IMG/VR virus record: IMGVR_UViG_3300021375_000049
Location: 1 to 47,364 of that record
From: a virus
DNA: 47,364 nucleotides
Reading direction: 5' to 3' (one strand)
Each line of letters opens with the position of its first letter. Positions within the stretch are counted from its first letter, which is position 1. The position numbers and the translations under genes were made by a program. The notes below the pieces were generated by a model. It was given only the letters and a program-made list of their open reading frames with translations. It did not search any database and had not been told where the DNA came from. Positions 1 to 47,364 of this stretch are shown here, one piece after another.

Positions 1-1
1 T

Positions 2-67
2 ATCGATTTCTTTGACAATCCGGCAATGGAAACACCCGGTGCGAGATTCTGGAATGTATGGCGTTAA
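2..67 (+). CDS. C-terminal fragment of an unidentified phage protein
   Basis: An open frame enters the window from the left edge and ends at a TAA at 65-67. About 21 residues are visible, ending PGARFWNVWR. The fragment is too short for a family call. It runs on the plus strand and so converges with the gp46/47 operon. An ATG directly follows the stop (68-70) but opens only a 14-codon frame, which I do not call a gene. That this is a real gene end is inferred from the sensible residue composition and from the change to non-coding sequence right after the stop. Confidence 0.4.
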   Translation: MDFFDNPAMETPGARFWNVWR

Positions 68-99
68 ATGAAATACAGACAAACGACAAACAGTATTAA

Positions 100-285
100 A
101 AGATACAGGCTCTGAGATAGCAACCTGTTAGCCACAAAACCGAACTCATCCAGGTAATGTGGTTCCCGTGAGATACCAGTGACGGTAGTGTAAGGGGGGA
201 CAAGGCTCACCGCCTCCTAGTAGCACCCGAGATTGAGATGATGATGCCATCACATGATGACTCATTCTTCACCTTTATAGGTGAA
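100..285 (+). ncRNA. GC-rich, hairpin-rich gene-free region; candidate structured RNA
   Basis: The gap 68-391 has no convincing gene; its longest ATG frames are 14 and 17 codons with no clear ribosome site. About 105-232 is much richer in G+C than the rest of the window, which in an AT-rich phage often marks a structured RNA. Visible stems include ACAGG/CCTGT (105-109 with 124-128), CCACA/TGTGG (132-136 with 158-162), CCGT/ACGG (166-169 with 182-185), AGGC/GCCT (203-206 with 212-215) and a 7-bp hairpin TTCACCT/AGGTGAA (268-274 with 279-285). It has no tRNA T-loop or recognisable ribozyme core. The strand is assumed. It could equally be an untranslated 3' region of the gene ending at 67. Confidence 0.3.
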
Positions 286-378
286 TTATGACTTCACCAT
301 ACATGATAACGGCTTTAAAAAAAATTACAAACAAATGAAAGAGTTGAGTGAAACGAAACGATTGAATGTAGTTTGTAA

Positions 379-393
379 AGACACGAAGTGTCT
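379..393 (-). terminator. Possible weak terminator at the end of the gp55-47-46 operon
   Basis: AGACAC and GTGTCT form a 6-bp stem around a three-base loop, overlapping the stop codon of the 267-aa gene. On the minus strand it is followed by only a short T stretch, so it may be an RNA 3'-end stabiliser rather than a strong terminator. Its position at the end of the operon supports the call. Confidence 0.3.
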
Positions 394-1195
394 ATATACA
401 TTTCCAACTATGTAAATATTTGTGTTTTGCCAGTATTTCTACTATGTTGTCAGGCATATCAATAAGTTCTCCCAACAATAAATTACCCACAGTTAATCTT
501 TTATCATTAAAATCGTACGGCATTTTTTCCTGCACCTTAGTATAAAAGTTAAACATTCTACGCATCTGAGTATTCTGTTTGCTCACAGTATTATAAACGC
601 CTTGACCAAACCACATAAACAATGTATTACGCATCAGAGTAGTGCATTCTACTTGTTCAGGTGTAATGTCTAAATCGTTGTCCAGATATATTGAATAAAA
701 TGATTTACCCACATGTGGATATGCCATGTACAACTTTCCGGGTTCTCGTGTAATCGTAAAGTGATTAAGTGCAGACTCTGGTAAAGGTACACCAGCATCG
801 CCATCGCACATAAAATAAATTGTTGAGCTGTTGAGTTTGTTTTGTAAAAATTCTAAATGATGTATTCTGCTGTTAAAGTTTCTGAGTACCTGATGCAATT
901 CGGGGTCGTTTTGTTCTGCAAAATCATGAAGTTCCACAAACTCACTATGTAAGACATTTAAATCGTCTCCTAGATCCTTGTCAGGAAGTCTGGTTGCAAC
1001 AAAATTCTTAATTTTATCCAGTTCAGTAACAATGTCTTGTTCTGTTTCACCAAATCCATAAAATTCTTTTCTGCTGATTATATTATTGGCTTGTTGTTTC
1101 ATTCTGTCATAAAACAATCTGCCGTGGTCTGTGTCGTATATTCTATATGTCAGTTTGTGAGACTTGTTTTCACCAAAATATACATCAATTAACAT
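392..1195 (-). CDS. Conserved-looking hypothetical protein, last gene of the gp46/47 operon
   Basis: A 267-residue acidic, soluble protein with no signal peptide, membrane segment or motif that I recognise. The middle (about 70-125) is rich in charged and leucine residues and probably helical. The C-terminal half holds aromatic-rich stretches such as TLMRNTLFMWFGQGVYNTVSK. Its ATG lies 11 bases inside the end of gp46, so translation is probably coupled and the product may act with the gp46/47 nuclease in recombination, replication or host DNA breakdown. That role is inferred from position only. The stop overlaps a small hairpin. Confidence 0.75.
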   Translation of the reverse strand: MLIDVYFGENKSHKLTYRIYDTDHGRLFYDRMKQQANNIISRKEFYGFGETEQDIVTELDKIKNFVATRLPDKDLGDDLNVLHSEFVELHDFAEQNDPELHQVLRNFNSRIHHLEFLQNKLNSSTIYFMCDGDAGVPLPESALNHFTITREPGKLYMAYPHVGKSFYSIYLDNDLDITPEQVECTTLMRNTLFMWFGQGVYNTVSKQNTQMRRMFNFYTKVQEKMPYDFNDKRLTVGNLLLGELIDMPDNIVEILAKHKYLHSWKCI

Positions 1196-2951
1196 AGTCT
1201 GTGTCAGTATTATATGATGTAAACCCGCCCTCTTTTACTACAGTTAATACATTGTTTACTCTGCCCACAAGTTCTTCTTTGTGGGAAATTAACATGATAT
1301 TTTTGCCTTGTTCACGATGCATTTTTTTAAGTACTGCAAGAGCATTTTCTACACCCATTGTATCCATACCTGAATCCACAAGTTCGTCAATACATAACAG
1401 GTTCATAGGCCTGTTTAAACTTTCATACATGTCTCTAAATGCCCAACTTAAACCTAAGATAAGTCTGTTACGCTCTCCACGACTTAAATTATCAAAGTCT
1501 AAATCTCTGCCGTATTCAGTAATATCAACACTAAGGTCACTACTAAACTTAACATCATGTGGCAAGCCTAATTTTTCCAGATAAAATGCTAATCTGTGAT
1601 TTAAGTATGCAATGTTTTGGTCTATAATCTTTTTACGGATAAAACTGTCTTTGCTGGTTAATAGTTTATATAAAAATTCTTGATGTTCCTGCAAGTGTGT
1701 GAGTTCATTCATAGTCTCAAAACTTATTTCTTGTATTCCTGTTCTTGTTAAACTGTCTATCTGTTCTAAATAGGGATTTTCGTCCTGTGCTTTTTCCTCA
1801 AGTTGTGACATCATGGTTTCCACATTGTGTTTGTGTTGTAAGGCGTCTTCAATATTACTATATGATGTAACAGGAACTTCAGGTATGTCTCCAAAATCTG
1901 TGAGACTTTCTTCTAAACCATTAACTCTTTGGAATAAATCGTCATAATATGTTTGTTCAGTATCAATTTTTATTTTTAAGTCTTGTGTATATTCTTCGTG
2001 TGTATCTAAATGAGCAGTAGGTTGTTCACATGCTGGGCAAACACCTGATTCGGCACTTGCAAGATTGCTTCTTAATTCGTCTATTTTTTCTAAACTTCTG
2101 TCTAACGAAATTTTTGTTCTGTTGAGTTCCTGCTCTGCAATATTTTTTGCTTGTTGCTGTTCTTTTAGTGTGGTTTTTATTTTATGTTTGTCTAATTCTT
2201 CGTCAATATTAATAGTTTCTAAACTCACAATAGCATTACCAAGCTCTTCTATCTTTAAGTTTTTGTTGGCTTCCCAAGCCTTACCGCGACTTTCTATTTC
2301 AGCAATATTTTTTTCTATACGTTTATTGCTTTCTTCAACAGCATTTATACGAATTTCTTCTTCTTTTATTGAATCTCTAGTATTTTTTTGCCTTTCTTTT
2401 AACACTTCTGCTTTACGAGATAACTCAGTTATACCCAGTAATTGCTCTATCATATCCCTTTGATCGTTGTTTTTCATGCTCAGGAAAGGCTCAGTATAAG
2501 TGTTTAGTGCAATTAAATGCTTAAACATATTATGTGGAAAGCCTATTATTCGCTCAATTTCTTTCTGTGTTTCTCTGCTATCGCCTTGTTGTTCACCATC
2601 TAATGCATCTTGGCCATCAATATAAAATTTAAGTATATTAGGACGTCTGCCACGTTCTATCCTGTATTGTTTGCCTTTTATTTCAAACTCTACAGTAACA
2701 ATCATGCCTTTGCCATTAGTTTTGTTTATGAGATTATCTTTACGAATGTTTGTTAGTGCATCTCCATACAATGCATAACTGAGTGCATTTATTATAGTAG
2801 TTTTACCAGTACCGTTTCTGCTACCGTCTCCGCCCATGTCTAAGTTGTGTCCTAGTACAAGTGTAAGTTGGCAGTTATCAAAATTTACTGCCTGTGTGTT
2901 GTTGCCAACACTCATAAAATTCTTTGCTGATACGTTTTTAATCTTTAACAC
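1185..2951 (-). CDS. gp46: gp46-like recombination nuclease ATPase subunit (SbcC/Rad50 family)
   Basis: This is the ATPase partner of gp47. In T4 the complex resects DNA ends for recombination-dependent replication and degrades host DNA. The 588 residues show the full SMC/Rad50 layout: Walker A GSRNGTGKTT (about 43-52), a coiled coil, a zinc hook CPAC (Cys305 and Cys308), a second coiled coil, the ABC signature LSRGE (489-493), Walker B LLCIDE (518-523), D-loop SGMD (527-530) and an H-loop histidine in LISH. Length is close to T4 gp46 (560 aa). The start is GTG: it shares its first G with the TAG stop of gp47 (TAGTG), so the two subunits are translationally coupled. Confidence 0.95.
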   Translation of the reverse strand: MLKIKNVSAKNFMSVGNNTQAVNFDNCQLTLVLGHNLDMGGDGSRNGTGKTTIINALSYALYGDALTNIRKDNLINKTNGKGMIVTVEFEIKGKQYRIERGRRPNILKFYIDGQDALDGEQQGDSRETQKEIERIIGFPHNMFKHLIALNTYTEPFLSMKNNDQRDMIEQLLGITELSRKAEVLKERQKNTRDSIKEEEIRINAVEESNKRIEKNIAEIESRGKAWEANKNLKIEELGNAIVSLETINIDEELDKHKIKTTLKEQQQAKNIAEQELNRTKISLDRSLEKIDELRSNLASAESGVCPACEQPTAHLDTHEEYTQDLKIKIDTEQTYYDDLFQRVNGLEESLTDFGDIPEVPVTSYSNIEDALQHKHNVETMMSQLEEKAQDENPYLEQIDSLTRTGIQEISFETMNELTHLQEHQEFLYKLLTSKDSFIRKKIIDQNIAYLNHRLAFYLEKLGLPHDVKFSSDLSVDITEYGRDLDFDNLSRGERNRLILGLSWAFRDMYESLNRPMNLLCIDELVDSGMDTMGVENALAVLKKMHREQGKNIMLISHKEELVGRVNNVLTVVKEGGFTSYNTDTDYVN

Positions 2952-3967
2952 TAATCAATCTCTATGCTGTTATAAATGTTTATTAATTGTTCTTTTTCTA
3001 CTGTTTTACTTTCTATTGTTTCTAATTGTTGTATAACAATTTGGTCAACACTTTCGAAACTAATTTCACCGCCTTCAAATTCTTCTTCTTCCTTTACAGG
3101 CAATAATTGGAGTTCACGAACTTTGTATTGCTCTGCAAACTTCTCTCTGATAAAGTTTGCTTCTTCATAACTAATGTTGATGTCCAATTTAACTCTAGCA
3201 TAAGTATATTCGTCTAATAAATTTTGGTGATCATCCAATAACTGTTTTAGTGTAAAAACTCTGTACTTGGGACACTCAGTCCAATTTACATATTGAGGCT
3301 CTTGACCCCATGTTAGGAACATTGCACCACGTTCGTCATCGTCCACATCTGCGTAATTATGTGGGAAAGCATTACCAATATAATGTATATTATTTTTATA
3401 TTGACGTTTGTGGAAATGACCACTAAACACATACTCAGGACCACTCAACATTTTGTCATTAATGCCTCCGTGGTCGGGCATTTCTACCATTGCATTCATT
3501 TTAAAGTAGGGTAACTCAAAATGTCCAAACATATATTTGACATCCATTTTTGCTACCTGTTTGTGTTCATCGCCCACTAGCCAAGGTATAATAGCAACAT
3601 CATCTTGTAGGAAATGCTCATCTACCATAACAAAATTAGATAGATCTCTAGCATACTCTATACTATTTAAATCACGTTTTTCTCTGTAATATAAATCATG
3701 ATTTCCAGTTATAAAGTAAACAGTTTCAAATGCTTCATTAATTTTCTTAAGGTCCTTTATAGTTGCATTCATTGTTGCAACATTAACACTTGCTCTATGA
3801 TGATGCCAGTCTCCTAGGAATATACATGTTTCTGCATTTCTGGCTTTTGCTTCCGCAATAAACCAATCCACATACCTGGCACAATCTTCTATATGTAAAC
3901 GGCTGTTCTGTTTTAATCCGTAATGAATATCCGTGAAGCATGCCGCTGTTTTAAACAGTTGGGACAT
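2951..3967 (-). CDS. gp47: gp47-like recombination nuclease subunit (SbcD/Mre11 family)
   Basis: Metallophosphoesterase nuclease subunit that pairs with gp46. The metal-binding motifs are all present in order: FTDIHYG (Asp13, His15), LGDWHHH (51-57), TGNHD (87-91), FGHFE (148-151) and SGHFHKR (182-188). At 338 residues it matches the T4 protein (339 aa) closely. The C-terminal 110 residues are acidic and probably carry the region that docks on gp46. The ATG lies five bases after the gp55 stop and the end overlaps gp46 by one base, so gp55, gp47 and gp46 form one coupled operon. Confidence 0.95.
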   Translation of the reverse strand: MSQLFKTAACFTDIHYGLKQNSRLHIEDCARYVDWFIAEAKARNAETCIFLGDWHHHRASVNVATMNATIKDLKKINEAFETVYFITGNHDLYYREKRDLNSIEYARDLSNFVMVDEHFLQDDVAIIPWLVGDEHKQVAKMDVKYMFGHFELPYFKMNAMVEMPDHGGINDKMLSGPEYVFSGHFHKRQYKNNIHYIGNAFPHNYADVDDDERGAMFLTWGQEPQYVNWTECPKYRVFTLKQLLDDHQNLLDEYTYARVKLDINISYEEANFIREKFAEQYKVRELQLLPVKEEEEFEGGEISFESVDQIVIQQLETIESKTVEKEQLINIYNSIEID

Positions 3968-3972
3968 ATTTA

Positions 3973-4833
3973 TTAAGTGTTTATATCTGTTTGATTCGCT
4001 TGTTCACGAATGATTCTCATCTCGTTCTCATGCTGTATCTGTCTGCCATAACTTGGTAAGTGTCCTTGCTCAATCAGTATATCGTCTCTGATAGTTTGGT
4101 TTCTTTTTTCCAAATTAAGTATTCGTGTAAAACTGTTATTAACTGCGGCTGTATAATATGCAAAAGGGTTGTCTGATTTCATTTCGTTAAACTGTAAGCC
4201 GATGTAACTTAATTGTACTAATGCTTGTCCTCTCATTTCATCAATGTAAGTATACCCTCTCCAATTTGCTCTGTGGGAATATCTTTCTACAAGTTTTAAA
4301 AACATATGACCTAACTTGTTAGTAATTTTACCGTGTTTACAATTAAATTGACCATTGCTTAAACCACCTTCCCAATGACTTCTAGATACTTCTTTGACCT
4401 CGTCACTAACATATGCATAATGCTTAAATGGAGGAAAGTTTACTTTTGCTAAAAACTCTGCTTCAGTTTTAGGATTTTTCTTTCTGCCTGGCTCTTCAGG
4501 AATATGTTCCATAGTCATAACACGAAACACTAAATCCTCTACAGGAATACTTTTAGGGTCTACAGCAAATTGTTTTTGCTTGGGCTTGTTCTTATAATCC
4601 TTAGGATCATGAACTGCCATTGCGGCTTGATATCCTTCAGATTGCATCTTTGATGCCCTATTTTCTCTTGCGGCTTTTATACTATTTCTGTTTATTTTTT
4701 TAACATCTTGCAGTATAATATCGAATTCAGAGTATTTTTCGTCTGCTAACCAGCAGAATGTCATTTTACTTTTGTGAATTTCTTTTAGAATATCTTTATT
4801 ATTAAGATAATTTACTTTTTTAGGCTGTGCCAT
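3973..4833 (-). CDS. gp55: gp55-like sigma factor for late transcription
   Basis: This is the phage sigma factor that directs host RNA polymerase to late NATAAATA promoters. The N-terminus (VNYLNNKDILKEI) resembles the T4 gp55 start, and residues about 175-255 (SHRANWRGYTYIDEMRGQ, then NPFAYYTAAVNNSFTRIL) match the sigma region-2-like core. The protein has 286 residues against 185 in T4. The extra length is mainly a basic linker at about 40-150. The T4 C-terminal hydrophobic/acidic clamp-binding tail is not evident; the protein ends in QANQTDINT. A strong ribosome site GAGGAGA (4841-4847) sits seven bases before the ATG. It is the first gene of the operon. Confidence 0.9.
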   Translation of the reverse strand: MAQPKKVNYLNNKDILKEIHKSKMTFCWLADEKYSEFDIILQDVKKINRNSIKAARENRASKMQSEGYQAAMAVHDPKDYKNKPKQKQFAVDPKSIPVEDLVFRVMTMEHIPEEPGRKKNPKTEAEFLAKVNFPPFKHYAYVSDEVKEVSRSHWEGGLSNGQFNCKHGKITNKLGHMFLKLVERYSHRANWRGYTYIDEMRGQALVQLSYIGLQFNEMKSDNPFAYYTAAVNNSFTRILNLEKRNQTIRDDILIEQGHLPSYGRQIQHENEMRIIREQANQTDINT

Positions 4834-4875
4834 TAATAACTCTCCTCAAAATTATAATTCATTTATATTGTTAGT

Positions 4876-4903
4876 ATTATACACAGTCTTTAGTGTATGT
4901 CAA
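4876..4903 (-). promoter_or_regulatory. Early (host sigma-70-type) promoter of the gp55-47-46 operon
   Basis: On the minus strand TTGACA (4903-4898) and TATAAT (4881-4876) both match the bacterial consensus exactly, separated by 16 bases. The start is predicted near 4870, leaving a leader of about 36 bases with a strong ribosome site before gp55. This fits early expression of the late sigma factor. Confidence 0.85.
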
Positions 4904-4907
4904 TAAG

Positions 4908-4915
4908 TATTTATA
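4908..4915 (-). promoter_or_regulatory. Late-type box TATAAATA facing gp55
   Basis: A perfect T4 late consensus TATAAATA, followed by CTTATT much as in T4 (CTATT), lies just upstream of the early -35 element and points toward gp55. With T4 spacing the transcript would begin near 4902. It would let gp55 raise its own expression late in infection. Such 8-mers also occur by chance in AT-rich DNA, so location is the main support. Confidence 0.45.
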
Positions 4916-4950
4916 AAAAGCGGCCAATTAAAATATGTTTTAATGAAAAC

Positions 4951-4958
4951 GATAAATA
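4951..4958 (+). promoter_or_regulatory. Late promoter box GATAAATA for the baseplate hub operon
   Basis: GATAAATACTA matches the T4/cyanophage late consensus (NATAAATA, then CTA). The predicted start near 4964 gives a 12-base leader carrying AGGAG in front of the ATG at 4976. It is divergent from the gp55 promoters. Confidence 0.75.
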
Positions 4959-4975
4959 CTAGTACAGGAGATAAA

Positions 4976-5863
4976 ATGTCAAAATTTTTTAAATCAGTTA
5001 ATAGCAAAATTAATAACAAAATCGGCAAAGAGATGGGTAAACTTGATCCCAGGTTACAATCCATTGTGGGTGCTTTTTTTCCTGGTTTAGGCGGAGGAAT
5101 AGAAAACTATAAAGATAATGCTTTCATGGACTTGTTAGCAAACCGTTCTGCTACACTACAACAACAAGTAGCAAATTCAGGCCTAATATCAGTAAAAGAT
5201 CAAGCAGGTGCAAAACCTAGAAATGTTGACTGGCGAGCAAGACTACGGCCTAAAAATGCAGGAAAAGACTCTATATATGGAACAGAAAACGACCCTAACA
5301 GTTTATTAGCACCACTTAAAAAAAGAGGTGGATTGATTTGGCAAGAGACACCACTTATCTTCTTGGCTGGTTTAAACGAATACAATGAGCATTTAGCACA
5401 TGGTATGAATTATCCTGTGGTAACTTATAATTATAGTAGACCGCCTATGCTACCTGTTACAGCAGATTTTTTTGCAAATGACATTTATGAAGCTCAATAT
5501 CTTTTAGCAATAATACATTTCTGCAGATCGGTTACAAAATCCTATTTTGGAGAAAGTGCAATAGAGAACGGTAGATATGGTACACCACCGCCAGTGTTAA
5601 TATTTGAGTACATGGGCGATCACGGATTTAACAAAGTTCCTGTAGTTGTTAGAGACTATAACTTACAACTTCCTAATGATGTTGACTATATTCCTGTAAA
5701 ATCAAAAATACCTGGTGAAACTGGAGAACAAACTACTTATGTTCCTGTTAGATTTAACTTACAGATTAACTTAACACCAGCATACACACCTAAGAAAGTC
5801 AGAAAAGAATTTGATCTAGATGCTCTAAGAAGTGGGAAAAATTACAAGAAAGGATTTATTTAA
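4976..5863 (+). CDS. Baseplate tail-tube protein, gp48/gp54-like
   Basis: A 295-residue baseplate protein of the T4 gp48/gp54 type, which sits on the hub and starts or caps the tail tube. The supporting blocks are LPVTADFFANDIYEAQYLLAII, FEYMGDHGFNKVPVVVRDYN and the C-terminal VRFNLQINLTPAYTP with a GFI end. I chose the ATG at 4976 over the in-frame ATG at 4943: AGGAG (4966-4970) is correctly placed for 4976, and the late promoter box would otherwise lie inside the gene. The N-terminus is basic. The TAATG junction couples it to gp53. I cannot decide between gp48 and gp54; the two are related to each other. Confidence 0.8.
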   Translation: MSKFFKSVNSKINNKIGKEMGKLDPRLQSIVGAFFPGLGGGIENYKDNAFMDLLANRSATLQQQVANSGLISVKDQAGAKPRNVDWRARLRPKNAGKDSIYGTENDPNSLLAPLKKRGGLIWQETPLIFLAGLNEYNEHLAHGMNYPVVTYNYSRPPMLPVTADFFANDIYEAQYLLAIIHFCRSVTKSYFGESAIENGRYGTPPPVLIFEYMGDHGFNKVPVVVRDYNLQLPNDVDYIPVKSKIPGETGEQTTYVPVRFNLQINLTPAYTPKKVRKEFDLDALRSGKNYKKGFI

Positions 5864-6165
5864 TGTCTAAGTATAACAAGAACTCTTTTATTAAAAGTCC
5901 AAGAATTTTTGACAAGAAGTTTTTGGATTTAAATACTCTGCCTAAAATTGTGCAAAGCAATGGTGATGTAGTATACACTATAGAACCTGATTACGATGAA
6001 AGACCAGATATTTTAGCAGATAAAATATACGGCTCTTCAGAGCTATGGTGGGTATTTGCATTAAGAAATCCAGATGTACTGTATGACCCAATAAGAGATT
6101 TTAAAACAGGTGTAGATATTATATTACCGTCTGAAAGTGCTGTACAAAGAGTTGTGAGGAACTAA
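5863..6165 (+). CDS. gp53: gp53-like baseplate wedge subunit
   Basis: A 100-residue protein whose core (RPDILADKIYGSSELWWVFA, then NPDVLYDP and a GVDIILPS end) has the hallmark spacing of the gp53 wedge family. In T4, gp53 joins the finished wedges to the hub. T4 gp53 is about twice as long (196 aa), so this is the short form that holds mainly the conserved domain. It overlaps the preceding gene by one base (TAATG) and its stop lies one base before the next ATG. Confidence 0.85.
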   Translation: MSKYNKNSFIKSPRIFDKKFLDLNTLPKIVQSNGDVVYTIEPDYDERPDILADKIYGSSELWWVFALRNPDVLYDPIRDFKTGVDIILPSESAVQRVVRN

Positions 6166-6166
6166 C

Positions 6167-9100
6167 ATGGTTGGTGGTTACGGCGATTTGTTTGGTGGGT
6201 ATAATAACTTTAGTGATTTAGCCGACCAAGTAAAAAACGCAGATAAATTGCAATCCGAATCAAAGGATCTGATTTTAAATGCCTATAAACAACAAACTTC
6301 GGCCTATGGAGAAGTTAATGAGGCATACAAAAAACTTAATAGCACGTCATCAATGGATGATATTAATTCTTTTCTACAAAAACAAAATGAAAATTTTAAA
6401 CTTCTAAGTGACGAACAAATAGAAGAGATAAGAAACAATTTCAATAATAATTTTGGTGACTCCATTGCCAACAACTTACTTGATGGTGTTGATACAACAG
6501 ATGAAGATGCAGTATCGGCTGTAAGAGAAGGGAAATACTTACCTAACAGAGTAAACGAAAATATACTAGATAGTTATGCCACACCTAACTACCATTTAAG
6601 ACTTTTTATGATGGAAAGAAACTGGGTTAACTCAATGCGTACTCAGGAAGTTCCAGATGAAAAATCCTCAATCAAATATGAAATAGAGCTTCCAGAAGAA
6701 GCAGAAAAAATAGTAGTAATAGCAGAAACTAGTGCTACAGATATCACAATAGATAATATGGATATAGAACACTTCCTATCAGAACCAGTAAAAGGAAAAA
6801 CAACTAGTGTTGGTACTAGTGTTGGATTTACTTTAACTGAACCTGGGAGTGTAAGTTTACTGGATAGGTTAGCGGCCGCTAAAGCATACTTGGGTTACAC
6901 AAACACTGGTTCATTTGAACCTTCAAATCAAAACGAAGAAGCAGTAATCACAGGTGGCGGACTAGTGCCTTTTTATTTAGAAGTTACTTTTAAAGGTTAT
7001 CCAGATGACCCAAGTGGAGATGAACCAAATGGAAAAGCAGACCCAGAGCAAATTGGTAGAAAATTTATATATGAACTAGCATATCTTAAATTTGATATGG
7101 ATATACAACCACAAGGAACCACATATAATTGTACTGCCCATATTGGACAAGATGTTGCTAGATTCCCTGAGTATACATTATTAAAAGAAGAAATAGTAAT
7201 TGAAGGGGACACTATATCATCTCTATTATTAAGTTTGCAGAATAGATTGAACTCTGTTCAGAATGATTTAGTTTCAGAAGGTAATCCAGCAAAAACAGAA
7301 TTTAGGATTAATTTTAATAATATTTTTAGGCCTGAGGTAGCAAATGAAGATCCAGAGACTGGAGAACAATTTGATAAAAATGGTAATTTAATCACATACA
7401 AAGATACACTTGACTACATAGGTGACAAACTGTTTATTGATCCAGAAAAAGTAACTCCAGTAGAGAAAGCCAATACCCCTGAGTGGTATAGATCAAATGT
7501 GGGTGCCTATGGAGATGCCTCTTTTCAAAGTAATGATACTCCTACAGTTTATGCTAATTATGGTACTATTAATTTAGATCCACCAGGATCATTAAATAGT
7601 TCTCCCATATCTGCGGTGGCAACAGATTTTAGTACCGAAATATATAAAGAGGGAGCAAATAAACAAAAATTTAAAACAATTTTAGAAGAGCCTGGCCGAG
7701 TAAGAATAAATATTCCGCAAGGCAGGTCAGTATATGATGCTGTAAACAGTATTATGAGTTTATGTTATGATCTTATGAGCAAAGCAACTAGACTGGTAGA
7801 TTTTGAAGACCCATCTAAAGGCGTAAACACAGACCAAACATATGTATATTGGTATGATATTGAACATTTTATTAATACTGATCTAAGTGATAGTGCATAC
7901 GATCCATTAAACAACAACTATAAATCCAAAATCGAGTACTCAGTGACATTAATAAAAAATGCTAGAGCTGATATTGGTATTTCGGCAAATGAACTAAGCA
8001 TGTCTTTAAGTGCGGAGGATATTACCTCTAGATTAAATGAATTAAAAATATCAAAAGAATACCTCTATATGTTTACAGGGCTGAACGACCAGATCATAAA
8101 TATGGATTTAAAATTTGATGAAGCCTATGTACTTAGTGTACCTTTTTATGGTATAGGAAACCCGCAAGAACAATTAGCATATGCATTATCAGGTGATTTA
8201 ACTTTAGATGAAGCAAACAAGTCTGACAATGTGCTGTTAAATTCACCTAGTGATAAGGCTACCGAACAGCAACAAAAAGATAATATTTTAAAATTTATTA
8301 ATGATTTAAAAGATGATGCAGGCGAATTAAAGGCTGAAGCAAGTGGACTAACAGAACAATTAGCAAATCCAAATACAGGAATGTTTGGTAGAGAATTTTT
8401 AGAAACAGCATTAACAAATAAAGGTAGTAAAGAAGAAGCAGATTTGGTTGAAGCCATACGAAAAAGTGACAGTTTAAGACAAGCCGTAAACGCCCAACTT
8501 ACAAAAAACAGAATATCAGCAAATGCTAATAGTCCAACATCCAGTGATTCATCTGACGACCCAGATGGTGAAAACCCAAAACCAGAAAATGAAGAAAATA
8601 TAGAAGAAACAGCAAGAGAAATTCCTGTTTGGTCGTCCCAATTAGTTCCAGGATTAGAAGGACCTGGTGATGATCCTAGAATTGCTAGAGCATTTGGTAG
8701 TATACTAGATGAAAAAATTAACTCTTACACTTCAAGCACAACTTTAAAAACTGCTGATGTAATAACAACAAAAACATCAACAAACCGACAGTTCATAACA
8801 CAACCAGTTGAAAGAGGCTCTGTAAGACAAACAGCATTTGCACATTTAATGCATCAGCATTCTGGGGCAGTATCAACACAGCGAATAAATATAGACGTAC
8901 GAGGGGATCCTTGGTATTGGGGTAAGGGTAATTTTTTAAAGGCCGATGCTAAAGGAGTAAGTGAGTATAAAAATGATTTAGATGGCTGTTATTATGATTC
9001 TGGAGGCCCACATATACTGTTAATGATAGAAGCACCTAGAAAATTAGATTTTGATACATCTGACGAAGACGCTGATATAAACACAGGCATGTATAATATG

Positions 9101-9397
9101 GGACATTTAAATTATACTATGAGCGGTGTATACTTGGTCACAAACGTATCGTCAAATTTATCTGATGGTGTATTTACAACTAGTCTGAGTTTAACAAGAA
9201 ATAGCAATTATGAAGTTAGCAAATTAGAACGTGTAAAAGAAATAATAACAGATAGAATCCAAGAGGAATTAGATAATATAGATAACCAAGAAGGTGGTGC
9301 TGTTAACCAGGCAAAAGAAGCAATTGAATCAAATTTTGAAAATTATAATGAAACCTTTGATAGTAATATAACCCCTAATTTTTATTCAAATGATTAG
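6167..9397 (+). CDS. Large baseplate hub-like structural protein
   Basis: A 1076-residue protein between gp53 and gp5. Residues 1-130 are helical and rich in Asn/Gln. About 140-345 form a beta-rich domain (YHLRLFMMERNWV, VIAETSATDITIDNMDIEHF, PFYLEVTFKGYPDD) of the kind found in gp27-like hub proteins. About 760-830 is a charged low-complexity linker. About 880-1010 (TQRINIDVRGDPWYWGKGNF, then MSGVYLVTNVSSNLSDGVF) resembles the late-control/hub domain that receives the spike. The predicted role is the central hub that holds the gp5 spike; this rests on domain character and position, not on close recognition. GAGGA (6156-6160) precedes the ATG at good spacing. Confidence 0.7.
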   Translation: MVGGYGDLFGGYNNFSDLADQVKNADKLQSESKDLILNAYKQQTSAYGEVNEAYKKLNSTSSMDDINSFLQKQNENFKLLSDEQIEEIRNNFNNNFGDSIANNLLDGVDTTDEDAVSAVREGKYLPNRVNENILDSYATPNYHLRLFMMERNWVNSMRTQEVPDEKSSIKYEIELPEEAEKIVVIAETSATDITIDNMDIEHFLSEPVKGKTTSVGTSVGFTLTEPGSVSLLDRLAAAKAYLGYTNTGSFEPSNQNEEAVITGGGLVPFYLEVTFKGYPDDPSGDEPNGKADPEQIGRKFIYELAYLKFDMDIQPQGTTYNCTAHIGQDVARFPEYTLLKEEIVIEGDTISSLLLSLQNRLNSVQNDLVSEGNPAKTEFRINFNNIFRPEVANEDPETGEQFDKNGNLITYKDTLDYIGDKLFIDPEKVTPVEKANTPEWYRSNVGAYGDASFQSNDTPTVYANYGTINLDPPGSLNSSPISAVATDFSTEIYKEGANKQKFKTILEEPGRVRINIPQGRSVYDAVNSIMSLCYDLMSKATRLVDFEDPSKGVNTDQTYVYWYDIEHFINTDLSDSAYDPLNNNYKSKIEYSVTLIKNARADIGISANELSMSLSAEDITSRLNELKISKEYLYMFTGLNDQIINMDLKFDEAYVLSVPFYGIGNPQEQLAYALSGDLTLDEANKSDNVLLNSPSDKATEQQQKDNILKFINDLKDDAGELKAEASGLTEQLANPNTGMFGREFLETALTNKGSKEEADLVEAIRKSDSLRQAVNAQLTKNRISANANSPTSSDSSDDPDGENPKPENEENIEETAREIPVWSSQLVPGLEGPGDDPRIARAFGSILDEKINSYTSSTTLKTADVITTKTSTNRQFITQPVERGSVRQTAFAHLMHQHSGAVSTQRINIDVRGDPWYWGKGNFLKADAKGVSEYKNDLDGCYYDSGGPHILLMIEAPRKLDFDTSDEDADINTGMYNMGHLNYTMSGVYLVTNVSSNLSDGVFTTSLSLTRNSNYEVSKLERVKEIITDRIQEELDNIDNQEGGAVNQAKEAIESNFENYNETFDSNITPNFYSND

Positions 9398-9405
9398 AGA
9401 AAAAA

Positions 9406-11754
9406 ATGAGTAGAGGCGATCAGGCTAACGGTCAAATAGATTCAGGTAATACAACTCCTGAAGGATTAAGAAACACAGTAAAAAATCTGGAATATACCGG
9501 TGTTCATTTGGCTATGGTTACTGACGCCAGTGACTATCACAGAGAAGGAAAAATAAAAGTTTTTATACCTAAATTAGGTGGTGATATTGCTAAGATATTT
9601 AATACTTACAACTCTGTTAATCAGGTTATAAGTTCCGTTCAAGGGGCAGAAAGGTATGCTAAATGGAGCTCACCCTTTTTAGGAACAACACCAAAGTTCA
9701 CAGGCGGTAATGCAGAACTTGACAATATGTCATATGAGCAGACGCAAAAATCTTATGGTATGTGGATGGCTCCTCCTGATCAAGGAAATTTAGTATTAAT
9801 AGCATTTGTAGGTAATAATGTAAACGATGTTTATATATTATCTTGCATAGGAGGCCCACAGTTTAAATCACACATGATTCCATCTATACCAGGTTCTCTT
9901 TTTAATTATGGTTTAGGCGGAAGCGGTATTAACCTACCAGTTGCAGAAAAATCCATAATTGATCCAATTAAGGGCCAAGAAGGTGCAGACGTCCCCAGAC
10001 CACCACACCATGATTTAGCAGAAGCATTAGTAAAACAAGGTCTTATTTTAGATAAGGTTAGAGGTACTGCTAGATACGGAATGAAACACAAAGATATAAA
10101 TTCCACATATGGTATTCTTACTCCAGGACCAAAAGTAAGATCTGCTGAAGAGGGTAAAGGTAACCCAAATCACAGAACAGGTGGACATACTTTTGTAATG
10201 GACGACACTATAGATAGTCGACATATTAGATTAAGAAGTGCTGGTGGTAACCAGATACTTTTAGACGATAATGAAGGCATAATTTATATAATTAATAAAT
10301 CTGGTACAGCATGGATAGAACTTTCCAAAGAAGGAGGCATTAATATTTTTGGTGAAGGAGATACTAGTATCAGAGCCAAAGGTAATTTTAATTTAAGAGC
10401 AGATAAAAATATTAATTTAGAAGCAGGAAGAAATATACGACTTAAAGCATCTGGTGATATGAAAGAAAATGAATATGCAGGTATGCCTAAAGGATATAAG
10501 TCAGGTATACATCAAGGCCCAGCAGGTTCAGGGGGTGATATTAGATTGGAGTCAGTAGGTGCGACATCAATTTTAGCAGGAACAAACTCAGTAATTAATG
10601 CAAAAAATGGTGATGCAACTATCAAAGGTGCTAACAAAGTTAATATAGATGCTAGAAAAATAAACATAATGTCTTTAATTAAACCTGCTCCTTTAGGAGA
10701 TCCAGACGTACTTGGTGGAATTACAATAGAAGCATTAGGAGGCCCATTAGGGTTATTAGGCACAACTGGGTTAAACTTAGTTGGTACAGCCGGCATAGGA
10801 CTTACAGGTGTTCCTATTTTATTAAATTCTCCTCCGGGAATTGCAGGTATGCCACCAATGAAAGGAACCCCAGGTCCTTCATTAAAACCACTCACCATGC
10901 AAGACTTAACAGATCTATCCAGTACACCACCTGAGTATGATAGAGACGGTGCAAATATTTTGCCGGGAGGTGGTGTAAGAAAAGATGGCGCGACCATCAG
11001 CACTATTGTAACAGAATTACTCACAGCAGAACCTTATGCAGGACATTACAAATCAGATGCGGCCGCTGATGCTAATCAACTCGGAATGTCGGAAGACCTG
11101 GGTGCAGATACTGACCCAAGTGCCCAGCCTCCTGGAGATAGCAATGATCCATATGCAGGATATAAAGCAGAAGTTAAACAAATAATAAACGAAGTAATAC
11201 AAAAAAGAATTCAAGACGATCAAGAAAAACTTGATGATTTGTTGGGTAATTTACCGTTTCCTATTCCTGGACTTGAAGCATTTAAACAACAGGCAGGTGA
11301 TAAGGCAAATGAATTAATGAGTAATTTTAATGTGGCAGGTCTTAAAGGAAACCTGACTTCTTTGCTTAATTATGAAGAATATTTAAAGGGTTTAATTATG
11401 CCAAGTTTTAGTTTTGATATTCCAACAGTATCAGACTTACTTGCAGGTAAATTTGGGTACGCACTAGCACTTCCAGACTGGATGGCAGAAACAAAAGCAA
11501 TGATTTTGGACGTCCAGAATAGACTTGTAGAGTTAGAAAAATACAGGCAAAACCCTGCCGCCGCCTTGGGTAATTTGGCAAATCAAGCAATAGGTGAAGT
11601 TGGAGGTGATTTAGGGTTAGACAACATGAACAATGTTGGAGATGTTAGCAAATTAGCAAATAATGTAATGCAACAAACTGGTTTAAATTCTGCACAATTA
11701 AATCAGAAAGTAAGTGATATTGCAAATAGTATTACTAAAGGAGGAAACGGATAA
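9406..11754 (+). CDS. gp5: gp5-like baseplate central spike (OB fold and beta-helix), without an evident lysozyme domain
   Basis: A 782-residue central spike protein. Residues about 29-150 form the OB-fold/VgrG-type domain (HREGKIKVFIPKLGG; MWMAPPDQGNLVLIAFVGNN). About 260-430 carry the repeating beta-helix strands of the needle (IRLRSAGGNQILLDD; GTAWIELSKEGGINIFGEGD; NFNLRADKNINLEAGRNIRL). A Gly/Pro-rich stretch follows (about 440-495), then a predicted helical C-terminus. T4 gp5 carries a lysozyme domain between the OB fold and the helix. I see none here, but the next gene has lysozyme-like character. It is coupled to that gene by a one-base overlap. Confidence 0.85.
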   Translation: MSRGDQANGQIDSGNTTPEGLRNTVKNLEYTGVHLAMVTDASDYHREGKIKVFIPKLGGDIAKIFNTYNSVNQVISSVQGAERYAKWSSPFLGTTPKFTGGNAELDNMSYEQTQKSYGMWMAPPDQGNLVLIAFVGNNVNDVYILSCIGGPQFKSHMIPSIPGSLFNYGLGGSGINLPVAEKSIIDPIKGQEGADVPRPPHHDLAEALVKQGLILDKVRGTARYGMKHKDINSTYGILTPGPKVRSAEEGKGNPNHRTGGHTFVMDDTIDSRHIRLRSAGGNQILLDDNEGIIYIINKSGTAWIELSKEGGINIFGEGDTSIRAKGNFNLRADKNINLEAGRNIRLKASGDMKENEYAGMPKGYKSGIHQGPAGSGGDIRLESVGATSILAGTNSVINAKNGDATIKGANKVNIDARKINIMSLIKPAPLGDPDVLGGITIEALGGPLGLLGTTGLNLVGTAGIGLTGVPILLNSPPGIAGMPPMKGTPGPSLKPLTMQDLTDLSSTPPEYDRDGANILPGGGVRKDGATISTIVTELLTAEPYAGHYKSDAAADANQLGMSEDLGADTDPSAQPPGDSNDPYAGYKAEVKQIINEVIQKRIQDDQEKLDDLLGNLPFPIPGLEAFKQQAGDKANELMSNFNVAGLKGNLTSLLNYEEYLKGLIMPSFSFDIPTVSDLLAGKFGYALALPDWMAETKAMILDVQNRLVELEKYRQNPAAALGNLANQAIGEVGGDLGLDNMNNVGDVSKLANNVMQQTGLNSAQLNQKVSDIANSITKGGNG

Positions 11755-12440
11755 TGGCAGGTACAAGTAAAATAGAAATTTTAGAAAAAGTTATAACAAA
11801 ACTTGTTCAAAAAGGTATTACTCCTGTCTTTGATGGTCCCAGCATAATTTTAGTTGACGAAGCCGGCAATAAAATGGTAGATTTTACAAATGGTTTAGGT
11901 CCAGTTGGATCTGATTTAACAATGATGACTAAACTAGAAATAGGATATCAAACTGTTAGAAGTTTAGTAAGAACCAGAATAAGTGATAATCAAACATTAG
12001 CATTGGTAAGTTTCTGTAGTCACATAGGTAATGAAAATTTTGCTAATAGCGGTGTTTTAAGACTTATAAACGATGAAAATTATTCCTTTGTGCCTGGAGC
12101 ACTCTTAAGATGGCGAATGGGTAATGCTGACCAAGGAGAACCTGCAGAAGTTAGGTTAGACTTTCAACACAGAAGAGAATTTGAATCAGAACTTTTTACT
12201 ACTCCAGACATTGTTAAAATAGAGTTTAATATAGAAGGCAAGAACGAAGCAACCTGGAAACAACTCACTGCTATGTTAAGAAAAAGAAAACAAGAAGCAA
12301 TGGGAACAATTCTAGAAGGCCAAGTGGTGGGTGACTATTTGGAATTCGGTGATTTGTCTGAACTTTTAAATTCTGGTATTGTATCTGATGACAGGATGTC
12401 ACCAGATGATCCTTTGCCTGACTACAATCCTAAGGGTTAG
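11754..12440 (+). CDS. Lysozyme-like (GH24-type fold) baseplate-associated protein, probably inactive
   Basis: A 228-residue protein immediately after the gp5 spike. Residues about 75-170 follow the C-terminal lobe of phage lysozymes of the GH24 type: SDNQTLALVSFCSHIGNENF, then SGVLRLIND, GALLRWRMG and HRREFESELF. In active enzymes a catalytic Glu with a downstream Asp/Thr lies in the N-terminal part. The matching region here (ITPVFDGPSIILVDEAGNKM) shows no clear equivalent. I infer a structural or degenerate descendant of the lysozyme domain that is fused into gp5 in T4. The last 60 residues are acidic. Its TAG overlaps the stop of the opposing gene. Confidence 0.6.
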   Translation: MAGTSKIEILEKVITKLVQKGITPVFDGPSIILVDEAGNKMVDFTNGLGPVGSDLTMMTKLEIGYQTVRSLVRTRISDNQTLALVSFCSHIGNENFANSGVLRLINDENYSFVPGALLRWRMGNADQGEPAEVRLDFQHRREFESELFTTPDIVKIEFNIEGKNEATWKQLTAMLRKRKQEAMGTILEGQVVGDYLEFGDLSELLNSGIVSDDRMSPDDPLPDYNPKG

Positions 12441-12631
12441 ATATTTTTTATTTCTTTTTTAAGATCTGCATTTTCAACAAGTAGTCTATATTTTTGCTCT
12501 TGCTCATCAGCAACTGCTTTTTCAAGCAATTCAATATGATTTCTAAGGTTATTATTTTCGTTGTTTTTTTCAACAAGCATAATTCTTAATTCTTCTTCTA
12601 ATGTGTTATTTAATGTTGGGACTATAGCCAT
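12437..12631 (-). CDS. Small coiled-coil protein
   Basis: A 64-residue protein that is almost entirely a predicted coiled coil (TLEEELRIMLVEKNNENNNL, with regular leucine/isoleucine spacing to the end). I chose the ATG at 12631, one base after the lipase-like stop (TAATATG), over an upstream in-frame TTG at 12643. It is cotranscribed with, and probably translationally coupled to, the alpha/beta hydrolase. Its function is unknown; a partner or oligomerisation module for the hydrolase is possible. Its stop overlaps the stop of the opposing late gene, with no visible terminator between them. Confidence 0.65.
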   Translation of the reverse strand: MAIVPTLNNTLEEELRIMLVEKNNENNNLRNHIELLEKAVADEQEQKYRLLVENADLKKEIKNI

Positions 12632-12632
12632 A

Positions 12633-13238
12633 TTATTTCTCAAAAATTATTTTCTGTAATAGGTCTGTTACAGTATTATTTAACAAAACTTCACTATGAC
12701 CTGCTTCTATTGTGATGTTTTGAGTGTTTTTAAAACCAGGGGGAGTTGCTCCTTGGCTATCACATGATATCATTCCATCGTTTGCCTTACCGCCTAAACC
12801 AGCAACTGGGTTAGAGCCACGAGTACATACAATGTTAGTATGCATACCATTAAATGATTTTTCCTGTAGTAATGATAAAACATCAGCACCTGGTCTAGTA
12901 TTCTGAAATACTTTGCCTTTAAAAAACATTCCAAATATTCTTGCAACTGGTGTGCCTTCCCATGGTGTAGCAATAGTAACTAAATGTTTAACACGTCTTG
13001 GGTATACACTAGCATACCAACTTGCTATCAATCCGCCAAAACTATGGCCTACAAGTACAACAGGTTCTTTACCAAATTCTCTTTCTTTACGAATTCTTAG
13101 TATTTCTACTATATCAAAAGGGTCGTCCTCCATATCATATGCAGGAGCAAAAAACTTATGCTCGGGTAACTTTAAGGTAAAATAATTAAAGTTTTCTGGG
13201 CTGGCATTTGCTCCATGTAAGTAGATTGCACGATTCAT
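12633..13238 (-). CDS. Alpha/beta-hydrolase, lipase/esterase-like
   Basis: A complete small alpha/beta hydrolase (201 residues) with every catalytic element: an oxyanion-hole LHGA (7-10), the nucleophile elbow GHSFG (Ser66), an acid in NDGMISCDS (Asp154 likely) and a histidine in EAGHSEV (His181). It has no signal peptide or membrane segment, so it would act in the cytoplasm, or at the membrane if helped. Substrate is unknown; lipid, ester or acyl-homoserine-type substrates are all open. It is read from its own host-type promoter against the surrounding late genes, which suggests an early host-takeover or auxiliary metabolic role. The ATG follows the -10 element so closely that no leader is expected. 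Confidence 0.85.
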   Translation of the reverse strand: MNRAIYLHGANASPENFNYFTLKLPEHKFFAPAYDMEDDPFDIVEILRIRKEREFGKEPVVLVGHSFGGLIASWYASVYPRRVKHLVTIATPWEGTPVARIFGMFFKGKVFQNTRPGADVLSLLQEKSFNGMHTNIVCTRGSNPVAGLGGKANDGMISCDSQGATPPGFKNTQNITIEAGHSEVLLNNTVTDLLQKIIFEK

Positions 13239-13244
13239 ATGGCT

Positions 13245-13272
13245 ATTATATACTAAATTTCTACTTTGTCAA
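13245..13272 (-). promoter_or_regulatory. Early (host sigma-70-type) promoter of the lipase-like gene
   Basis: On the minus strand TTGACA (13272-13267) and TATAAT (13250-13245) are exact consensus hexamers with a 16-base spacer, the same design as in front of gp55. Six bases separate TATAAT from the ATG at 13238, so the predicted start coincides with the start codon. Confidence 0.85.
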
Positions 13273-13289
13273 GCATTATAACTTGTTTT

Positions 13290-13306
13290 AATAAATATGA
13301 TAAATA
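13290..13306 (+). promoter_or_regulatory. Tandem late boxes in front of gp25
   Basis: AATAAATA (13290-13297) and GATAAATA (13299-13306) lie in series. The second ends five bases before the ATG at 13312, which with T4 spacing places the transcript start on the A of the ATG. It is divergent from the early promoter of the lipase-like gene, and no same-strand gene lies within 850 bases upstream. Confidence 0.7.
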
Positions 13307-13311
13307 AAGGT

Positions 13312-13686
13312 ATGGCAACAACATTCAAAGGATTTAGCACAGTTGATAATATCAGAGCACCCTATTCACTTTATGATGTTGAATTAGCAAAAAGAGATCT
13401 GTTAAACGAATTTTACACCAGAAAAGGTGAACGACTTATGAGACCTAATTTTGGTTCTATAATTTGGGACCTTTTAATGGAACCAGAAGATGAGTCCACA
13501 GAGCAATTAATTAAAGAAGATATAGAAAAAATTGTTTCAAAAGATCCCAGAGTTGAATTAAAAGATACTGTACTGTTTATTTCAGACCATACAATAAGAG
13601 CTGAAGTATTTTTAAACTATGTACAGACAAATACAGATGATATTTTGTATTTAGAATTTGTAAATAACAATAGTGGTAGCGAATAA
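13312..13686 (+). CDS. gp25: gp25-like baseplate wedge protein (GPW/gp25 family)
   Basis: A 124-residue wedge protein that is part of the conserved sheath-initiating core of contractile tails, bound to gp6 and gp53. The family hallmark is clear: KRDLLNEFYTRKGERLMRPN followed by FGSIIWDLLMEP, then a helix and a C-terminal strand with VFLNYVQ. I start it at the ATG of MATTFKGF (13312). The in-frame ATG at 13297 lies inside the tandem late boxes. AAAGG precedes 13312 by only one base, too close for a normal ribosome site, which fits leaderless translation. Confidence 0.92.
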   Translation: MATTFKGFSTVDNIRAPYSLYDVELAKRDLLNEFYTRKGERLMRPNFGSIIWDLLMEPEDESTEQLIKEDIEKIVSKDPRVELKDTVLFISDHTIRAEVFLNYVQTNTDDILYLEFVNNNSGSE

Positions 13687-13688
13687 AA

Positions 13689-16600
13689 ATGGCATACTCA
13701 GAAAGACAAAATAACCTATTTGCTTCAGAAGACTGGAAAATTGCATATAAAGTATTTTCAAATATAGATTTTACATCTTATGATTTTAATACTTTGCGGT
13801 TATCGATGGTAAATTACATAAAAGCAAACTATCCAGAAAATTTTAATGACTACATTGAAAGTTCAGAATTTATTGCAATCATAGAATTGTTAGCATTTGT
13901 CTCACAATCTCTTGCATTTAGAATGGATTTAAACAGCAGAGAAAACTTCTTAGAAACTGCTGAAAGAAGAGATTCAGTATTTAAACTTGCAAGAATGCTT
14001 GGGTATTCACCAAGAAGAAGGATACCAGCATCAGGACTTGCAAAAATTACTTCTATATCAACCAATGAACCAATTACAGACAGTTTAGGTAATAATCTTG
14101 CAGGTAAACCAATTTTTTGGGCTGATGCAAATAATCCTGATGCATATGAACAATTTATTACAGTATTAAATAATACCCTTAGTACTTCTAATAGGTTTAC
14201 GTCGCCTGCAAAGGATGGCACCGTTAGTGGAATAAAAACTGAAATTTATAGAATCTTAAAAACTATAGGATCTCCACTATCATTTGGATTTACTTCCGAT
14301 GTTGGAGGAGATACTAAAAAGTTTGAAATTGTTGATGCTGATTTTTATGACCAAAGATATTTTTATGAAAGACATCCTGACCCAGTAAACAGTTTTGGAG
14401 TTATTTACAGAAATGATGGTAAGGGACAAAATAGTCCAGACTCAGGATTTTTTGTATTATTTAAACAGGGCGAATTAGGATACAGAGACTTTAATTTTAC
14501 TGCACCTTTACCTAATAGAGTTCAAGACTTAGCGATTCCTAATGTTAATAATTCAGATTTATGGTTACAGGAAATTAGAACCTCAGGTTCTATTATAAAC
14601 AAATGGACCAAAATTCCAAATGTTGTAGGGCAAACAGTTAATTTTAATGCCCAACAGGAAAATACTAGAAACTTATATGCCACAGAATCATTACCTAACG
14701 ATGATGTTAGATTAAAATTTACAGACGGTAATTTTGGAAAGATACCCACAGGGCTATTTAGAGTTTACTATAGAACTAGTGATGGTGAAAACTATGCAAT
14801 TAGACCATCTAATATGGCAAGTAGAAATGTTGTCATACCTTACGAAAACAAACAAGGCCAATCCTACAACTTAACAGTAACATTTAGTTTACAGAGTACT
14901 GTAAATAATGGATTACCTACCGAATCATTGTTTAATATTAAGAAAAATGCATCGCAGGTTTACTACACTCAAAACAGAATGGTAAGTGCCCAAGATTATA
15001 ATGTTTTTCCTTTTAGCAGAAGCAGTAATATACAAAAACTAAAAGCAGTTAATAAAACACATGCAGGCCATAGTAGATATATTGATATAAATGATCCTAC
15101 TGGAACTATTCAAAATATTGAATTATATGGCGATGATGGTTACTTATATAAAGAGTATAACGATTCATCATTTACAACAACTATAAGTCCTAATAATACA
15201 GCAAATAATTTTGTGGAAAATACATTACCAGAACTGTTAAAAAATCAGGGACTTAATAACTTTTTATACGAAACAGCAAGATCAGAATGGGTATCATATA
15301 AAAATAATTCCTTTGATTTAGAAACTTTAGATATTACATGGAGACCTTTACCTGTAGCAAATGAAGGCACCATAGGATATATGACAGAAACTAGTAGTGT
15401 AACTTCTGGTGGATCAGAATCTGTATTAACAAATACTTATTTAACATTTAAACAAATTCAAGAAAATAATTTTATTAAATGGGTGAACCCTAATGATGTT
15501 GCTGATTATAAATGGGTAAGAATTGTTCGTGAAGAAAATGCTGGACTTTTAACAAGTGGTTTAAGCACAGCCAAAGGACCTTGGACATTAAGTGCAAGTA
15601 TACCTACTGGTTGGAAAGCTCATGAAATAATAGTAACACTTAGAAAAAAATTACAAGGTACAGAAATAATATCAGTTCAAAGCCAATTAGAAAACAAAAA
15701 AACATTTGGTTTGGGATATACACCAACTTATGTATCCAGCACTTTATTAGCAGATAGTTGGTATGTAATTGAAAACGAAAATTTAGATAAAACCTCAAAC
15801 TATGATGCAATTGATACAGGTAAGACAACAGGTAATCCTATAGATAGTAGTTGGCTACTTTTATTTACATTTGTTCCTATAGATGAAAACTCATACAAAT
15901 ATGATATAAAGATCAGAGGTGAAAATTATGTCATTCAAAGTAATAGCGAAATAAAATTTTATAATATTAATAATGTAAAAGTTGTTGATACAAATAACAA
16001 ATCCAATATGGATAAAATCAGCATTACTACTTTAAACAACAAACCAGGAAGCACAGAAAGATTTAGATGGTATAATAGTAATCCTAGTGTTGATAGTTTA
16101 AACGATTCCTGGTATAGTGAAGAAACTGGAGCATTTACATCTCCAGTATCTAGCTCATATAGTATAGGGATACCATTAAGATCAAGAGATACTAAATGGT
16201 ATGATGTTGGGTTCCAATGGGAAAGTACTTTCGGTATTATGAGAGTACCAACAAATAATACACCAACAGATGTTATAAATTTAGACACTTTTGTAAATGA
16301 TACCAAAGTAACAGTTAATACATATTTTGATGATGGTACTGCGGCCGCACTCACAAGTAACGTAACTATAGCAAATAACTTAGGCAGGATAAGTAAAATT
16401 CCTGGTAATATTACTATACCATTCACGAATACGACATTTGGATATAATATTATTAACAGTGAAGGTAATGTAATGTATAAACAGTACAATACAGGCACAT
16501 TAACAACAGAGATTTTCCATGCTAACAGCACTGGAGTAACCCATAGTTTTGGTGTAGGCGGTGCTACACATAATGCAAGTTCACTGGGAAGACTTATTTT

Positions 16601-18170
16601 GTCAAATGTGGATGTTGCAACACAAACTGGAAATTTAATATATACAGATTTAGAAAACCAAAATTACTTAAATGCTACAGATAGTAGTGGGAAAATATTT
16701 TTAGACAAAATAGTAATAAGTTATGAAAACTTTAAAGACAGGTTAGATAAAAACATAGATTGGCATATTACTGGAACTTATAAACAACCAGACGGATATA
16801 CAGATCCTTCTAAAGTTATAGTATCACCATATGATACTGATGATGATTTAGTGCCAGATAGACCACTACAATTTGCAGAATTTGTGGACTCTAATGATTT
16901 AGTATTTTTTGAACAATATGACGATTTCGATGGCTACACTTATGAAAAACCTTCTAAAGGAGAAATATTAGACTACAGAGGCGAAACTGTTTTAATTAGG
17001 GAAGACAACAACAATACATTAAGTCCAGATACATATAATAATCCTGTAACATTTACAAATACATCCTGGATTGTTGTAGATAATTATAATATGGTGACCT
17101 CTTACTTACAAAATGATACAACAAAATTATCTGGTGTTAAAGTATATGTTGTAGAAGAAGATAAAGTTTATATTATGACGCCTAACAGCACAAATGTAAG
17201 CCAAATAAGACCAGTACTTACATCTAAATATTCAGTTAAAAAAGGTAGAGGCGAAACCCAAAATACTTTACTTCCAGAAGCAACACCAATGGTTTTAAGA
17301 TGGAACCATGTTGCTGATAAAGATGTCAGAGTAGACCCTAGCATTAGTAATGTTATAGAAATGACTATTTTAACAAAAACATATAATACTGAAATAGACC
17401 AATTTTTAAATGTGGCAGGCACACCTTTTCCTGTACCACCTTCATCACAACAATTAAGTACGCAATTTAATAATCTTAATGAATTTAAGAGTGCAAGTGA
17501 TAGCATTATTTTTAAAAGTGCAAAATTTAAAAAATTATTTGGAAGTGATGCAGACGCAGAACTACAAGCAAAATTTAGAGTTGTTAAACTTAATGAAAAT
17601 ATAAGTGATAATGAAATTAAAACTAAAATAATTAAAACAATGAATACGTATTTCAATACTGCTAATTGGGACTTTGGCGAAACTTTTTACTTTACAGAAC
17701 TAAGTTCATATATTCATACCCAGATGGCTGGAGAAATAGGTAGTATAGTAATATTGGCAAAAAATAATAATGCCCAATTTGGAGATCTTTTTAGTGTTAA
17801 ACCAGAATCAAATGAACTTTTTATAAGCACAACAAAAGTTTCAGATATAGAAATTGTAAGTAAATTAACTAGAAATACAATATCAATAGAAGACACATCC
17901 AATGTGGTTGTGGCAAATGATGCAGTAGCATCGTCAGGTCCTTATGCTATTAACGGTTACTACCCATTATATGCTGATGAAGTTTTAGCAAATGCGGCTG
18001 GTACTGGTACTAGTCATATACATAGATTTTACGGACAAGTATTTTACATGCCAGATGGCTTAGTAATGAATAAAACAATGTTCCATGGTAATTATACAGG
18101 TACTATAGATAATAGTAGTAGTACAGATTCTAGCTCAAGTGGAAGTAGTTCAAGTGGAAGTGGATATTAA
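13689..18170 (+). CDS. gp6: gp6-like baseplate wedge protein, strongly enlarged
   Basis: The backbone of the baseplate wedge. The N-terminal 125 residues are typical gp6: YDFNTLRLSMVNYIKANYP, DYIESSEFIAIIELLAFVSQ, RMDLNSRENFLETAERRDSV and LARMLGYSPRRRIPASG. The C-terminal part (KLNENISDNEIKTKIIKTMN, then AGEIGSIVILAKNN) matches the gp6/J-type end. With 1493 residues it is more than twice T4 gp6 (660 aa). The added sequence lies in the middle (about 480-1150) and is beta-rich and Asn/Ser/Thr-rich, as in receptor or fibre modules. The protein ends in a serine-glycine tail. The stop shares a base with the next ATG (TAATG). Confidence 0.9.
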   Translation: MAYSERQNNLFASEDWKIAYKVFSNIDFTSYDFNTLRLSMVNYIKANYPENFNDYIESSEFIAIIELLAFVSQSLAFRMDLNSRENFLETAERRDSVFKLARMLGYSPRRRIPASGLAKITSISTNEPITDSLGNNLAGKPIFWADANNPDAYEQFITVLNNTLSTSNRFTSPAKDGTVSGIKTEIYRILKTIGSPLSFGFTSDVGGDTKKFEIVDADFYDQRYFYERHPDPVNSFGVIYRNDGKGQNSPDSGFFVLFKQGELGYRDFNFTAPLPNRVQDLAIPNVNNSDLWLQEIRTSGSIINKWTKIPNVVGQTVNFNAQQENTRNLYATESLPNDDVRLKFTDGNFGKIPTGLFRVYYRTSDGENYAIRPSNMASRNVVIPYENKQGQSYNLTVTFSLQSTVNNGLPTESLFNIKKNASQVYYTQNRMVSAQDYNVFPFSRSSNIQKLKAVNKTHAGHSRYIDINDPTGTIQNIELYGDDGYLYKEYNDSSFTTTISPNNTANNFVENTLPELLKNQGLNNFLYETARSEWVSYKNNSFDLETLDITWRPLPVANEGTIGYMTETSSVTSGGSESVLTNTYLTFKQIQENNFIKWVNPNDVADYKWVRIVREENAGLLTSGLSTAKGPWTLSASIPTGWKAHEIIVTLRKKLQGTEIISVQSQLENKKTFGLGYTPTYVSSTLLADSWYVIENENLDKTSNYDAIDTGKTTGNPIDSSWLLLFTFVPIDENSYKYDIKIRGENYVIQSNSEIKFYNINNVKVVDTNNKSNMDKISITTLNNKPGSTERFRWYNSNPSVDSLNDSWYSEETGAFTSPVSSSYSIGIPLRSRDTKWYDVGFQWESTFGIMRVPTNNTPTDVINLDTFVNDTKVTVNTYFDDGTAAALTSNVTIANNLGRISKIPGNITIPFTNTTFGYNIINSEGNVMYKQYNTGTLTTEIFHANSTGVTHSFGVGGATHNASSLGRLILSNVDVATQTGNLIYTDLENQNYLNATDSSGKIFLDKIVISYENFKDRLDKNIDWHITGTYKQPDGYTDPSKVIVSPYDTDDDLVPDRPLQFAEFVDSNDLVFFEQYDDFDGYTYEKPSKGEILDYRGETVLIREDNNNTLSPDTYNNPVTFTNTSWIVVDNYNMVTSYLQNDTTKLSGVKVYVVEEDKVYIMTPNSTNVSQIRPVLTSKYSVKKGRGETQNTLLPEATPMVLRWNHVADKDVRVDPSISNVIEMTILTKTYNTEIDQFLNVAGTPFPVPPSSQQLSTQFNNLNEFKSASDSIIFKSAKFKKLFGSDADAELQAKFRVVKLNENISDNEIKTKIIKTMNTYFNTANWDFGETFYFTELSSYIHTQMAGEIGSIVILAKNNNAQFGDLFSVKPESNELFISTTKVSDIEIVSKLTRNTISIEDTSNVVVANDAVASSGPYAINGYYPLYADEVLANAAGTGTSHIHRFYGQVFYMPDGLVMNKTMFHGNYTGTIDNSSSTDSSSSGSSSSGSGY

Positions 18171-21100
18171 TGGCTGATAAACTTTATAAAAAGTTACCAG
18201 AAGTATTGCAGACTACTGCTGTAAAGAATTTCTTTGACAGTACTGTAGAGCAACTGTTTAGTCCTGCTAATGTAGAAACAATAAATGGATTTATTGGTAA
18301 ACAGGATAGCGACCAGCATAATGTTTTAGGGACATTTATTAGAGAATCCACTGCAACTAGACATCACTATAGTTTAACACCTGCAATTAATACAATTAAC
18401 GCAAATACAGGTTTAAGTGAAAATTTTATTTTTTATGATGAGTTAGTAGATAACCTAAAAGTAAATGGTGTAAGCACATCTAATCATAACAGGCTTTTTA
18501 GTACAAACTATTCCTCTTTTTTACCACCAATAGATATTGATAAATTTATAAATTATCAGGAATATTTTTGGAGTAATAATGATTTAAGAGCAATTACCGT
18601 ATCTGGTTCATTAACTAGTCCTATAGATATAGATACTGATATAATAGGAAAAAAATCATTTGTATCTGCTAACAATGTAACATTGAAAAATGGCATGGTT
18701 ATAAACTTTTCAGGTGAATTTGTAATACCATCAAACAGATCAGGCATAGACTATTATGTTGACGGTGTTGGTACTTCTATACGTCTTATCCCTAGAAACC
18801 AAAATGTAGCATCAGGATATGCTACTGCTGTTTTAACTACATGGGATAATACTATTTTTACAGAATTAGATAGTAATGTAAAACATACAGCAGGAAATAT
18901 CACAAGTGTAAATATTGATAATCCCGGTATAGGATATTTAGAACCAGTTATATCTTTTACTGGTGCGAACACAACTTTAGCAACTGCAACAGCAAATTCT
19001 AATATAAGTGGTAGTATTACTGATGTTACTGTTACTGGAAATGGTACTGGATATAGTGCTCCTATAGGAATAACAATCTCTGGTACTGAAGTATTTACAA
19101 CACTTAATGTTGCAAATACAATGGTGTCGTTCTACAATGCAGATAAAAGTACTAAAAGATATTCATACAATAAAATTGCACTAGACGATAGTAGCAATAT
19201 TTTTATTGGCCAAAATGTTTTAATAAGTGGTACAGATAATACAACTGTAGAAAGTTTAACAAATACATCTATTGTGTCTATTGAAAATATTTCAAACAGT
19301 TTTGATTCAAGCAGGACTCCAGGCACATATACAACTTCTGGTAGCACTAGTGGTAGTGGTTCAGGACAGAATTTTAGAATAACTGTTTTTGATGAAACAG
19401 AAATACAAAATATTGTAAACATAGACGACCAAAAACCCACATGGAGTGGAAACGCAACAGTGGTTACGGCCAGAACAAATCTTACTAAAACAGGTTTAAA
19501 TGCTACAGGTGGTTCAGGCACAGGAGCAACATTTGATGTTGTATATGACGGAAGTCAAAATGTTACAGTTAGTATTAATAATGCTGGTAGTGGATATCGT
19601 AGAGCAGACTTACTCACAATAGCAGGTAATAACATAGACGGTGTAAGTGGTCCAAACTTAACATTTAATGTTTTTGAAATAGAAAAACCTCAAGGCATAC
19701 ATGAAGTAGGAAATATTACACTTAGTAACGCATCAATTTCAGATACATCATTTGTTGTGGACATGTTGGATGTACCCACAGCAGGAAACATAGCAACATC
19801 AGGTTCAGGAGATGACGCAATATTTAATGTGGCTATAAGTTCAGGTTCCGTTAGTGTTGATATATTAGATGGTGGTATAGACTTTTCTGAAGGAGATACT
19901 TTTACAATATATGGTAATCTTTTTGGAAGTGCAAACTCAGATACAATTACATTTACAATAGATAATGTTTTAGAGCCTGGTGATAGTTTTATTGAATTAA
20001 TAAATGGTGGTACAGGACATGCTGTTGGCGATACAATTACAATCACAGATGCACAACTGGGCTCCGGTGGTGGATCAGATTTAACATTTGATATTGCTAG
20101 AGAAGGTGACATATTAACAGTTTCTGAAGAAGTATTGTTAAATCAAGGTTCTAATTTAAGTCTAAAATTTAACGGCACAGGGTTTATAGCCACAGTCAGA
20201 ACAGACATGTACTCCTTTACATCCAATGCCAGTGGTACATTCACTTCTGGTATTTCGGATATGGCAATTAGTGGTGTAGACCCAAACACAGGAGACTATT
20301 ATTTAGGTGGTGCTCCTGACAGCTCAACTGATTATGGTTGGGATCTCGATAATGATGGAGATGGAGACGGTGATGCTGTTTGGGGTGGTAGAACATCTCA
20401 AGGAAATCCAGATTATAATGTTTTAAAAAGAGGCTCTGTAAACAGAAATATCTGGAGTAGGGTAAATTTTTGGCATCATAAACAAAATTATATTGATGCT
20501 GGAATGGACGTTCCTTCAAAAGAATATAGAGCAAAAAGACCAATTATAGAATTTGACCATGATATAGAACTATATAACCATGGTAAAAAATTTATTGGTG
20601 AGGTTTTAGTAGTTGAACCGGTAAGACAAAAATCAGACATCGAAGGACAAGCAGTAAGTATATTAATTGATGGTTCACCATTACCTGTTGGCGGTACTAT
20701 TATTTTTCCAAATGAAACAGCAACTATTTCTAAATACATTTATAAAGTAAGTCACTCTAACGCAAGTATATCGTTATCAAGAGTTGCAAATTTAAATGAA
20801 AATCCTGTAAATGCAGTAGATGGTGATGCAGATTTTGTTGCTCTAGAGTTTACTGAGGGAGATGTAGTAAACATTAAAGCAGGTGAGCAAAACATAGGTT
20901 CTGAATGGTATTGGAAAGATAATATTTTACAAAAAGCTCAACAAAAATTAAACTTACATCAAGCACCATTATTTAATATATACAATGATGAAGGAAACTT
21001 TTTAGGTGATACAGATACGTATACAAATACAGATTTTGTAGGAAACAAAATATTTAATTACAAAATTGGTAGCGGTGCAAAAGACACTATTTTAAATACT

Positions 21101-24100
21101 AGTTTATCCTTTAAGCAGTATTATAACTCTAGTGAAATACAATTTGAAAATTTTCTAGAAACAGAAAATGTAAAATACTTAAAAGATAATATCAGCACTA
21201 CTGTACCAGGATATTATTATTATAAAAAAGATAAAACATCACCGGAATTCCATAATTTATGGAAGGAAGGCCAAAATAAGTCAAAACAAAACATTAATAC
21301 TTTTTATTATATAGATAGATTTAATCTTGATAATAAAGACTTAAATTATTTTATTGGTTGTGAACCTAAAGTAAATAATAATTATCCATCAGGCTATGAA
21401 ATTACTGTAAAAATTAATGACAAAATTGTATCAAATTATGCGTATACACAAAAAGGCTTAATAAAATTTGACAGTTTTGATTTTAAACAGGATGACGTGA
21501 TAGAAATATCTGCTTACACAGATAATAACATCATTTCAGAAAGGACAATAAGTAAATATGAGTTACCATTATCTTGGGATCATAATACGCAAAAATTTGA
21601 TATTGAAAATATTTCTAAACCTGAATTTTTAGAACATTTTTCTAACTATGTAAAAAATACATCTGGACTTATAGGCGAGTCTCTAGGTTCAAATAATTTT
21701 AAAGATCTATCAACCAATCCATCTGATGCTTTAGACATTGTTAAAACAGATGAAGACCTAATTTTAGGATCTTTTCTTTTAAATGATAGTTCATATAATT
21801 TACAAGATGCTATAAATTTTTGTCATAAAGAATATGTGGCGTACAAAAATAGATTAATTTCAGAAATACAAAAATATTTTAATAGTACTGATACTAGTGA
21901 TTTAACAAACGAATTTATTCTAGATAAAGTTTTACAAAATGTAATATCATTTAGTGTAGGTAAAGATGTGTTCCAAAGAACATATACTATACCGTTTGGT
22001 GACAACTATGTTACTGAAGAAAAAATTATTAATACACTAAATGACACCAGTTTCACCCCAACAAAATATATAGATCTTAGTAAGATAGAAAATAGTATAT
22101 TAGTTTATAAAGTGACAGGCACACAGACTGATCTACTTGAAATAGACAAAGATTATACTATAAGTTCTACAACAACAAGTAATACATTTACTCCAACATC
22201 TAGTTTAAATTTACAATTAGCAGACAGGCTAATATTTAAAATATATGATAAAGAACGTGATAGTGCTGAATGCCCTGCAACGCCTAGTGTGTTGGGACTA
22301 TATCCTTTAACACAACCGGTTATAGAAACAGATAATAGTTTTCAAACACCTATTGAGGTTGTAATAGGCCATGATGGTAGTAAAACACCTACTGTAGGAA
22401 ATAAACTGGATGAGATATTACTAGAATTTGAAACCAGAATATATAATAGTGCTAAAAAAGAATTTAGAGATGCAAATAGTTTACCAGAACTAAATGTGTT
22501 TAGTGTAAGAGCAGGTAAATTTAGAGATACCAACTTCACAAACAATGAATGGTATGACTTAATGCGTACTAATTTTAATACTTGGAATATTAAAAATAAT
22601 ACTGACTTTGTAACAAATGAGTTTTATGACAGTAATAATGAATGGACATGGAATTATAGATCTGCATCGGCTATACCAGGACATTGGAGAGGTTGGTACG
22701 AATATTATTACGATACTGTAAGGCCTAATACTAATCCATGGGAAATGTTAGGGTTTACTGAAAAACCTACTTGGTGGGACACTCAGTACATAACAACTAC
22801 ATATACAGATTACAGCAGTAACAATACTCCTATGTGGGAAGATTTAGAACTTGGATTAATTAGGCAAGGCCCTAGAGAAAATCTAAGTGGTAATGAATAT
22901 AAAGATTTAGAAAATAATCCATGTGCTAGACCTGGTTTGAAAGATGTTTTACCAGTAGACAGCAGTGGTAATCTAAAATCTCCTTATGATATTGACAGCA
23001 CTGGTGCTACAACCATTACTAAAACATATAATGAAACCGTTTCTAACACTAGTTTAGATTATAAAACCACTAGTTACTTAGTAACTGACGGTTTAAGTGT
23101 TTATTTTGATAGTTCTAATGTTTATGTAAGTAGTAAAAATATTTCAAATTACAGTATAGACAAAATTGGGACACTTGCTGGAGAACAGCCAATAAAATCA
23201 ATTACATCAGCATACAGCATACCACAAGTAAATTTAAATTCAATTACCTTATCTAATACCAGTATGCAAAATGGCGCAACAGGTGTTTTGACTAATGGAC
23301 AGCCTATTTATAACCCTTCTAATGCAACATCGTTTGAGGGTGATGGTAACTGGACATATAATGCAGGATTTTTAGAGAAACAGGCAAGAGAAGAGGGTAT
23401 AATTGCTCATACTGACAATAACGGGCTTGTTCATACACATGTTCCTACAGTGGAAATGAGTAACACAGAAGTGTGGGGTAATAGCACTACACACTCTGGT
23501 ATTGTTGGCTGGGCATTTGATGGATTACCAATTTATGGACCATATGGTTACAGTTCATATCATGCAAATGGTAGTGTAAATGATAATAGCATTACAAATG
23601 TAAAAAGCAGTTTTGAACTAAAGCCTGGTTCAAGAAGTAGCCACCCAGGAGGTACTCACACAGGATTATTCCTTGAAGACTATCAGTATAGTGCTAGTTT
23701 GGCCTCACAGAACGGCACAGCAGGTAAATTTAATACAAGATATGGTACTACACCTGAATCTCCAAGCACACCTATTAGATTTTATGTCACTACAATAGAC
23801 GATAATGGTGAACCTATGTTCCCTTATGCTGTTGGTGGCGGTACCAAAACAGATAATACCTATAATGGCGAGTATTATGCTACACCTCAAGACCTAAGTA
23901 ACAATAGAAAAGGTATAGCACCAACACCTTCCAGTGTAACCACTGCAATTAGAAGTACTTATACAGAAACACAAACAAATGATGGCAGTATAAACGAAAT
24001 ATGGAGATTTGGAGATGGTGCACCAGTAGAAAATGCTTGGAAATATAGTTCATCGTACCCATTTGCAGTAGTATTAGCATTATTTTTATCCAAACCAGGA

Positions 24101-27100
24101 AAATTTGCTAGAGCATTTGCAGACCCAACTGCTTTAATTAACACAAAATTAGGTCCTAAATCTTTTAGGGTAGAAAAAAGTTCTAGAAAAACATGGAACT
24201 ACAAAAACCAAGACCATTTTAAAATTCATGGCACATATGATGAGAATAGAAACTTTATTACTAATATAGGGTACTCGCAATTTATTAGATCTTGGCTAAA
24301 ATTCCAAAACTATGATGTTACAACTAATTTTAAAGATGTACTTACTACATTAAATACTAAAATATCACATAGAATGGCTGGATTTGTTGATGGTGATACT
24401 GCTACAGTAAAAACAGACCAATTTAGTACAACAGGTAATGCTTCTAGCATTATAATACCTGTAGAAAACAGACAATTAAGTATTCATGACAGTGGAAACA
24501 AGACAAGAAATAATTATACAGGTGTAATTATTGAAAAAACTTTAAACGGATACAAAGTTAAAGGGTATGACCCAACATTATTATATTTTAACATACTTGA
24601 AAGTGACAAAACGCAAGAAAAACAATCCATTACTAGGGGTGGTAAGCCAGTATCGTATACAAATTGGCAATCTAACAAATATTATCCACTAGGTACAATA
24701 GTAAACTATTTAGGTGCTTATTATAAAGCAAAAATTAATGTTCCTGAAAATAGTTCTTTTGTTTCTAGTCAGTGGGACCGATTACCCTCACTACCACAAG
24801 AAGGCGGAGCAACTGGAATAATTTATAATAGGTCTACAGGGATAGAAAAACGTGTAGATTACGGAAAAGAGTATACTTCAGATCAAGATGTTTTTGATCT
24901 ACTTGTTAGCATAGGAAGATACCAAAAATCTATTGGATATGATTTTGGTGACTATGATGAATCTATTAATAGTGTCAAAGACTGGGTTTATGCGGCGGAA
25001 CAATTCTTATTCTGGGTCACAGGCGGTTGGGAAATAGGAAACACGTTAGAACTTTCACCTTGTGCAGGTAGAATTATATTCTCTAAAGAACAAGAAGCAA
25101 TTTCAGAGATTAAAAGGTTAGATAGAGGTCAATTTAGTATTTTAGACCAAGATAGTTCTGTTATAGACCCTAAAGAATGCGATATTATAAGAGAAGGCAA
25201 TAATTTTGAAATACGTCCTCCAGTAGGAAAACAAATTTTTAGTATAACACTTTTTACAAAGCAAATAGAACATATTTTAAGTATAGATAATATATCAGAC
25301 TTTAATGATACTTATTATAATGACTTAATAAATCAAAGAATTAGACGTATAAAAATTAAAGGTAGAAGAACATTAGGCTGGGAAGGACGTCTTAGTTCAG
25401 AAGGATTTATTATTGATGGTCCTGAATTACAACCTAACCTGGATAATATTACAGCCACAATGGCAAATTATCATAATATTGGTTTTATACCAGTAGATAA
25501 ACAAATATACAATGCATCAAGAAGTTTAATAGGTTTTTCAAACAAAAAATACTTAACAGAACTAGGTATAGACGATGACGATCAAGTAGAATTTTACAAA
25601 GGAATGATCCAATCTAAAGGTACCCTTAACTCTATAAGTAAAATTTTAAACAGTAATGCTATTGTTCAAGGAAATGTAAACATTTATGATGAATGGGCTC
25701 TAAAAGCAGGCTCGTTTGGTGATCTAGACAATAATCAAAGTATAGAACTTAAACTATCAAAACAAGATATTGTACAGGATCCGCAACTGTTCACATTAGA
25801 ATTTCCAGAAGATATAACTGGATTAGTAAAAGAAATAGTAATTACAGAAAGAAATGCCAGTTATTATGAAACACCATTAATAGAATTAGGTGTTCCAAGT
25901 ACATCGCCTAAAAAACAAGCAACAGCAGTAGCGACATTAAGCTCTGATGGCACAATAAACAGTATAAGTATTACAGAGCCTGGTTCAGGATATGTGCAAG
26001 AAAATACTACTCTAACAGTTTTAGCATCTAATCTAAATGTTACTAGTAATACATATACATTTAATTATGTGTCTGCTGTAAGCACAGGTTTATTCCCACA
26101 GGCAAACACAACAGGTATTGCTAATATAACAATAATAGACCATTTTGCTAGTAACACATCTGCACAAACTATAGATTTAAGTAGTGCAACAGAAGTAGCA
26201 AATGTTGTAACAGCAATTAATAGTCAAGGTGTTACGAATGCTAATATAGTTGCTACATCAATAGAAACATATAATGCAAGTTCAAATACTAGCAGTTTTG
26301 TATTACAGATTACAGGTTCAGATTTTAGTTTAGGTGGTTCAGGACTAGCAAATTTAAATTTAGCAACACAAAGGTATCAACCTAGACAAAGATTTGGCTT
26401 TACTATTGCTAATAACACTACAGTTGACAACGTTATTGTATCAGTAGACAGTACAGTAGTTCCAAGAGTTGAAGGAAACGTAACTTATTGGGAATACGAT
26501 GCTGGAGACAGATTTGGTACAACTACATCAACATTAACAACCAGTGGAACATATGATGTGAACATAGCATCTTTAACTGGAATGATAAATTCTAGCAGTA
26601 TTCTTGCAAACGAAAACACAGCTCTAGTTGAAGGAATTTATCCATATGTTGATGTTTATGTAAATGGTACAAAACTAGAAAATACAGTAGACCAAAATCA
26701 ATATTCAATACCTAATAACACTACTGTACGAATTTTAGATGTAACTAATTTAGAAGAAGGTAATATTGCTCCTAATTCCAACATTTATATTGTGGAAAAA
26801 GCAACTATAGACTTTACTGATGACTATCAGGGAGATGTCCCAGCAAGTAATTTAAGTATTAAAGTTCAAAGTAATGAAGGTTTTAGTGTACAAATAGCAA
26901 GTAAAAGAATTTATGATATTACACCTGATATAAAAAATGATGAAATTATTACTATAGATATAGATGATAAACACAGGTTCCTAAAAAAACCTGCAGGTAT
27001 AAGAACAAACGAAATTTGGCCATTAGTATCTAATGTAGACTATACAGGAGTAAAAGATACAGACTTTACAAAAATACCAAATGCAGGTTACGTAGACAGA

Positions 27101-30100
27101 AGACATGTAAATTATCAGAGCTTCGGTGTAATTGACATGCCAGCTCTATTTGGGCCGGACAGAGTATACAAGCCTAGTAAAAATGAATTAATTCATATAG
27201 CCAAAAGTGATAACGATGATTGGAATGTCTACAAACTCAGAGAACCAAAAGATTTAGGCGTAACTTTTGTAGAACAAGACGGTACTCCAGGAGCATATTT
27301 ATATACTACTGCTGACTTATTTGATTATGTTGATAGTAACCAATTACAACAAACAGATTTATCTAGATTCCTTGATTATACTCTCGTATTAAAACAAGCA
27401 AGAACATCAGAAGATGTAGTATTATGGACTAACCAAGAAGTTGTTGATAAAAAGTCTGCACTTATAAGAGACTTTGGTGCTATAACAATGCTACAAGCAA
27501 ACATAGATACTATAGGTGTAGGTGCGTCTTCACCTTTTTATAATAACTTTAGTAATATTTCTCCAGCAACAAGAGCTAAAATAGTTGGAGATGTTATACA
27601 AGCAGATGCTAATGGCACAGTAACTATGACAGCAAATGGTGGTAGCACTATACAAAACGGTGACAAACTATTACTTATAGACCCGTTGCATACTGAGGTT
27701 ACACACTCTGCAAATAGTTTATTACATTCAGATACAGCGAATGCTACATCTGGAAGTGCTAATGCAATTTTTGATAGTAAAATAACTATTACAGCAAGTG
27801 ACCCAGCAAACGTTAATAATATTGTGAGTAATATCACAATGATTGATTTATCGTTCTCAGGTAGTAACGTTGGTGACTTTACAGTTGATGAGGTTACTGA
27901 TATTAGGTATACAGCAAGTAATGTTGATTACGTGGCTGGTACATTTGACATACAGACAGACGACACAGTATTCCAATCTTATTTTGGTAATATAGCAAAT
28001 ACAACTATTACTGGTGTAACAAATTCATTAACAAGTATAGAATTTACAGTTCATGAACACAGTAACGTACATTTACAGACTGTGACAGCAAGTAACGTAA
28101 ATTTAAACAACGGTACTTATACGTTTAATCAGAGTAATGTTACTGCTAATGCAAGTAACATAGTAGGTAGACTACTTACAAAATGTGAACTTACTGTTCT
28201 TGACCATGGTTTTTATACAGGTGAAATTGTTAAAGTACTATCAAACAACATAAGAGGATATTACCAAGTTGAATCAGCAACGCAAGATGCATTTGTAATT
28301 AATGCACCGTATCATGCAAATCTAGATGTAACAGGACAAGTGTTGTCTAGAGGTTTACATATTAAAACTTCTGAACCGCATAACTTACCAGTGGGCTACA
28401 ATGGTAAACGTGTAATGATACACCAATCACAAAATCCATATTACAACCAAACATTTAACGTAGGATATGTAAAAAACGATACAGAAATTATAGTTGAAGA
28501 TGTATTTGCCTGGAATGCCACAGAAGATGATGTATCACCAACCTTTAATGCAACTGTAAATGGTGCAGTTGTAGATTCAAATTCAGTAAAACTCACTAGC
28601 CCACCAATAGAAATTGGCAGAAGATTTATTGTAACAGGAACAGGTATTACAGAAAGAGTTAGAGTAACTGACATCAGTAAAATGAATGTTACTGGTGTTA
28701 TTAAATTAGATAAAAAAGTTACATTAGATGATAGTACTGTATTGTCATTTGAAAAAGAATGTGTACTTACAACTTTAGACCATGACGTAATAAAATTAAA
28801 TAATACAAGTTTCAGAATAGATGACATAACAACACCGCAAGGTATTGTGGAATCTTTAAACAATACTCAGGCCGTAAAAGCAGGATTGGTAAACAAAAAA
28901 GGTAATACATTTGGTTTAGGTATACCAATGCTGAAAAAACCATACTTACCTGATGGTACTCCATACAGAGCATATGCAGGTAAAACACCTTACGTAAGAA
29001 ATGAAGAAGTAGACGCAAACTTATCCGCTGGTATGGATAAAATGGGACATATTAAGATTAAAAATCCACAAAATGCAGGATACAAACCATTTAATAAAGG
29101 CGCAGTAACAAGTTATATAGATCGTGGAACTGGATTCGAAGTCGACACTTCTCAAGGATTCGGAAATAGATCCCCATATGATAATTACGTGGCTAATCCA
29201 CAATACTTTGGTACTGGTGGTAACGTAGTAGACGGTCCTGATGTAAATGTGGGACAAACGTATAGTAATCAGGGACCTATTAATAATGGTGTAATAGATG
29301 TTCCAGTGTACACACCTAAAATTAACCAAAATATAGCACTAAACGATAATGGTCCAGGTACTCCAATATTTACAGGACAGGCTCTACAGGGTGCTCCAGA
29401 AAAACGTTGTGGACCAGATGCATGTGCCTCAACAAACAGAGCAGGAAGAGGAATACCACATTCTGTAATTAAAAATAACGGACCTATTACCTGGAATTCA
29501 CAAAACTGTGGTATAGAAAGTACAGGAACAATATCAGTATCGGGTACAGTAACAGGAACAGGCCATGGAAAAAGAAGTTGGACTAGTGGCTATTCAGGTT
29601 ATTATGGCCCTACAGGACAAACAGGTGGTACAGCTCTAGACTTTAGGAAAAGAGCTATTGCTGGTGCTCTTACATGGTCAGATAATGGTAGTACTCAGAG
29701 TTTCCAGGTACCATTTAAAGTAACAGAAAATGGTAAAATTTATGTACATGGTTATCAATCTGGTAAGGGTTTATTTGGTACTCATGGAGGACGAGATACA
29801 ACTTTTATCTCAGTAAGTGTAGTATCAGGTAATGCGACTATAGTAGGGTCGGGCACAGTAAAATGTAAGTATATGGGCGAAGGGTATCAACCTGCAAGTG
29901 GTGTAGGTGGTGTCATAGAAGTAGACATGTTAGCAGACTCAGAAATTTTAATCACAGGCACATGTAAAGGTGGAAGTAATCACTGGCATGGTTGTGAGAT
30001 GCATGTATCAGGAAAAAGAGATGGTCTTAATAAACAAAGTGAAAGAATTGTTGTAGGAGAAAACAATACAAGTACACAAACAGGTACACAATCAGGTAAT

Positions 30101-33100
30101 GGTGATTATGTAATATTTGACTACACTGATAAAATGGGACCGAATAAAACAGAAGAATTTTTATTCGAATCACCTGGTTCAGGCACAGCAACAATACTAT
30201 TCAATAATTATAGTGGTTCAGATGGTATTCAGGTATTCAGTGGCCCTAGTAAAGGCTCAGAAAATAATTTAGTTATAGAGTCAACATGGGGTAACCTGAG
30301 AAGACTTACTGACAATGAAAGACAAGAATTAAGAAATAAATTTGTGGTTTCAAGCACAGGTGCTTCATCATCCAATTATGCAAAAACAAATTACGATCAA
30401 TATGCTACCAAACAGAATGTTAAACCAAAGTCACCGCTGACTGGTCAAAAAATAGGTGTAGTTCATGCAGGTGCTATGGACTTTGATATACCTGCAGGTT
30501 CAGATAGATATATTAAAGTAGTAATACCAAAAGCAAGTTATGTATTTGATCATATTATTAAATTGCCTAATGCAACACCTCCACCAGACGACCCAGCAAC
30601 GGATCCAAACCCAACAGTACCATGCGGACAACAAACAAGCATGCCAACCGGTAATAATTCTAGCAGTGGTGGAAGTAGTAGTACTGGCCCCGGTGCAAAT
30701 ACATCTGGAACAGGAGCAAGTACAAGTAGCAATAATACAGGAACAACAACATCAGGAACTAATCCAAGTGGCGCATCAGGTGGTGCCGGTGGCGGTGGTG
30801 GCGGTGGTGGCGGTTATCAATATACTAAAAATTACGGAAATCCAATAAAAGCCGCCGTACGAGCATTTAACAGTTTAAGTAATAAACAAAAAATAACTCC
30901 TAAATGGAATTATCCAACTATAGCACAAACTTCTGGATTTTATAGATCACCAATGGCAGGAATGAGTTTTATTCCAAGCATTTACAGAAAAAAAGTTAAA
31001 ATGGTTGCAGGTACAGGGTATGGTTTACCTATATCATTAACAAGTGGTAGATATGTAAATAACCAGGTACAGAAAATCAGTGGCGGTTTTGTAGTGCCAT
31101 TAGCACAAAGGCTTACTAAAAATATTCCACTTAAAGCAAGACCATTAAGAAATTTAGATGCCGCAGAGTATCCTTATTATAATGTACTAGATGCAAATAA
31201 ATCAGCATTTGAAAAAGGTGGTATGTTCTATGATTGGAATCCTAAAAAAATTAGAGGCGACTACAAATTAGATGATGGTACGTTCTTAGATATTACTGGT
31301 GCAACATTAACTGGTGCAGATGTTGGATTAGGGTTAGGTAATTTATTATATTACTCAAATCCATATAATGGCACAGGAGTAGGCGGAGATACACCGGTTG
31401 ACACAATGCCGGTAACGCCCCCAGAAGAATTGGCTGAAGGACCAATTGAGTTAAATGATGACGACGTAATTTGGAACCCTAACTTTCAGATCACATTACA
31501 GCCAAAAATTAATGGTAATGTAGCAGGACCTAAAATTATTGTACCACTTTACAAACCAGTTCCAGGCCATACAATTGATACCAGTAACTTATCTGGGTTA
31601 AATCCAGAAGACACATTTAGTATTAATGGCAGAACGGTAGGACCTTTTAAAGGAACCAGTCCAGATGCAATATTAAAAGCAATTAATTGTGTGGATGCCA
31701 CAGGATTTGAAGCAACGCCATTAAGCAATGATTTAATCAGAATTAGTAGTTGTAGTAATGTACCTCTTACAATTAAAGAAGGTTGTTCAGGTGGCTTATA
31801 TAAAGAAGTTTTAGACTTTCATATTAATAGAGCATTTGTCTCACAAGAAATAAGTAACACATCCACAGTGGCCGCAACCACAAACATATTAGATGCAAAT
31901 GGTTCAGTTGTAGATACTGCTGTAAGTTATGCTCATTTAGATGTTTCAGGTGGTGTAGTTGGATATTCAAATGTAAGTGCAGGACAAGGTTATGTATCAT
32001 CAAGTAATGTTGTACAAACTGGTGGTAGTGGATACTCAGTTGGAGACAGATTAAGAGTAGTTGGTGGTACACCTATAAAAGATCCTTTTACTGGTGTCAA
32101 AGAGATATGTATTAAAAATTCTGGAGCCGGTTACAGTTTACCAGAAAATATTATTGTAACAATAGGAGATGGCTCTACACCAGGTAGAAACGCATTAGTA
32201 AAAAATGTAGTATTTGATAAAAACAACGGTATTAAAAAAGTAAACCTATATTCAGGTGGTGAAGAATTTGATGTAAACAGACCGCCAAAAGTTACAATTA
32301 TAGACACAGGTTCTATACCACAGCCACAAGATTATGCAAATACTCTTCAGAGAGGCGATTTTGTAAAATACACAGAATTTGAAATAAGTAACATAGACTC
32401 AATAGGTACTGTGGCAAGTAGTATTCCAGTAGGAAACACAATTATAACAGAGGCTGATAGCGGAGTTACTGTATCTGCAAACGCCAATAATATTGATGGT
32501 GTAAATGCCCGACTAAAAATTATTGTAACACAAACTGATGCAGGTGTCAAGTCTGCCACAGTAGAAGTTAAAAAAGGTGGAAGACATTGGTACATAGGAC
32601 AAACATTTACAATAAGACCTGATGTACTTGGTGGTACATCTAGTGATACTCCATTAACATTCCAGGTTGGCAATGTAAATCCATTATTACTAAAGTATGC
32701 TCAACTTAATCAAGACTCAGCCGGTATAGATACATTAGGTGATGCTCTAAGAGAAGGAATACTAACATTTAAGTCCGGATTCCTACAACCTCAACAAGCA
32801 GAATTAGAAGCAGTATTAGATAATAAGCCAGGCGGAAGAGTGCCTAGAGTTGCTAAATTTGAAGTTACAAGTGTTGACTACTATGGAACAGTTACAAGTG
32901 TTAAAATTTTAGACAGAGGTATATATAAAGTATTCCCAAGTGATCTGACAAATGGTCTCCCATTAGAATACGACCACATACTACTGGGCGATGAAGCAGG
33001 TTTTAACGATGACGGTACAGAATATGTTGGTGGATCAGGTTTAGGACAATTTGATCCTATAACACTAGACGCATTAAGTTCCCCAGGTGGTTATGATCCA

Positions 33101-36100
33101 ATAAACAATCTGCTTTTAGGTGGTGCTGGTGCTAAAATTTTCCTAACAGCCAGTGAGATACCAGATTGCTCACAACCAGGTAGTGCCAAAAGAGCATTGG
33201 GTTTACCAGATGTTATTGCAGATATTGATGCCGTTGCAGATTTTGGGTCTGCTATACAGGGTGCTATTGGAAACGCAGGTTATGGCCCAGATGATTTTAA
33301 TATAGATATTAATCCCATAAACGATTTAATTTCACAAATAGATCTTTCCAGCCCAATATATGACGGGATAGAGATAGGCGAAACAACTCCTGGGGTATTA
33401 GATTCATTAGGTTTACCTCCAGGTGATTATAACATTGCATCACTTTGTGTACATGCAGTTGTAGAAACAAAATTAAAAGAAGAAAACCAAGTTGTTGCAA
33501 ACAGATTGAATCAACTGGTAGATGATCTAGGTTTAGGTTTAGATACATCTGGACCTATAGATGTAATTAAATTACTTTGTGTTGATACTATTGGAAGTGG
33601 TGATGACGATAATGGACAAGACGGTATCAGTATATTTGGTGATGGAGACGTTGAGTTCCTAAGAGATTTGTTCCAGTACGAATTAAGAAGTCTTACAGGA
33701 GATCCTGTAAGGTTACTTTCTTCTGGAGTATCACAAGAAGCAGATATACTTTATTTAGAAAGTCAAAGATTTAGTGGAAATGCACAAATAAGTTCTGCAA
33801 ATACAAATTACCCTGAAATATCAAGTAACATTAGCTCATATGCAAATATCTGGATAGATAATTATAACGATACTGGTAAGTGGGCATATTTAGAAAATAG
33901 TACTATTATATCACAACAAGAAGATTTAACTGATACTAGATTTATAAACAAAATTATTACCTATAATGATGAATCAGGAATTAAACAAAACGATATACAT
34001 TTATTTGATCCGTTCAAAGGTATATTACCTGGATTTATAGAAAACGAAATCCATTTTATAGGTGAAAATGACCCTGTAGTTTATGATACTGCAAGAAGTA
34101 ATTTTTGTGATGATAAAATGATAGGTAAAGTTTGGTGGGATACTAGCACAATTAGATATAATTGGTATGAACAAGGTACAGCAAGAGATAGATGGCAAAA
34201 TTGGGGTAGCACATTCCCTGGAAGTAATGTATCAATTTATGAATGGGTTAAATCAGACCTACCACCTGCATCTTGGACTTTGAGTGGAACACCAAGGTCA
34301 CAATTTATAACAAAAACAGAGATTAATCCGAGTACAAATAAAGTTGTTACATATTACTATTTTTGGGTAAGAAATTATAAAACTTTACTAGATTTTGTTA
34401 GAGAAGAACAGGGAAGAAATTTTACAGCATTCGACTTAGCAAAATATATAGCCGATCCTGTAGGTTACGGTTTAAATCTTATAAGTTTTATAAATGATAA
34501 ATCATTTGTTATGAGTAATATAGCACATATATTAGATGATGATAATGATAACCTACAAATTAATTTTAGCAGAAATAAAAATCCAAATGGTAAGAAGCAC
34601 GACTCATGGTTACTAGCCAGACAAGGTGATAATAATAGCAAAATACCTGAAGATTTGTCACAAAAATTAATAGATAGTTTATGTGGATATGATGCACAGG
34701 GACAGGCAGTACCAGACAGAAATTTAAGTAATGTACAAAAATATGGTTCCTCATTTAGACCAAGACAGACATTCTTTAAGAATGTAAAAGATGCTAGAAA
34801 AGTAGCATTAGATTTCATAAATGACCTGTTTAAATCACTAAAAATGAATACAGAATATCAAGATTGGGATAATGATTTAGTAAGTTCTAGAAACTATATA
34901 TCAGTTGAAAATTGGTATGCTAAAAAATCAGTAGACCAAATTACTAATCTTCCAGAATATTATGATGATTCATATAAGCCTGTATACAGAGTTAATAGTG
35001 TAACAGAATTTAATACTCTATCAAATATTAGAGACGGTGTTGTAGTTCAAGTAAAAGGAAGTGATACTGACCGATCAAGACTCTTTGTGTACAACGGCAA
35101 TCTCAGAACATTTAAACTTATTAGTGTAGAAAATGAAATAATTCAATTAAAGGATGGTATATTTAATGATAACACAAATACAAGTCTAGATAAAGAATTA
35201 AGAAGTGTGTTACAGACAATAAAAGACAATAAGTTTAATAATGCTTCTCATTGGAACAAACTATTCTTCTTAATGCTGGAATATGCATACGGTGAGCATA
35301 GTGGATTAGATTGGGCGTTCAAAACAAGTTATGTTTTTGTAGAAAAAGAAGAAACAGACTTAATTAAGTTTGCTGGGTTTAAGCCTGATAATTTTGAGAA
35401 AGTTCTTGAATATATGAATGAAGTTAAACCTTATTCTAGCAAAATTAGAGAATATAAAGATGGTAAAAATCCTCCTTTAGAATATATTAAAGATCAAATG
35501 ATCAGTGATTACGATAAACCGCCTTATGCCGATTTTGCACAAGGTACTATCAGAATTTTAGATGAAAATGTAGATGCAGATTATAAATTTATGGCAAACA
35601 CAGCCGATTATGTTAAGTACCATAGTATAGCAAACAAAAACGAATCACCAATTAGGCAAACAAAAACAAGCATTGTGTTTGATAGAACAAACTGGCAACC
35701 AACACAATTCCAGTGGAACCCTAGTACTGAAAGTGCAAACAGCAGTATAGCAACTAATATTGCGTGGATAAAATCAGCAAGTAACTCAGATGTAAGCGGT
35801 AACTCCAATGTCAGATCTATAGATAGAATAATTAAATTTGATACCGATGTTAGTAATAAATTTACAAATGAGATGGAAATATACTTAACAGATCAGGGCT
35901 ATGTTGCAGGTTCTAGTGCAAATACTACTTTAATAAGTAATGCTACAATATTGCTAAATGCCATTGAGGCAGGATCATTAGACGGTACTTTAAATAGTGC
36001 TAGAAATAAAGTTGGTGGAAACTTTATAGGTGATATTTTAGATGCAAATGTATTTAGTAAAGTTGTTGATGGATATGATCCATCAACAGATTATCAAGAA

Positions 36101-36847
36101 TATTTTGGATATGATTCAGAAGCATTTGATACATTTAGTAACGATTTAAGTATAGAAGTTATAAATTATTCAGGTACTTTTGATAGCTCACTAGTAAACT
36201 TTAGACGAAACGACCAAACATATGAAGGATTTGATGGTGTAACATTTAGCAGAATGCTATATGGAGAAGACAGACCGGAAGAACTAATACAGATTGATCC
36301 AAAGGAAAATGTTTTAATTACAGTAACAACAAGTCCTTATGCTAATGCTGATGCAACTGGAAACATTGTAGTTGCAAATGCACAACCTATTACTTACAGA
36401 ATCCACAGAGCAATAGACGGTGAAAGCCATTTCCTAAGAGTAAGATCAAGTACTACATTGTCTGCTAACTTATTAATAAGTGACAGAAGTATAAGTGTAG
36501 CAAATGCTAGTGTATTACCTAGACCAACATTAGGAGTACCTGGTGTTATGTGGATAGAATCAGAAAGAATTACATATAAAGAAAGAGATATTATTAGTAA
36601 TACTATTAGTGATATTACAAGAGGAACAAAAGGTACTAGTGCTGAAAACTGGTATGTTACTGATGAAGCAGGAGCAACTATCACACTAAATGTTTATGAT
36701 GGATCTAGTAATCAAGAGTTTACAGACTTAGTTGGTACTCCGGAATCTAATACATTCTTTGACACAGGTGCTGTAAGTTTAACAGATTATAATAGTGCTA
36801 ATGCAAGTAGTATAACAAGCATAATGAAATTTTTACATGACAAATAA
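18170..36847 (+). CDS. Giant tail/baseplate structural protein (6225 aa) with a YHYH-type domain
   Basis: One uninterrupted frame of 18.7 kb in the position where T4 has gp7 to gp12. Features by approximate residue: GxGY beta repeats near 250, 290, 470, 610, 2600, 4620 and 4650 (for example NNAGSGYRRADLLTI); a Trp-rich block RPNTNPWEMLGF...PTWWD (1517-1537); a YHYH-type domain (about 1750-1885, GWAFDGLPIYGPYG); a cysteine-rich segment RCGPDACAS (3745); a Ser/Thr/Gly linker ending in nine glycines (about 4155-4215); GKVWWDTSTIRYNWYEQG (5318); and a tail-protein motif MWIESERITYKERD with RGTKGTS near 6130. The modular beta-rich make-up suggests a peripheral baseplate or fibre protein that contacts the host. 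I see no protease or cleavage signal. Confidence 0.85.
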   Translation: MADKLYKKLPEVLQTTAVKNFFDSTVEQLFSPANVETINGFIGKQDSDQHNVLGTFIRESTATRHHYSLTPAINTINANTGLSENFIFYDELVDNLKVNGVSTSNHNRLFSTNYSSFLPPIDIDKFINYQEYFWSNNDLRAITVSGSLTSPIDIDTDIIGKKSFVSANNVTLKNGMVINFSGEFVIPSNRSGIDYYVDGVGTSIRLIPRNQNVASGYATAVLTTWDNTIFTELDSNVKHTAGNITSVNIDNPGIGYLEPVISFTGANTTLATATANSNISGSITDVTVTGNGTGYSAPIGITISGTEVFTTLNVANTMVSFYNADKSTKRYSYNKIALDDSSNIFIGQNVLISGTDNTTVESLTNTSIVSIENISNSFDSSRTPGTYTTSGSTSGSGSGQNFRITVFDETEIQNIVNIDDQKPTWSGNATVVTARTNLTKTGLNATGGSGTGATFDVVYDGSQNVTVSINNAGSGYRRADLLTIAGNNIDGVSGPNLTFNVFEIEKPQGIHEVGNITLSNASISDTSFVVDMLDVPTAGNIATSGSGDDAIFNVAISSGSVSVDILDGGIDFSEGDTFTIYGNLFGSANSDTITFTIDNVLEPGDSFIELINGGTGHAVGDTITITDAQLGSGGGSDLTFDIAREGDILTVSEEVLLNQGSNLSLKFNGTGFIATVRTDMYSFTSNASGTFTSGISDMAISGVDPNTGDYYLGGAPDSSTDYGWDLDNDGDGDGDAVWGGRTSQGNPDYNVLKRGSVNRNIWSRVNFWHHKQNYIDAGMDVPSKEYRAKRPIIEFDHDIELYNHGKKFIGEVLVVEPVRQKSDIEGQAVSILIDGSPLPVGGTIIFPNETATISKYIYKVSHSNASISLSRVANLNENPVNAVDGDADFVALEFTEGDVVNIKAGEQNIGSEWYWKDNILQKAQQKLNLHQAPLFNIYNDEGNFLGDTDTYTNTDFVGNKIFNYKIGSGAKDTILNTSLSFKQYYNSSEIQFENFLETENVKYLKDNISTTVPGYYYYKKDKTSPEFHNLWKEGQNKSKQNINTFYYIDRFNLDNKDLNYFIGCEPKVNNNYPSGYEITVKINDKIVSNYAYTQKGLIKFDSFDFKQDDVIEISAYTDNNIISERTISKYELPLSWDHNTQKFDIENISKPEFLEHFSNYVKNTSGLIGESLGSNNFKDLSTNPSDALDIVKTDEDLILGSFLLNDSSYNLQDAINFCHKEYVAYKNRLISEIQKYFNSTDTSDLTNEFILDKVLQNVISFSVGKDVFQRTYTIPFGDNYVTEEKIINTLNDTSFTPTKYIDLSKIENSILVYKVTGTQTDLLEIDKDYTISSTTTSNTFTPTSSLNLQLADRLIFKIYDKERDSAECPATPSVLGLYPLTQPVIETDNSFQTPIEVVIGHDGSKTPTVGNKLDEILLEFETRIYNSAKKEFRDANSLPELNVFSVRAGKFRDTNFTNNEWYDLMRTNFNTWNIKNNTDFVTNEFYDSNNEWTWNYRSASAIPGHWRGWYEYYYDTVRPNTNPWEMLGFTEKPTWWDTQYITTTYTDYSSNNTPMWEDLELGLIRQGPRENLSGNEYKDLENNPCARPGLKDVLPVDSSGNLKSPYDIDSTGATTITKTYNETVSNTSLDYKTTSYLVTDGLSVYFDSSNVYVSSKNISNYSIDKIGTLAGEQPIKSITSAYSIPQVNLNSITLSNTSMQNGATGVLTNGQPIYNPSNATSFEGDGNWTYNAGFLEKQAREEGIIAHTDNNGLVHTHVPTVEMSNTEVWGNSTTHSGIVGWAFDGLPIYGPYGYSSYHANGSVNDNSITNVKSSFELKPGSRSSHPGGTHTGLFLEDYQYSASLASQNGTAGKFNTRYGTTPESPSTPIRFYVTTIDDNGEPMFPYAVGGGTKTDNTYNGEYYATPQDLSNNRKGIAPTPSSVTTAIRSTYTETQTNDGSINEIWRFGDGAPVENAWKYSSSYPFAVVLALFLSKPGKFARAFADPTALINTKLGPKSFRVEKSSRKTWNYKNQDHFKIHGTYDENRNFITNIGYSQFIRSWLKFQNYDVTTNFKDVLTTLNTKISHRMAGFVDGDTATVKTDQFSTTGNASSIIIPVENRQLSIHDSGNKTRNNYTGVIIEKTLNGYKVKGYDPTLLYFNILESDKTQEKQSITRGGKPVSYTNWQSNKYYPLGTIVNYLGAYYKAKINVPENSSFVSSQWDRLPSLPQEGGATGIIYNRSTGIEKRVDYGKEYTSDQDVFDLLVSIGRYQKSIGYDFGDYDESINSVKDWVYAAEQFLFWVTGGWEIGNTLELSPCAGRIIFSKEQEAISEIKRLDRGQFSILDQDSSVIDPKECDIIREGNNFEIRPPVGKQIFSITLFTKQIEHILSIDNISDFNDTYYNDLINQRIRRIKIKGRRTLGWEGRLSSEGFIIDGPELQPNLDNITATMANYHNIGFIPVDKQIYNASRSLIGFSNKKYLTELGIDDDDQVEFYKGMIQSKGTLNSISKILNSNAIVQGNVNIYDEWALKAGSFGDLDNNQSIELKLSKQDIVQDPQLFTLEFPEDITGLVKEIVITERNASYYETPLIELGVPSTSPKKQATAVATLSSDGTINSISITEPGSGYVQENTTLTVLASNLNVTSNTYTFNYVSAVSTGLFPQANTTGIANITIIDHFASNTSAQTIDLSSATEVANVVTAINSQGVTNANIVATSIETYNASSNTSSFVLQITGSDFSLGGSGLANLNLATQRYQPRQRFGFTIANNTTVDNVIVSVDSTVVPRVEGNVTYWEYDAGDRFGTTTSTLTTSGTYDVNIASLTGMINSSSILANENTALVEGIYPYVDVYVNGTKLENTVDQNQYSIPNNTTVRILDVTNLEEGNIAPNSNIYIVEKATIDFTDDYQGDVPASNLSIKVQSNEGFSVQIASKRIYDITPDIKNDEIITIDIDDKHRFLKKPAGIRTNEIWPLVSNVDYTGVKDTDFTKIPNAGYVDRRHVNYQSFGVIDMPALFGPDRVYKPSKNELIHIAKSDNDDWNVYKLREPKDLGVTFVEQDGTPGAYLYTTADLFDYVDSNQLQQTDLSRFLDYTLVLKQARTSEDVVLWTNQEVVDKKSALIRDFGAITMLQANIDTIGVGASSPFYNNFSNISPATRAKIVGDVIQADANGTVTMTANGGSTIQNGDKLLLIDPLHTEVTHSANSLLHSDTANATSGSANAIFDSKITITASDPANVNNIVSNITMIDLSFSGSNVGDFTVDEVTDIRYTASNVDYVAGTFDIQTDDTVFQSYFGNIANTTITGVTNSLTSIEFTVHEHSNVHLQTVTASNVNLNNGTYTFNQSNVTANASNIVGRLLTKCELTVLDHGFYTGEIVKVLSNNIRGYYQVESATQDAFVINAPYHANLDVTGQVLSRGLHIKTSEPHNLPVGYNGKRVMIHQSQNPYYNQTFNVGYVKNDTEIIVEDVFAWNATEDDVSPTFNATVNGAVVDSNSVKLTSPPIEIGRRFIVTGTGITERVRVTDISKMNVTGVIKLDKKVTLDDSTVLSFEKECVLTTLDHDVIKLNNTSFRIDDITTPQGIVESLNNTQAVKAGLVNKKGNTFGLGIPMLKKPYLPDGTPYRAYAGKTPYVRNEEVDANLSAGMDKMGHIKIKNPQNAGYKPFNKGAVTSYIDRGTGFEVDTSQGFGNRSPYDNYVANPQYFGTGGNVVDGPDVNVGQTYSNQGPINNGVIDVPVYTPKINQNIALNDNGPGTPIFTGQALQGAPEKRCGPDACASTNRAGRGIPHSVIKNNGPITWNSQNCGIESTGTISVSGTVTGTGHGKRSWTSGYSGYYGPTGQTGGTALDFRKRAIAGALTWSDNGSTQSFQVPFKVTENGKIYVHGYQSGKGLFGTHGGRDTTFISVSVVSGNATIVGSGTVKCKYMGEGYQPASGVGGVIEVDMLADSEILITGTCKGGSNHWHGCEMHVSGKRDGLNKQSERIVVGENNTSTQTGTQSGNGDYVIFDYTDKMGPNKTEEFLFESPGSGTATILFNNYSGSDGIQVFSGPSKGSENNLVIESTWGNLRRLTDNERQELRNKFVVSSTGASSSNYAKTNYDQYATKQNVKPKSPLTGQKIGVVHAGAMDFDIPAGSDRYIKVVIPKASYVFDHIIKLPNATPPPDDPATDPNPTVPCGQQTSMPTGNNSSSGGSSSTGPGANTSGTGASTSSNNTGTTTSGTNPSGASGGAGGGGGGGGGYQYTKNYGNPIKAAVRAFNSLSNKQKITPKWNYPTIAQTSGFYRSPMAGMSFIPSIYRKKVKMVAGTGYGLPISLTSGRYVNNQVQKISGGFVVPLAQRLTKNIPLKARPLRNLDAAEYPYYNVLDANKSAFEKGGMFYDWNPKKIRGDYKLDDGTFLDITGATLTGADVGLGLGNLLYYSNPYNGTGVGGDTPVDTMPVTPPEELAEGPIELNDDDVIWNPNFQITLQPKINGNVAGPKIIVPLYKPVPGHTIDTSNLSGLNPEDTFSINGRTVGPFKGTSPDAILKAINCVDATGFEATPLSNDLIRISSCSNVPLTIKEGCSGGLYKEVLDFHINRAFVSQEISNTSTVAATTNILDANGSVVDTAVSYAHLDVSGGVVGYSNVSAGQGYVSSSNVVQTGGSGYSVGDRLRVVGGTPIKDPFTGVKEICIKNSGAGYSLPENIIVTIGDGSTPGRNALVKNVVFDKNNGIKKVNLYSGGEEFDVNRPPKVTIIDTGSIPQPQDYANTLQRGDFVKYTEFEISNIDSIGTVASSIPVGNTIITEADSGVTVSANANNIDGVNARLKIIVTQTDAGVKSATVEVKKGGRHWYIGQTFTIRPDVLGGTSSDTPLTFQVGNVNPLLLKYAQLNQDSAGIDTLGDALREGILTFKSGFLQPQQAELEAVLDNKPGGRVPRVAKFEVTSVDYYGTVTSVKILDRGIYKVFPSDLTNGLPLEYDHILLGDEAGFNDDGTEYVGGSGLGQFDPITLDALSSPGGYDPINNLLLGGAGAKIFLTASEIPDCSQPGSAKRALGLPDVIADIDAVADFGSAIQGAIGNAGYGPDDFNIDINPINDLISQIDLSSPIYDGIEIGETTPGVLDSLGLPPGDYNIASLCVHAVVETKLKEENQVVANRLNQLVDDLGLGLDTSGPIDVIKLLCVDTIGSGDDDNGQDGISIFGDGDVEFLRDLFQYELRSLTGDPVRLLSSGVSQEADILYLESQRFSGNAQISSANTNYPEISSNISSYANIWIDNYNDTGKWAYLENSTIISQQEDLTDTRFINKIITYNDESGIKQNDIHLFDPFKGILPGFIENEIHFIGENDPVVYDTARSNFCDDKMIGKVWWDTSTIRYNWYEQGTARDRWQNWGSTFPGSNVSIYEWVKSDLPPASWTLSGTPRSQFITKTEINPSTNKVVTYYYFWVRNYKTLLDFVREEQGRNFTAFDLAKYIADPVGYGLNLISFINDKSFVMSNIAHILDDDNDNLQINFSRNKNPNGKKHDSWLLARQGDNNSKIPEDLSQKLIDSLCGYDAQGQAVPDRNLSNVQKYGSSFRPRQTFFKNVKDARKVALDFINDLFKSLKMNTEYQDWDNDLVSSRNYISVENWYAKKSVDQITNLPEYYDDSYKPVYRVNSVTEFNTLSNIRDGVVVQVKGSDTDRSRLFVYNGNLRTFKLISVENEIIQLKDGIFNDNTNTSLDKELRSVLQTIKDNKFNNASHWNKLFFLMLEYAYGEHSGLDWAFKTSYVFVEKEETDLIKFAGFKPDNFEKVLEYMNEVKPYSSKIREYKDGKNPPLEYIKDQMISDYDKPPYADFAQGTIRILDENVDADYKFMANTADYVKYHSIANKNESPIRQTKTSIVFDRTNWQPTQFQWNPSTESANSSIATNIAWIKSASNSDVSGNSNVRSIDRIIKFDTDVSNKFTNEMEIYLTDQGYVAGSSANTTLISNATILLNAIEAGSLDGTLNSARNKVGGNFIGDILDANVFSKVVDGYDPSTDYQEYFGYDSEAFDTFSNDLSIEVINYSGTFDSSLVNFRRNDQTYEGFDGVTFSRMLYGEDRPEELIQIDPKENVLITVTTSPYANADATGNIVVANAQPITYRIHRAIDGESHFLRVRSSTTLSANLLISDRSISVANASVLPRPTLGVPGVMWIESERITYKERDIISNTISDITRGTKGTSAENWYVTDEAGATITLNVYDGSSNQEFTDLVGTPESNTFFDTGAVSLTDYNSANASSITSIMKFLHDK
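30788..30814 (+). repeat. Nine-codon poly-glycine microsatellite in the giant gene
   Basis: Three copies of GGTGGCGGT encode nine glycines (residues 4207-4215) at the end of a Ser/Thr/Gly-rich linker. A perfect GC-rich 9-mer repeat is unusual in this AT-rich genome and could vary in length by slippage. Confidence 0.85.
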
Positions 36848-36870
36848 TAAAACTAGTTATTTGCAAAAGT

Positions 36871-36878
36871 GATAAATA
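36871..36878 (+). promoter_or_regulatory. Late promoter box GATAAATA
   Basis: The box ends exactly five bases before the ATG at 36884, so T4 spacing puts the transcript start on the start codon. It lies in the 36-base gap after the giant gene. Confidence 0.65.
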
Positions 36879-36883
36879 GTTAG

Positions 36884-37528
36884 ATGAGCGATGATATGAA
36901 CCAAAAAACGGATAGAGAAAACGACATGACAGAAAGTCAAACAATTGATAATCTTGGATTAAATGTAAGTGGTCATATCGTGATTAAAGATTTAGATACA
37001 GGCGAAGAGCTTGTGAATAAAAGAAATGCTATACATTATGGAAACATGGCATATATTGTAGCACAGGCTTTAAATGCCTTTAATACCGAAAATGCATTCA
37101 TAGATAGAATTGCATTTGGTAATGGTGCTACAAGTGTTGATACAGCAGGTAAAATTTTATATAAAACACCAAGGGTTTCAGAAAGTTATGAAAACTCTGC
37201 AGGTTTGTATAGTAGAACTTTTGATAAAAGATTAAATCCAAGTACAACGGATACATCAATTACAACAGTTGTAGGTTCCTCACACACAGATATTAAGGTT
37301 ACATGTACTTTAGGGTATAATGAACCAAGCGACGCAGATTTATTTGATACAGCAACTAACAATGAAGGTGACTATGTATTTGATGAACTAGGTTTATTTA
37401 CATACCCAACAGACGGTAGTAGTATAGACACTAGCACAATGCTTACTCATGTAGTGTTTCACCCTGTACAAAAAAGTCAAAACAGAAAAATAGAAATAGT
37501 TTATACTGTAAGAGTTCAGTTAAGTTAG
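36884..37528 (+). CDS. Virion structural protein, probably baseplate or fibre associated
   Basis: A 214-residue protein. After a charged, flexible N-terminus come GHIVIKDLDTGEELVNKRNA and IHYGNMAYIVAQAL, a block seen in structural proteins of marine T4-like phages, followed by beta strands and a C-terminal VVFHPVQKSQNRKIEIVYTV. No enzyme motif is present. Alternative ATGs at codons 5 and 15 exist. I keep the first because the late box stands at the same five-base distance as at two other genes, but 36926 (MTESQTID), which has a weak AGAG upstream, cannot be excluded. It probably connects the large tail protein to the fibre encoded next. Confidence 0.7.
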   Translation: MSDDMNQKTDRENDMTESQTIDNLGLNVSGHIVIKDLDTGEELVNKRNAIHYGNMAYIVAQALNAFNTENAFIDRIAFGNGATSVDTAGKILYKTPRVSESYENSAGLYSRTFDKRLNPSTTDTSITTVVGSSHTDIKVTCTLGYNEPSDADLFDTATNNEGDYVFDELGLFTYPTDGSSIDTSTMLTHVVFHPVQKSQNRKIEIVYTVRVQLS

Positions 37529-37538
37529 AGGATAAAAA

Positions 37539-39386
37539 ATGGCATATACAATAACAAATTCAGATAATAGTAGGACAATAACAGTCCAAGATACTACTGT
37601 CGATACCACCTATGCCTTAAAGTTAATTGGAAGAAATGTATCAGGATATGGGCAGTATTTTGTAGAAAATACTGTAAGACATCTTGAAAACTTCGCTAGT
37701 ACCACATCACCATCGGGTGAAAAATTAACCGGGCAACTTTGGTATGACAAAAGTGAAAGTATTTTAAAATACTGGAATGGATCTACATGGAAAAGAGCTA
37801 CAAATATAATTGTAAACTCTAGTGCTCCTAGTACATCTAATACAGGTGATGCATGGTTTGATACCGGAAACCAAAAGTTATATATTTACAATGGTACAAC
37901 TTATAAACCAGCCGCATATTCAGGTGAAGTTACAAACGAATACTCGAGCGATTCAAGTGTAGGTTCCCCTAGTAATTACGGTACAAAATTAAGAAATATT
38001 TATTTAACAGATTCAGGTGGTAATCCTAAACCTGTACTAGGTTTAGTTTATGTCAGTGATGGTACAGTTAATGGTGGTGCTACAACTACAACTGACGGTA
38101 AAGAAACACTGATGGGTATATTCAGTGATCATCCAGAATTTGTTGCTGGTAGTACAGACAGTAAATCAGACGGTCAAAATATAAATTATTTTACAGAACT
38201 AAGTGCAACTGGTGGTATAGGTACAACTATCAAACCAGGTATGAACCTTAGAGATGAATATGCCGCAACAGCAGTAGCACTAGCAGAAAGAGCATATAAG
38301 GCCGATACAACATATAAAATTAATTTAGGTAATATAGGATCACCAGGTTCAAACATTGACGCAGGTTCTATTATTACAACATTAGGAAGTTACATACCAA
38401 CTACAGACGATGCATTTACACTAGGTAGTGCAAGTTCAAAATTTGCAGAAATGTATTCAGGGACTATTACAATAGGTGACGGTTCTACTGGTCTTATAAG
38501 TGCAAATGGTAGTGTAAACCTAGGAGAGTCAAGTACTAGATTTGCTAACGGTTATTTTACAAACATAGATGTAAGTGGTAATGTAACATTTGGTGCAGGT
38601 ACACAAAACTTAGGAACAAGTGGAGCACCGGTAGAAAATTTTTACTCAGCAAATGCAAGTATTACTACTAGCCTCACATTAGGTTCAGGTGGTACAGCAT
38701 TTACACTTCCAATTACAGACGGTAGTGCTGATCAGGCACTTATTACAGATGGTTCAGGTGCTGTAAGTTTTGGTAATGTTGCCCTTAGTACAACTACATT
38801 TACAGCAGGTGCAGGACTAACAGGTGGCGGTACATTAGCAAGTAATAGAACATTTGATGTTGGCGCAGGTAGTTATATAATTGTAAATGCTGACAGTATT
38901 GAAGCAGATGCCACAACAGCCGCAACTGCAAACAAACTGGTTGCAAGAGATGGTGCTGGTAATGTAGCGGCAAATTATTTTGTTGGTACAGCAACAGCGG
39001 CTCAGTATGCGGATTTGGCTGAGATATATTCAGCAGATGCAGATTATGAACCAGGCACAGTTGTAAAAATAGGCGGAGATGCTGAAATTACGCAAACATC
39101 TAGTCATGCAGATACAGATGTATTTGGTGTTATATCTACAGATCCAGCATACTTAATGAATAGTAGTGCAGATGGTTTACCAGTAGCATTACAAGGCAGA
39201 GTGCCAGTAAAGGTAATAGGAAAAATTAATAAAGGCGATAGACTGATATCAAGCGATGAGCCTGGAATGGCTTGGGCTTATGTAGACAGTGATAGTTATG
39301 ATACTAGAGCAGTTATAGGTAGAAGTTTACAAGACAAAGCAGACGGTGGTATAGGAATTATAGAAGCCGTTATAGGGATAAAATAG
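37539..39386 (+). CDS. Tail fibre-like protein
   Basis: A 615-residue fibre-type protein. The N-terminal region has two related short modules, GQLWYDKSESILKYWNGSTW (about 65-84) and GDAWFDTGNQKLYIYNGTTY (about 102-121). The middle is built of Gly/Ser/Thr-rich beta repeats (LGSASSKFAEMYSGTITIGD; LGESSTRFANGYFTNIDVSG). The C-terminal 125 residues (ADLAEIYSADADYEPGTVVK, then GRVPVKVIGKINKGDRLIS) form a compact head domain common at the ends of marine phage fibres, where S74-type chaperone domains also occur; I see no catalytic pair that would prove self-cleavage. The ribosome site AGAGGAT precedes the ATG. Confidence 0.8.
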   Translation: MAYTITNSDNSRTITVQDTTVDTTYALKLIGRNVSGYGQYFVENTVRHLENFASTTSPSGEKLTGQLWYDKSESILKYWNGSTWKRATNIIVNSSAPSTSNTGDAWFDTGNQKLYIYNGTTYKPAAYSGEVTNEYSSDSSVGSPSNYGTKLRNIYLTDSGGNPKPVLGLVYVSDGTVNGGATTTTDGKETLMGIFSDHPEFVAGSTDSKSDGQNINYFTELSATGGIGTTIKPGMNLRDEYAATAVALAERAYKADTTYKINLGNIGSPGSNIDAGSIITTLGSYIPTTDDAFTLGSASSKFAEMYSGTITIGDGSTGLISANGSVNLGESSTRFANGYFTNIDVSGNVTFGAGTQNLGTSGAPVENFYSANASITTSLTLGSGGTAFTLPITDGSADQALITDGSGAVSFGNVALSTTTFTAGAGLTGGGTLASNRTFDVGAGSYIIVNADSIEADATTAATANKLVARDGAGNVAANYFVGTATAAQYADLAEIYSADADYEPGTVVKIGGDAEITQTSSHADTDVFGVISTDPAYLMNSSADGLPVALQGRVPVKVIGKINKGDRLISSDEPGMAWAYVDSDSYDTRAVIGRSLQDKADGGIGIIEAVIGIK

Positions 39387-39393
39387 ATAAATA
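39386..39393 (+). promoter_or_regulatory. Late promoter box GATAAATA with a normal leader
   Basis: GATAAATAC starts at the last base of the preceding stop codon. The predicted start near 39399 leaves a leader of about 26 bases with TTAGGAGA before the ATG at 39425. This is a conventional leader, in contrast to the leaderless arrangements elsewhere. Confidence 0.7.
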
Positions 39394-39424
39394 CAGGTAT
39401 AGAATACTTATTTAGGAGAACATT

Positions 39425-40462
39425 ATGGCATCAGGAAGTTCAGTCACAATAACAGGCGGAACCAATATGACTCAGGTCGTTGCAGGTGATGTAATAGATG
39501 ACGCAGATTTCAATAATGCTCGTACTAATGTAAATACATTAATGGGTACAGCGGCTGACGTTACTACAGGTACTTTCACAGAATCAAATACATATGGATG
39601 GGGCCAAGGCGGAGCAGGTGTAAATGCCGCTTCAGCAGGCGGAATAGTATACGCCGATAATGCCACAGGCGGATTTAAAAGATTACAAGATGACGTTCAG
39701 GCAATGTGTGCCTTTTTAGGTCAAACAGTTAGAACCAACGTTGGTTCAGATGTAGGAACAAGTACAGTTATTGATGACACAACATGGTCTAACTTGATGT
39801 TGAATGTTAAAGATTGTTGGGATAACAGATTTTCACCAGCAGGAAGAACAAGCTCAACAGGCGACAGTGAAGCAAGAACGGCGGCATGGTCAAGCAGTTT
39901 AGAACAAGTAACAACATATTCTTGGGGCTCAGAAGCCTTATTAAGAGAATTTTTTAACGGTGGTGGAAGAGTAGGAATGAGTGCTAGTAGATCTGGTGGT
40001 ACAAGTTCTACACAAAATACAGACTGGACTAACTTGCTAAGTGCTATGGGTGATTTATATATTGATTACCAAACTGGTGGTGGTAGCTCAGGTACAAACG
40101 CAGGAGTAGGCCTATATGAGCTTACAACAAGTTATCAATTACTATGGACTAAATTAGGTTCAGGTGCTTATGCTTCTAACTATTTTAAAATGTATGGTAA
40201 AGTAAATAGTACATCTAACCCTACAGTAATATCACTTAAAGCAGAATTAAGTGATCCATATACAGCGGCCGCGGCGGCGGCGGCAGATGGTGCTATTGGT
40301 CCTGACGGTGTACCAAGTACAGGTGACGATGCGGCTGGATATACTGACAGCATTGACGGAACATTAACAATTAATGGTAGACGTCATTTACCAAATGCTA
40401 CAGGTTCTGGTTTTAGTTTTACTAACCCAACAGTAAGTGCAGGTAGTATAACCGGTTCATAA
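39425..40462 (+). CDS. Virion structural protein, possibly fibre or decoration
   Basis: A 345-residue Gly/Ser/Thr/Asn-rich protein with two related segments, TTWSNLMLNVKDCWDNRF (about 119-136) and NTDWTNLLSAMGDLYIDY (about 200-217), that suggest an internal duplication. The C-terminal third is beta-like. Seven alanines in a row (281-287) are written with GCG and GCC codons. I see no enzyme motif. It is the last gene of the late structural run: a strong terminator lies 16 bases after the stop. The ribosome site is TTAGGAGA. Confidence 0.7.
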   Translation: MASGSSVTITGGTNMTQVVAGDVIDDADFNNARTNVNTLMGTAADVTTGTFTESNTYGWGQGGAGVNAASAGGIVYADNATGGFKRLQDDVQAMCAFLGQTVRTNVGSDVGTSTVIDDTTWSNLMLNVKDCWDNRFSPAGRTSSTGDSEARTAAWSSSLEQVTTYSWGSEALLREFFNGGGRVGMSASRSGGTSSTQNTDWTNLLSAMGDLYIDYQTGGGSSGTNAGVGLYELTTSYQLLWTKLGSGAYASNYFKMYGKVNSTSNPTVISLKAELSDPYTAAAAAAADGAIGPDGVPSTGDDAAGYTDSIDGTLTINGRRHLPNATGSGFSFTNPTVSAGSITGS

Positions 40463-40478
40463 TAAAAATTTAATTTTT

Positions 40479-40507
40479 AAAGCCAGTTCATAGTAACTGG
40501 CTTTTTT
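40479..40507 (+). terminator. Rho-independent terminator after the virion genes
   Basis: AAAGCCAGTT and AACTGGCTTT form a 10-bp stem around CATAGT, followed by a T run. It is nearly identical to the terminator at 40845-40873. Confidence 0.9.
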
Positions 40508-40509
40508 AT

Positions 40510-40517
40510 GATAAATA
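40510..40517 (+). promoter_or_regulatory. Late-type box GATAAATA in front of the riboswitch cassette
   Basis: GATAAATAATTATT lies directly after the terminator, so the cassette needs its own promoter. The predicted start is near 40523, 18 bases before the first aptamer. Confidence 0.65.
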
Positions 40518-40540
40518 ATTATTGAGTAACATTTACTCAT

Positions 40541-40601
40541 CGTTCATTCACTCTAAATGTAGCAGTGAACGGAAGTAGTCAAGTAGACGAAGGAACGCAT
40601 C
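40541..40601 (+). promoter_or_regulatory. Glutamine riboswitch, first aptamer (glnA / Downstream-peptide class)
   Basis: The conserved core of the glutamine aptamer is readable. P1 is CGTTC (40541-40545) with GAACG (40593-40597). P2 is TTCACT (40547-40552) with AGTGAA (40564-40569). Then come CGGAAGTA (40570-40577), P3 GTC/GAC around AAGTA, the conserved GAAG (40589-40592) and CATC after P1. This matches the published glnA/Downstream-peptide pattern of cyanobacteria and marine phages. A second complete copy follows two bases later. Confidence 0.85.
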
Positions 40602-40603
40602 TT

Positions 40604-40654
40604 CGTTCATCTGGAAACAGACGGAAGTAGGTGATTATACCGAAGGAACGCATC
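40604..40654 (+). promoter_or_regulatory. Glutamine riboswitch, second aptamer (tandem copy)
   Basis: P1 is CGTTC (40604-40608) with GAACG (40646-40650). P2 is TCTG-GAAA-CAGA (40610-40621), closed by a GNRA tetraloop. The core is CGGAAGTA (40622-40629), P3 is GGT/ACC (40630-40632 with 40639-40641), followed by GAAG and the 3' CATC. The P2 and P3 sequences differ from those of the first aptamer while the pairing and core are kept, which supports a real RNA structure rather than a simple DNA repeat. Confidence 0.88.
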
Positions 40655-40667
40655 TCATATGGAGATG
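40651..40667 (+). promoter_or_regulatory. Hairpin over the ribosome binding site: putative expression platform
   Basis: CATCTC (40651-40656) can pair with GAGATG (40662-40667), hiding the GGAG (40661-40664) of the peptide gene. The 5' arm includes the conserved CATC at the end of the second aptamer. Ligand binding that holds CATC in the aptamer would free the ribosome site, i.e. an ON switch. That direction is inferred. Confidence 0.6.
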
Positions 40668-40671
40668 TTAA

Positions 40672-40833
40672 ATGACTAAGTATCAAGAATCAGTACAAAT
40701 CAAACGTGCTGTAAGAAGAACACTTAAGAATAAAAAAGTTGTAGCAAGCCTATTGCAATTCCCTCATGTTGAAAAGCAAAAGAAGGATAGTGAATGGCCA
40801 GCATATATAACAGACAATCCGTTTTATCCTTAA
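40672..40833 (+). CDS. Small basic peptide under glutamine-riboswitch control
   Basis: A 53-residue protein starting MTKYQESVQIKRAVRRTL and ending AYITDNPFYP. It is rich in Lys/Arg (11 against 5 acidic residues), with the positive charge concentrated in a predicted N-terminal helix (residues 5-30). GGAG lies seven bases before the ATG. It is the only gene between the two terminators, so it is the sole target of the tandem riboswitch. Genes downstream of this riboswitch class are typically short; in cyanobacteria one such product is a glutamine synthetase inactivating factor, which is also small and basic. I see no clear sequence match to IF7/IF17, so the analogy is only a hypothesis. Confidence 0.8.
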   Translation: MTKYQESVQIKRAVRRTLKNKKVVASLLQFPHVEKQKKDSEWPAYITDNPFYP

Positions 40834-40844
40834 GCCATAAAATT

Positions 40845-40873
40845 AAAGCCAGTTCATAGTATCTGGCTTTTTT
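40845..40873 (+). terminator. Rho-independent terminator closing the riboswitch cassette
   Basis: AAAGCCAG and CTGGCTTT form an 8-bp stem followed by a T run. Over 29 bases it differs from the terminator at 40479-40507 at a single position. Confidence 0.9.
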
Positions 40874-40879
40874 CTGACT

Positions 40880-40887
40880 AATAAATA
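40880..40887 (+). promoter_or_regulatory. Late-type box AATAAATA
   Basis: It lies between a strong terminator and the ATG at 40893, exactly five bases before it. Because the terminator shuts off upstream transcripts, this box is the most likely source of the mRNA, which would be leaderless. Confidence 0.6.
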
Positions 40888-40892
40888 TCACT

Positions 40893-41252
40893 ATGAGTAC
40901 ACGTTTGACAAAAGCCTTAGAGTTTGCTAATTATCGTACCACTTTAAATAATCAGCAGGCACAACTAAAAGCAAAAACACAAAGTTTATTAAGTTATAGT
41001 ATTAATGGTGGTACATTTACTATAGATATACCCCTAATTACATTCTGTAAACAACTGTTAGATGACGGTCAAAAAGACGTTGTACTATTAGATATTTATA
41101 AAAACCCAATTCAGGTAGAAGTTACTTCATTTTATGACGAAATATCAAGTAGATATTATGAAGTAACAAATGATTATTATGCTGAATATGAAAAATTAAG
41201 AAAATCTAGAAAAGTACACAAAGTTTTGGACCTAAATGAAGAAGGAAAGTAA
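40893..41252 (+). CDS. Hypothetical protein of marine T4-like phage type
   Basis: A 119-residue protein with an N-terminal helix (TKALEFANYRTTLNNQQAQL), a strand block (SINGGTFTIDIPLITFCKQL; VVLLDIYKNPIQVEV) and a helical, charged C-terminus (DYYAEYEKLRKSRKVH). I recognise the general pattern from marine T4-like phages but know no function. It has no membrane segment. No ribosome site is visible; the start codon coincides with the predicted transcript start. It overlaps the next gene by 17 bases. Confidence 0.7.
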   Translation: MSTRLTKALEFANYRTTLNNQQAQLKAKTQSLLSYSINGGTFTIDIPLITFCKQLLDDGQKDVVLLDIYKNPIQVEVTSFYDEISSRYYEVTNDYYAEYEKLRKSRKVHKVLDLNEEGK

Positions 41253-42138
41253 TAGTCGCGGAGTATTAATGTTCGCACATAACAACACGGAGATTGATTA
41301 CTTCCGTTTGGCTGTGGTAAATGCATTACTGGTACAGAAGAATTTAGGTATTAAAAACATTACTGTAGTCACAGATCCACATAGTTTAGCACAAGGCGAA
41401 AAAACTTTAGGTAAAAGATTAATTAAGAAAGCAATTAATAATATTATTGTAATTGAAAAAAATAAAAAATTTAAAAATACAAATGTTAGATTATATAAAG
41501 ATACTAGTCATAGTGTAAAAAATTTATCATTTTATAATGTAAACAGGTGTGATGCATATGATATTTCACCTTATGATGAAACAATATTACTTGATGTTGA
41601 TTATTTAATATTAAGTGATACATTAAATCAGTGTTGGGGTCATAATAATGAACTAATGATGAACTGGAAATTTCAGGACATAATGTATGAACGCAAAGAC
41701 CCCTCATTAAATAGGTTAAACCATTTAGGTATAACAATGTATTGGGCAACTGTGGTTTACTTCCGCAAAACAGAATATGCTGAAAGTTTTTTTAATTTCG
41801 TCAAACATGTAAAAAACAATCCGCAATATTATCGAGACTTATATCAGTGGCAAGGTACTCTATACAGAAACGATTACAGTTTCTCTATTGCCGCTCATAT
41901 GATGTCAGGTTTTACTGATAAAGGAATACCACAGTTGCCTACTACTCTTTACAAGAGTTTTGATACTGATGATATACATAGTGCTGTAGATAAAAATACA
42001 ATTATTATGTATTTGGAAAAACCCAAAAGCCCGGGCGATTTTATTTTAACAAAATGGCAAGACATAGACTTACATATAATGAATAAATGGGCAATAAATA
42101 GAATTAGTAATGAACTAATAGGATATGCAAATGGCTAA
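41236..42138 (+). CDS. Glycosyltransferase-like protein (GT-A type), paralogue of 42800-43666
   Basis: A 300-residue protein with SRGVLMFAHNNTEIDYFRLA at the N-terminus and YDISPYDETILLDVDYLILS in the middle. The DVD (120-122) after a hydrophobic strand is the nucleotide-sugar/metal-binding motif of GT-A glycosyltransferases. The protein at 42800 repeats the same plan (SRGYIVIAQNN; SPYDETVILDTDM), so the pair is paralogous. I keep the upstream ATG because SRG is shared by both proteins, although an ATG at 41269 has a better ribosome site (GGAG at 41260-41263). The sugar donor and acceptor are unknown; virion or host-glycan modification is likely. Confidence 0.7.
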   Translation: MKKESNSRGVLMFAHNNTEIDYFRLAVVNALLVQKNLGIKNITVVTDPHSLAQGEKTLGKRLIKKAINNIIVIEKNKKFKNTNVRLYKDTSHSVKNLSFYNVNRCDAYDISPYDETILLDVDYLILSDTLNQCWGHNNELMMNWKFQDIMYERKDPSLNRLNHLGITMYWATVVYFRKTEYAESFFNFVKHVKNNPQYYRDLYQWQGTLYRNDYSFSIAAHMMSGFTDKGIPQLPTTLYKSFDTDDIHSAVDKNTIIMYLEKPKSPGDFILTKWQDIDLHIMNKWAINRISNELIGYANG

Positions 42139-42361
42139 AAAATACATACACGTTAATCAACACAAGATTAGAAGTAATTTAAAACACGGAACAAATGAGC
42201 CTGTGATAACAATTAAAGAAGGTAAGAGTAATACTTACTGTCACGAAGTAGAAGTTAAAGGCCCTAGCAAAGTTATATACGGAGAGGAAGGCAAAAAGTT
42301 ATTGTCTTGTGGTGCAAGAGTAGTAATAGAAACAGAGAGCGATATAGAGATAGTAAGATGA
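42131..42361 (+). CDS. Small conserved hypothetical protein
   Basis: A 76-residue beta-rich protein (MAKKYIHVNQHKIRSNLKHG; VIYGEEGKKLLSCGARVVIE). I recognise it as a type that recurs in marine T4-like phages, without known function. The ATG at 42131, with AGGA seven bases upstream, is preferred to an in-frame ATG at 42125. Both ends overlap their neighbours (8 bases upstream, ATGA downstream), so it is translated as part of the glycosyltransferase cluster. Confidence 0.75.
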   Translation: MAKKYIHVNQHKIRSNLKHGTNEPVITIKEGKSNTYCHEVEVKGPSKVIYGEEGKKLLSCGARVVIETESDIEIVR

Positions 42362-42807
42362 AGGCTAGATATTACATATTAGCAGGTATAGTTTACACAT
42401 TGCTTATAGGCTTTACTGCAAGTGCAATCCAAGGTAGAATTACAAGTGAAGCAATTAAAGACCAATGTTTTATAGATGGTTGTACAAAAGTATATGAATT
42501 CACAGGTGAAGTTGGTGGCGAGGAATGGGAAGAATTAATTGTTATTGCTGAAGAGTACCAAGAAGAAGCAGAGATGTGGAAAGCCGATGCTGAAGCAAAA
42601 TGGGAAAGTGATGAGAACCCATACTATAATGCAGGTAGTGATTCAGATGCTGACGCATACATAAATCTATTTTTTATGTTATCAGATCCTATTAATTGGA
42701 TATTCACATTGATAATTGCTACATTTATAGCAGGTTTCTATTTAGCATTTTACAGTTGTAAACTTGCTATAGAAAGATATTTTAAAGGTAACAATACTGA
42801 TGAGTAG
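42358..42807 (+). CDS. Two-pass membrane protein of unknown function
   Basis: A 149-residue protein with one hydrophobic segment at each end: about 6-24 (YILAGIVYTLLIGFTASAI) and about 114-134 (WIFTLIIATFIAGFYLAFYS). Between them is an acidic, Trp/Glu-rich domain of about 85 residues with a cysteine pair (CFIDGC, 37 and 42). If the segments form a hairpin, the acidic domain lies on one side of the membrane. I start at 42358, in the ATGA overlap with the preceding gene; a longer upstream frame has no support. Possible roles are a membrane anchor for the neighbouring transferases or a holin/superinfection-type factor; neither is shown. Confidence 0.7.
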   Translation: MKARYYILAGIVYTLLIGFTASAIQGRITSEAIKDQCFIDGCTKVYEFTGEVGGEEWEELIVIAEEYQEEAEMWKADAEAKWESDENPYYNAGSDSDADAYINLFFMLSDPINWIFTLIIATFIAGFYLAFYSCKLAIERYFKGNNTDE

Positions 42808-43666
42808 AGGTTACATAGTAATAGCACAAAACAACGACACAACTGATTATTTAGAGCAGGCGTATGCACTTGCTCTCAATTTAAAACTAACACAGAGCAC
42901 GATCAATAGTCTGACAGTATGTGTAGACGCTAAAACTAAAAAACTTATCAGAGCTAAACATAAAGAAGTTTTTGATAATATAGTAGATATACCCTGGCAA
43001 GACGATGCCAAAGATGCAGAATGGAAAATTAATAACAAGTGGAAATACTATTATATGAGCCCGTATGACGAAACTGTTATACTAGACACTGATATGATAT
43101 TCCCTACTGATGTTAGTTATTGGTGGGACATTATGTCACAACGTGATGTATGGGCAACTACTAAAGTTAGAACATATAGAGGTGAGGTTGCCACGGGAGA
43201 CTATTACAGAGAATGGTTTACAGCAAACAACTTACCAAATGTTTATACAGCATTTTTTTATTTTAAAAAGAGTGAACTAGCAAGTGAATTATTTGCTATG
43301 GTAGAAATAATATTCCAACATTGGCAACGTATGTTTTTTAAATATATGCCTAAAGGTAAGCCAGATTGGCTAAGTGGAGATGTAGCATTTGCACTAGCAA
43401 TGAAAATTTTAGGGATAGAACAAAAGTGTATAAGAGAAAATATTGATACTGTACCTACTTTTGTACATATGAAAAGTCATGTGCAAAATATTGTAGGTGT
43501 TTCTATTAGTGATACTTGGTCTGAAACATTGCCAACATATTATAATAGTTATAATGACTTTAAAATTGGAAACTTTAAACAGTTAATGCCTTTTCATTAT
43601 GTAGAAAAAGATTGGCTTAGTGCTGATAAAATCAAACAATTTGAGAAAGATTATGGCATTAAGTGA
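42800..43666 (+). CDS. Glycosyltransferase-like protein (GT-A type)
   Basis: A 288-residue protein with an N-terminal Rossmann-type start (SRGYIVIAQNNDTTDYLEQA) and the motif MSPYDETVILDTDMI, where DTD (96-98) is the expected metal/nucleotide-sugar site. A later GDVAFALAMKILG resembles the acceptor-side helix of GT-A enzymes. It is a paralogue of the protein at 41236. It overlaps the membrane protein by 8 bases and the next gene by 14. The products probably glycosylate a virion protein or alter a host surface glycan; the target is unknown. Confidence 0.75.
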   Translation: MSRGYIVIAQNNDTTDYLEQAYALALNLKLTQSTINSLTVCVDAKTKKLIRAKHKEVFDNIVDIPWQDDAKDAEWKINNKWKYYYMSPYDETVILDTDMIFPTDVSYWWDIMSQRDVWATTKVRTYRGEVATGDYYREWFTANNLPNVYTAFFYFKKSELASELFAMVEIIFQHWQRMFFKYMPKGKPDWLSGDVAFALAMKILGIEQKCIRENIDTVPTFVHMKSHVQNIVGVSISDTWSETLPTYYNSYNDFKIGNFKQLMPFHYVEKDWLSADKIKQFEKDYGIK

Positions 43667-44306
43667 AGCAGAAAAAAGGCGTAGGCGGTTTTTAAAAGAA
43701 AAAAATAAATTTGGTAGTTTTAATGAACTTGTAAAACATCATAATAATAGAGACCAAACTGTTTGGTTCGATTTGGAAGGGAATATATTACAAATTAGTG
43801 CTGAACAAAAAAGGAAAAAAACTGTAAAAGAACGTAGTGTAGTTTTTACTAATGAACAATTAAAAATACTACAAGATAAAGATGTAAATTTATACAGAAT
43901 AGTACAAGATGCGGAAATAGAAACTGTTTTTAGTATAGAGCTTAAACCACTTGAAAGTCCTTTTGTAGAACATGAAAAAGATTTCTTACAACTTATACCA
44001 GAGTCTAAAAGTAAAACATTTGATATAAGTGTAAAGTATAGTAAAGGAAACTTCACTGTAAAACCTCATGTTAAAATTTTAAAAAAATATAAAGAAATAG
44101 ACAGTAGTATTGCTACTGCTAATGGAAAAAAAGTACTAAAATTTTATTTCACCAGTAAAAATGATCCACATTTTATGGTAAAAACTGTAAATATTCTACT
44201 ATCAGAATTATTAGATAAAAAGTCAGTAACAAAAAAGATTAATAAAAACCTTGATCAATGTAGTATATATACCATTAAAGTATTTGATAAATATGTGTGT
44301 ATTTAA
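43653..44306 (+). CDS. Hypothetical protein, lysine-rich
   Basis: A 217-residue basic protein with a strongly charged N-terminal helix (EAEKRRRRFLKEKNKFGSFN) and a beta-rich remainder (FTVKPHVKILKKYKEI; KVLKFYFTSKNDPHFMVKTV). No enzyme motif or membrane segment is seen. I use the ATG at 43653, preceded by GAGAAAG; an upstream GTG frame at 43620 lies inside the preceding gene. It overlaps the glycosyltransferase by 14 bases. Its last codons contain a late promoter box for the next gene. Confidence 0.65.
   Translation: MALSEAEKRRRRFLKEKNKFGSFNELVKHHNNRDQTVWFDLEGNILQISAEQKRKKTVKERSVVFTNEQLKILQDKDVNLYRIVQDAEIETVFSIELKPLESPFVEHEKDFLQLIPESKSKTFDISVKYSKGNFTVKPHVKILKKYKEIDSSIATANGKKVLKFYFTSKNDPHFMVKTVNILLSELLDKKSVTKKINKNLDQCSIYTIKVFDKYVCI
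44286..44293 (+). promoter_or_regulatory. Late promoter box GATAAATA inside the end of the preceding gene
   Basis: The predicted transcript start is near 44299, with CAGGA (44318-44322) in the leader before the ATG at 44330. An overlapping hairpin is described under 44294-44328. Confidence 0.5.
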
Positions 44307-44328
44307 GAATTTAAATTCAGGACACACA
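44294..44328 (+). promoter_or_regulatory. Nested hairpin around the ribosome site of the 44330 gene
   Basis: TGTGTGT (44294-44300) pairs with ACACACA (44322-44328), enclosing the perfect palindrome GAATTTAAATTC (44307-44318) and confining the AGGA. Most of its 5' arm lies upstream of the start predicted from the late box, so only read-through RNA would form it fully. Confidence 0.45.
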
Positions 44329-44329
44329 G

Positions 44330-45328
44330 ATGGCAAAAATAGACGTTACAGAACTAGACATATTCTATATTTCATATGATGAGCCCAATTGCGAAGAACA
44401 CTGGGCAGACTTATTAAATAAAGTACCTTGGGCTAAAAGAGTCCATGGTGTTAAAGGCTTTGATGCCGCTCACAAAGACGCCGCAAGGCAATCCGAAACC
44501 GACCGCTTTATCACAGTAGATGGTGATAACATTGTTATGGATGATTTCTTTGAGCAAGTACTTGAAGTACCTGAAACTGATCATGACGGTAATGATATAT
44601 CAGAAAGTATATTCAGTTGGAATGCCAAGAACATTCTAAACGGATTAGTATATGGAAATGGTGGACTTAAATGTTGGCCCACACAATATGTATTAGATAT
44701 GAAAACCCACGAAGCGGCTGACGATGACGAAGGCATGGAGTTTTGTTGGAAATTAAATTACATACAACTTAGTGATACTTTTAGTGAGGTACATCAAACT
44801 GCTTCACCATTCCAAGCATTTAGAGCCGGCTTTAGAGAAGGTGTTAAAATGAGTTTGGATCAAGGCACTAAAGTTAATGCATACGAGTTTAAAGAAAAAA
44901 TTTGGTGGCAAAATTATAATAGACTGCAAACATGGTGTAACATAGGCAGTGATGTAGACAATGGCTTATGGGCTATCTACGGAGCAAGACTAGGTTGTGA
45001 AATGACTGTGCTAAGTGATTGGGATACTAATCAAATATCAGATTACGATTGGTTTAGAGACTTCTTTGATAATTCAATATTACCTCGTTTTCCAGGAGAT
45101 GAAGTTTGCAGTTATACTAAAGTAGCATGGAATAAAGAAATGTTAGAAATAGCAATAAAGGATATAGGTGTAAAACTAAATGAAAGTGTAAACTCGATGA
45201 TGTTATTTGATCCCAATCCTAAAATGTGTGAGTTTTTTAAAACAACTTATGTAAATCCTAGGCGTTGGGGTGTAATGATTCGAGAAAAACAAATTCAAGA
45301 ATTACTGGAAAAAGGATTGATACAGTAA
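44330..45328 (+). CDS. Glycosyltransferase-like protein common in marine T4-like phages
   Basis: A 332-residue protein beginning with a strand block LDIFYISYDEPNCEEHW and RVHGVKGFDAAHKDAA, followed by TDRFITVDGDNIVMDDFF. DGD (64-66) after a hydrophobic strand is in the position of the DxD site of GT-A transferases. I recognise this type from marine T4-like phages, where it is usually left as hypothetical or putative glycosyltransferase. The C-terminal half is Trp-rich and helical. It is joined to the next gene by TAATG. Confidence 0.65.
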   Translation: MAKIDVTELDIFYISYDEPNCEEHWADLLNKVPWAKRVHGVKGFDAAHKDAARQSETDRFITVDGDNIVMDDFFEQVLEVPETDHDGNDISESIFSWNAKNILNGLVYGNGGLKCWPTQYVLDMKTHEAADDDEGMEFCWKLNYIQLSDTFSEVHQTASPFQAFRAGFREGVKMSLDQGTKVNAYEFKEKIWWQNYNRLQTWCNIGSDVDNGLWAIYGARLGCEMTVLSDWDTNQISDYDWFRDFFDNSILPRFPGDEVCSYTKVAWNKEMLEIAIKDIGVKLNESVNSMMLFDPNPKMCEFFKTTYVNPRRWGVMIREKQIQELLEKGLIQ

Positions 45329-46038
45329 TGAGTAAAGTTTGGTTTTTTGGAGATAGTTTTGCCCATCCACCTTACATAAAAGATTTGTCAGAGGATAAAA
45401 ATAATTATTGGTGGGGTACAAAACTATGTAATAAACATAATTTAACACCAAGAGTAATGTCAGAGCCTGGTAGCACTTTAACATATACGCAAGAACAATT
45501 ATTAAGATTTAAAAATCTGATAAACGAAGAAGATTTAGTTTTTATTTTTTACACTACCCCTTACAGAATAGATTTTGGTAAGAAAGTAGTAAGAATAATA
45601 TCTAATGGTATGACCTCTACAGGAAAATTAATGGCTATTATAGACCCTGCACAGGAAATATCAGATGAAAGATTAAATAAAATTTTAAATATGTATATTG
45701 CACTAGGTTTAGATTTAGAAAGACATTTAAATCAACAATATGCTACTGTTAATTATATACAACATGTTTTAGTGCCAGACATAATAGAAAAAAGAAAACC
45801 TAAAGCAATATTAGAATTTTATTCTTTTAGAAGAACACAATTATGTCATAGCAATATAATTCATCCAGATGAAAGTTTGCTAAAAAATTTACCGGAAGCA
45901 ATGGAATGGATAAAAATGAATTGTAAAAAAGATGATATTGATGTAGAAGAAATATTTTCTGACCCTTCACATTTTGGTAATCCTAAAGTAGGAGATTATA
46001 ACGAAAAATATTTAGAATATATTGAAAGTTTACTATGA
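45328..46038 (+). CDS. SGNH/GDSL hydrolase-like protein
   Basis: A 236-residue protein with the nucleophile motif FFGDSFAHP (Ser10) at the very N-terminus and a C-terminal DPSHFG (Asp212, His215) matching the DxxH block of SGNH hydrolases. Together these give a plausible Ser-Asp-His set. Such enzymes often add or remove acyl groups on sugars, which fits the surrounding glycosyltransferases. The internal Gly and Asn blocks are less clear, so activity is not certain. The ATG shares a base with the preceding stop (TAATG); a longer upstream frame is not supported. The end overlaps the radical SAM gene in ATGA. Confidence 0.7.
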   Translation: MSKVWFFGDSFAHPPYIKDLSEDKNNYWWGTKLCNKHNLTPRVMSEPGSTLTYTQEQLLRFKNLINEEDLVFIFYTTPYRIDFGKKVVRIISNGMTSTGKLMAIIDPAQEISDERLNKILNMYIALGLDLERHLNQQYATVNYIQHVLVPDIIEKRKPKAILEFYSFRRTQLCHSNIIHPDESLLKNLPEAMEWIKMNCKKDDIDVEEIFSDPSHFGNPKVGDYNEKYLEYIESLL

Positions 46039-47364
46039 GTAATTATGACCAGGCCGCCGATAAGGCCAAAAAACAGTTAGACAAAATAAGTCCAACTATG
46101 TGTTATGCAAAGTGGACACAGGTTTCTATGCACTTAACAAACGGTAAGACACATAGTTGTTATCATCCGCCTACACACGATATTGATCTAGAAGAACTAA
46201 AAATAAATCCCACAGCACTACATAACACAAAAGAAAAGAAAGAGCAAAGAGCTCAAATGTTAGCAGGAGAAAGACCTGAAGGCTGTAGTTATTGTTGGCG
46301 TATAGAAGACGTAGGCGGGAGAAGTGATCGTGTATATCGTAGTGGAGAATATTGGGCTCAGAATGCCAGAGAAGAAATTGCGGAAGCAGGTGCTGACGGA
46401 AATATTAATCCCAGATACGTAGAAGTAAATTTTAATCAAGCATGTAATTTTAAATGTAGTTACTGTTCACCTCATTTAAGTACCACATGGGAAAAAGAAG
46501 TTAAAGAATTTGGTTCATATAATATTATACAAGGCGAGCATAACAATTTAAAAAGTTTAAGTAATCAAGGATTACTACCACAAAAATTAGCACAAAACGA
46601 AAATCCATACGTTGAAGCATTTTGGAAATGGTGGCCCGAGTTATATAAAAACTTAGAAGTTTTTCGTATGACTGGCGGAGAGCCATTAATGGATGTTAAT
46701 ACATTTAAAGTCTTAGACTATGTGTATAAAAATCCTAATGCCTGGTTGGAGATGTCTATGACATCGAACATGGTACCACCTAAACCTATCTTAATGGATA
46801 TGTTTATAGAGAAACTACAAAGTTTAGAAGAAATACAAATATGGGAAGACCCAGAAAAGTTTAACCCAAACTCAGGGAACAACTGGTATGTAGCACCAGC
46901 ATGTAAGAACTTTGCCACATTTGTAAGTGTAGATGGTTACGGTATACAAGCAGAGTATATGCGAAACGGATTGGATTTTCCAGTGCTTCAAAAAAATGTA
47001 AAACGTATATTAAGCGAAACAGATAATAGCACAATAACTTTTATTAATACATTTAATGTACTAAGTTTAACTAGTTTAAAAGATTACTTACAATGGATAT
47101 TAGATTTACGAGATGAGTATGCTAAAGATAAGCAAGGAATAAAATATATTCCTATTCCAGATAATGGAGATCACAAGCATGATGATTATGAAGTAAAACC
47201 AAAACAACGTATATGGTTTGATATCCCTTTATTAAGGGCACCACTATGGCAATGTATACAAATTATGCCCGACTATTATCAGAGTTATTTGGAAGAAGCA
47301 ATAATCTTTATGGAGTTAAATCAAGCAGATGAAGTAAATATAGACTATAGAGGCTTTAAAGACT
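46035..47364 (+). CDS. Radical SAM protein (twitch/SPASM-like), truncated by the window end
   Basis: At least 443 residues; the frame is still open at the edge. The radical SAM cluster motif CNFKCSYC (Cys137, Cys141, Cys144) is followed by MTGGEPLM, the SAM-binding GGEP motif. The N-terminal 100 residues have further cysteines (SCYHPPTHD; GCSYCWRIED), the sort of arrangement in which a second iron-sulfur or truncated SPASM domain is found. The reaction is unknown; related proteins modify peptides or sugars, and the place at the end of a glycosyltransferase/SGNH series suggests glycan or virion-protein modification. It is coupled to the preceding gene by ATGA. Confidence 0.85.
   Translation, partial: MSNYDQAADKAKKQLDKISPTMCYAKWTQVSMHLTNGKTHSCYHPPTHDIDLEELKINPTALHNTKEKKEQRAQMLAGERPEGCSYCWRIEDVGGRSDRVYRSGEYWAQNAREEIAEAGADGNINPRYVEVNFNQACNFKCSYCSPHLSTTWEKEVKEFGSYNIIQGEHNNLKSLSNQGLLPQKLAQNENPYVEAFWKWWPELYKNLEVFRMTGGEPLMDVNTFKVLDYVYKNPNAWLEMSMTSNMVPPKPILMDMFIEKLQSLEEIQIWEDPEKFNPNSGNNWYVAPACKNFATFVSVDGYGIQAEYMRNGLDFPVLQKNVKRILSETDNSTITFINTFNVLSLTSLKDYLQWILDLRDEYAKDKQGIKYIPIPDNGDHKHDDYEVKPKQRIWFDIPLLRAPLWQCIQIMPDYYQSYLEEAIIFMELNQADEVNIDYRGFKD

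Follow-up and report, generated by a model that had tools for sequence, protein, structure and literature searches.

The DNA word GCWGC has been eliminated from the 47,364-bp stretch of viral DNA analysed here (the window), and we confirmed that its avoidance reaches from these 47 kb to the whole lineage. Selection acts on the word itself, not on protein or composition, as a synonymous shuffle, a switch of alanine codons in 36 of 36 cases and recurrence in independent lineages demonstrate. The explanation that we favour, with a probability of about 0.78, is restriction-site elimination under a host Type II enzyme that cuts GCWGC. Judged by its genes, the window is a fragment of an uncultivated marine jumbo T4-like myovirus.

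Absence of GCWGC from the window

An exact count on both strands of the window (33.7% GC) returned no GCAGC and no GCTGC, which bears out an earlier note, made from the sequence alone, that the word is wholly missing. The maximal-order Markov model gave an expectation of 33.7 sites (z = -5.8); the roughly twenty sites proposed in that note were therefore too few. The same Markov count, which had been suggested as a check, ranked GCWGC as the most depleted of all 5-mers, with the lowest z. Depletion to the same degree across a range of other, unrelated GC-rich 5-mers was not seen: the runner-up was GGATG (28/66.8), whose deficit was smaller under codon shuffling (25 vs 35.9 ± 4.6). GCGGC and GCCGC, described earlier as common although expected less often, were indeed in slight excess (38 observed vs 27 expected). 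AGCT was depleted separately (30/111 in the window; 29 vs 115 ± 8 in coding DNA under the codon shuffle).

In the synonymous shuffle, positions encoding the same residue exchanged their codons, gene by gene in a set of 23 genes, so that proteins and codon usage were kept. The shuffled genes held 32.4 ± 3.0 GCWGC sites, with a minimum of 23 in 1000 runs, against the observed 0. Most of the sites expected in the window fall where an alanine codon meets a downstream GC. At the 36 places where alanine precedes a GCN codon, it is written GCC (19) or GCG (17) and never GCA or GCT, although the 839 alanine codons of the window are overall GCA (487), GCT (220), GCC (95) and GCG (37), so that GCA and GCT make up 707 of them (84%). 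The avoidance of GCA before GC that had been noticed by reading thus holds without exception, and by our own arithmetic its probability is about (132/839)^36, or roughly 1e-29.

Counts across relatives and other emptied palindromes

With the late sigma factor as query we collected 80 IMG/VR loci, 70 of which contained exactly zero GCWGC. One related contig, G007 (250,519 bp), held 0 vs 194 expected, and zero counts were also found in further relatives of 92.8, 90.5, 52.5, 52.0, 48.4 and 47.2 kb. Zero GCWGC was found in 105 retrieved loci whose expectation was 5 or more; together these partly overlapping loci amount to 1.51 Mb, for which 1231 sites were expected. Exceptions among the late-sigma loci were L058 and L060 at higher GC (0.46–0.475) and L006 and L061 at 0.38 and 0.40, and a distant group, L075–L080 (GC 0.34–0.36), had normal counts (28/26 and similar). 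Judged by late sigma factor, baseplate wedge and UvsX, Pseudomonas phage PA5oct and Salicola phage SCTP-2 are among the nearest relatives in culture. Unlike the window lineage, they carry GCWGC at normal frequency (observed/expected 47/36 and 14/15, on 40-kb stretches), as does another cultured relative, Vibrio phage 2.275.O (56/63).

The UvsX recombinase, used as a second query, reached additional lineages and yielded a tree of 69 rows. Zero, partly depleted and normal counts are interleaved on this tree, and the trait needs 11 changes, 9 of which are forced by well-supported branches. G086 (86 kb), which falls outside the main clade, is an independent avoider (GCWGC 0/104) with no other emptied palindrome; its sister stands at 4/14. 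A 289-kb contig, G084, holds 54/332 sites evenly spread along its length, and CGCG there is at 9/202. When an observed/expected ratio below 0.1 at adequate expectation is taken to mark site elimination, the window (0/33.7), G007 (0/194) and G086 (0/104) all lie below it.

Other palindromes have been emptied in other relatives: AGCT (2/471), GTATAC (0/52) and GTTAAC (0/46) in G007, AGCT (0/97) and CTAG (0/116) in G018, GATC (1/150) and AGCT (0/76) in G092, and CTTAAG (0/19) and CTGCAG (1/34) in G026. All of these words, like GCWGC, are Type II enzyme sites. AGCT, reduced but not absent in the window, falls to 0–2 copies in the larger relatives G007, G024, G022 and G018, and an older constraint on this palindrome may be fading in the window lineage. 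Avoiders are also depleted about five-fold in GCWWGC (G007, 16/85) and about three-fold in GCGC (G007, 37/115), with GCNNNGC normal; possible causes include star activity and a second system.

Probable host restriction and the alternatives

Restriction is the best explanation because different relatives emptied different short palindromes, as Type II sites behave. Palindromic, lineage-specific emptied words, and a trait gained and lost several times over the tree, point to a host Type II enzyme as the agent. Under such a system a phage genome bearing GCWGC would be cut at entry into the host and mutations creating the word would be purged, while existing sites would be exchanged, down to zero, largely through synonymous substitutions in which GCA-GC or GCT-GC becomes GCC-GC or GCG-GC. 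Restriction-site elimination is well supported in kind, and we infer the specific enzyme and host. The earlier note had proposed escape from GCWGC restriction or methylation; selection on the word and the restriction half of that proposal hold, whereas a methylation-only system would give no reason to eliminate sites. Against host restriction counts the roughly five-fold depletion of GCWWGC, which a strict GCWGC enzyme alone leaves unexplained.

Site elimination is a known viral escape strategy, here unusually strict and lineage-wide. Staphylococcus phage K and its relatives are a probable parallel, a large lytic myovirus genome that lacks GATC, with a known host and known GATC enzymes; the window phage is likewise a large myovirus without one short Type II site, the site being a different one. 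TseI, ApeKI and BbvI are Type II enzymes that recognise the very word emptied here. The same word is recognised by M.AbaBS3I, a methyltransferase of freshwater Chloroflexi and an example of GCWGC methylation among uncultivated aquatic bacteria (PMC6329791). No gene for any of these enzymes turned up alongside the phages or in candidate-host genomes. The loss of orthodox Type II sites has been documented mainly in non-temperate phages, and GCWGC counts were below expectation in 66.3% of the (phage, site) cases of that survey (Rusinov et al. 2018, PMC6286503). As in those phages, a short palindromic Type II site is wholly lost from a dsDNA tailed-phage genome. Unlike in those cases, the zero extends over 250 kb and throughout an uncultivated lineage (loci totalling 1.5 Mb) with repeated on/off switching, and both host and enzyme are putative. 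A Sargasso Sea paper that contains GCWGC was discarded, as the word occurs there only in a PCR primer, and a paper examined for the phage K precedent did not bear it out, its one match being a company name.

A general bias of composition or mutation, through low GC, codon usage or amino-acid content, might have removed the word without selection, and the GCWGC observed/expected ratio does correlate with GC (Spearman 0.61), the zero set lying at lower GC (0.32–0.41). The Markov and synonymous-shuffle nulls, each of which predicts more than 30 sites in the window, rule this out and leave it a negligible probability; moreover, GCSGC is over-represented in the window, and L075–L080, SCTP-2 and PA5oct have normal counts at the same GC. 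Quite improbable, too, is some other GCWGC-dependent defence, such as a modification-dependent enzyme acting on phage-modified DNA in place of a classic restriction-modification pair, also in the variant in which the phages carry a 7-deazaguanine-type DNA modification and GCWGC is the context where the modification fails or is the target. The 250-kb relative has a QueE-like gene, a GTP cyclohydrolase and an ORF of 510 aa that bears a DSGGFQ motif and resembles tRNA-guanine transglycosylase/DpdA, and the additional depletion of GCWWGC and GCGC would fit such a defence. However, the DpdA assignment is a motif read by eye with no Pfam or PDB match, the non-avoider G026 carries a 39%-identical homologue, and the independent avoider G086 empties GCWGC alone. 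The DSGGFQ-motif ORF with the QueE-like gene and GTP cyclohydrolase was seen at L094:77-1609 (-) and L093:13053-13940 (-), and 7-deazaguanine DNA modification is possible.

We also consider it unlikely that a nuclease encoded by the phage cuts GCWGC in host or competitor DNA, with the phage itself immune by having no site. In keeping with such a nuclease, G007 lacks a PF00145 or PF01555 methyltransferase, candidate hosts have DNA rich in GCWGC, and a small GIY-YIG nuclease (G007:48331-48687) occurs in 31 family contigs, 30 of them with zero GCWGC, and was not found in the 192-kb non-avoider G026. The one contig with sites, L175, was rejected as a site-bearing avoider, since its assembly is chimeric and the sites lie beyond the phage part. 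In a comparison made largely on fragmentary contigs, however, the initially perfect correlation broke down: L181, L182, L193 and L194, all strict avoiders, retain the syntenic neighbours and lack the GIY-YIG gene. A SegE-like GIY-YIG occurs in avoiders and non-avoiders alike and was rejected as the cause, as was a PHROG 'HNH endonuclease' (phrog_1314), which is also present in G026 and bacteria; a Pfam scan of the set containing phrog_1314 gave a match to a DUF2201 metallopeptidase. For G086, no nuclease exclusive to avoiders was found in the overlapping parts of the fragments compared, and the different palindromes emptied in each lineage would require many different phage nucleases. The broader version, in which the cutting agent is phage- or satellite-borne, degrades host or rival DNA at GCWGC and spares phages sharing those hosts only by site absence, we hold to be just as doubtful. 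At L175:3578-3739, a DNA polymerase ORF runs in frame, through a short common stretch, into the C-terminal portion of the phage GIY-YIG, and all three GCWGC sites of the contig lie within the polymerase part.

If host restriction has emptied these words, they would form a fossil record of the restriction systems that a virus must survive. Each uncultivated giant-phage lineage bears its own barcode of emptied palindromes, and such barcodes may help to forecast which restriction systems marine hosts carry and to pair viruses with their hosts. The zero counts suggest restriction strong enough to strip every site from a 250-kb genome.

Phage identity, possible auxiliary genes and candidate hosts

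Besides SbcC/SbcD and a gp55-like late sigma factor, the window carries genes for baseplate proteins and a lysozyme as well as a 6225-aa ORF (Table 1), a gene set of the T4-like virulent type. Homologous late sigma factor, SbcCD, baseplate wedge and UvsX, the last tested in the 250-kb relative, place the phage with the jumbo T4-like myoviruses related to PA5oct and SCTP-2, to which its proteins are less than 60% identical. The right-hand 10.5 kb of the window had no DNA-level match among phage records.

Table 1 Features of the 47,364-bp window
Feature	Position	Strand	Basis or remark
SbcC/gp46-like recombination nuclease subunit, phage identity marker	1185..2951	-	PHROG 77, E 3e-101
SbcD/gp47-like subunit	2951..3967	-	PHROG 100, E 2e-62
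Late-transcription sigma factor, gp55-like	3973..4833	-	PHROG 12791, E 2e-95; query that fetched 80 relatives (L001-L080)
Baseplate hub / tail lysozyme-like protein	9406..11754	+	PHROG 13211, E 1e-30
Baseplate wedge-like protein, 1493 aa	13689..18170	+	tblastn: baseplate wedge of Pseudomonas phage PA5oct, homologous ORF of Salicola phage SCTP-2
Giant ORF, 6225 aa, ~40% of the window, without any GCWGC	18170..36847	+	ORF list and count
Tail-fibre-like protein	37539..39386	+	PHROG 19602; tblastn to PA5oct virion protein

The giant ORF aligns in the 250-kb relative to ORFs of at least 2121 and at least 4077 aa, divided by a stretch border. An open-ended ORF at the window edge (46035-47364) has a cysteine pattern that, by eye, suggests a radical SAM protein, and such ORFs recur in the relatives as paralogous families.

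The alternative oxidase (AOX) of G007 is 84–85% identical to Porticoccaceae genes and 70–78% identical to SAR86 genes, and thus points indirectly to marine gammaproteobacteria (Porticoccaceae/SAR86) as candidate hosts. Its matches include a 1.2-Mb Cellvibrionales MAG, where GC at that end of the AOX contig is about 34%. The idea of a cyanophage, raised by the plastocyanin- and AOX-type genes, was dropped, since psbA was found nowhere and the AOX matched marine gammaproteobacteria. A check of host candidates for methyltransferases, as the earlier note had advised, covered 37 genomes of the Porticoccaceae/SAR86 type, the majority of them MAGs and SAGs that are incomplete. PF00145 matched in 9 of the 37 and PF01555, above the cut-off, in 3; 28 had no m5C methyltransferase match, and a GCWGC endonuclease or methyltransferase was found in none. 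Bacterial genomes were also scanned with the late sigma factor for a contig linking phage to host, and no carrier emerged. GCWGC counts in candidate-host DNA were normal (observed/expected 395/443, 122/143, 131/130 and 180/196). As the genomes are mostly incomplete and the AOX may have been acquired elsewhere, the candidate-host data neither support nor exclude host restriction.

At L084:2434-4987 (-), genes for an alternative oxidase, a 7Fe-type ferredoxin, a pseudoazurin-like and a cytochrome-c-like protein form a cluster in the phage, possibly of electron-transport auxiliary metabolic genes. CsgG/CsgF-like curli secretion genes and curlin-repeat-like genes are present at L088:8694-12550 (-) in the 250-kb phage contig.

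Follow-up and report, generated by a model that had tools for sequence, protein, structure and literature searches.

A tandem type 1 glutamine riboswitch with candidate aptamer coupling precedes a conserved 53-residue protein in a probable marine jumbo phage

The glnA RNA was reportedly described by Weinberg in 2010, and a type 1 glutamine riboswitch by Klahn in 2018 in the gifB leader of Synechocystis. Reports of tandem glnA RNAs date back to 2010 (PMC2864571), and glutamine riboswitches are known in cyanophages and in the phages Mosig and Melnitz (PMC9004378, PMC9964418), where the Melnitz switch has been linked to regulation of tmRNA (ssrA) (PMC9004378). Type 1 and type 2 switches stand before DUF4278 genes in cyanobacteria, where glutamine activates, and type 2 (Downstream-peptide) RNAs have been reported as limited to marine picocyanobacteria (PMC6316151). 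The solved structure of the aptamer shows that, when glutamine binds, G23 enters the base of P1 and pairs with C60 (PMC11477058). The aptamer class, the tandem form, the presence in marine phages and the control of small ORFs in cyanobacteria are all already known.

We analysed a 47,364-base IMG/VR virus record, hereafter the window. A cmscan search of the whole window against Rfam 15 returned two matches to RF01739 (gathering score 35 bits) and nothing else from Rfam, each match covering the full model (positions 1-53) at an E value of about 9e-11. Both copies carry the P1 helix CGUUC/GAACG, the CGGAAGUA core and GAAGGAACGC, and in the cmscan alignments both form a P1-P2-P3 three-way junction with CGGAAGTA and GAAGGAACGC in which every pair is standard. 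The P2 and P3 sequences are unlike between the copies, with pairing kept in both. A sequence-only reading of this DNA had placed two tandem glutamine aptamers of a phage at 40541-40654, with a conserved P1 and core and changed but paired P2 and P3, and had proposed an Rfam search; the aptamers, the coordinates (correct within two bases) and the conservation pattern all stand, and the two high-scoring matches are both to the glnA model. Its spacing of two bases was loose, as the model matches abut and six bases (CATCTT) separate the P1 helices. Its assignment to the Downstream-peptide class falls away: RF01704 stayed below the gathering threshold across the whole window, and the type 2 class was dropped. 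No further glutamine aptamer was found elsewhere in the record. Judged by these matches, the locus belongs to the type 1 glutamine riboswitches (glnA, RF01739) and has its aptamers in tandem.

Table 1. Features of the riboswitch cassette (window coordinates)
Feature	Position	Strand	Details
Intrinsic-terminator-like hairpin	40479..40504	+	AAAGCCAGTTCATAGTAACTGGCTTT and T-run; 10-pair stem; ends the upstream gene's unit
T4-late-promoter-like octamer	40510..40517	+	GATAAATA; placed by position; putative promoter
7-bp hairpin	40523..40539	+	TGAGTAA-CAT-TTACTCA; predicted transcript 5' end; read from sequence
Glutamine aptamer 1	40539..40601	+	RF01739, 59.6 bits
Aptamer 1 parts		+	P1 40541-40545/40593-40597; long P2; core CGGAAGTA at 40570
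tail1	40598..40603	+	CATCTT; linker behind aptamer 1 P1
Glutamine aptamer 2	40602..40654	+	RF01739, 59.6 bits
Aptamer 2 parts		+	P1 40604-40608/40646-40650; P3/L3 GGTGATTATACC 40630-40641
Shine-Dalgarno-sequestering hairpin	40651..40667	+	CATCTC-ATATG-GAGATG; Shine-Dalgarno GGAG 40661-40664
53-aa ORF	40672..40833	+	MTKYQESVQIKRAVRRTLKNKKVVASLLQFPHVEKQKKDSEWPAYITDNPFYP; conserved family alignment
Terminator-like hairpin behind ORF	40845..40873	+	AAAGCCAGTTCATAGTATCTGGCTTTTTT; located by exact search

The layout of the cassette is given in Table 1. The upstream hairpin was the sole terminator-scan match in the region, and the hairpin behind the ORF is a near-copy of it whose longer loop exceeds the loop limit of the scan. 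The 7-bp hairpin has a folding energy of about -5.4 kcal/mol. Since a terminator-like hairpin and the octamer precede the aptamers and the near-copy hairpin follows the ORF, the unit of terminator-like hairpins, octamer, aptamers, ribosome-binding site and ORF looks self-contained. The earlier description of one tiny gene between terminators is borne out, in that the 53-aa ORF and the terminator-like hairpins on both sides of it are real.

An indication of how the switch acts comes from the Shine-Dalgarno helix. In the window the six bases past aptamer 2 P1 (CATCTC, tail2) pair with GAGATG, which overlaps the Shine-Dalgarno sequence; in relatives the helix reads CATCT/AGATG, CAATCT/AGATTG, CACC/GGTG, CACTC/GAGTG or CATTTT/AGAATG. 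Across 19 distinct combinations in tandem relatives, 100% of the cells are paired. In a fixed-register test the covariation was reached by none of 500 shuffles and slid registers were far worse, and a tree-based analysis showed concerted change at the third pair, where each of three changes (3/3) altered both sides on the same branch. This covariation is drawn from related sequences. An all-pairs scan with a tree-based null also placed the Shine-Dalgarno pair among the top signals, together with many lineage-linked pairs, and for this reason the fixed-register tests were relied upon. The hairpin of the window has a pairing probability of 0.99-1.0, and loss of the CA of tail2 weakens it from -5.8 to -2.1 kcal/mol. 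As the helix covaries perfectly across the tandem relatives, the output of the riboswitch is, by this comparison, translational. The RF01739 pair sits in a leader with a plausible expression platform, namely a covarying Shine-Dalgarno helix followed by an ORF under apparent purifying selection (below).

A second candidate helix may connect the two aptamers. The five bases past aptamer 1 P1 (tail1) match the P3/L3 of aptamer 2 in most tandem loci, in the pairings CATTA/TAATG, CATTG/CAATG, TATTA/TAATA and CATCT/TGAT. On the tree, both sides of this tail1:L3 helix changed together on a single branch three times each at tail positions 4 and 5, and once at tail position 1. In the fixed register, slid registers and shuffles fell short of the observed value, with the 9 double-change cells reached by none of 500 shuffles and the covariation by one of 500. 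Concerted changes at three positions are difficult to reconcile with two independent aptamers, for which the tail1:L3 match would reflect shared ancestry and A+T-rich loops and the second copy would only broaden or steepen the response. Tail1 does find 4-5-base runs in the P3 of its own aptamer in 24 of 53 sequences with such tails, as expected for independence given that the sequences are A+T-rich; five-pair runs, on the other hand, fall in aptamer 2 P3 in 37/53 and in aptamer 1 P3 in 3/53. Independence also draws support from the window itself, where the register holds three Watson-Crick pairs only (A40599-U40635, U40600-A40634 and C40601-G40633) with the first C of tail1 unpaired, and from the tandem classes that lack the complementarity, about 13 of 65 distinct tandem sequences fitting poorly (tails CCGAA, CCACA and CACTG, and one short-P3 case). 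Covariation in the majority of relatives speaks for physical coupling through this helix, but the window has only a weak version of it and a minority of tandems lack it. We consider independent aptamers unlikely and tail1:L3 a supported candidate for an inter-aptamer coupling helix. The sharpened or cooperative response proposed for the tandem pair is plausible.

Two other pairings involving the aptamers were considered. A swap of P1 strands between them has a negligible RNAfold probability (0.002) and was rejected. The minimum-energy fold contains a 7-bp alternative stem between GACGAAG of aptamer 1 and tail1 plus the P1 strand of aptamer 2; this stem is invariant within the CATCTT class, so that covariation is uninformative for it. 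Different wiring of the same tail is seen in marine alphaproteobacterial tandems before amt, glnA and an ATP-grasp gene (L216-L335, e.g. L224, L217 and L228), where tail1 (CATGC...AGTTAT) is complementary to ATARCT...GCATG past aptamer 2, forming a stem that encloses aptamer 2. Separately, the long P2 of the window (40546-40569) is conserved in four further loci (L133, L189, L205 and L259) as TTCACTCTAAATGTAGCAGTGAA or a relative with CTCTAAATGTAGAG. It occupies aptamer 1 of some tandems, and aptamer 2 of those lacking the tail1:L3 pairing, and might serve for docking through its CUA-AAUG-UAG tip.

The solved aptamer suggests how ligand binding could reach these helices. By our numbering, C60 corresponds to the base with which each tail begins (C40598 for aptamer 1, C40651 for aptamer 2), and the expected partner of C40651 upon glutamine binding is G40624. 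Because C40651 also starts the Shine-Dalgarno helix, ligand and output helix would compete for it. In the mechanism that we propose, the 3' tail of each aptamer would be its output strand. Without glutamine, tail2 would mask the Shine-Dalgarno sequence and tail1 would engage aptamer 2; bound glutamine would draw the first tail base into the G23-C60 linchpin below P1 and weaken the tail helix. Binding to aptamer 1 would then free aptamer 2 and binding to aptamer 2 would free the Shine-Dalgarno sequence, giving a sharpened glutamine-ON switch. We infer the ON direction, the cooperativity and the function of the peptide. RNAfold, which has no ligand or tertiary terms, leaves the Shine-Dalgarno hairpin closed in every state and favours a structure without either P1 (-42.2 versus -33.3 kcal/mol); that it does not display switching may be expected, as those terms are absent.

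The opposite polarity would arise if the ligand-stabilised P1 of aptamer 2 stacked on the Shine-Dalgarno hairpin, so that protein was made when glutamine is scarce. The two helices do adjoin and coexist in RNAfold, and in marine bacteria amt and glnA lie behind tandems of this class, a setting that would suit glutamine repression. The amt and glnA leaders, however, differ in sequence past aptamer 2 and therefore have another platform, and ligand binding takes the first base of the Shine-Dalgarno helix (PMC11477058). The reported activation by glutamine of type 1 as well as type 2 switches upstream of DUF4278 genes (PMC6316151) likewise speaks against an OFF switch, and the weakening of the hairpin when CA is removed fits that activation. 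We regard a glutamine-OFF switch as unlikely and continue with the glutamine-ON reading.

The regulated protein belongs to a family, here called A, in which dN/dS was below 1 in all 11 pairs compared (about 0.1-0.5); by this measure it is conserved and under purifying selection. It had no Pfam or PHROG match and no significant match to known structures, and AlphaFold2 predicted one confident N-terminal helix (residues 3-28) with the rest at low confidence. Searches of cultured phages with two family members as tblastn queries found no relatives, and blastn of the leader gave chance matches only. The 53-aa ORF represents an undescribed family that, among the matches listed, is found almost only behind tandem aptamers. 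Identity with DUF4278 or IF17-type regulators was rejected, as there was no Pfam match, the family A profile did not match DUF4278-type viral ORFs, and a YRGVRY stretch is all that appears, in a few relatives. Kinship to SAR86 peptides ending ...FFPYYL was also rejected, with no profile match and only short shared motifs. The protein may possibly act in nitrogen assimilation, a tentative assignment suggested by the glutamine control and by the DUF4278-type proteins in equivalent positions; it could adjust host nitrogen assimilation in the manner of the cyanobacterial glutamine-synthetase inactivating factors.

Related leaders are widespread. The viral tandem-aptamer pattern found 96 stretches and two complementary patterns added 2 and 14, for about 112 viral stretches with tandem glutamine aptamers. 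The notability attached to a tandem pair in the sequence-only reading was accordingly overstated, tandem glnA RNAs having been known in 2010 (PMC2864571). A looser single-aptamer pattern gave at least 120 viral stretches, about 23 of those listed being tandem (known tandem contigs and five looser ones), and 41 viral records, some longer than 220 kb, hold exactly one glutamine-aptamer locus apiece, single or tandem. Almost every viral locus among the matches listed precedes a very small ORF of about 27-78 aa, from family A (that of the window, MTKYQ...NPFYP), family B (W[TS]xYC), DUF4278-type YRG proteins or several more. The arrangement is tandem at 54 of 55 family A loci and 29 of 30 family B loci among the matches listed, ratios that are biased, since the tandem scan is complete and the count from the single-aptamer pattern is a lower bound. 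A 78-aa viral family (..NRAWLLQWLPPRWCHYLV) stands under single glutamine aptamers at L121, L152, L181, L190 and L201; one member searched against cultured phages had no match.

Bacterial genomes yielded at least 120 stretches with the tandem pattern. Among the matches listed, tandems in alphaproteobacterial single-cell genomes precede ammonium transporters, glutamine synthetase and a circularly permuted ATP-grasp gene, and those in SAR86-type gammaproteobacteria precede glutamine synthetase, DUF4278-type ORFs and small ORFs. DUF4278-type ORFs lie behind aptamers at several viral and SAR86/SAR92 loci. At one SAR86 locus (L259, on a 73,813-base contig) family A itself is chromosomal with the same tandem leader as the window, sharing the 23-base P2 of aptamer 1 and the CATCTT linker, with a peptide of the form ...YVTDNPFYP. 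This cassette is near ilvB, ilvN and ilvC, beside a quinone-reductase-like gene and a 5'-nucleotidase, and two further loci (L222 and L275) resemble it. A second SAR86-type small-protein family of 52-54 aa, ending ..FFPYYL, also lies behind tandem aptamers (L220, L252, L253, L269, L283, L297 and L328) and is chromosomal, as the L253 contig is 482 kb long.

Viral and bacterial copies differ upstream of the aptamers. An octamer, defined as [TGC]ATAAATA or CTAAATA and lying no more than 60 bases upstream of aptamer 1, occurs at 113 of 153 distinct viral loci among those listed, against 7.3 expected from shuffling, and at 5 of 111 bacterial loci among those listed, against 11 expected. Viral octamers mostly end 5-8 bases before P1; in the window the additional 5' hairpin widens this gap to 23 bases. 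Further copies of GATAAATA start upstream of the ORFs at 36884 (13 bases), 39425 (39 bases) and 44330 (44 bases), and the octamer was not over-represented across the window (10 found, 17 expected). Since its count is not above chance, the support for a promoter is position and not frequency, and we interpret GATAAATA as a putative T4-like late promoter. The transcript would begin at this promoter, and the protein would be produced late in infection when glutamine is plentiful. The octamer, which most viral copies have at a fixed spacing and bacterial copies do not, argues against a passenger host cassette that is transcribed with no benefit to the phage, as do the purifying selection on the protein and the recurrence of the unit in many different phage contigs. 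The same cassette does occur in SAR86 chromosomes and there is one locus per viral contig, as a passenger might show; we nonetheless find this highly improbable.

The surroundings point to the type of phage. Upstream genes match a baseplate wedge protein, a tail lysozyme hub and tail-fibre-like proteins (Pfam and PHROG), and 41236-45328 had no informative Pfam or PHROG match; the tail portion of a proposed tail/glycan region therefore stands and the glycan portion does not. A single ORF of 6225 codons (18170-36847) adjoins the baseplate and tail-fibre genes. The baseplate wedge protein (36-37% identity) and a gp46-like nuclease (53%) are nearest to those of jumbo phages, namely PA5oct and relatives (Pseudomonas), Salicola SCTP-2, Agrobacterium Atu_ph07 and Sinorhizobium Phosso, and megablast found no near DNA relative of the window among cultured phages. 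The gene psbA was absent from 16 related viral records, which are fragments of up to 228 kb, the window being a 47-kb fragment. The lack of psbA in these contigs, the jumbo-phage kinship of the structural and recombination genes and the presence of the same cassette in SAR86 chromosomes make a cyanophage reading, and the cyanobacterial setting implied earlier, unlikely. The window is probably a fragment of a marine jumbo myovirus whose host, as suggested by gene kinship and the SAR86 cassette, is probably SAR86 or a related gammaproteobacterium. SAR86 or a relative appears to be the most likely source of the cassette and the likely host group.

Collectively, we favour, with moderate confidence, a tandem type 1 switch with two coupled aptamers that acts on translation, is turned on by glutamine and controls a late 53-aa protein in a marine jumbo myovirus. 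The aptamers, the Shine-Dalgarno helix, the tail1:L3 covariation and the conserved protein come from sequence comparison, and to these the model adds a promoter, a host and a mechanism that we infer. More doubtful, as a joint proposal, is a two-stage relay in marine phage and SAR86-like tandems, in which tail1 would pair with L3 as tail2 pairs with the Shine-Dalgarno sequence and each ligand state would set the next step, with a host cassette behind a phage late promoter and a small protein that would adjust the nitrogen metabolism of the host late in infection.

In the open-licence literature searched we found no report of the tail1:L3 covariation, of a phage late-promoter link, of a family A cassette shared by phages and SAR86 or of the breadth of small-ORF families, and we provisionally regard these, along with the translational output and the undescribed family of the 53-aa ORF, as new. 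If real, the tail-to-loop helix would offer a simple way for two aptamers to talk, using the same strand that serves as the output of a single aptamer. Glutamine riboswitches were described as cyanobacteria-restricted in a 2018 review; our survey indicates a wide spread in marine proteobacteria (amt, glnA and small ORFs) and their phages, the latter coupling the switches to late promoters and to unstudied protein families of about 30-80 aa. Concrete candidates are thereby available for the means by which marine viruses sense, and may also change, the nitrogen status of their hosts.

Compared with known systems, the locus is like the type 1 glnA RNA (RF01739) in its aptamer consensus, in the reported tandem copies and in controlling a small ORF; it differs in lying in a jumbo phage, and also in SAR86-like bacteria, and in its 53-aa family without DUF4278. 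Phage-borne RF01739 is shared with Pelagibacter phage Mosig EXVC030M and OM43 phage Melnitz (PMC9004378). In Mosig the switch follows a CATAAATA octamer, and immediately after it comes a 51-aa ORF whose ribosome site can pair with the tail, but there is a single aptamer and another small-protein family. That ORF, Mosig_00116 (L336:2407-2632), is related to a riboswitch-controlled viral family (...DPRLQKI), and in Mosig this ORF, instead of the tmRNA considered for Melnitz, may be what is regulated. The type 2 Downstream-peptide RNA (RF01704) is likewise a glutamine aptamer before very small ORFs, but has no match in the window. The tandem glycine riboswitch also combines, within a single leader, two aptamers that bind the same amino acid and feeds one platform through known inter-domain contacts; its aptamer is a different one, and the corresponding contact in the window is a predicted tail-to-loop helix.
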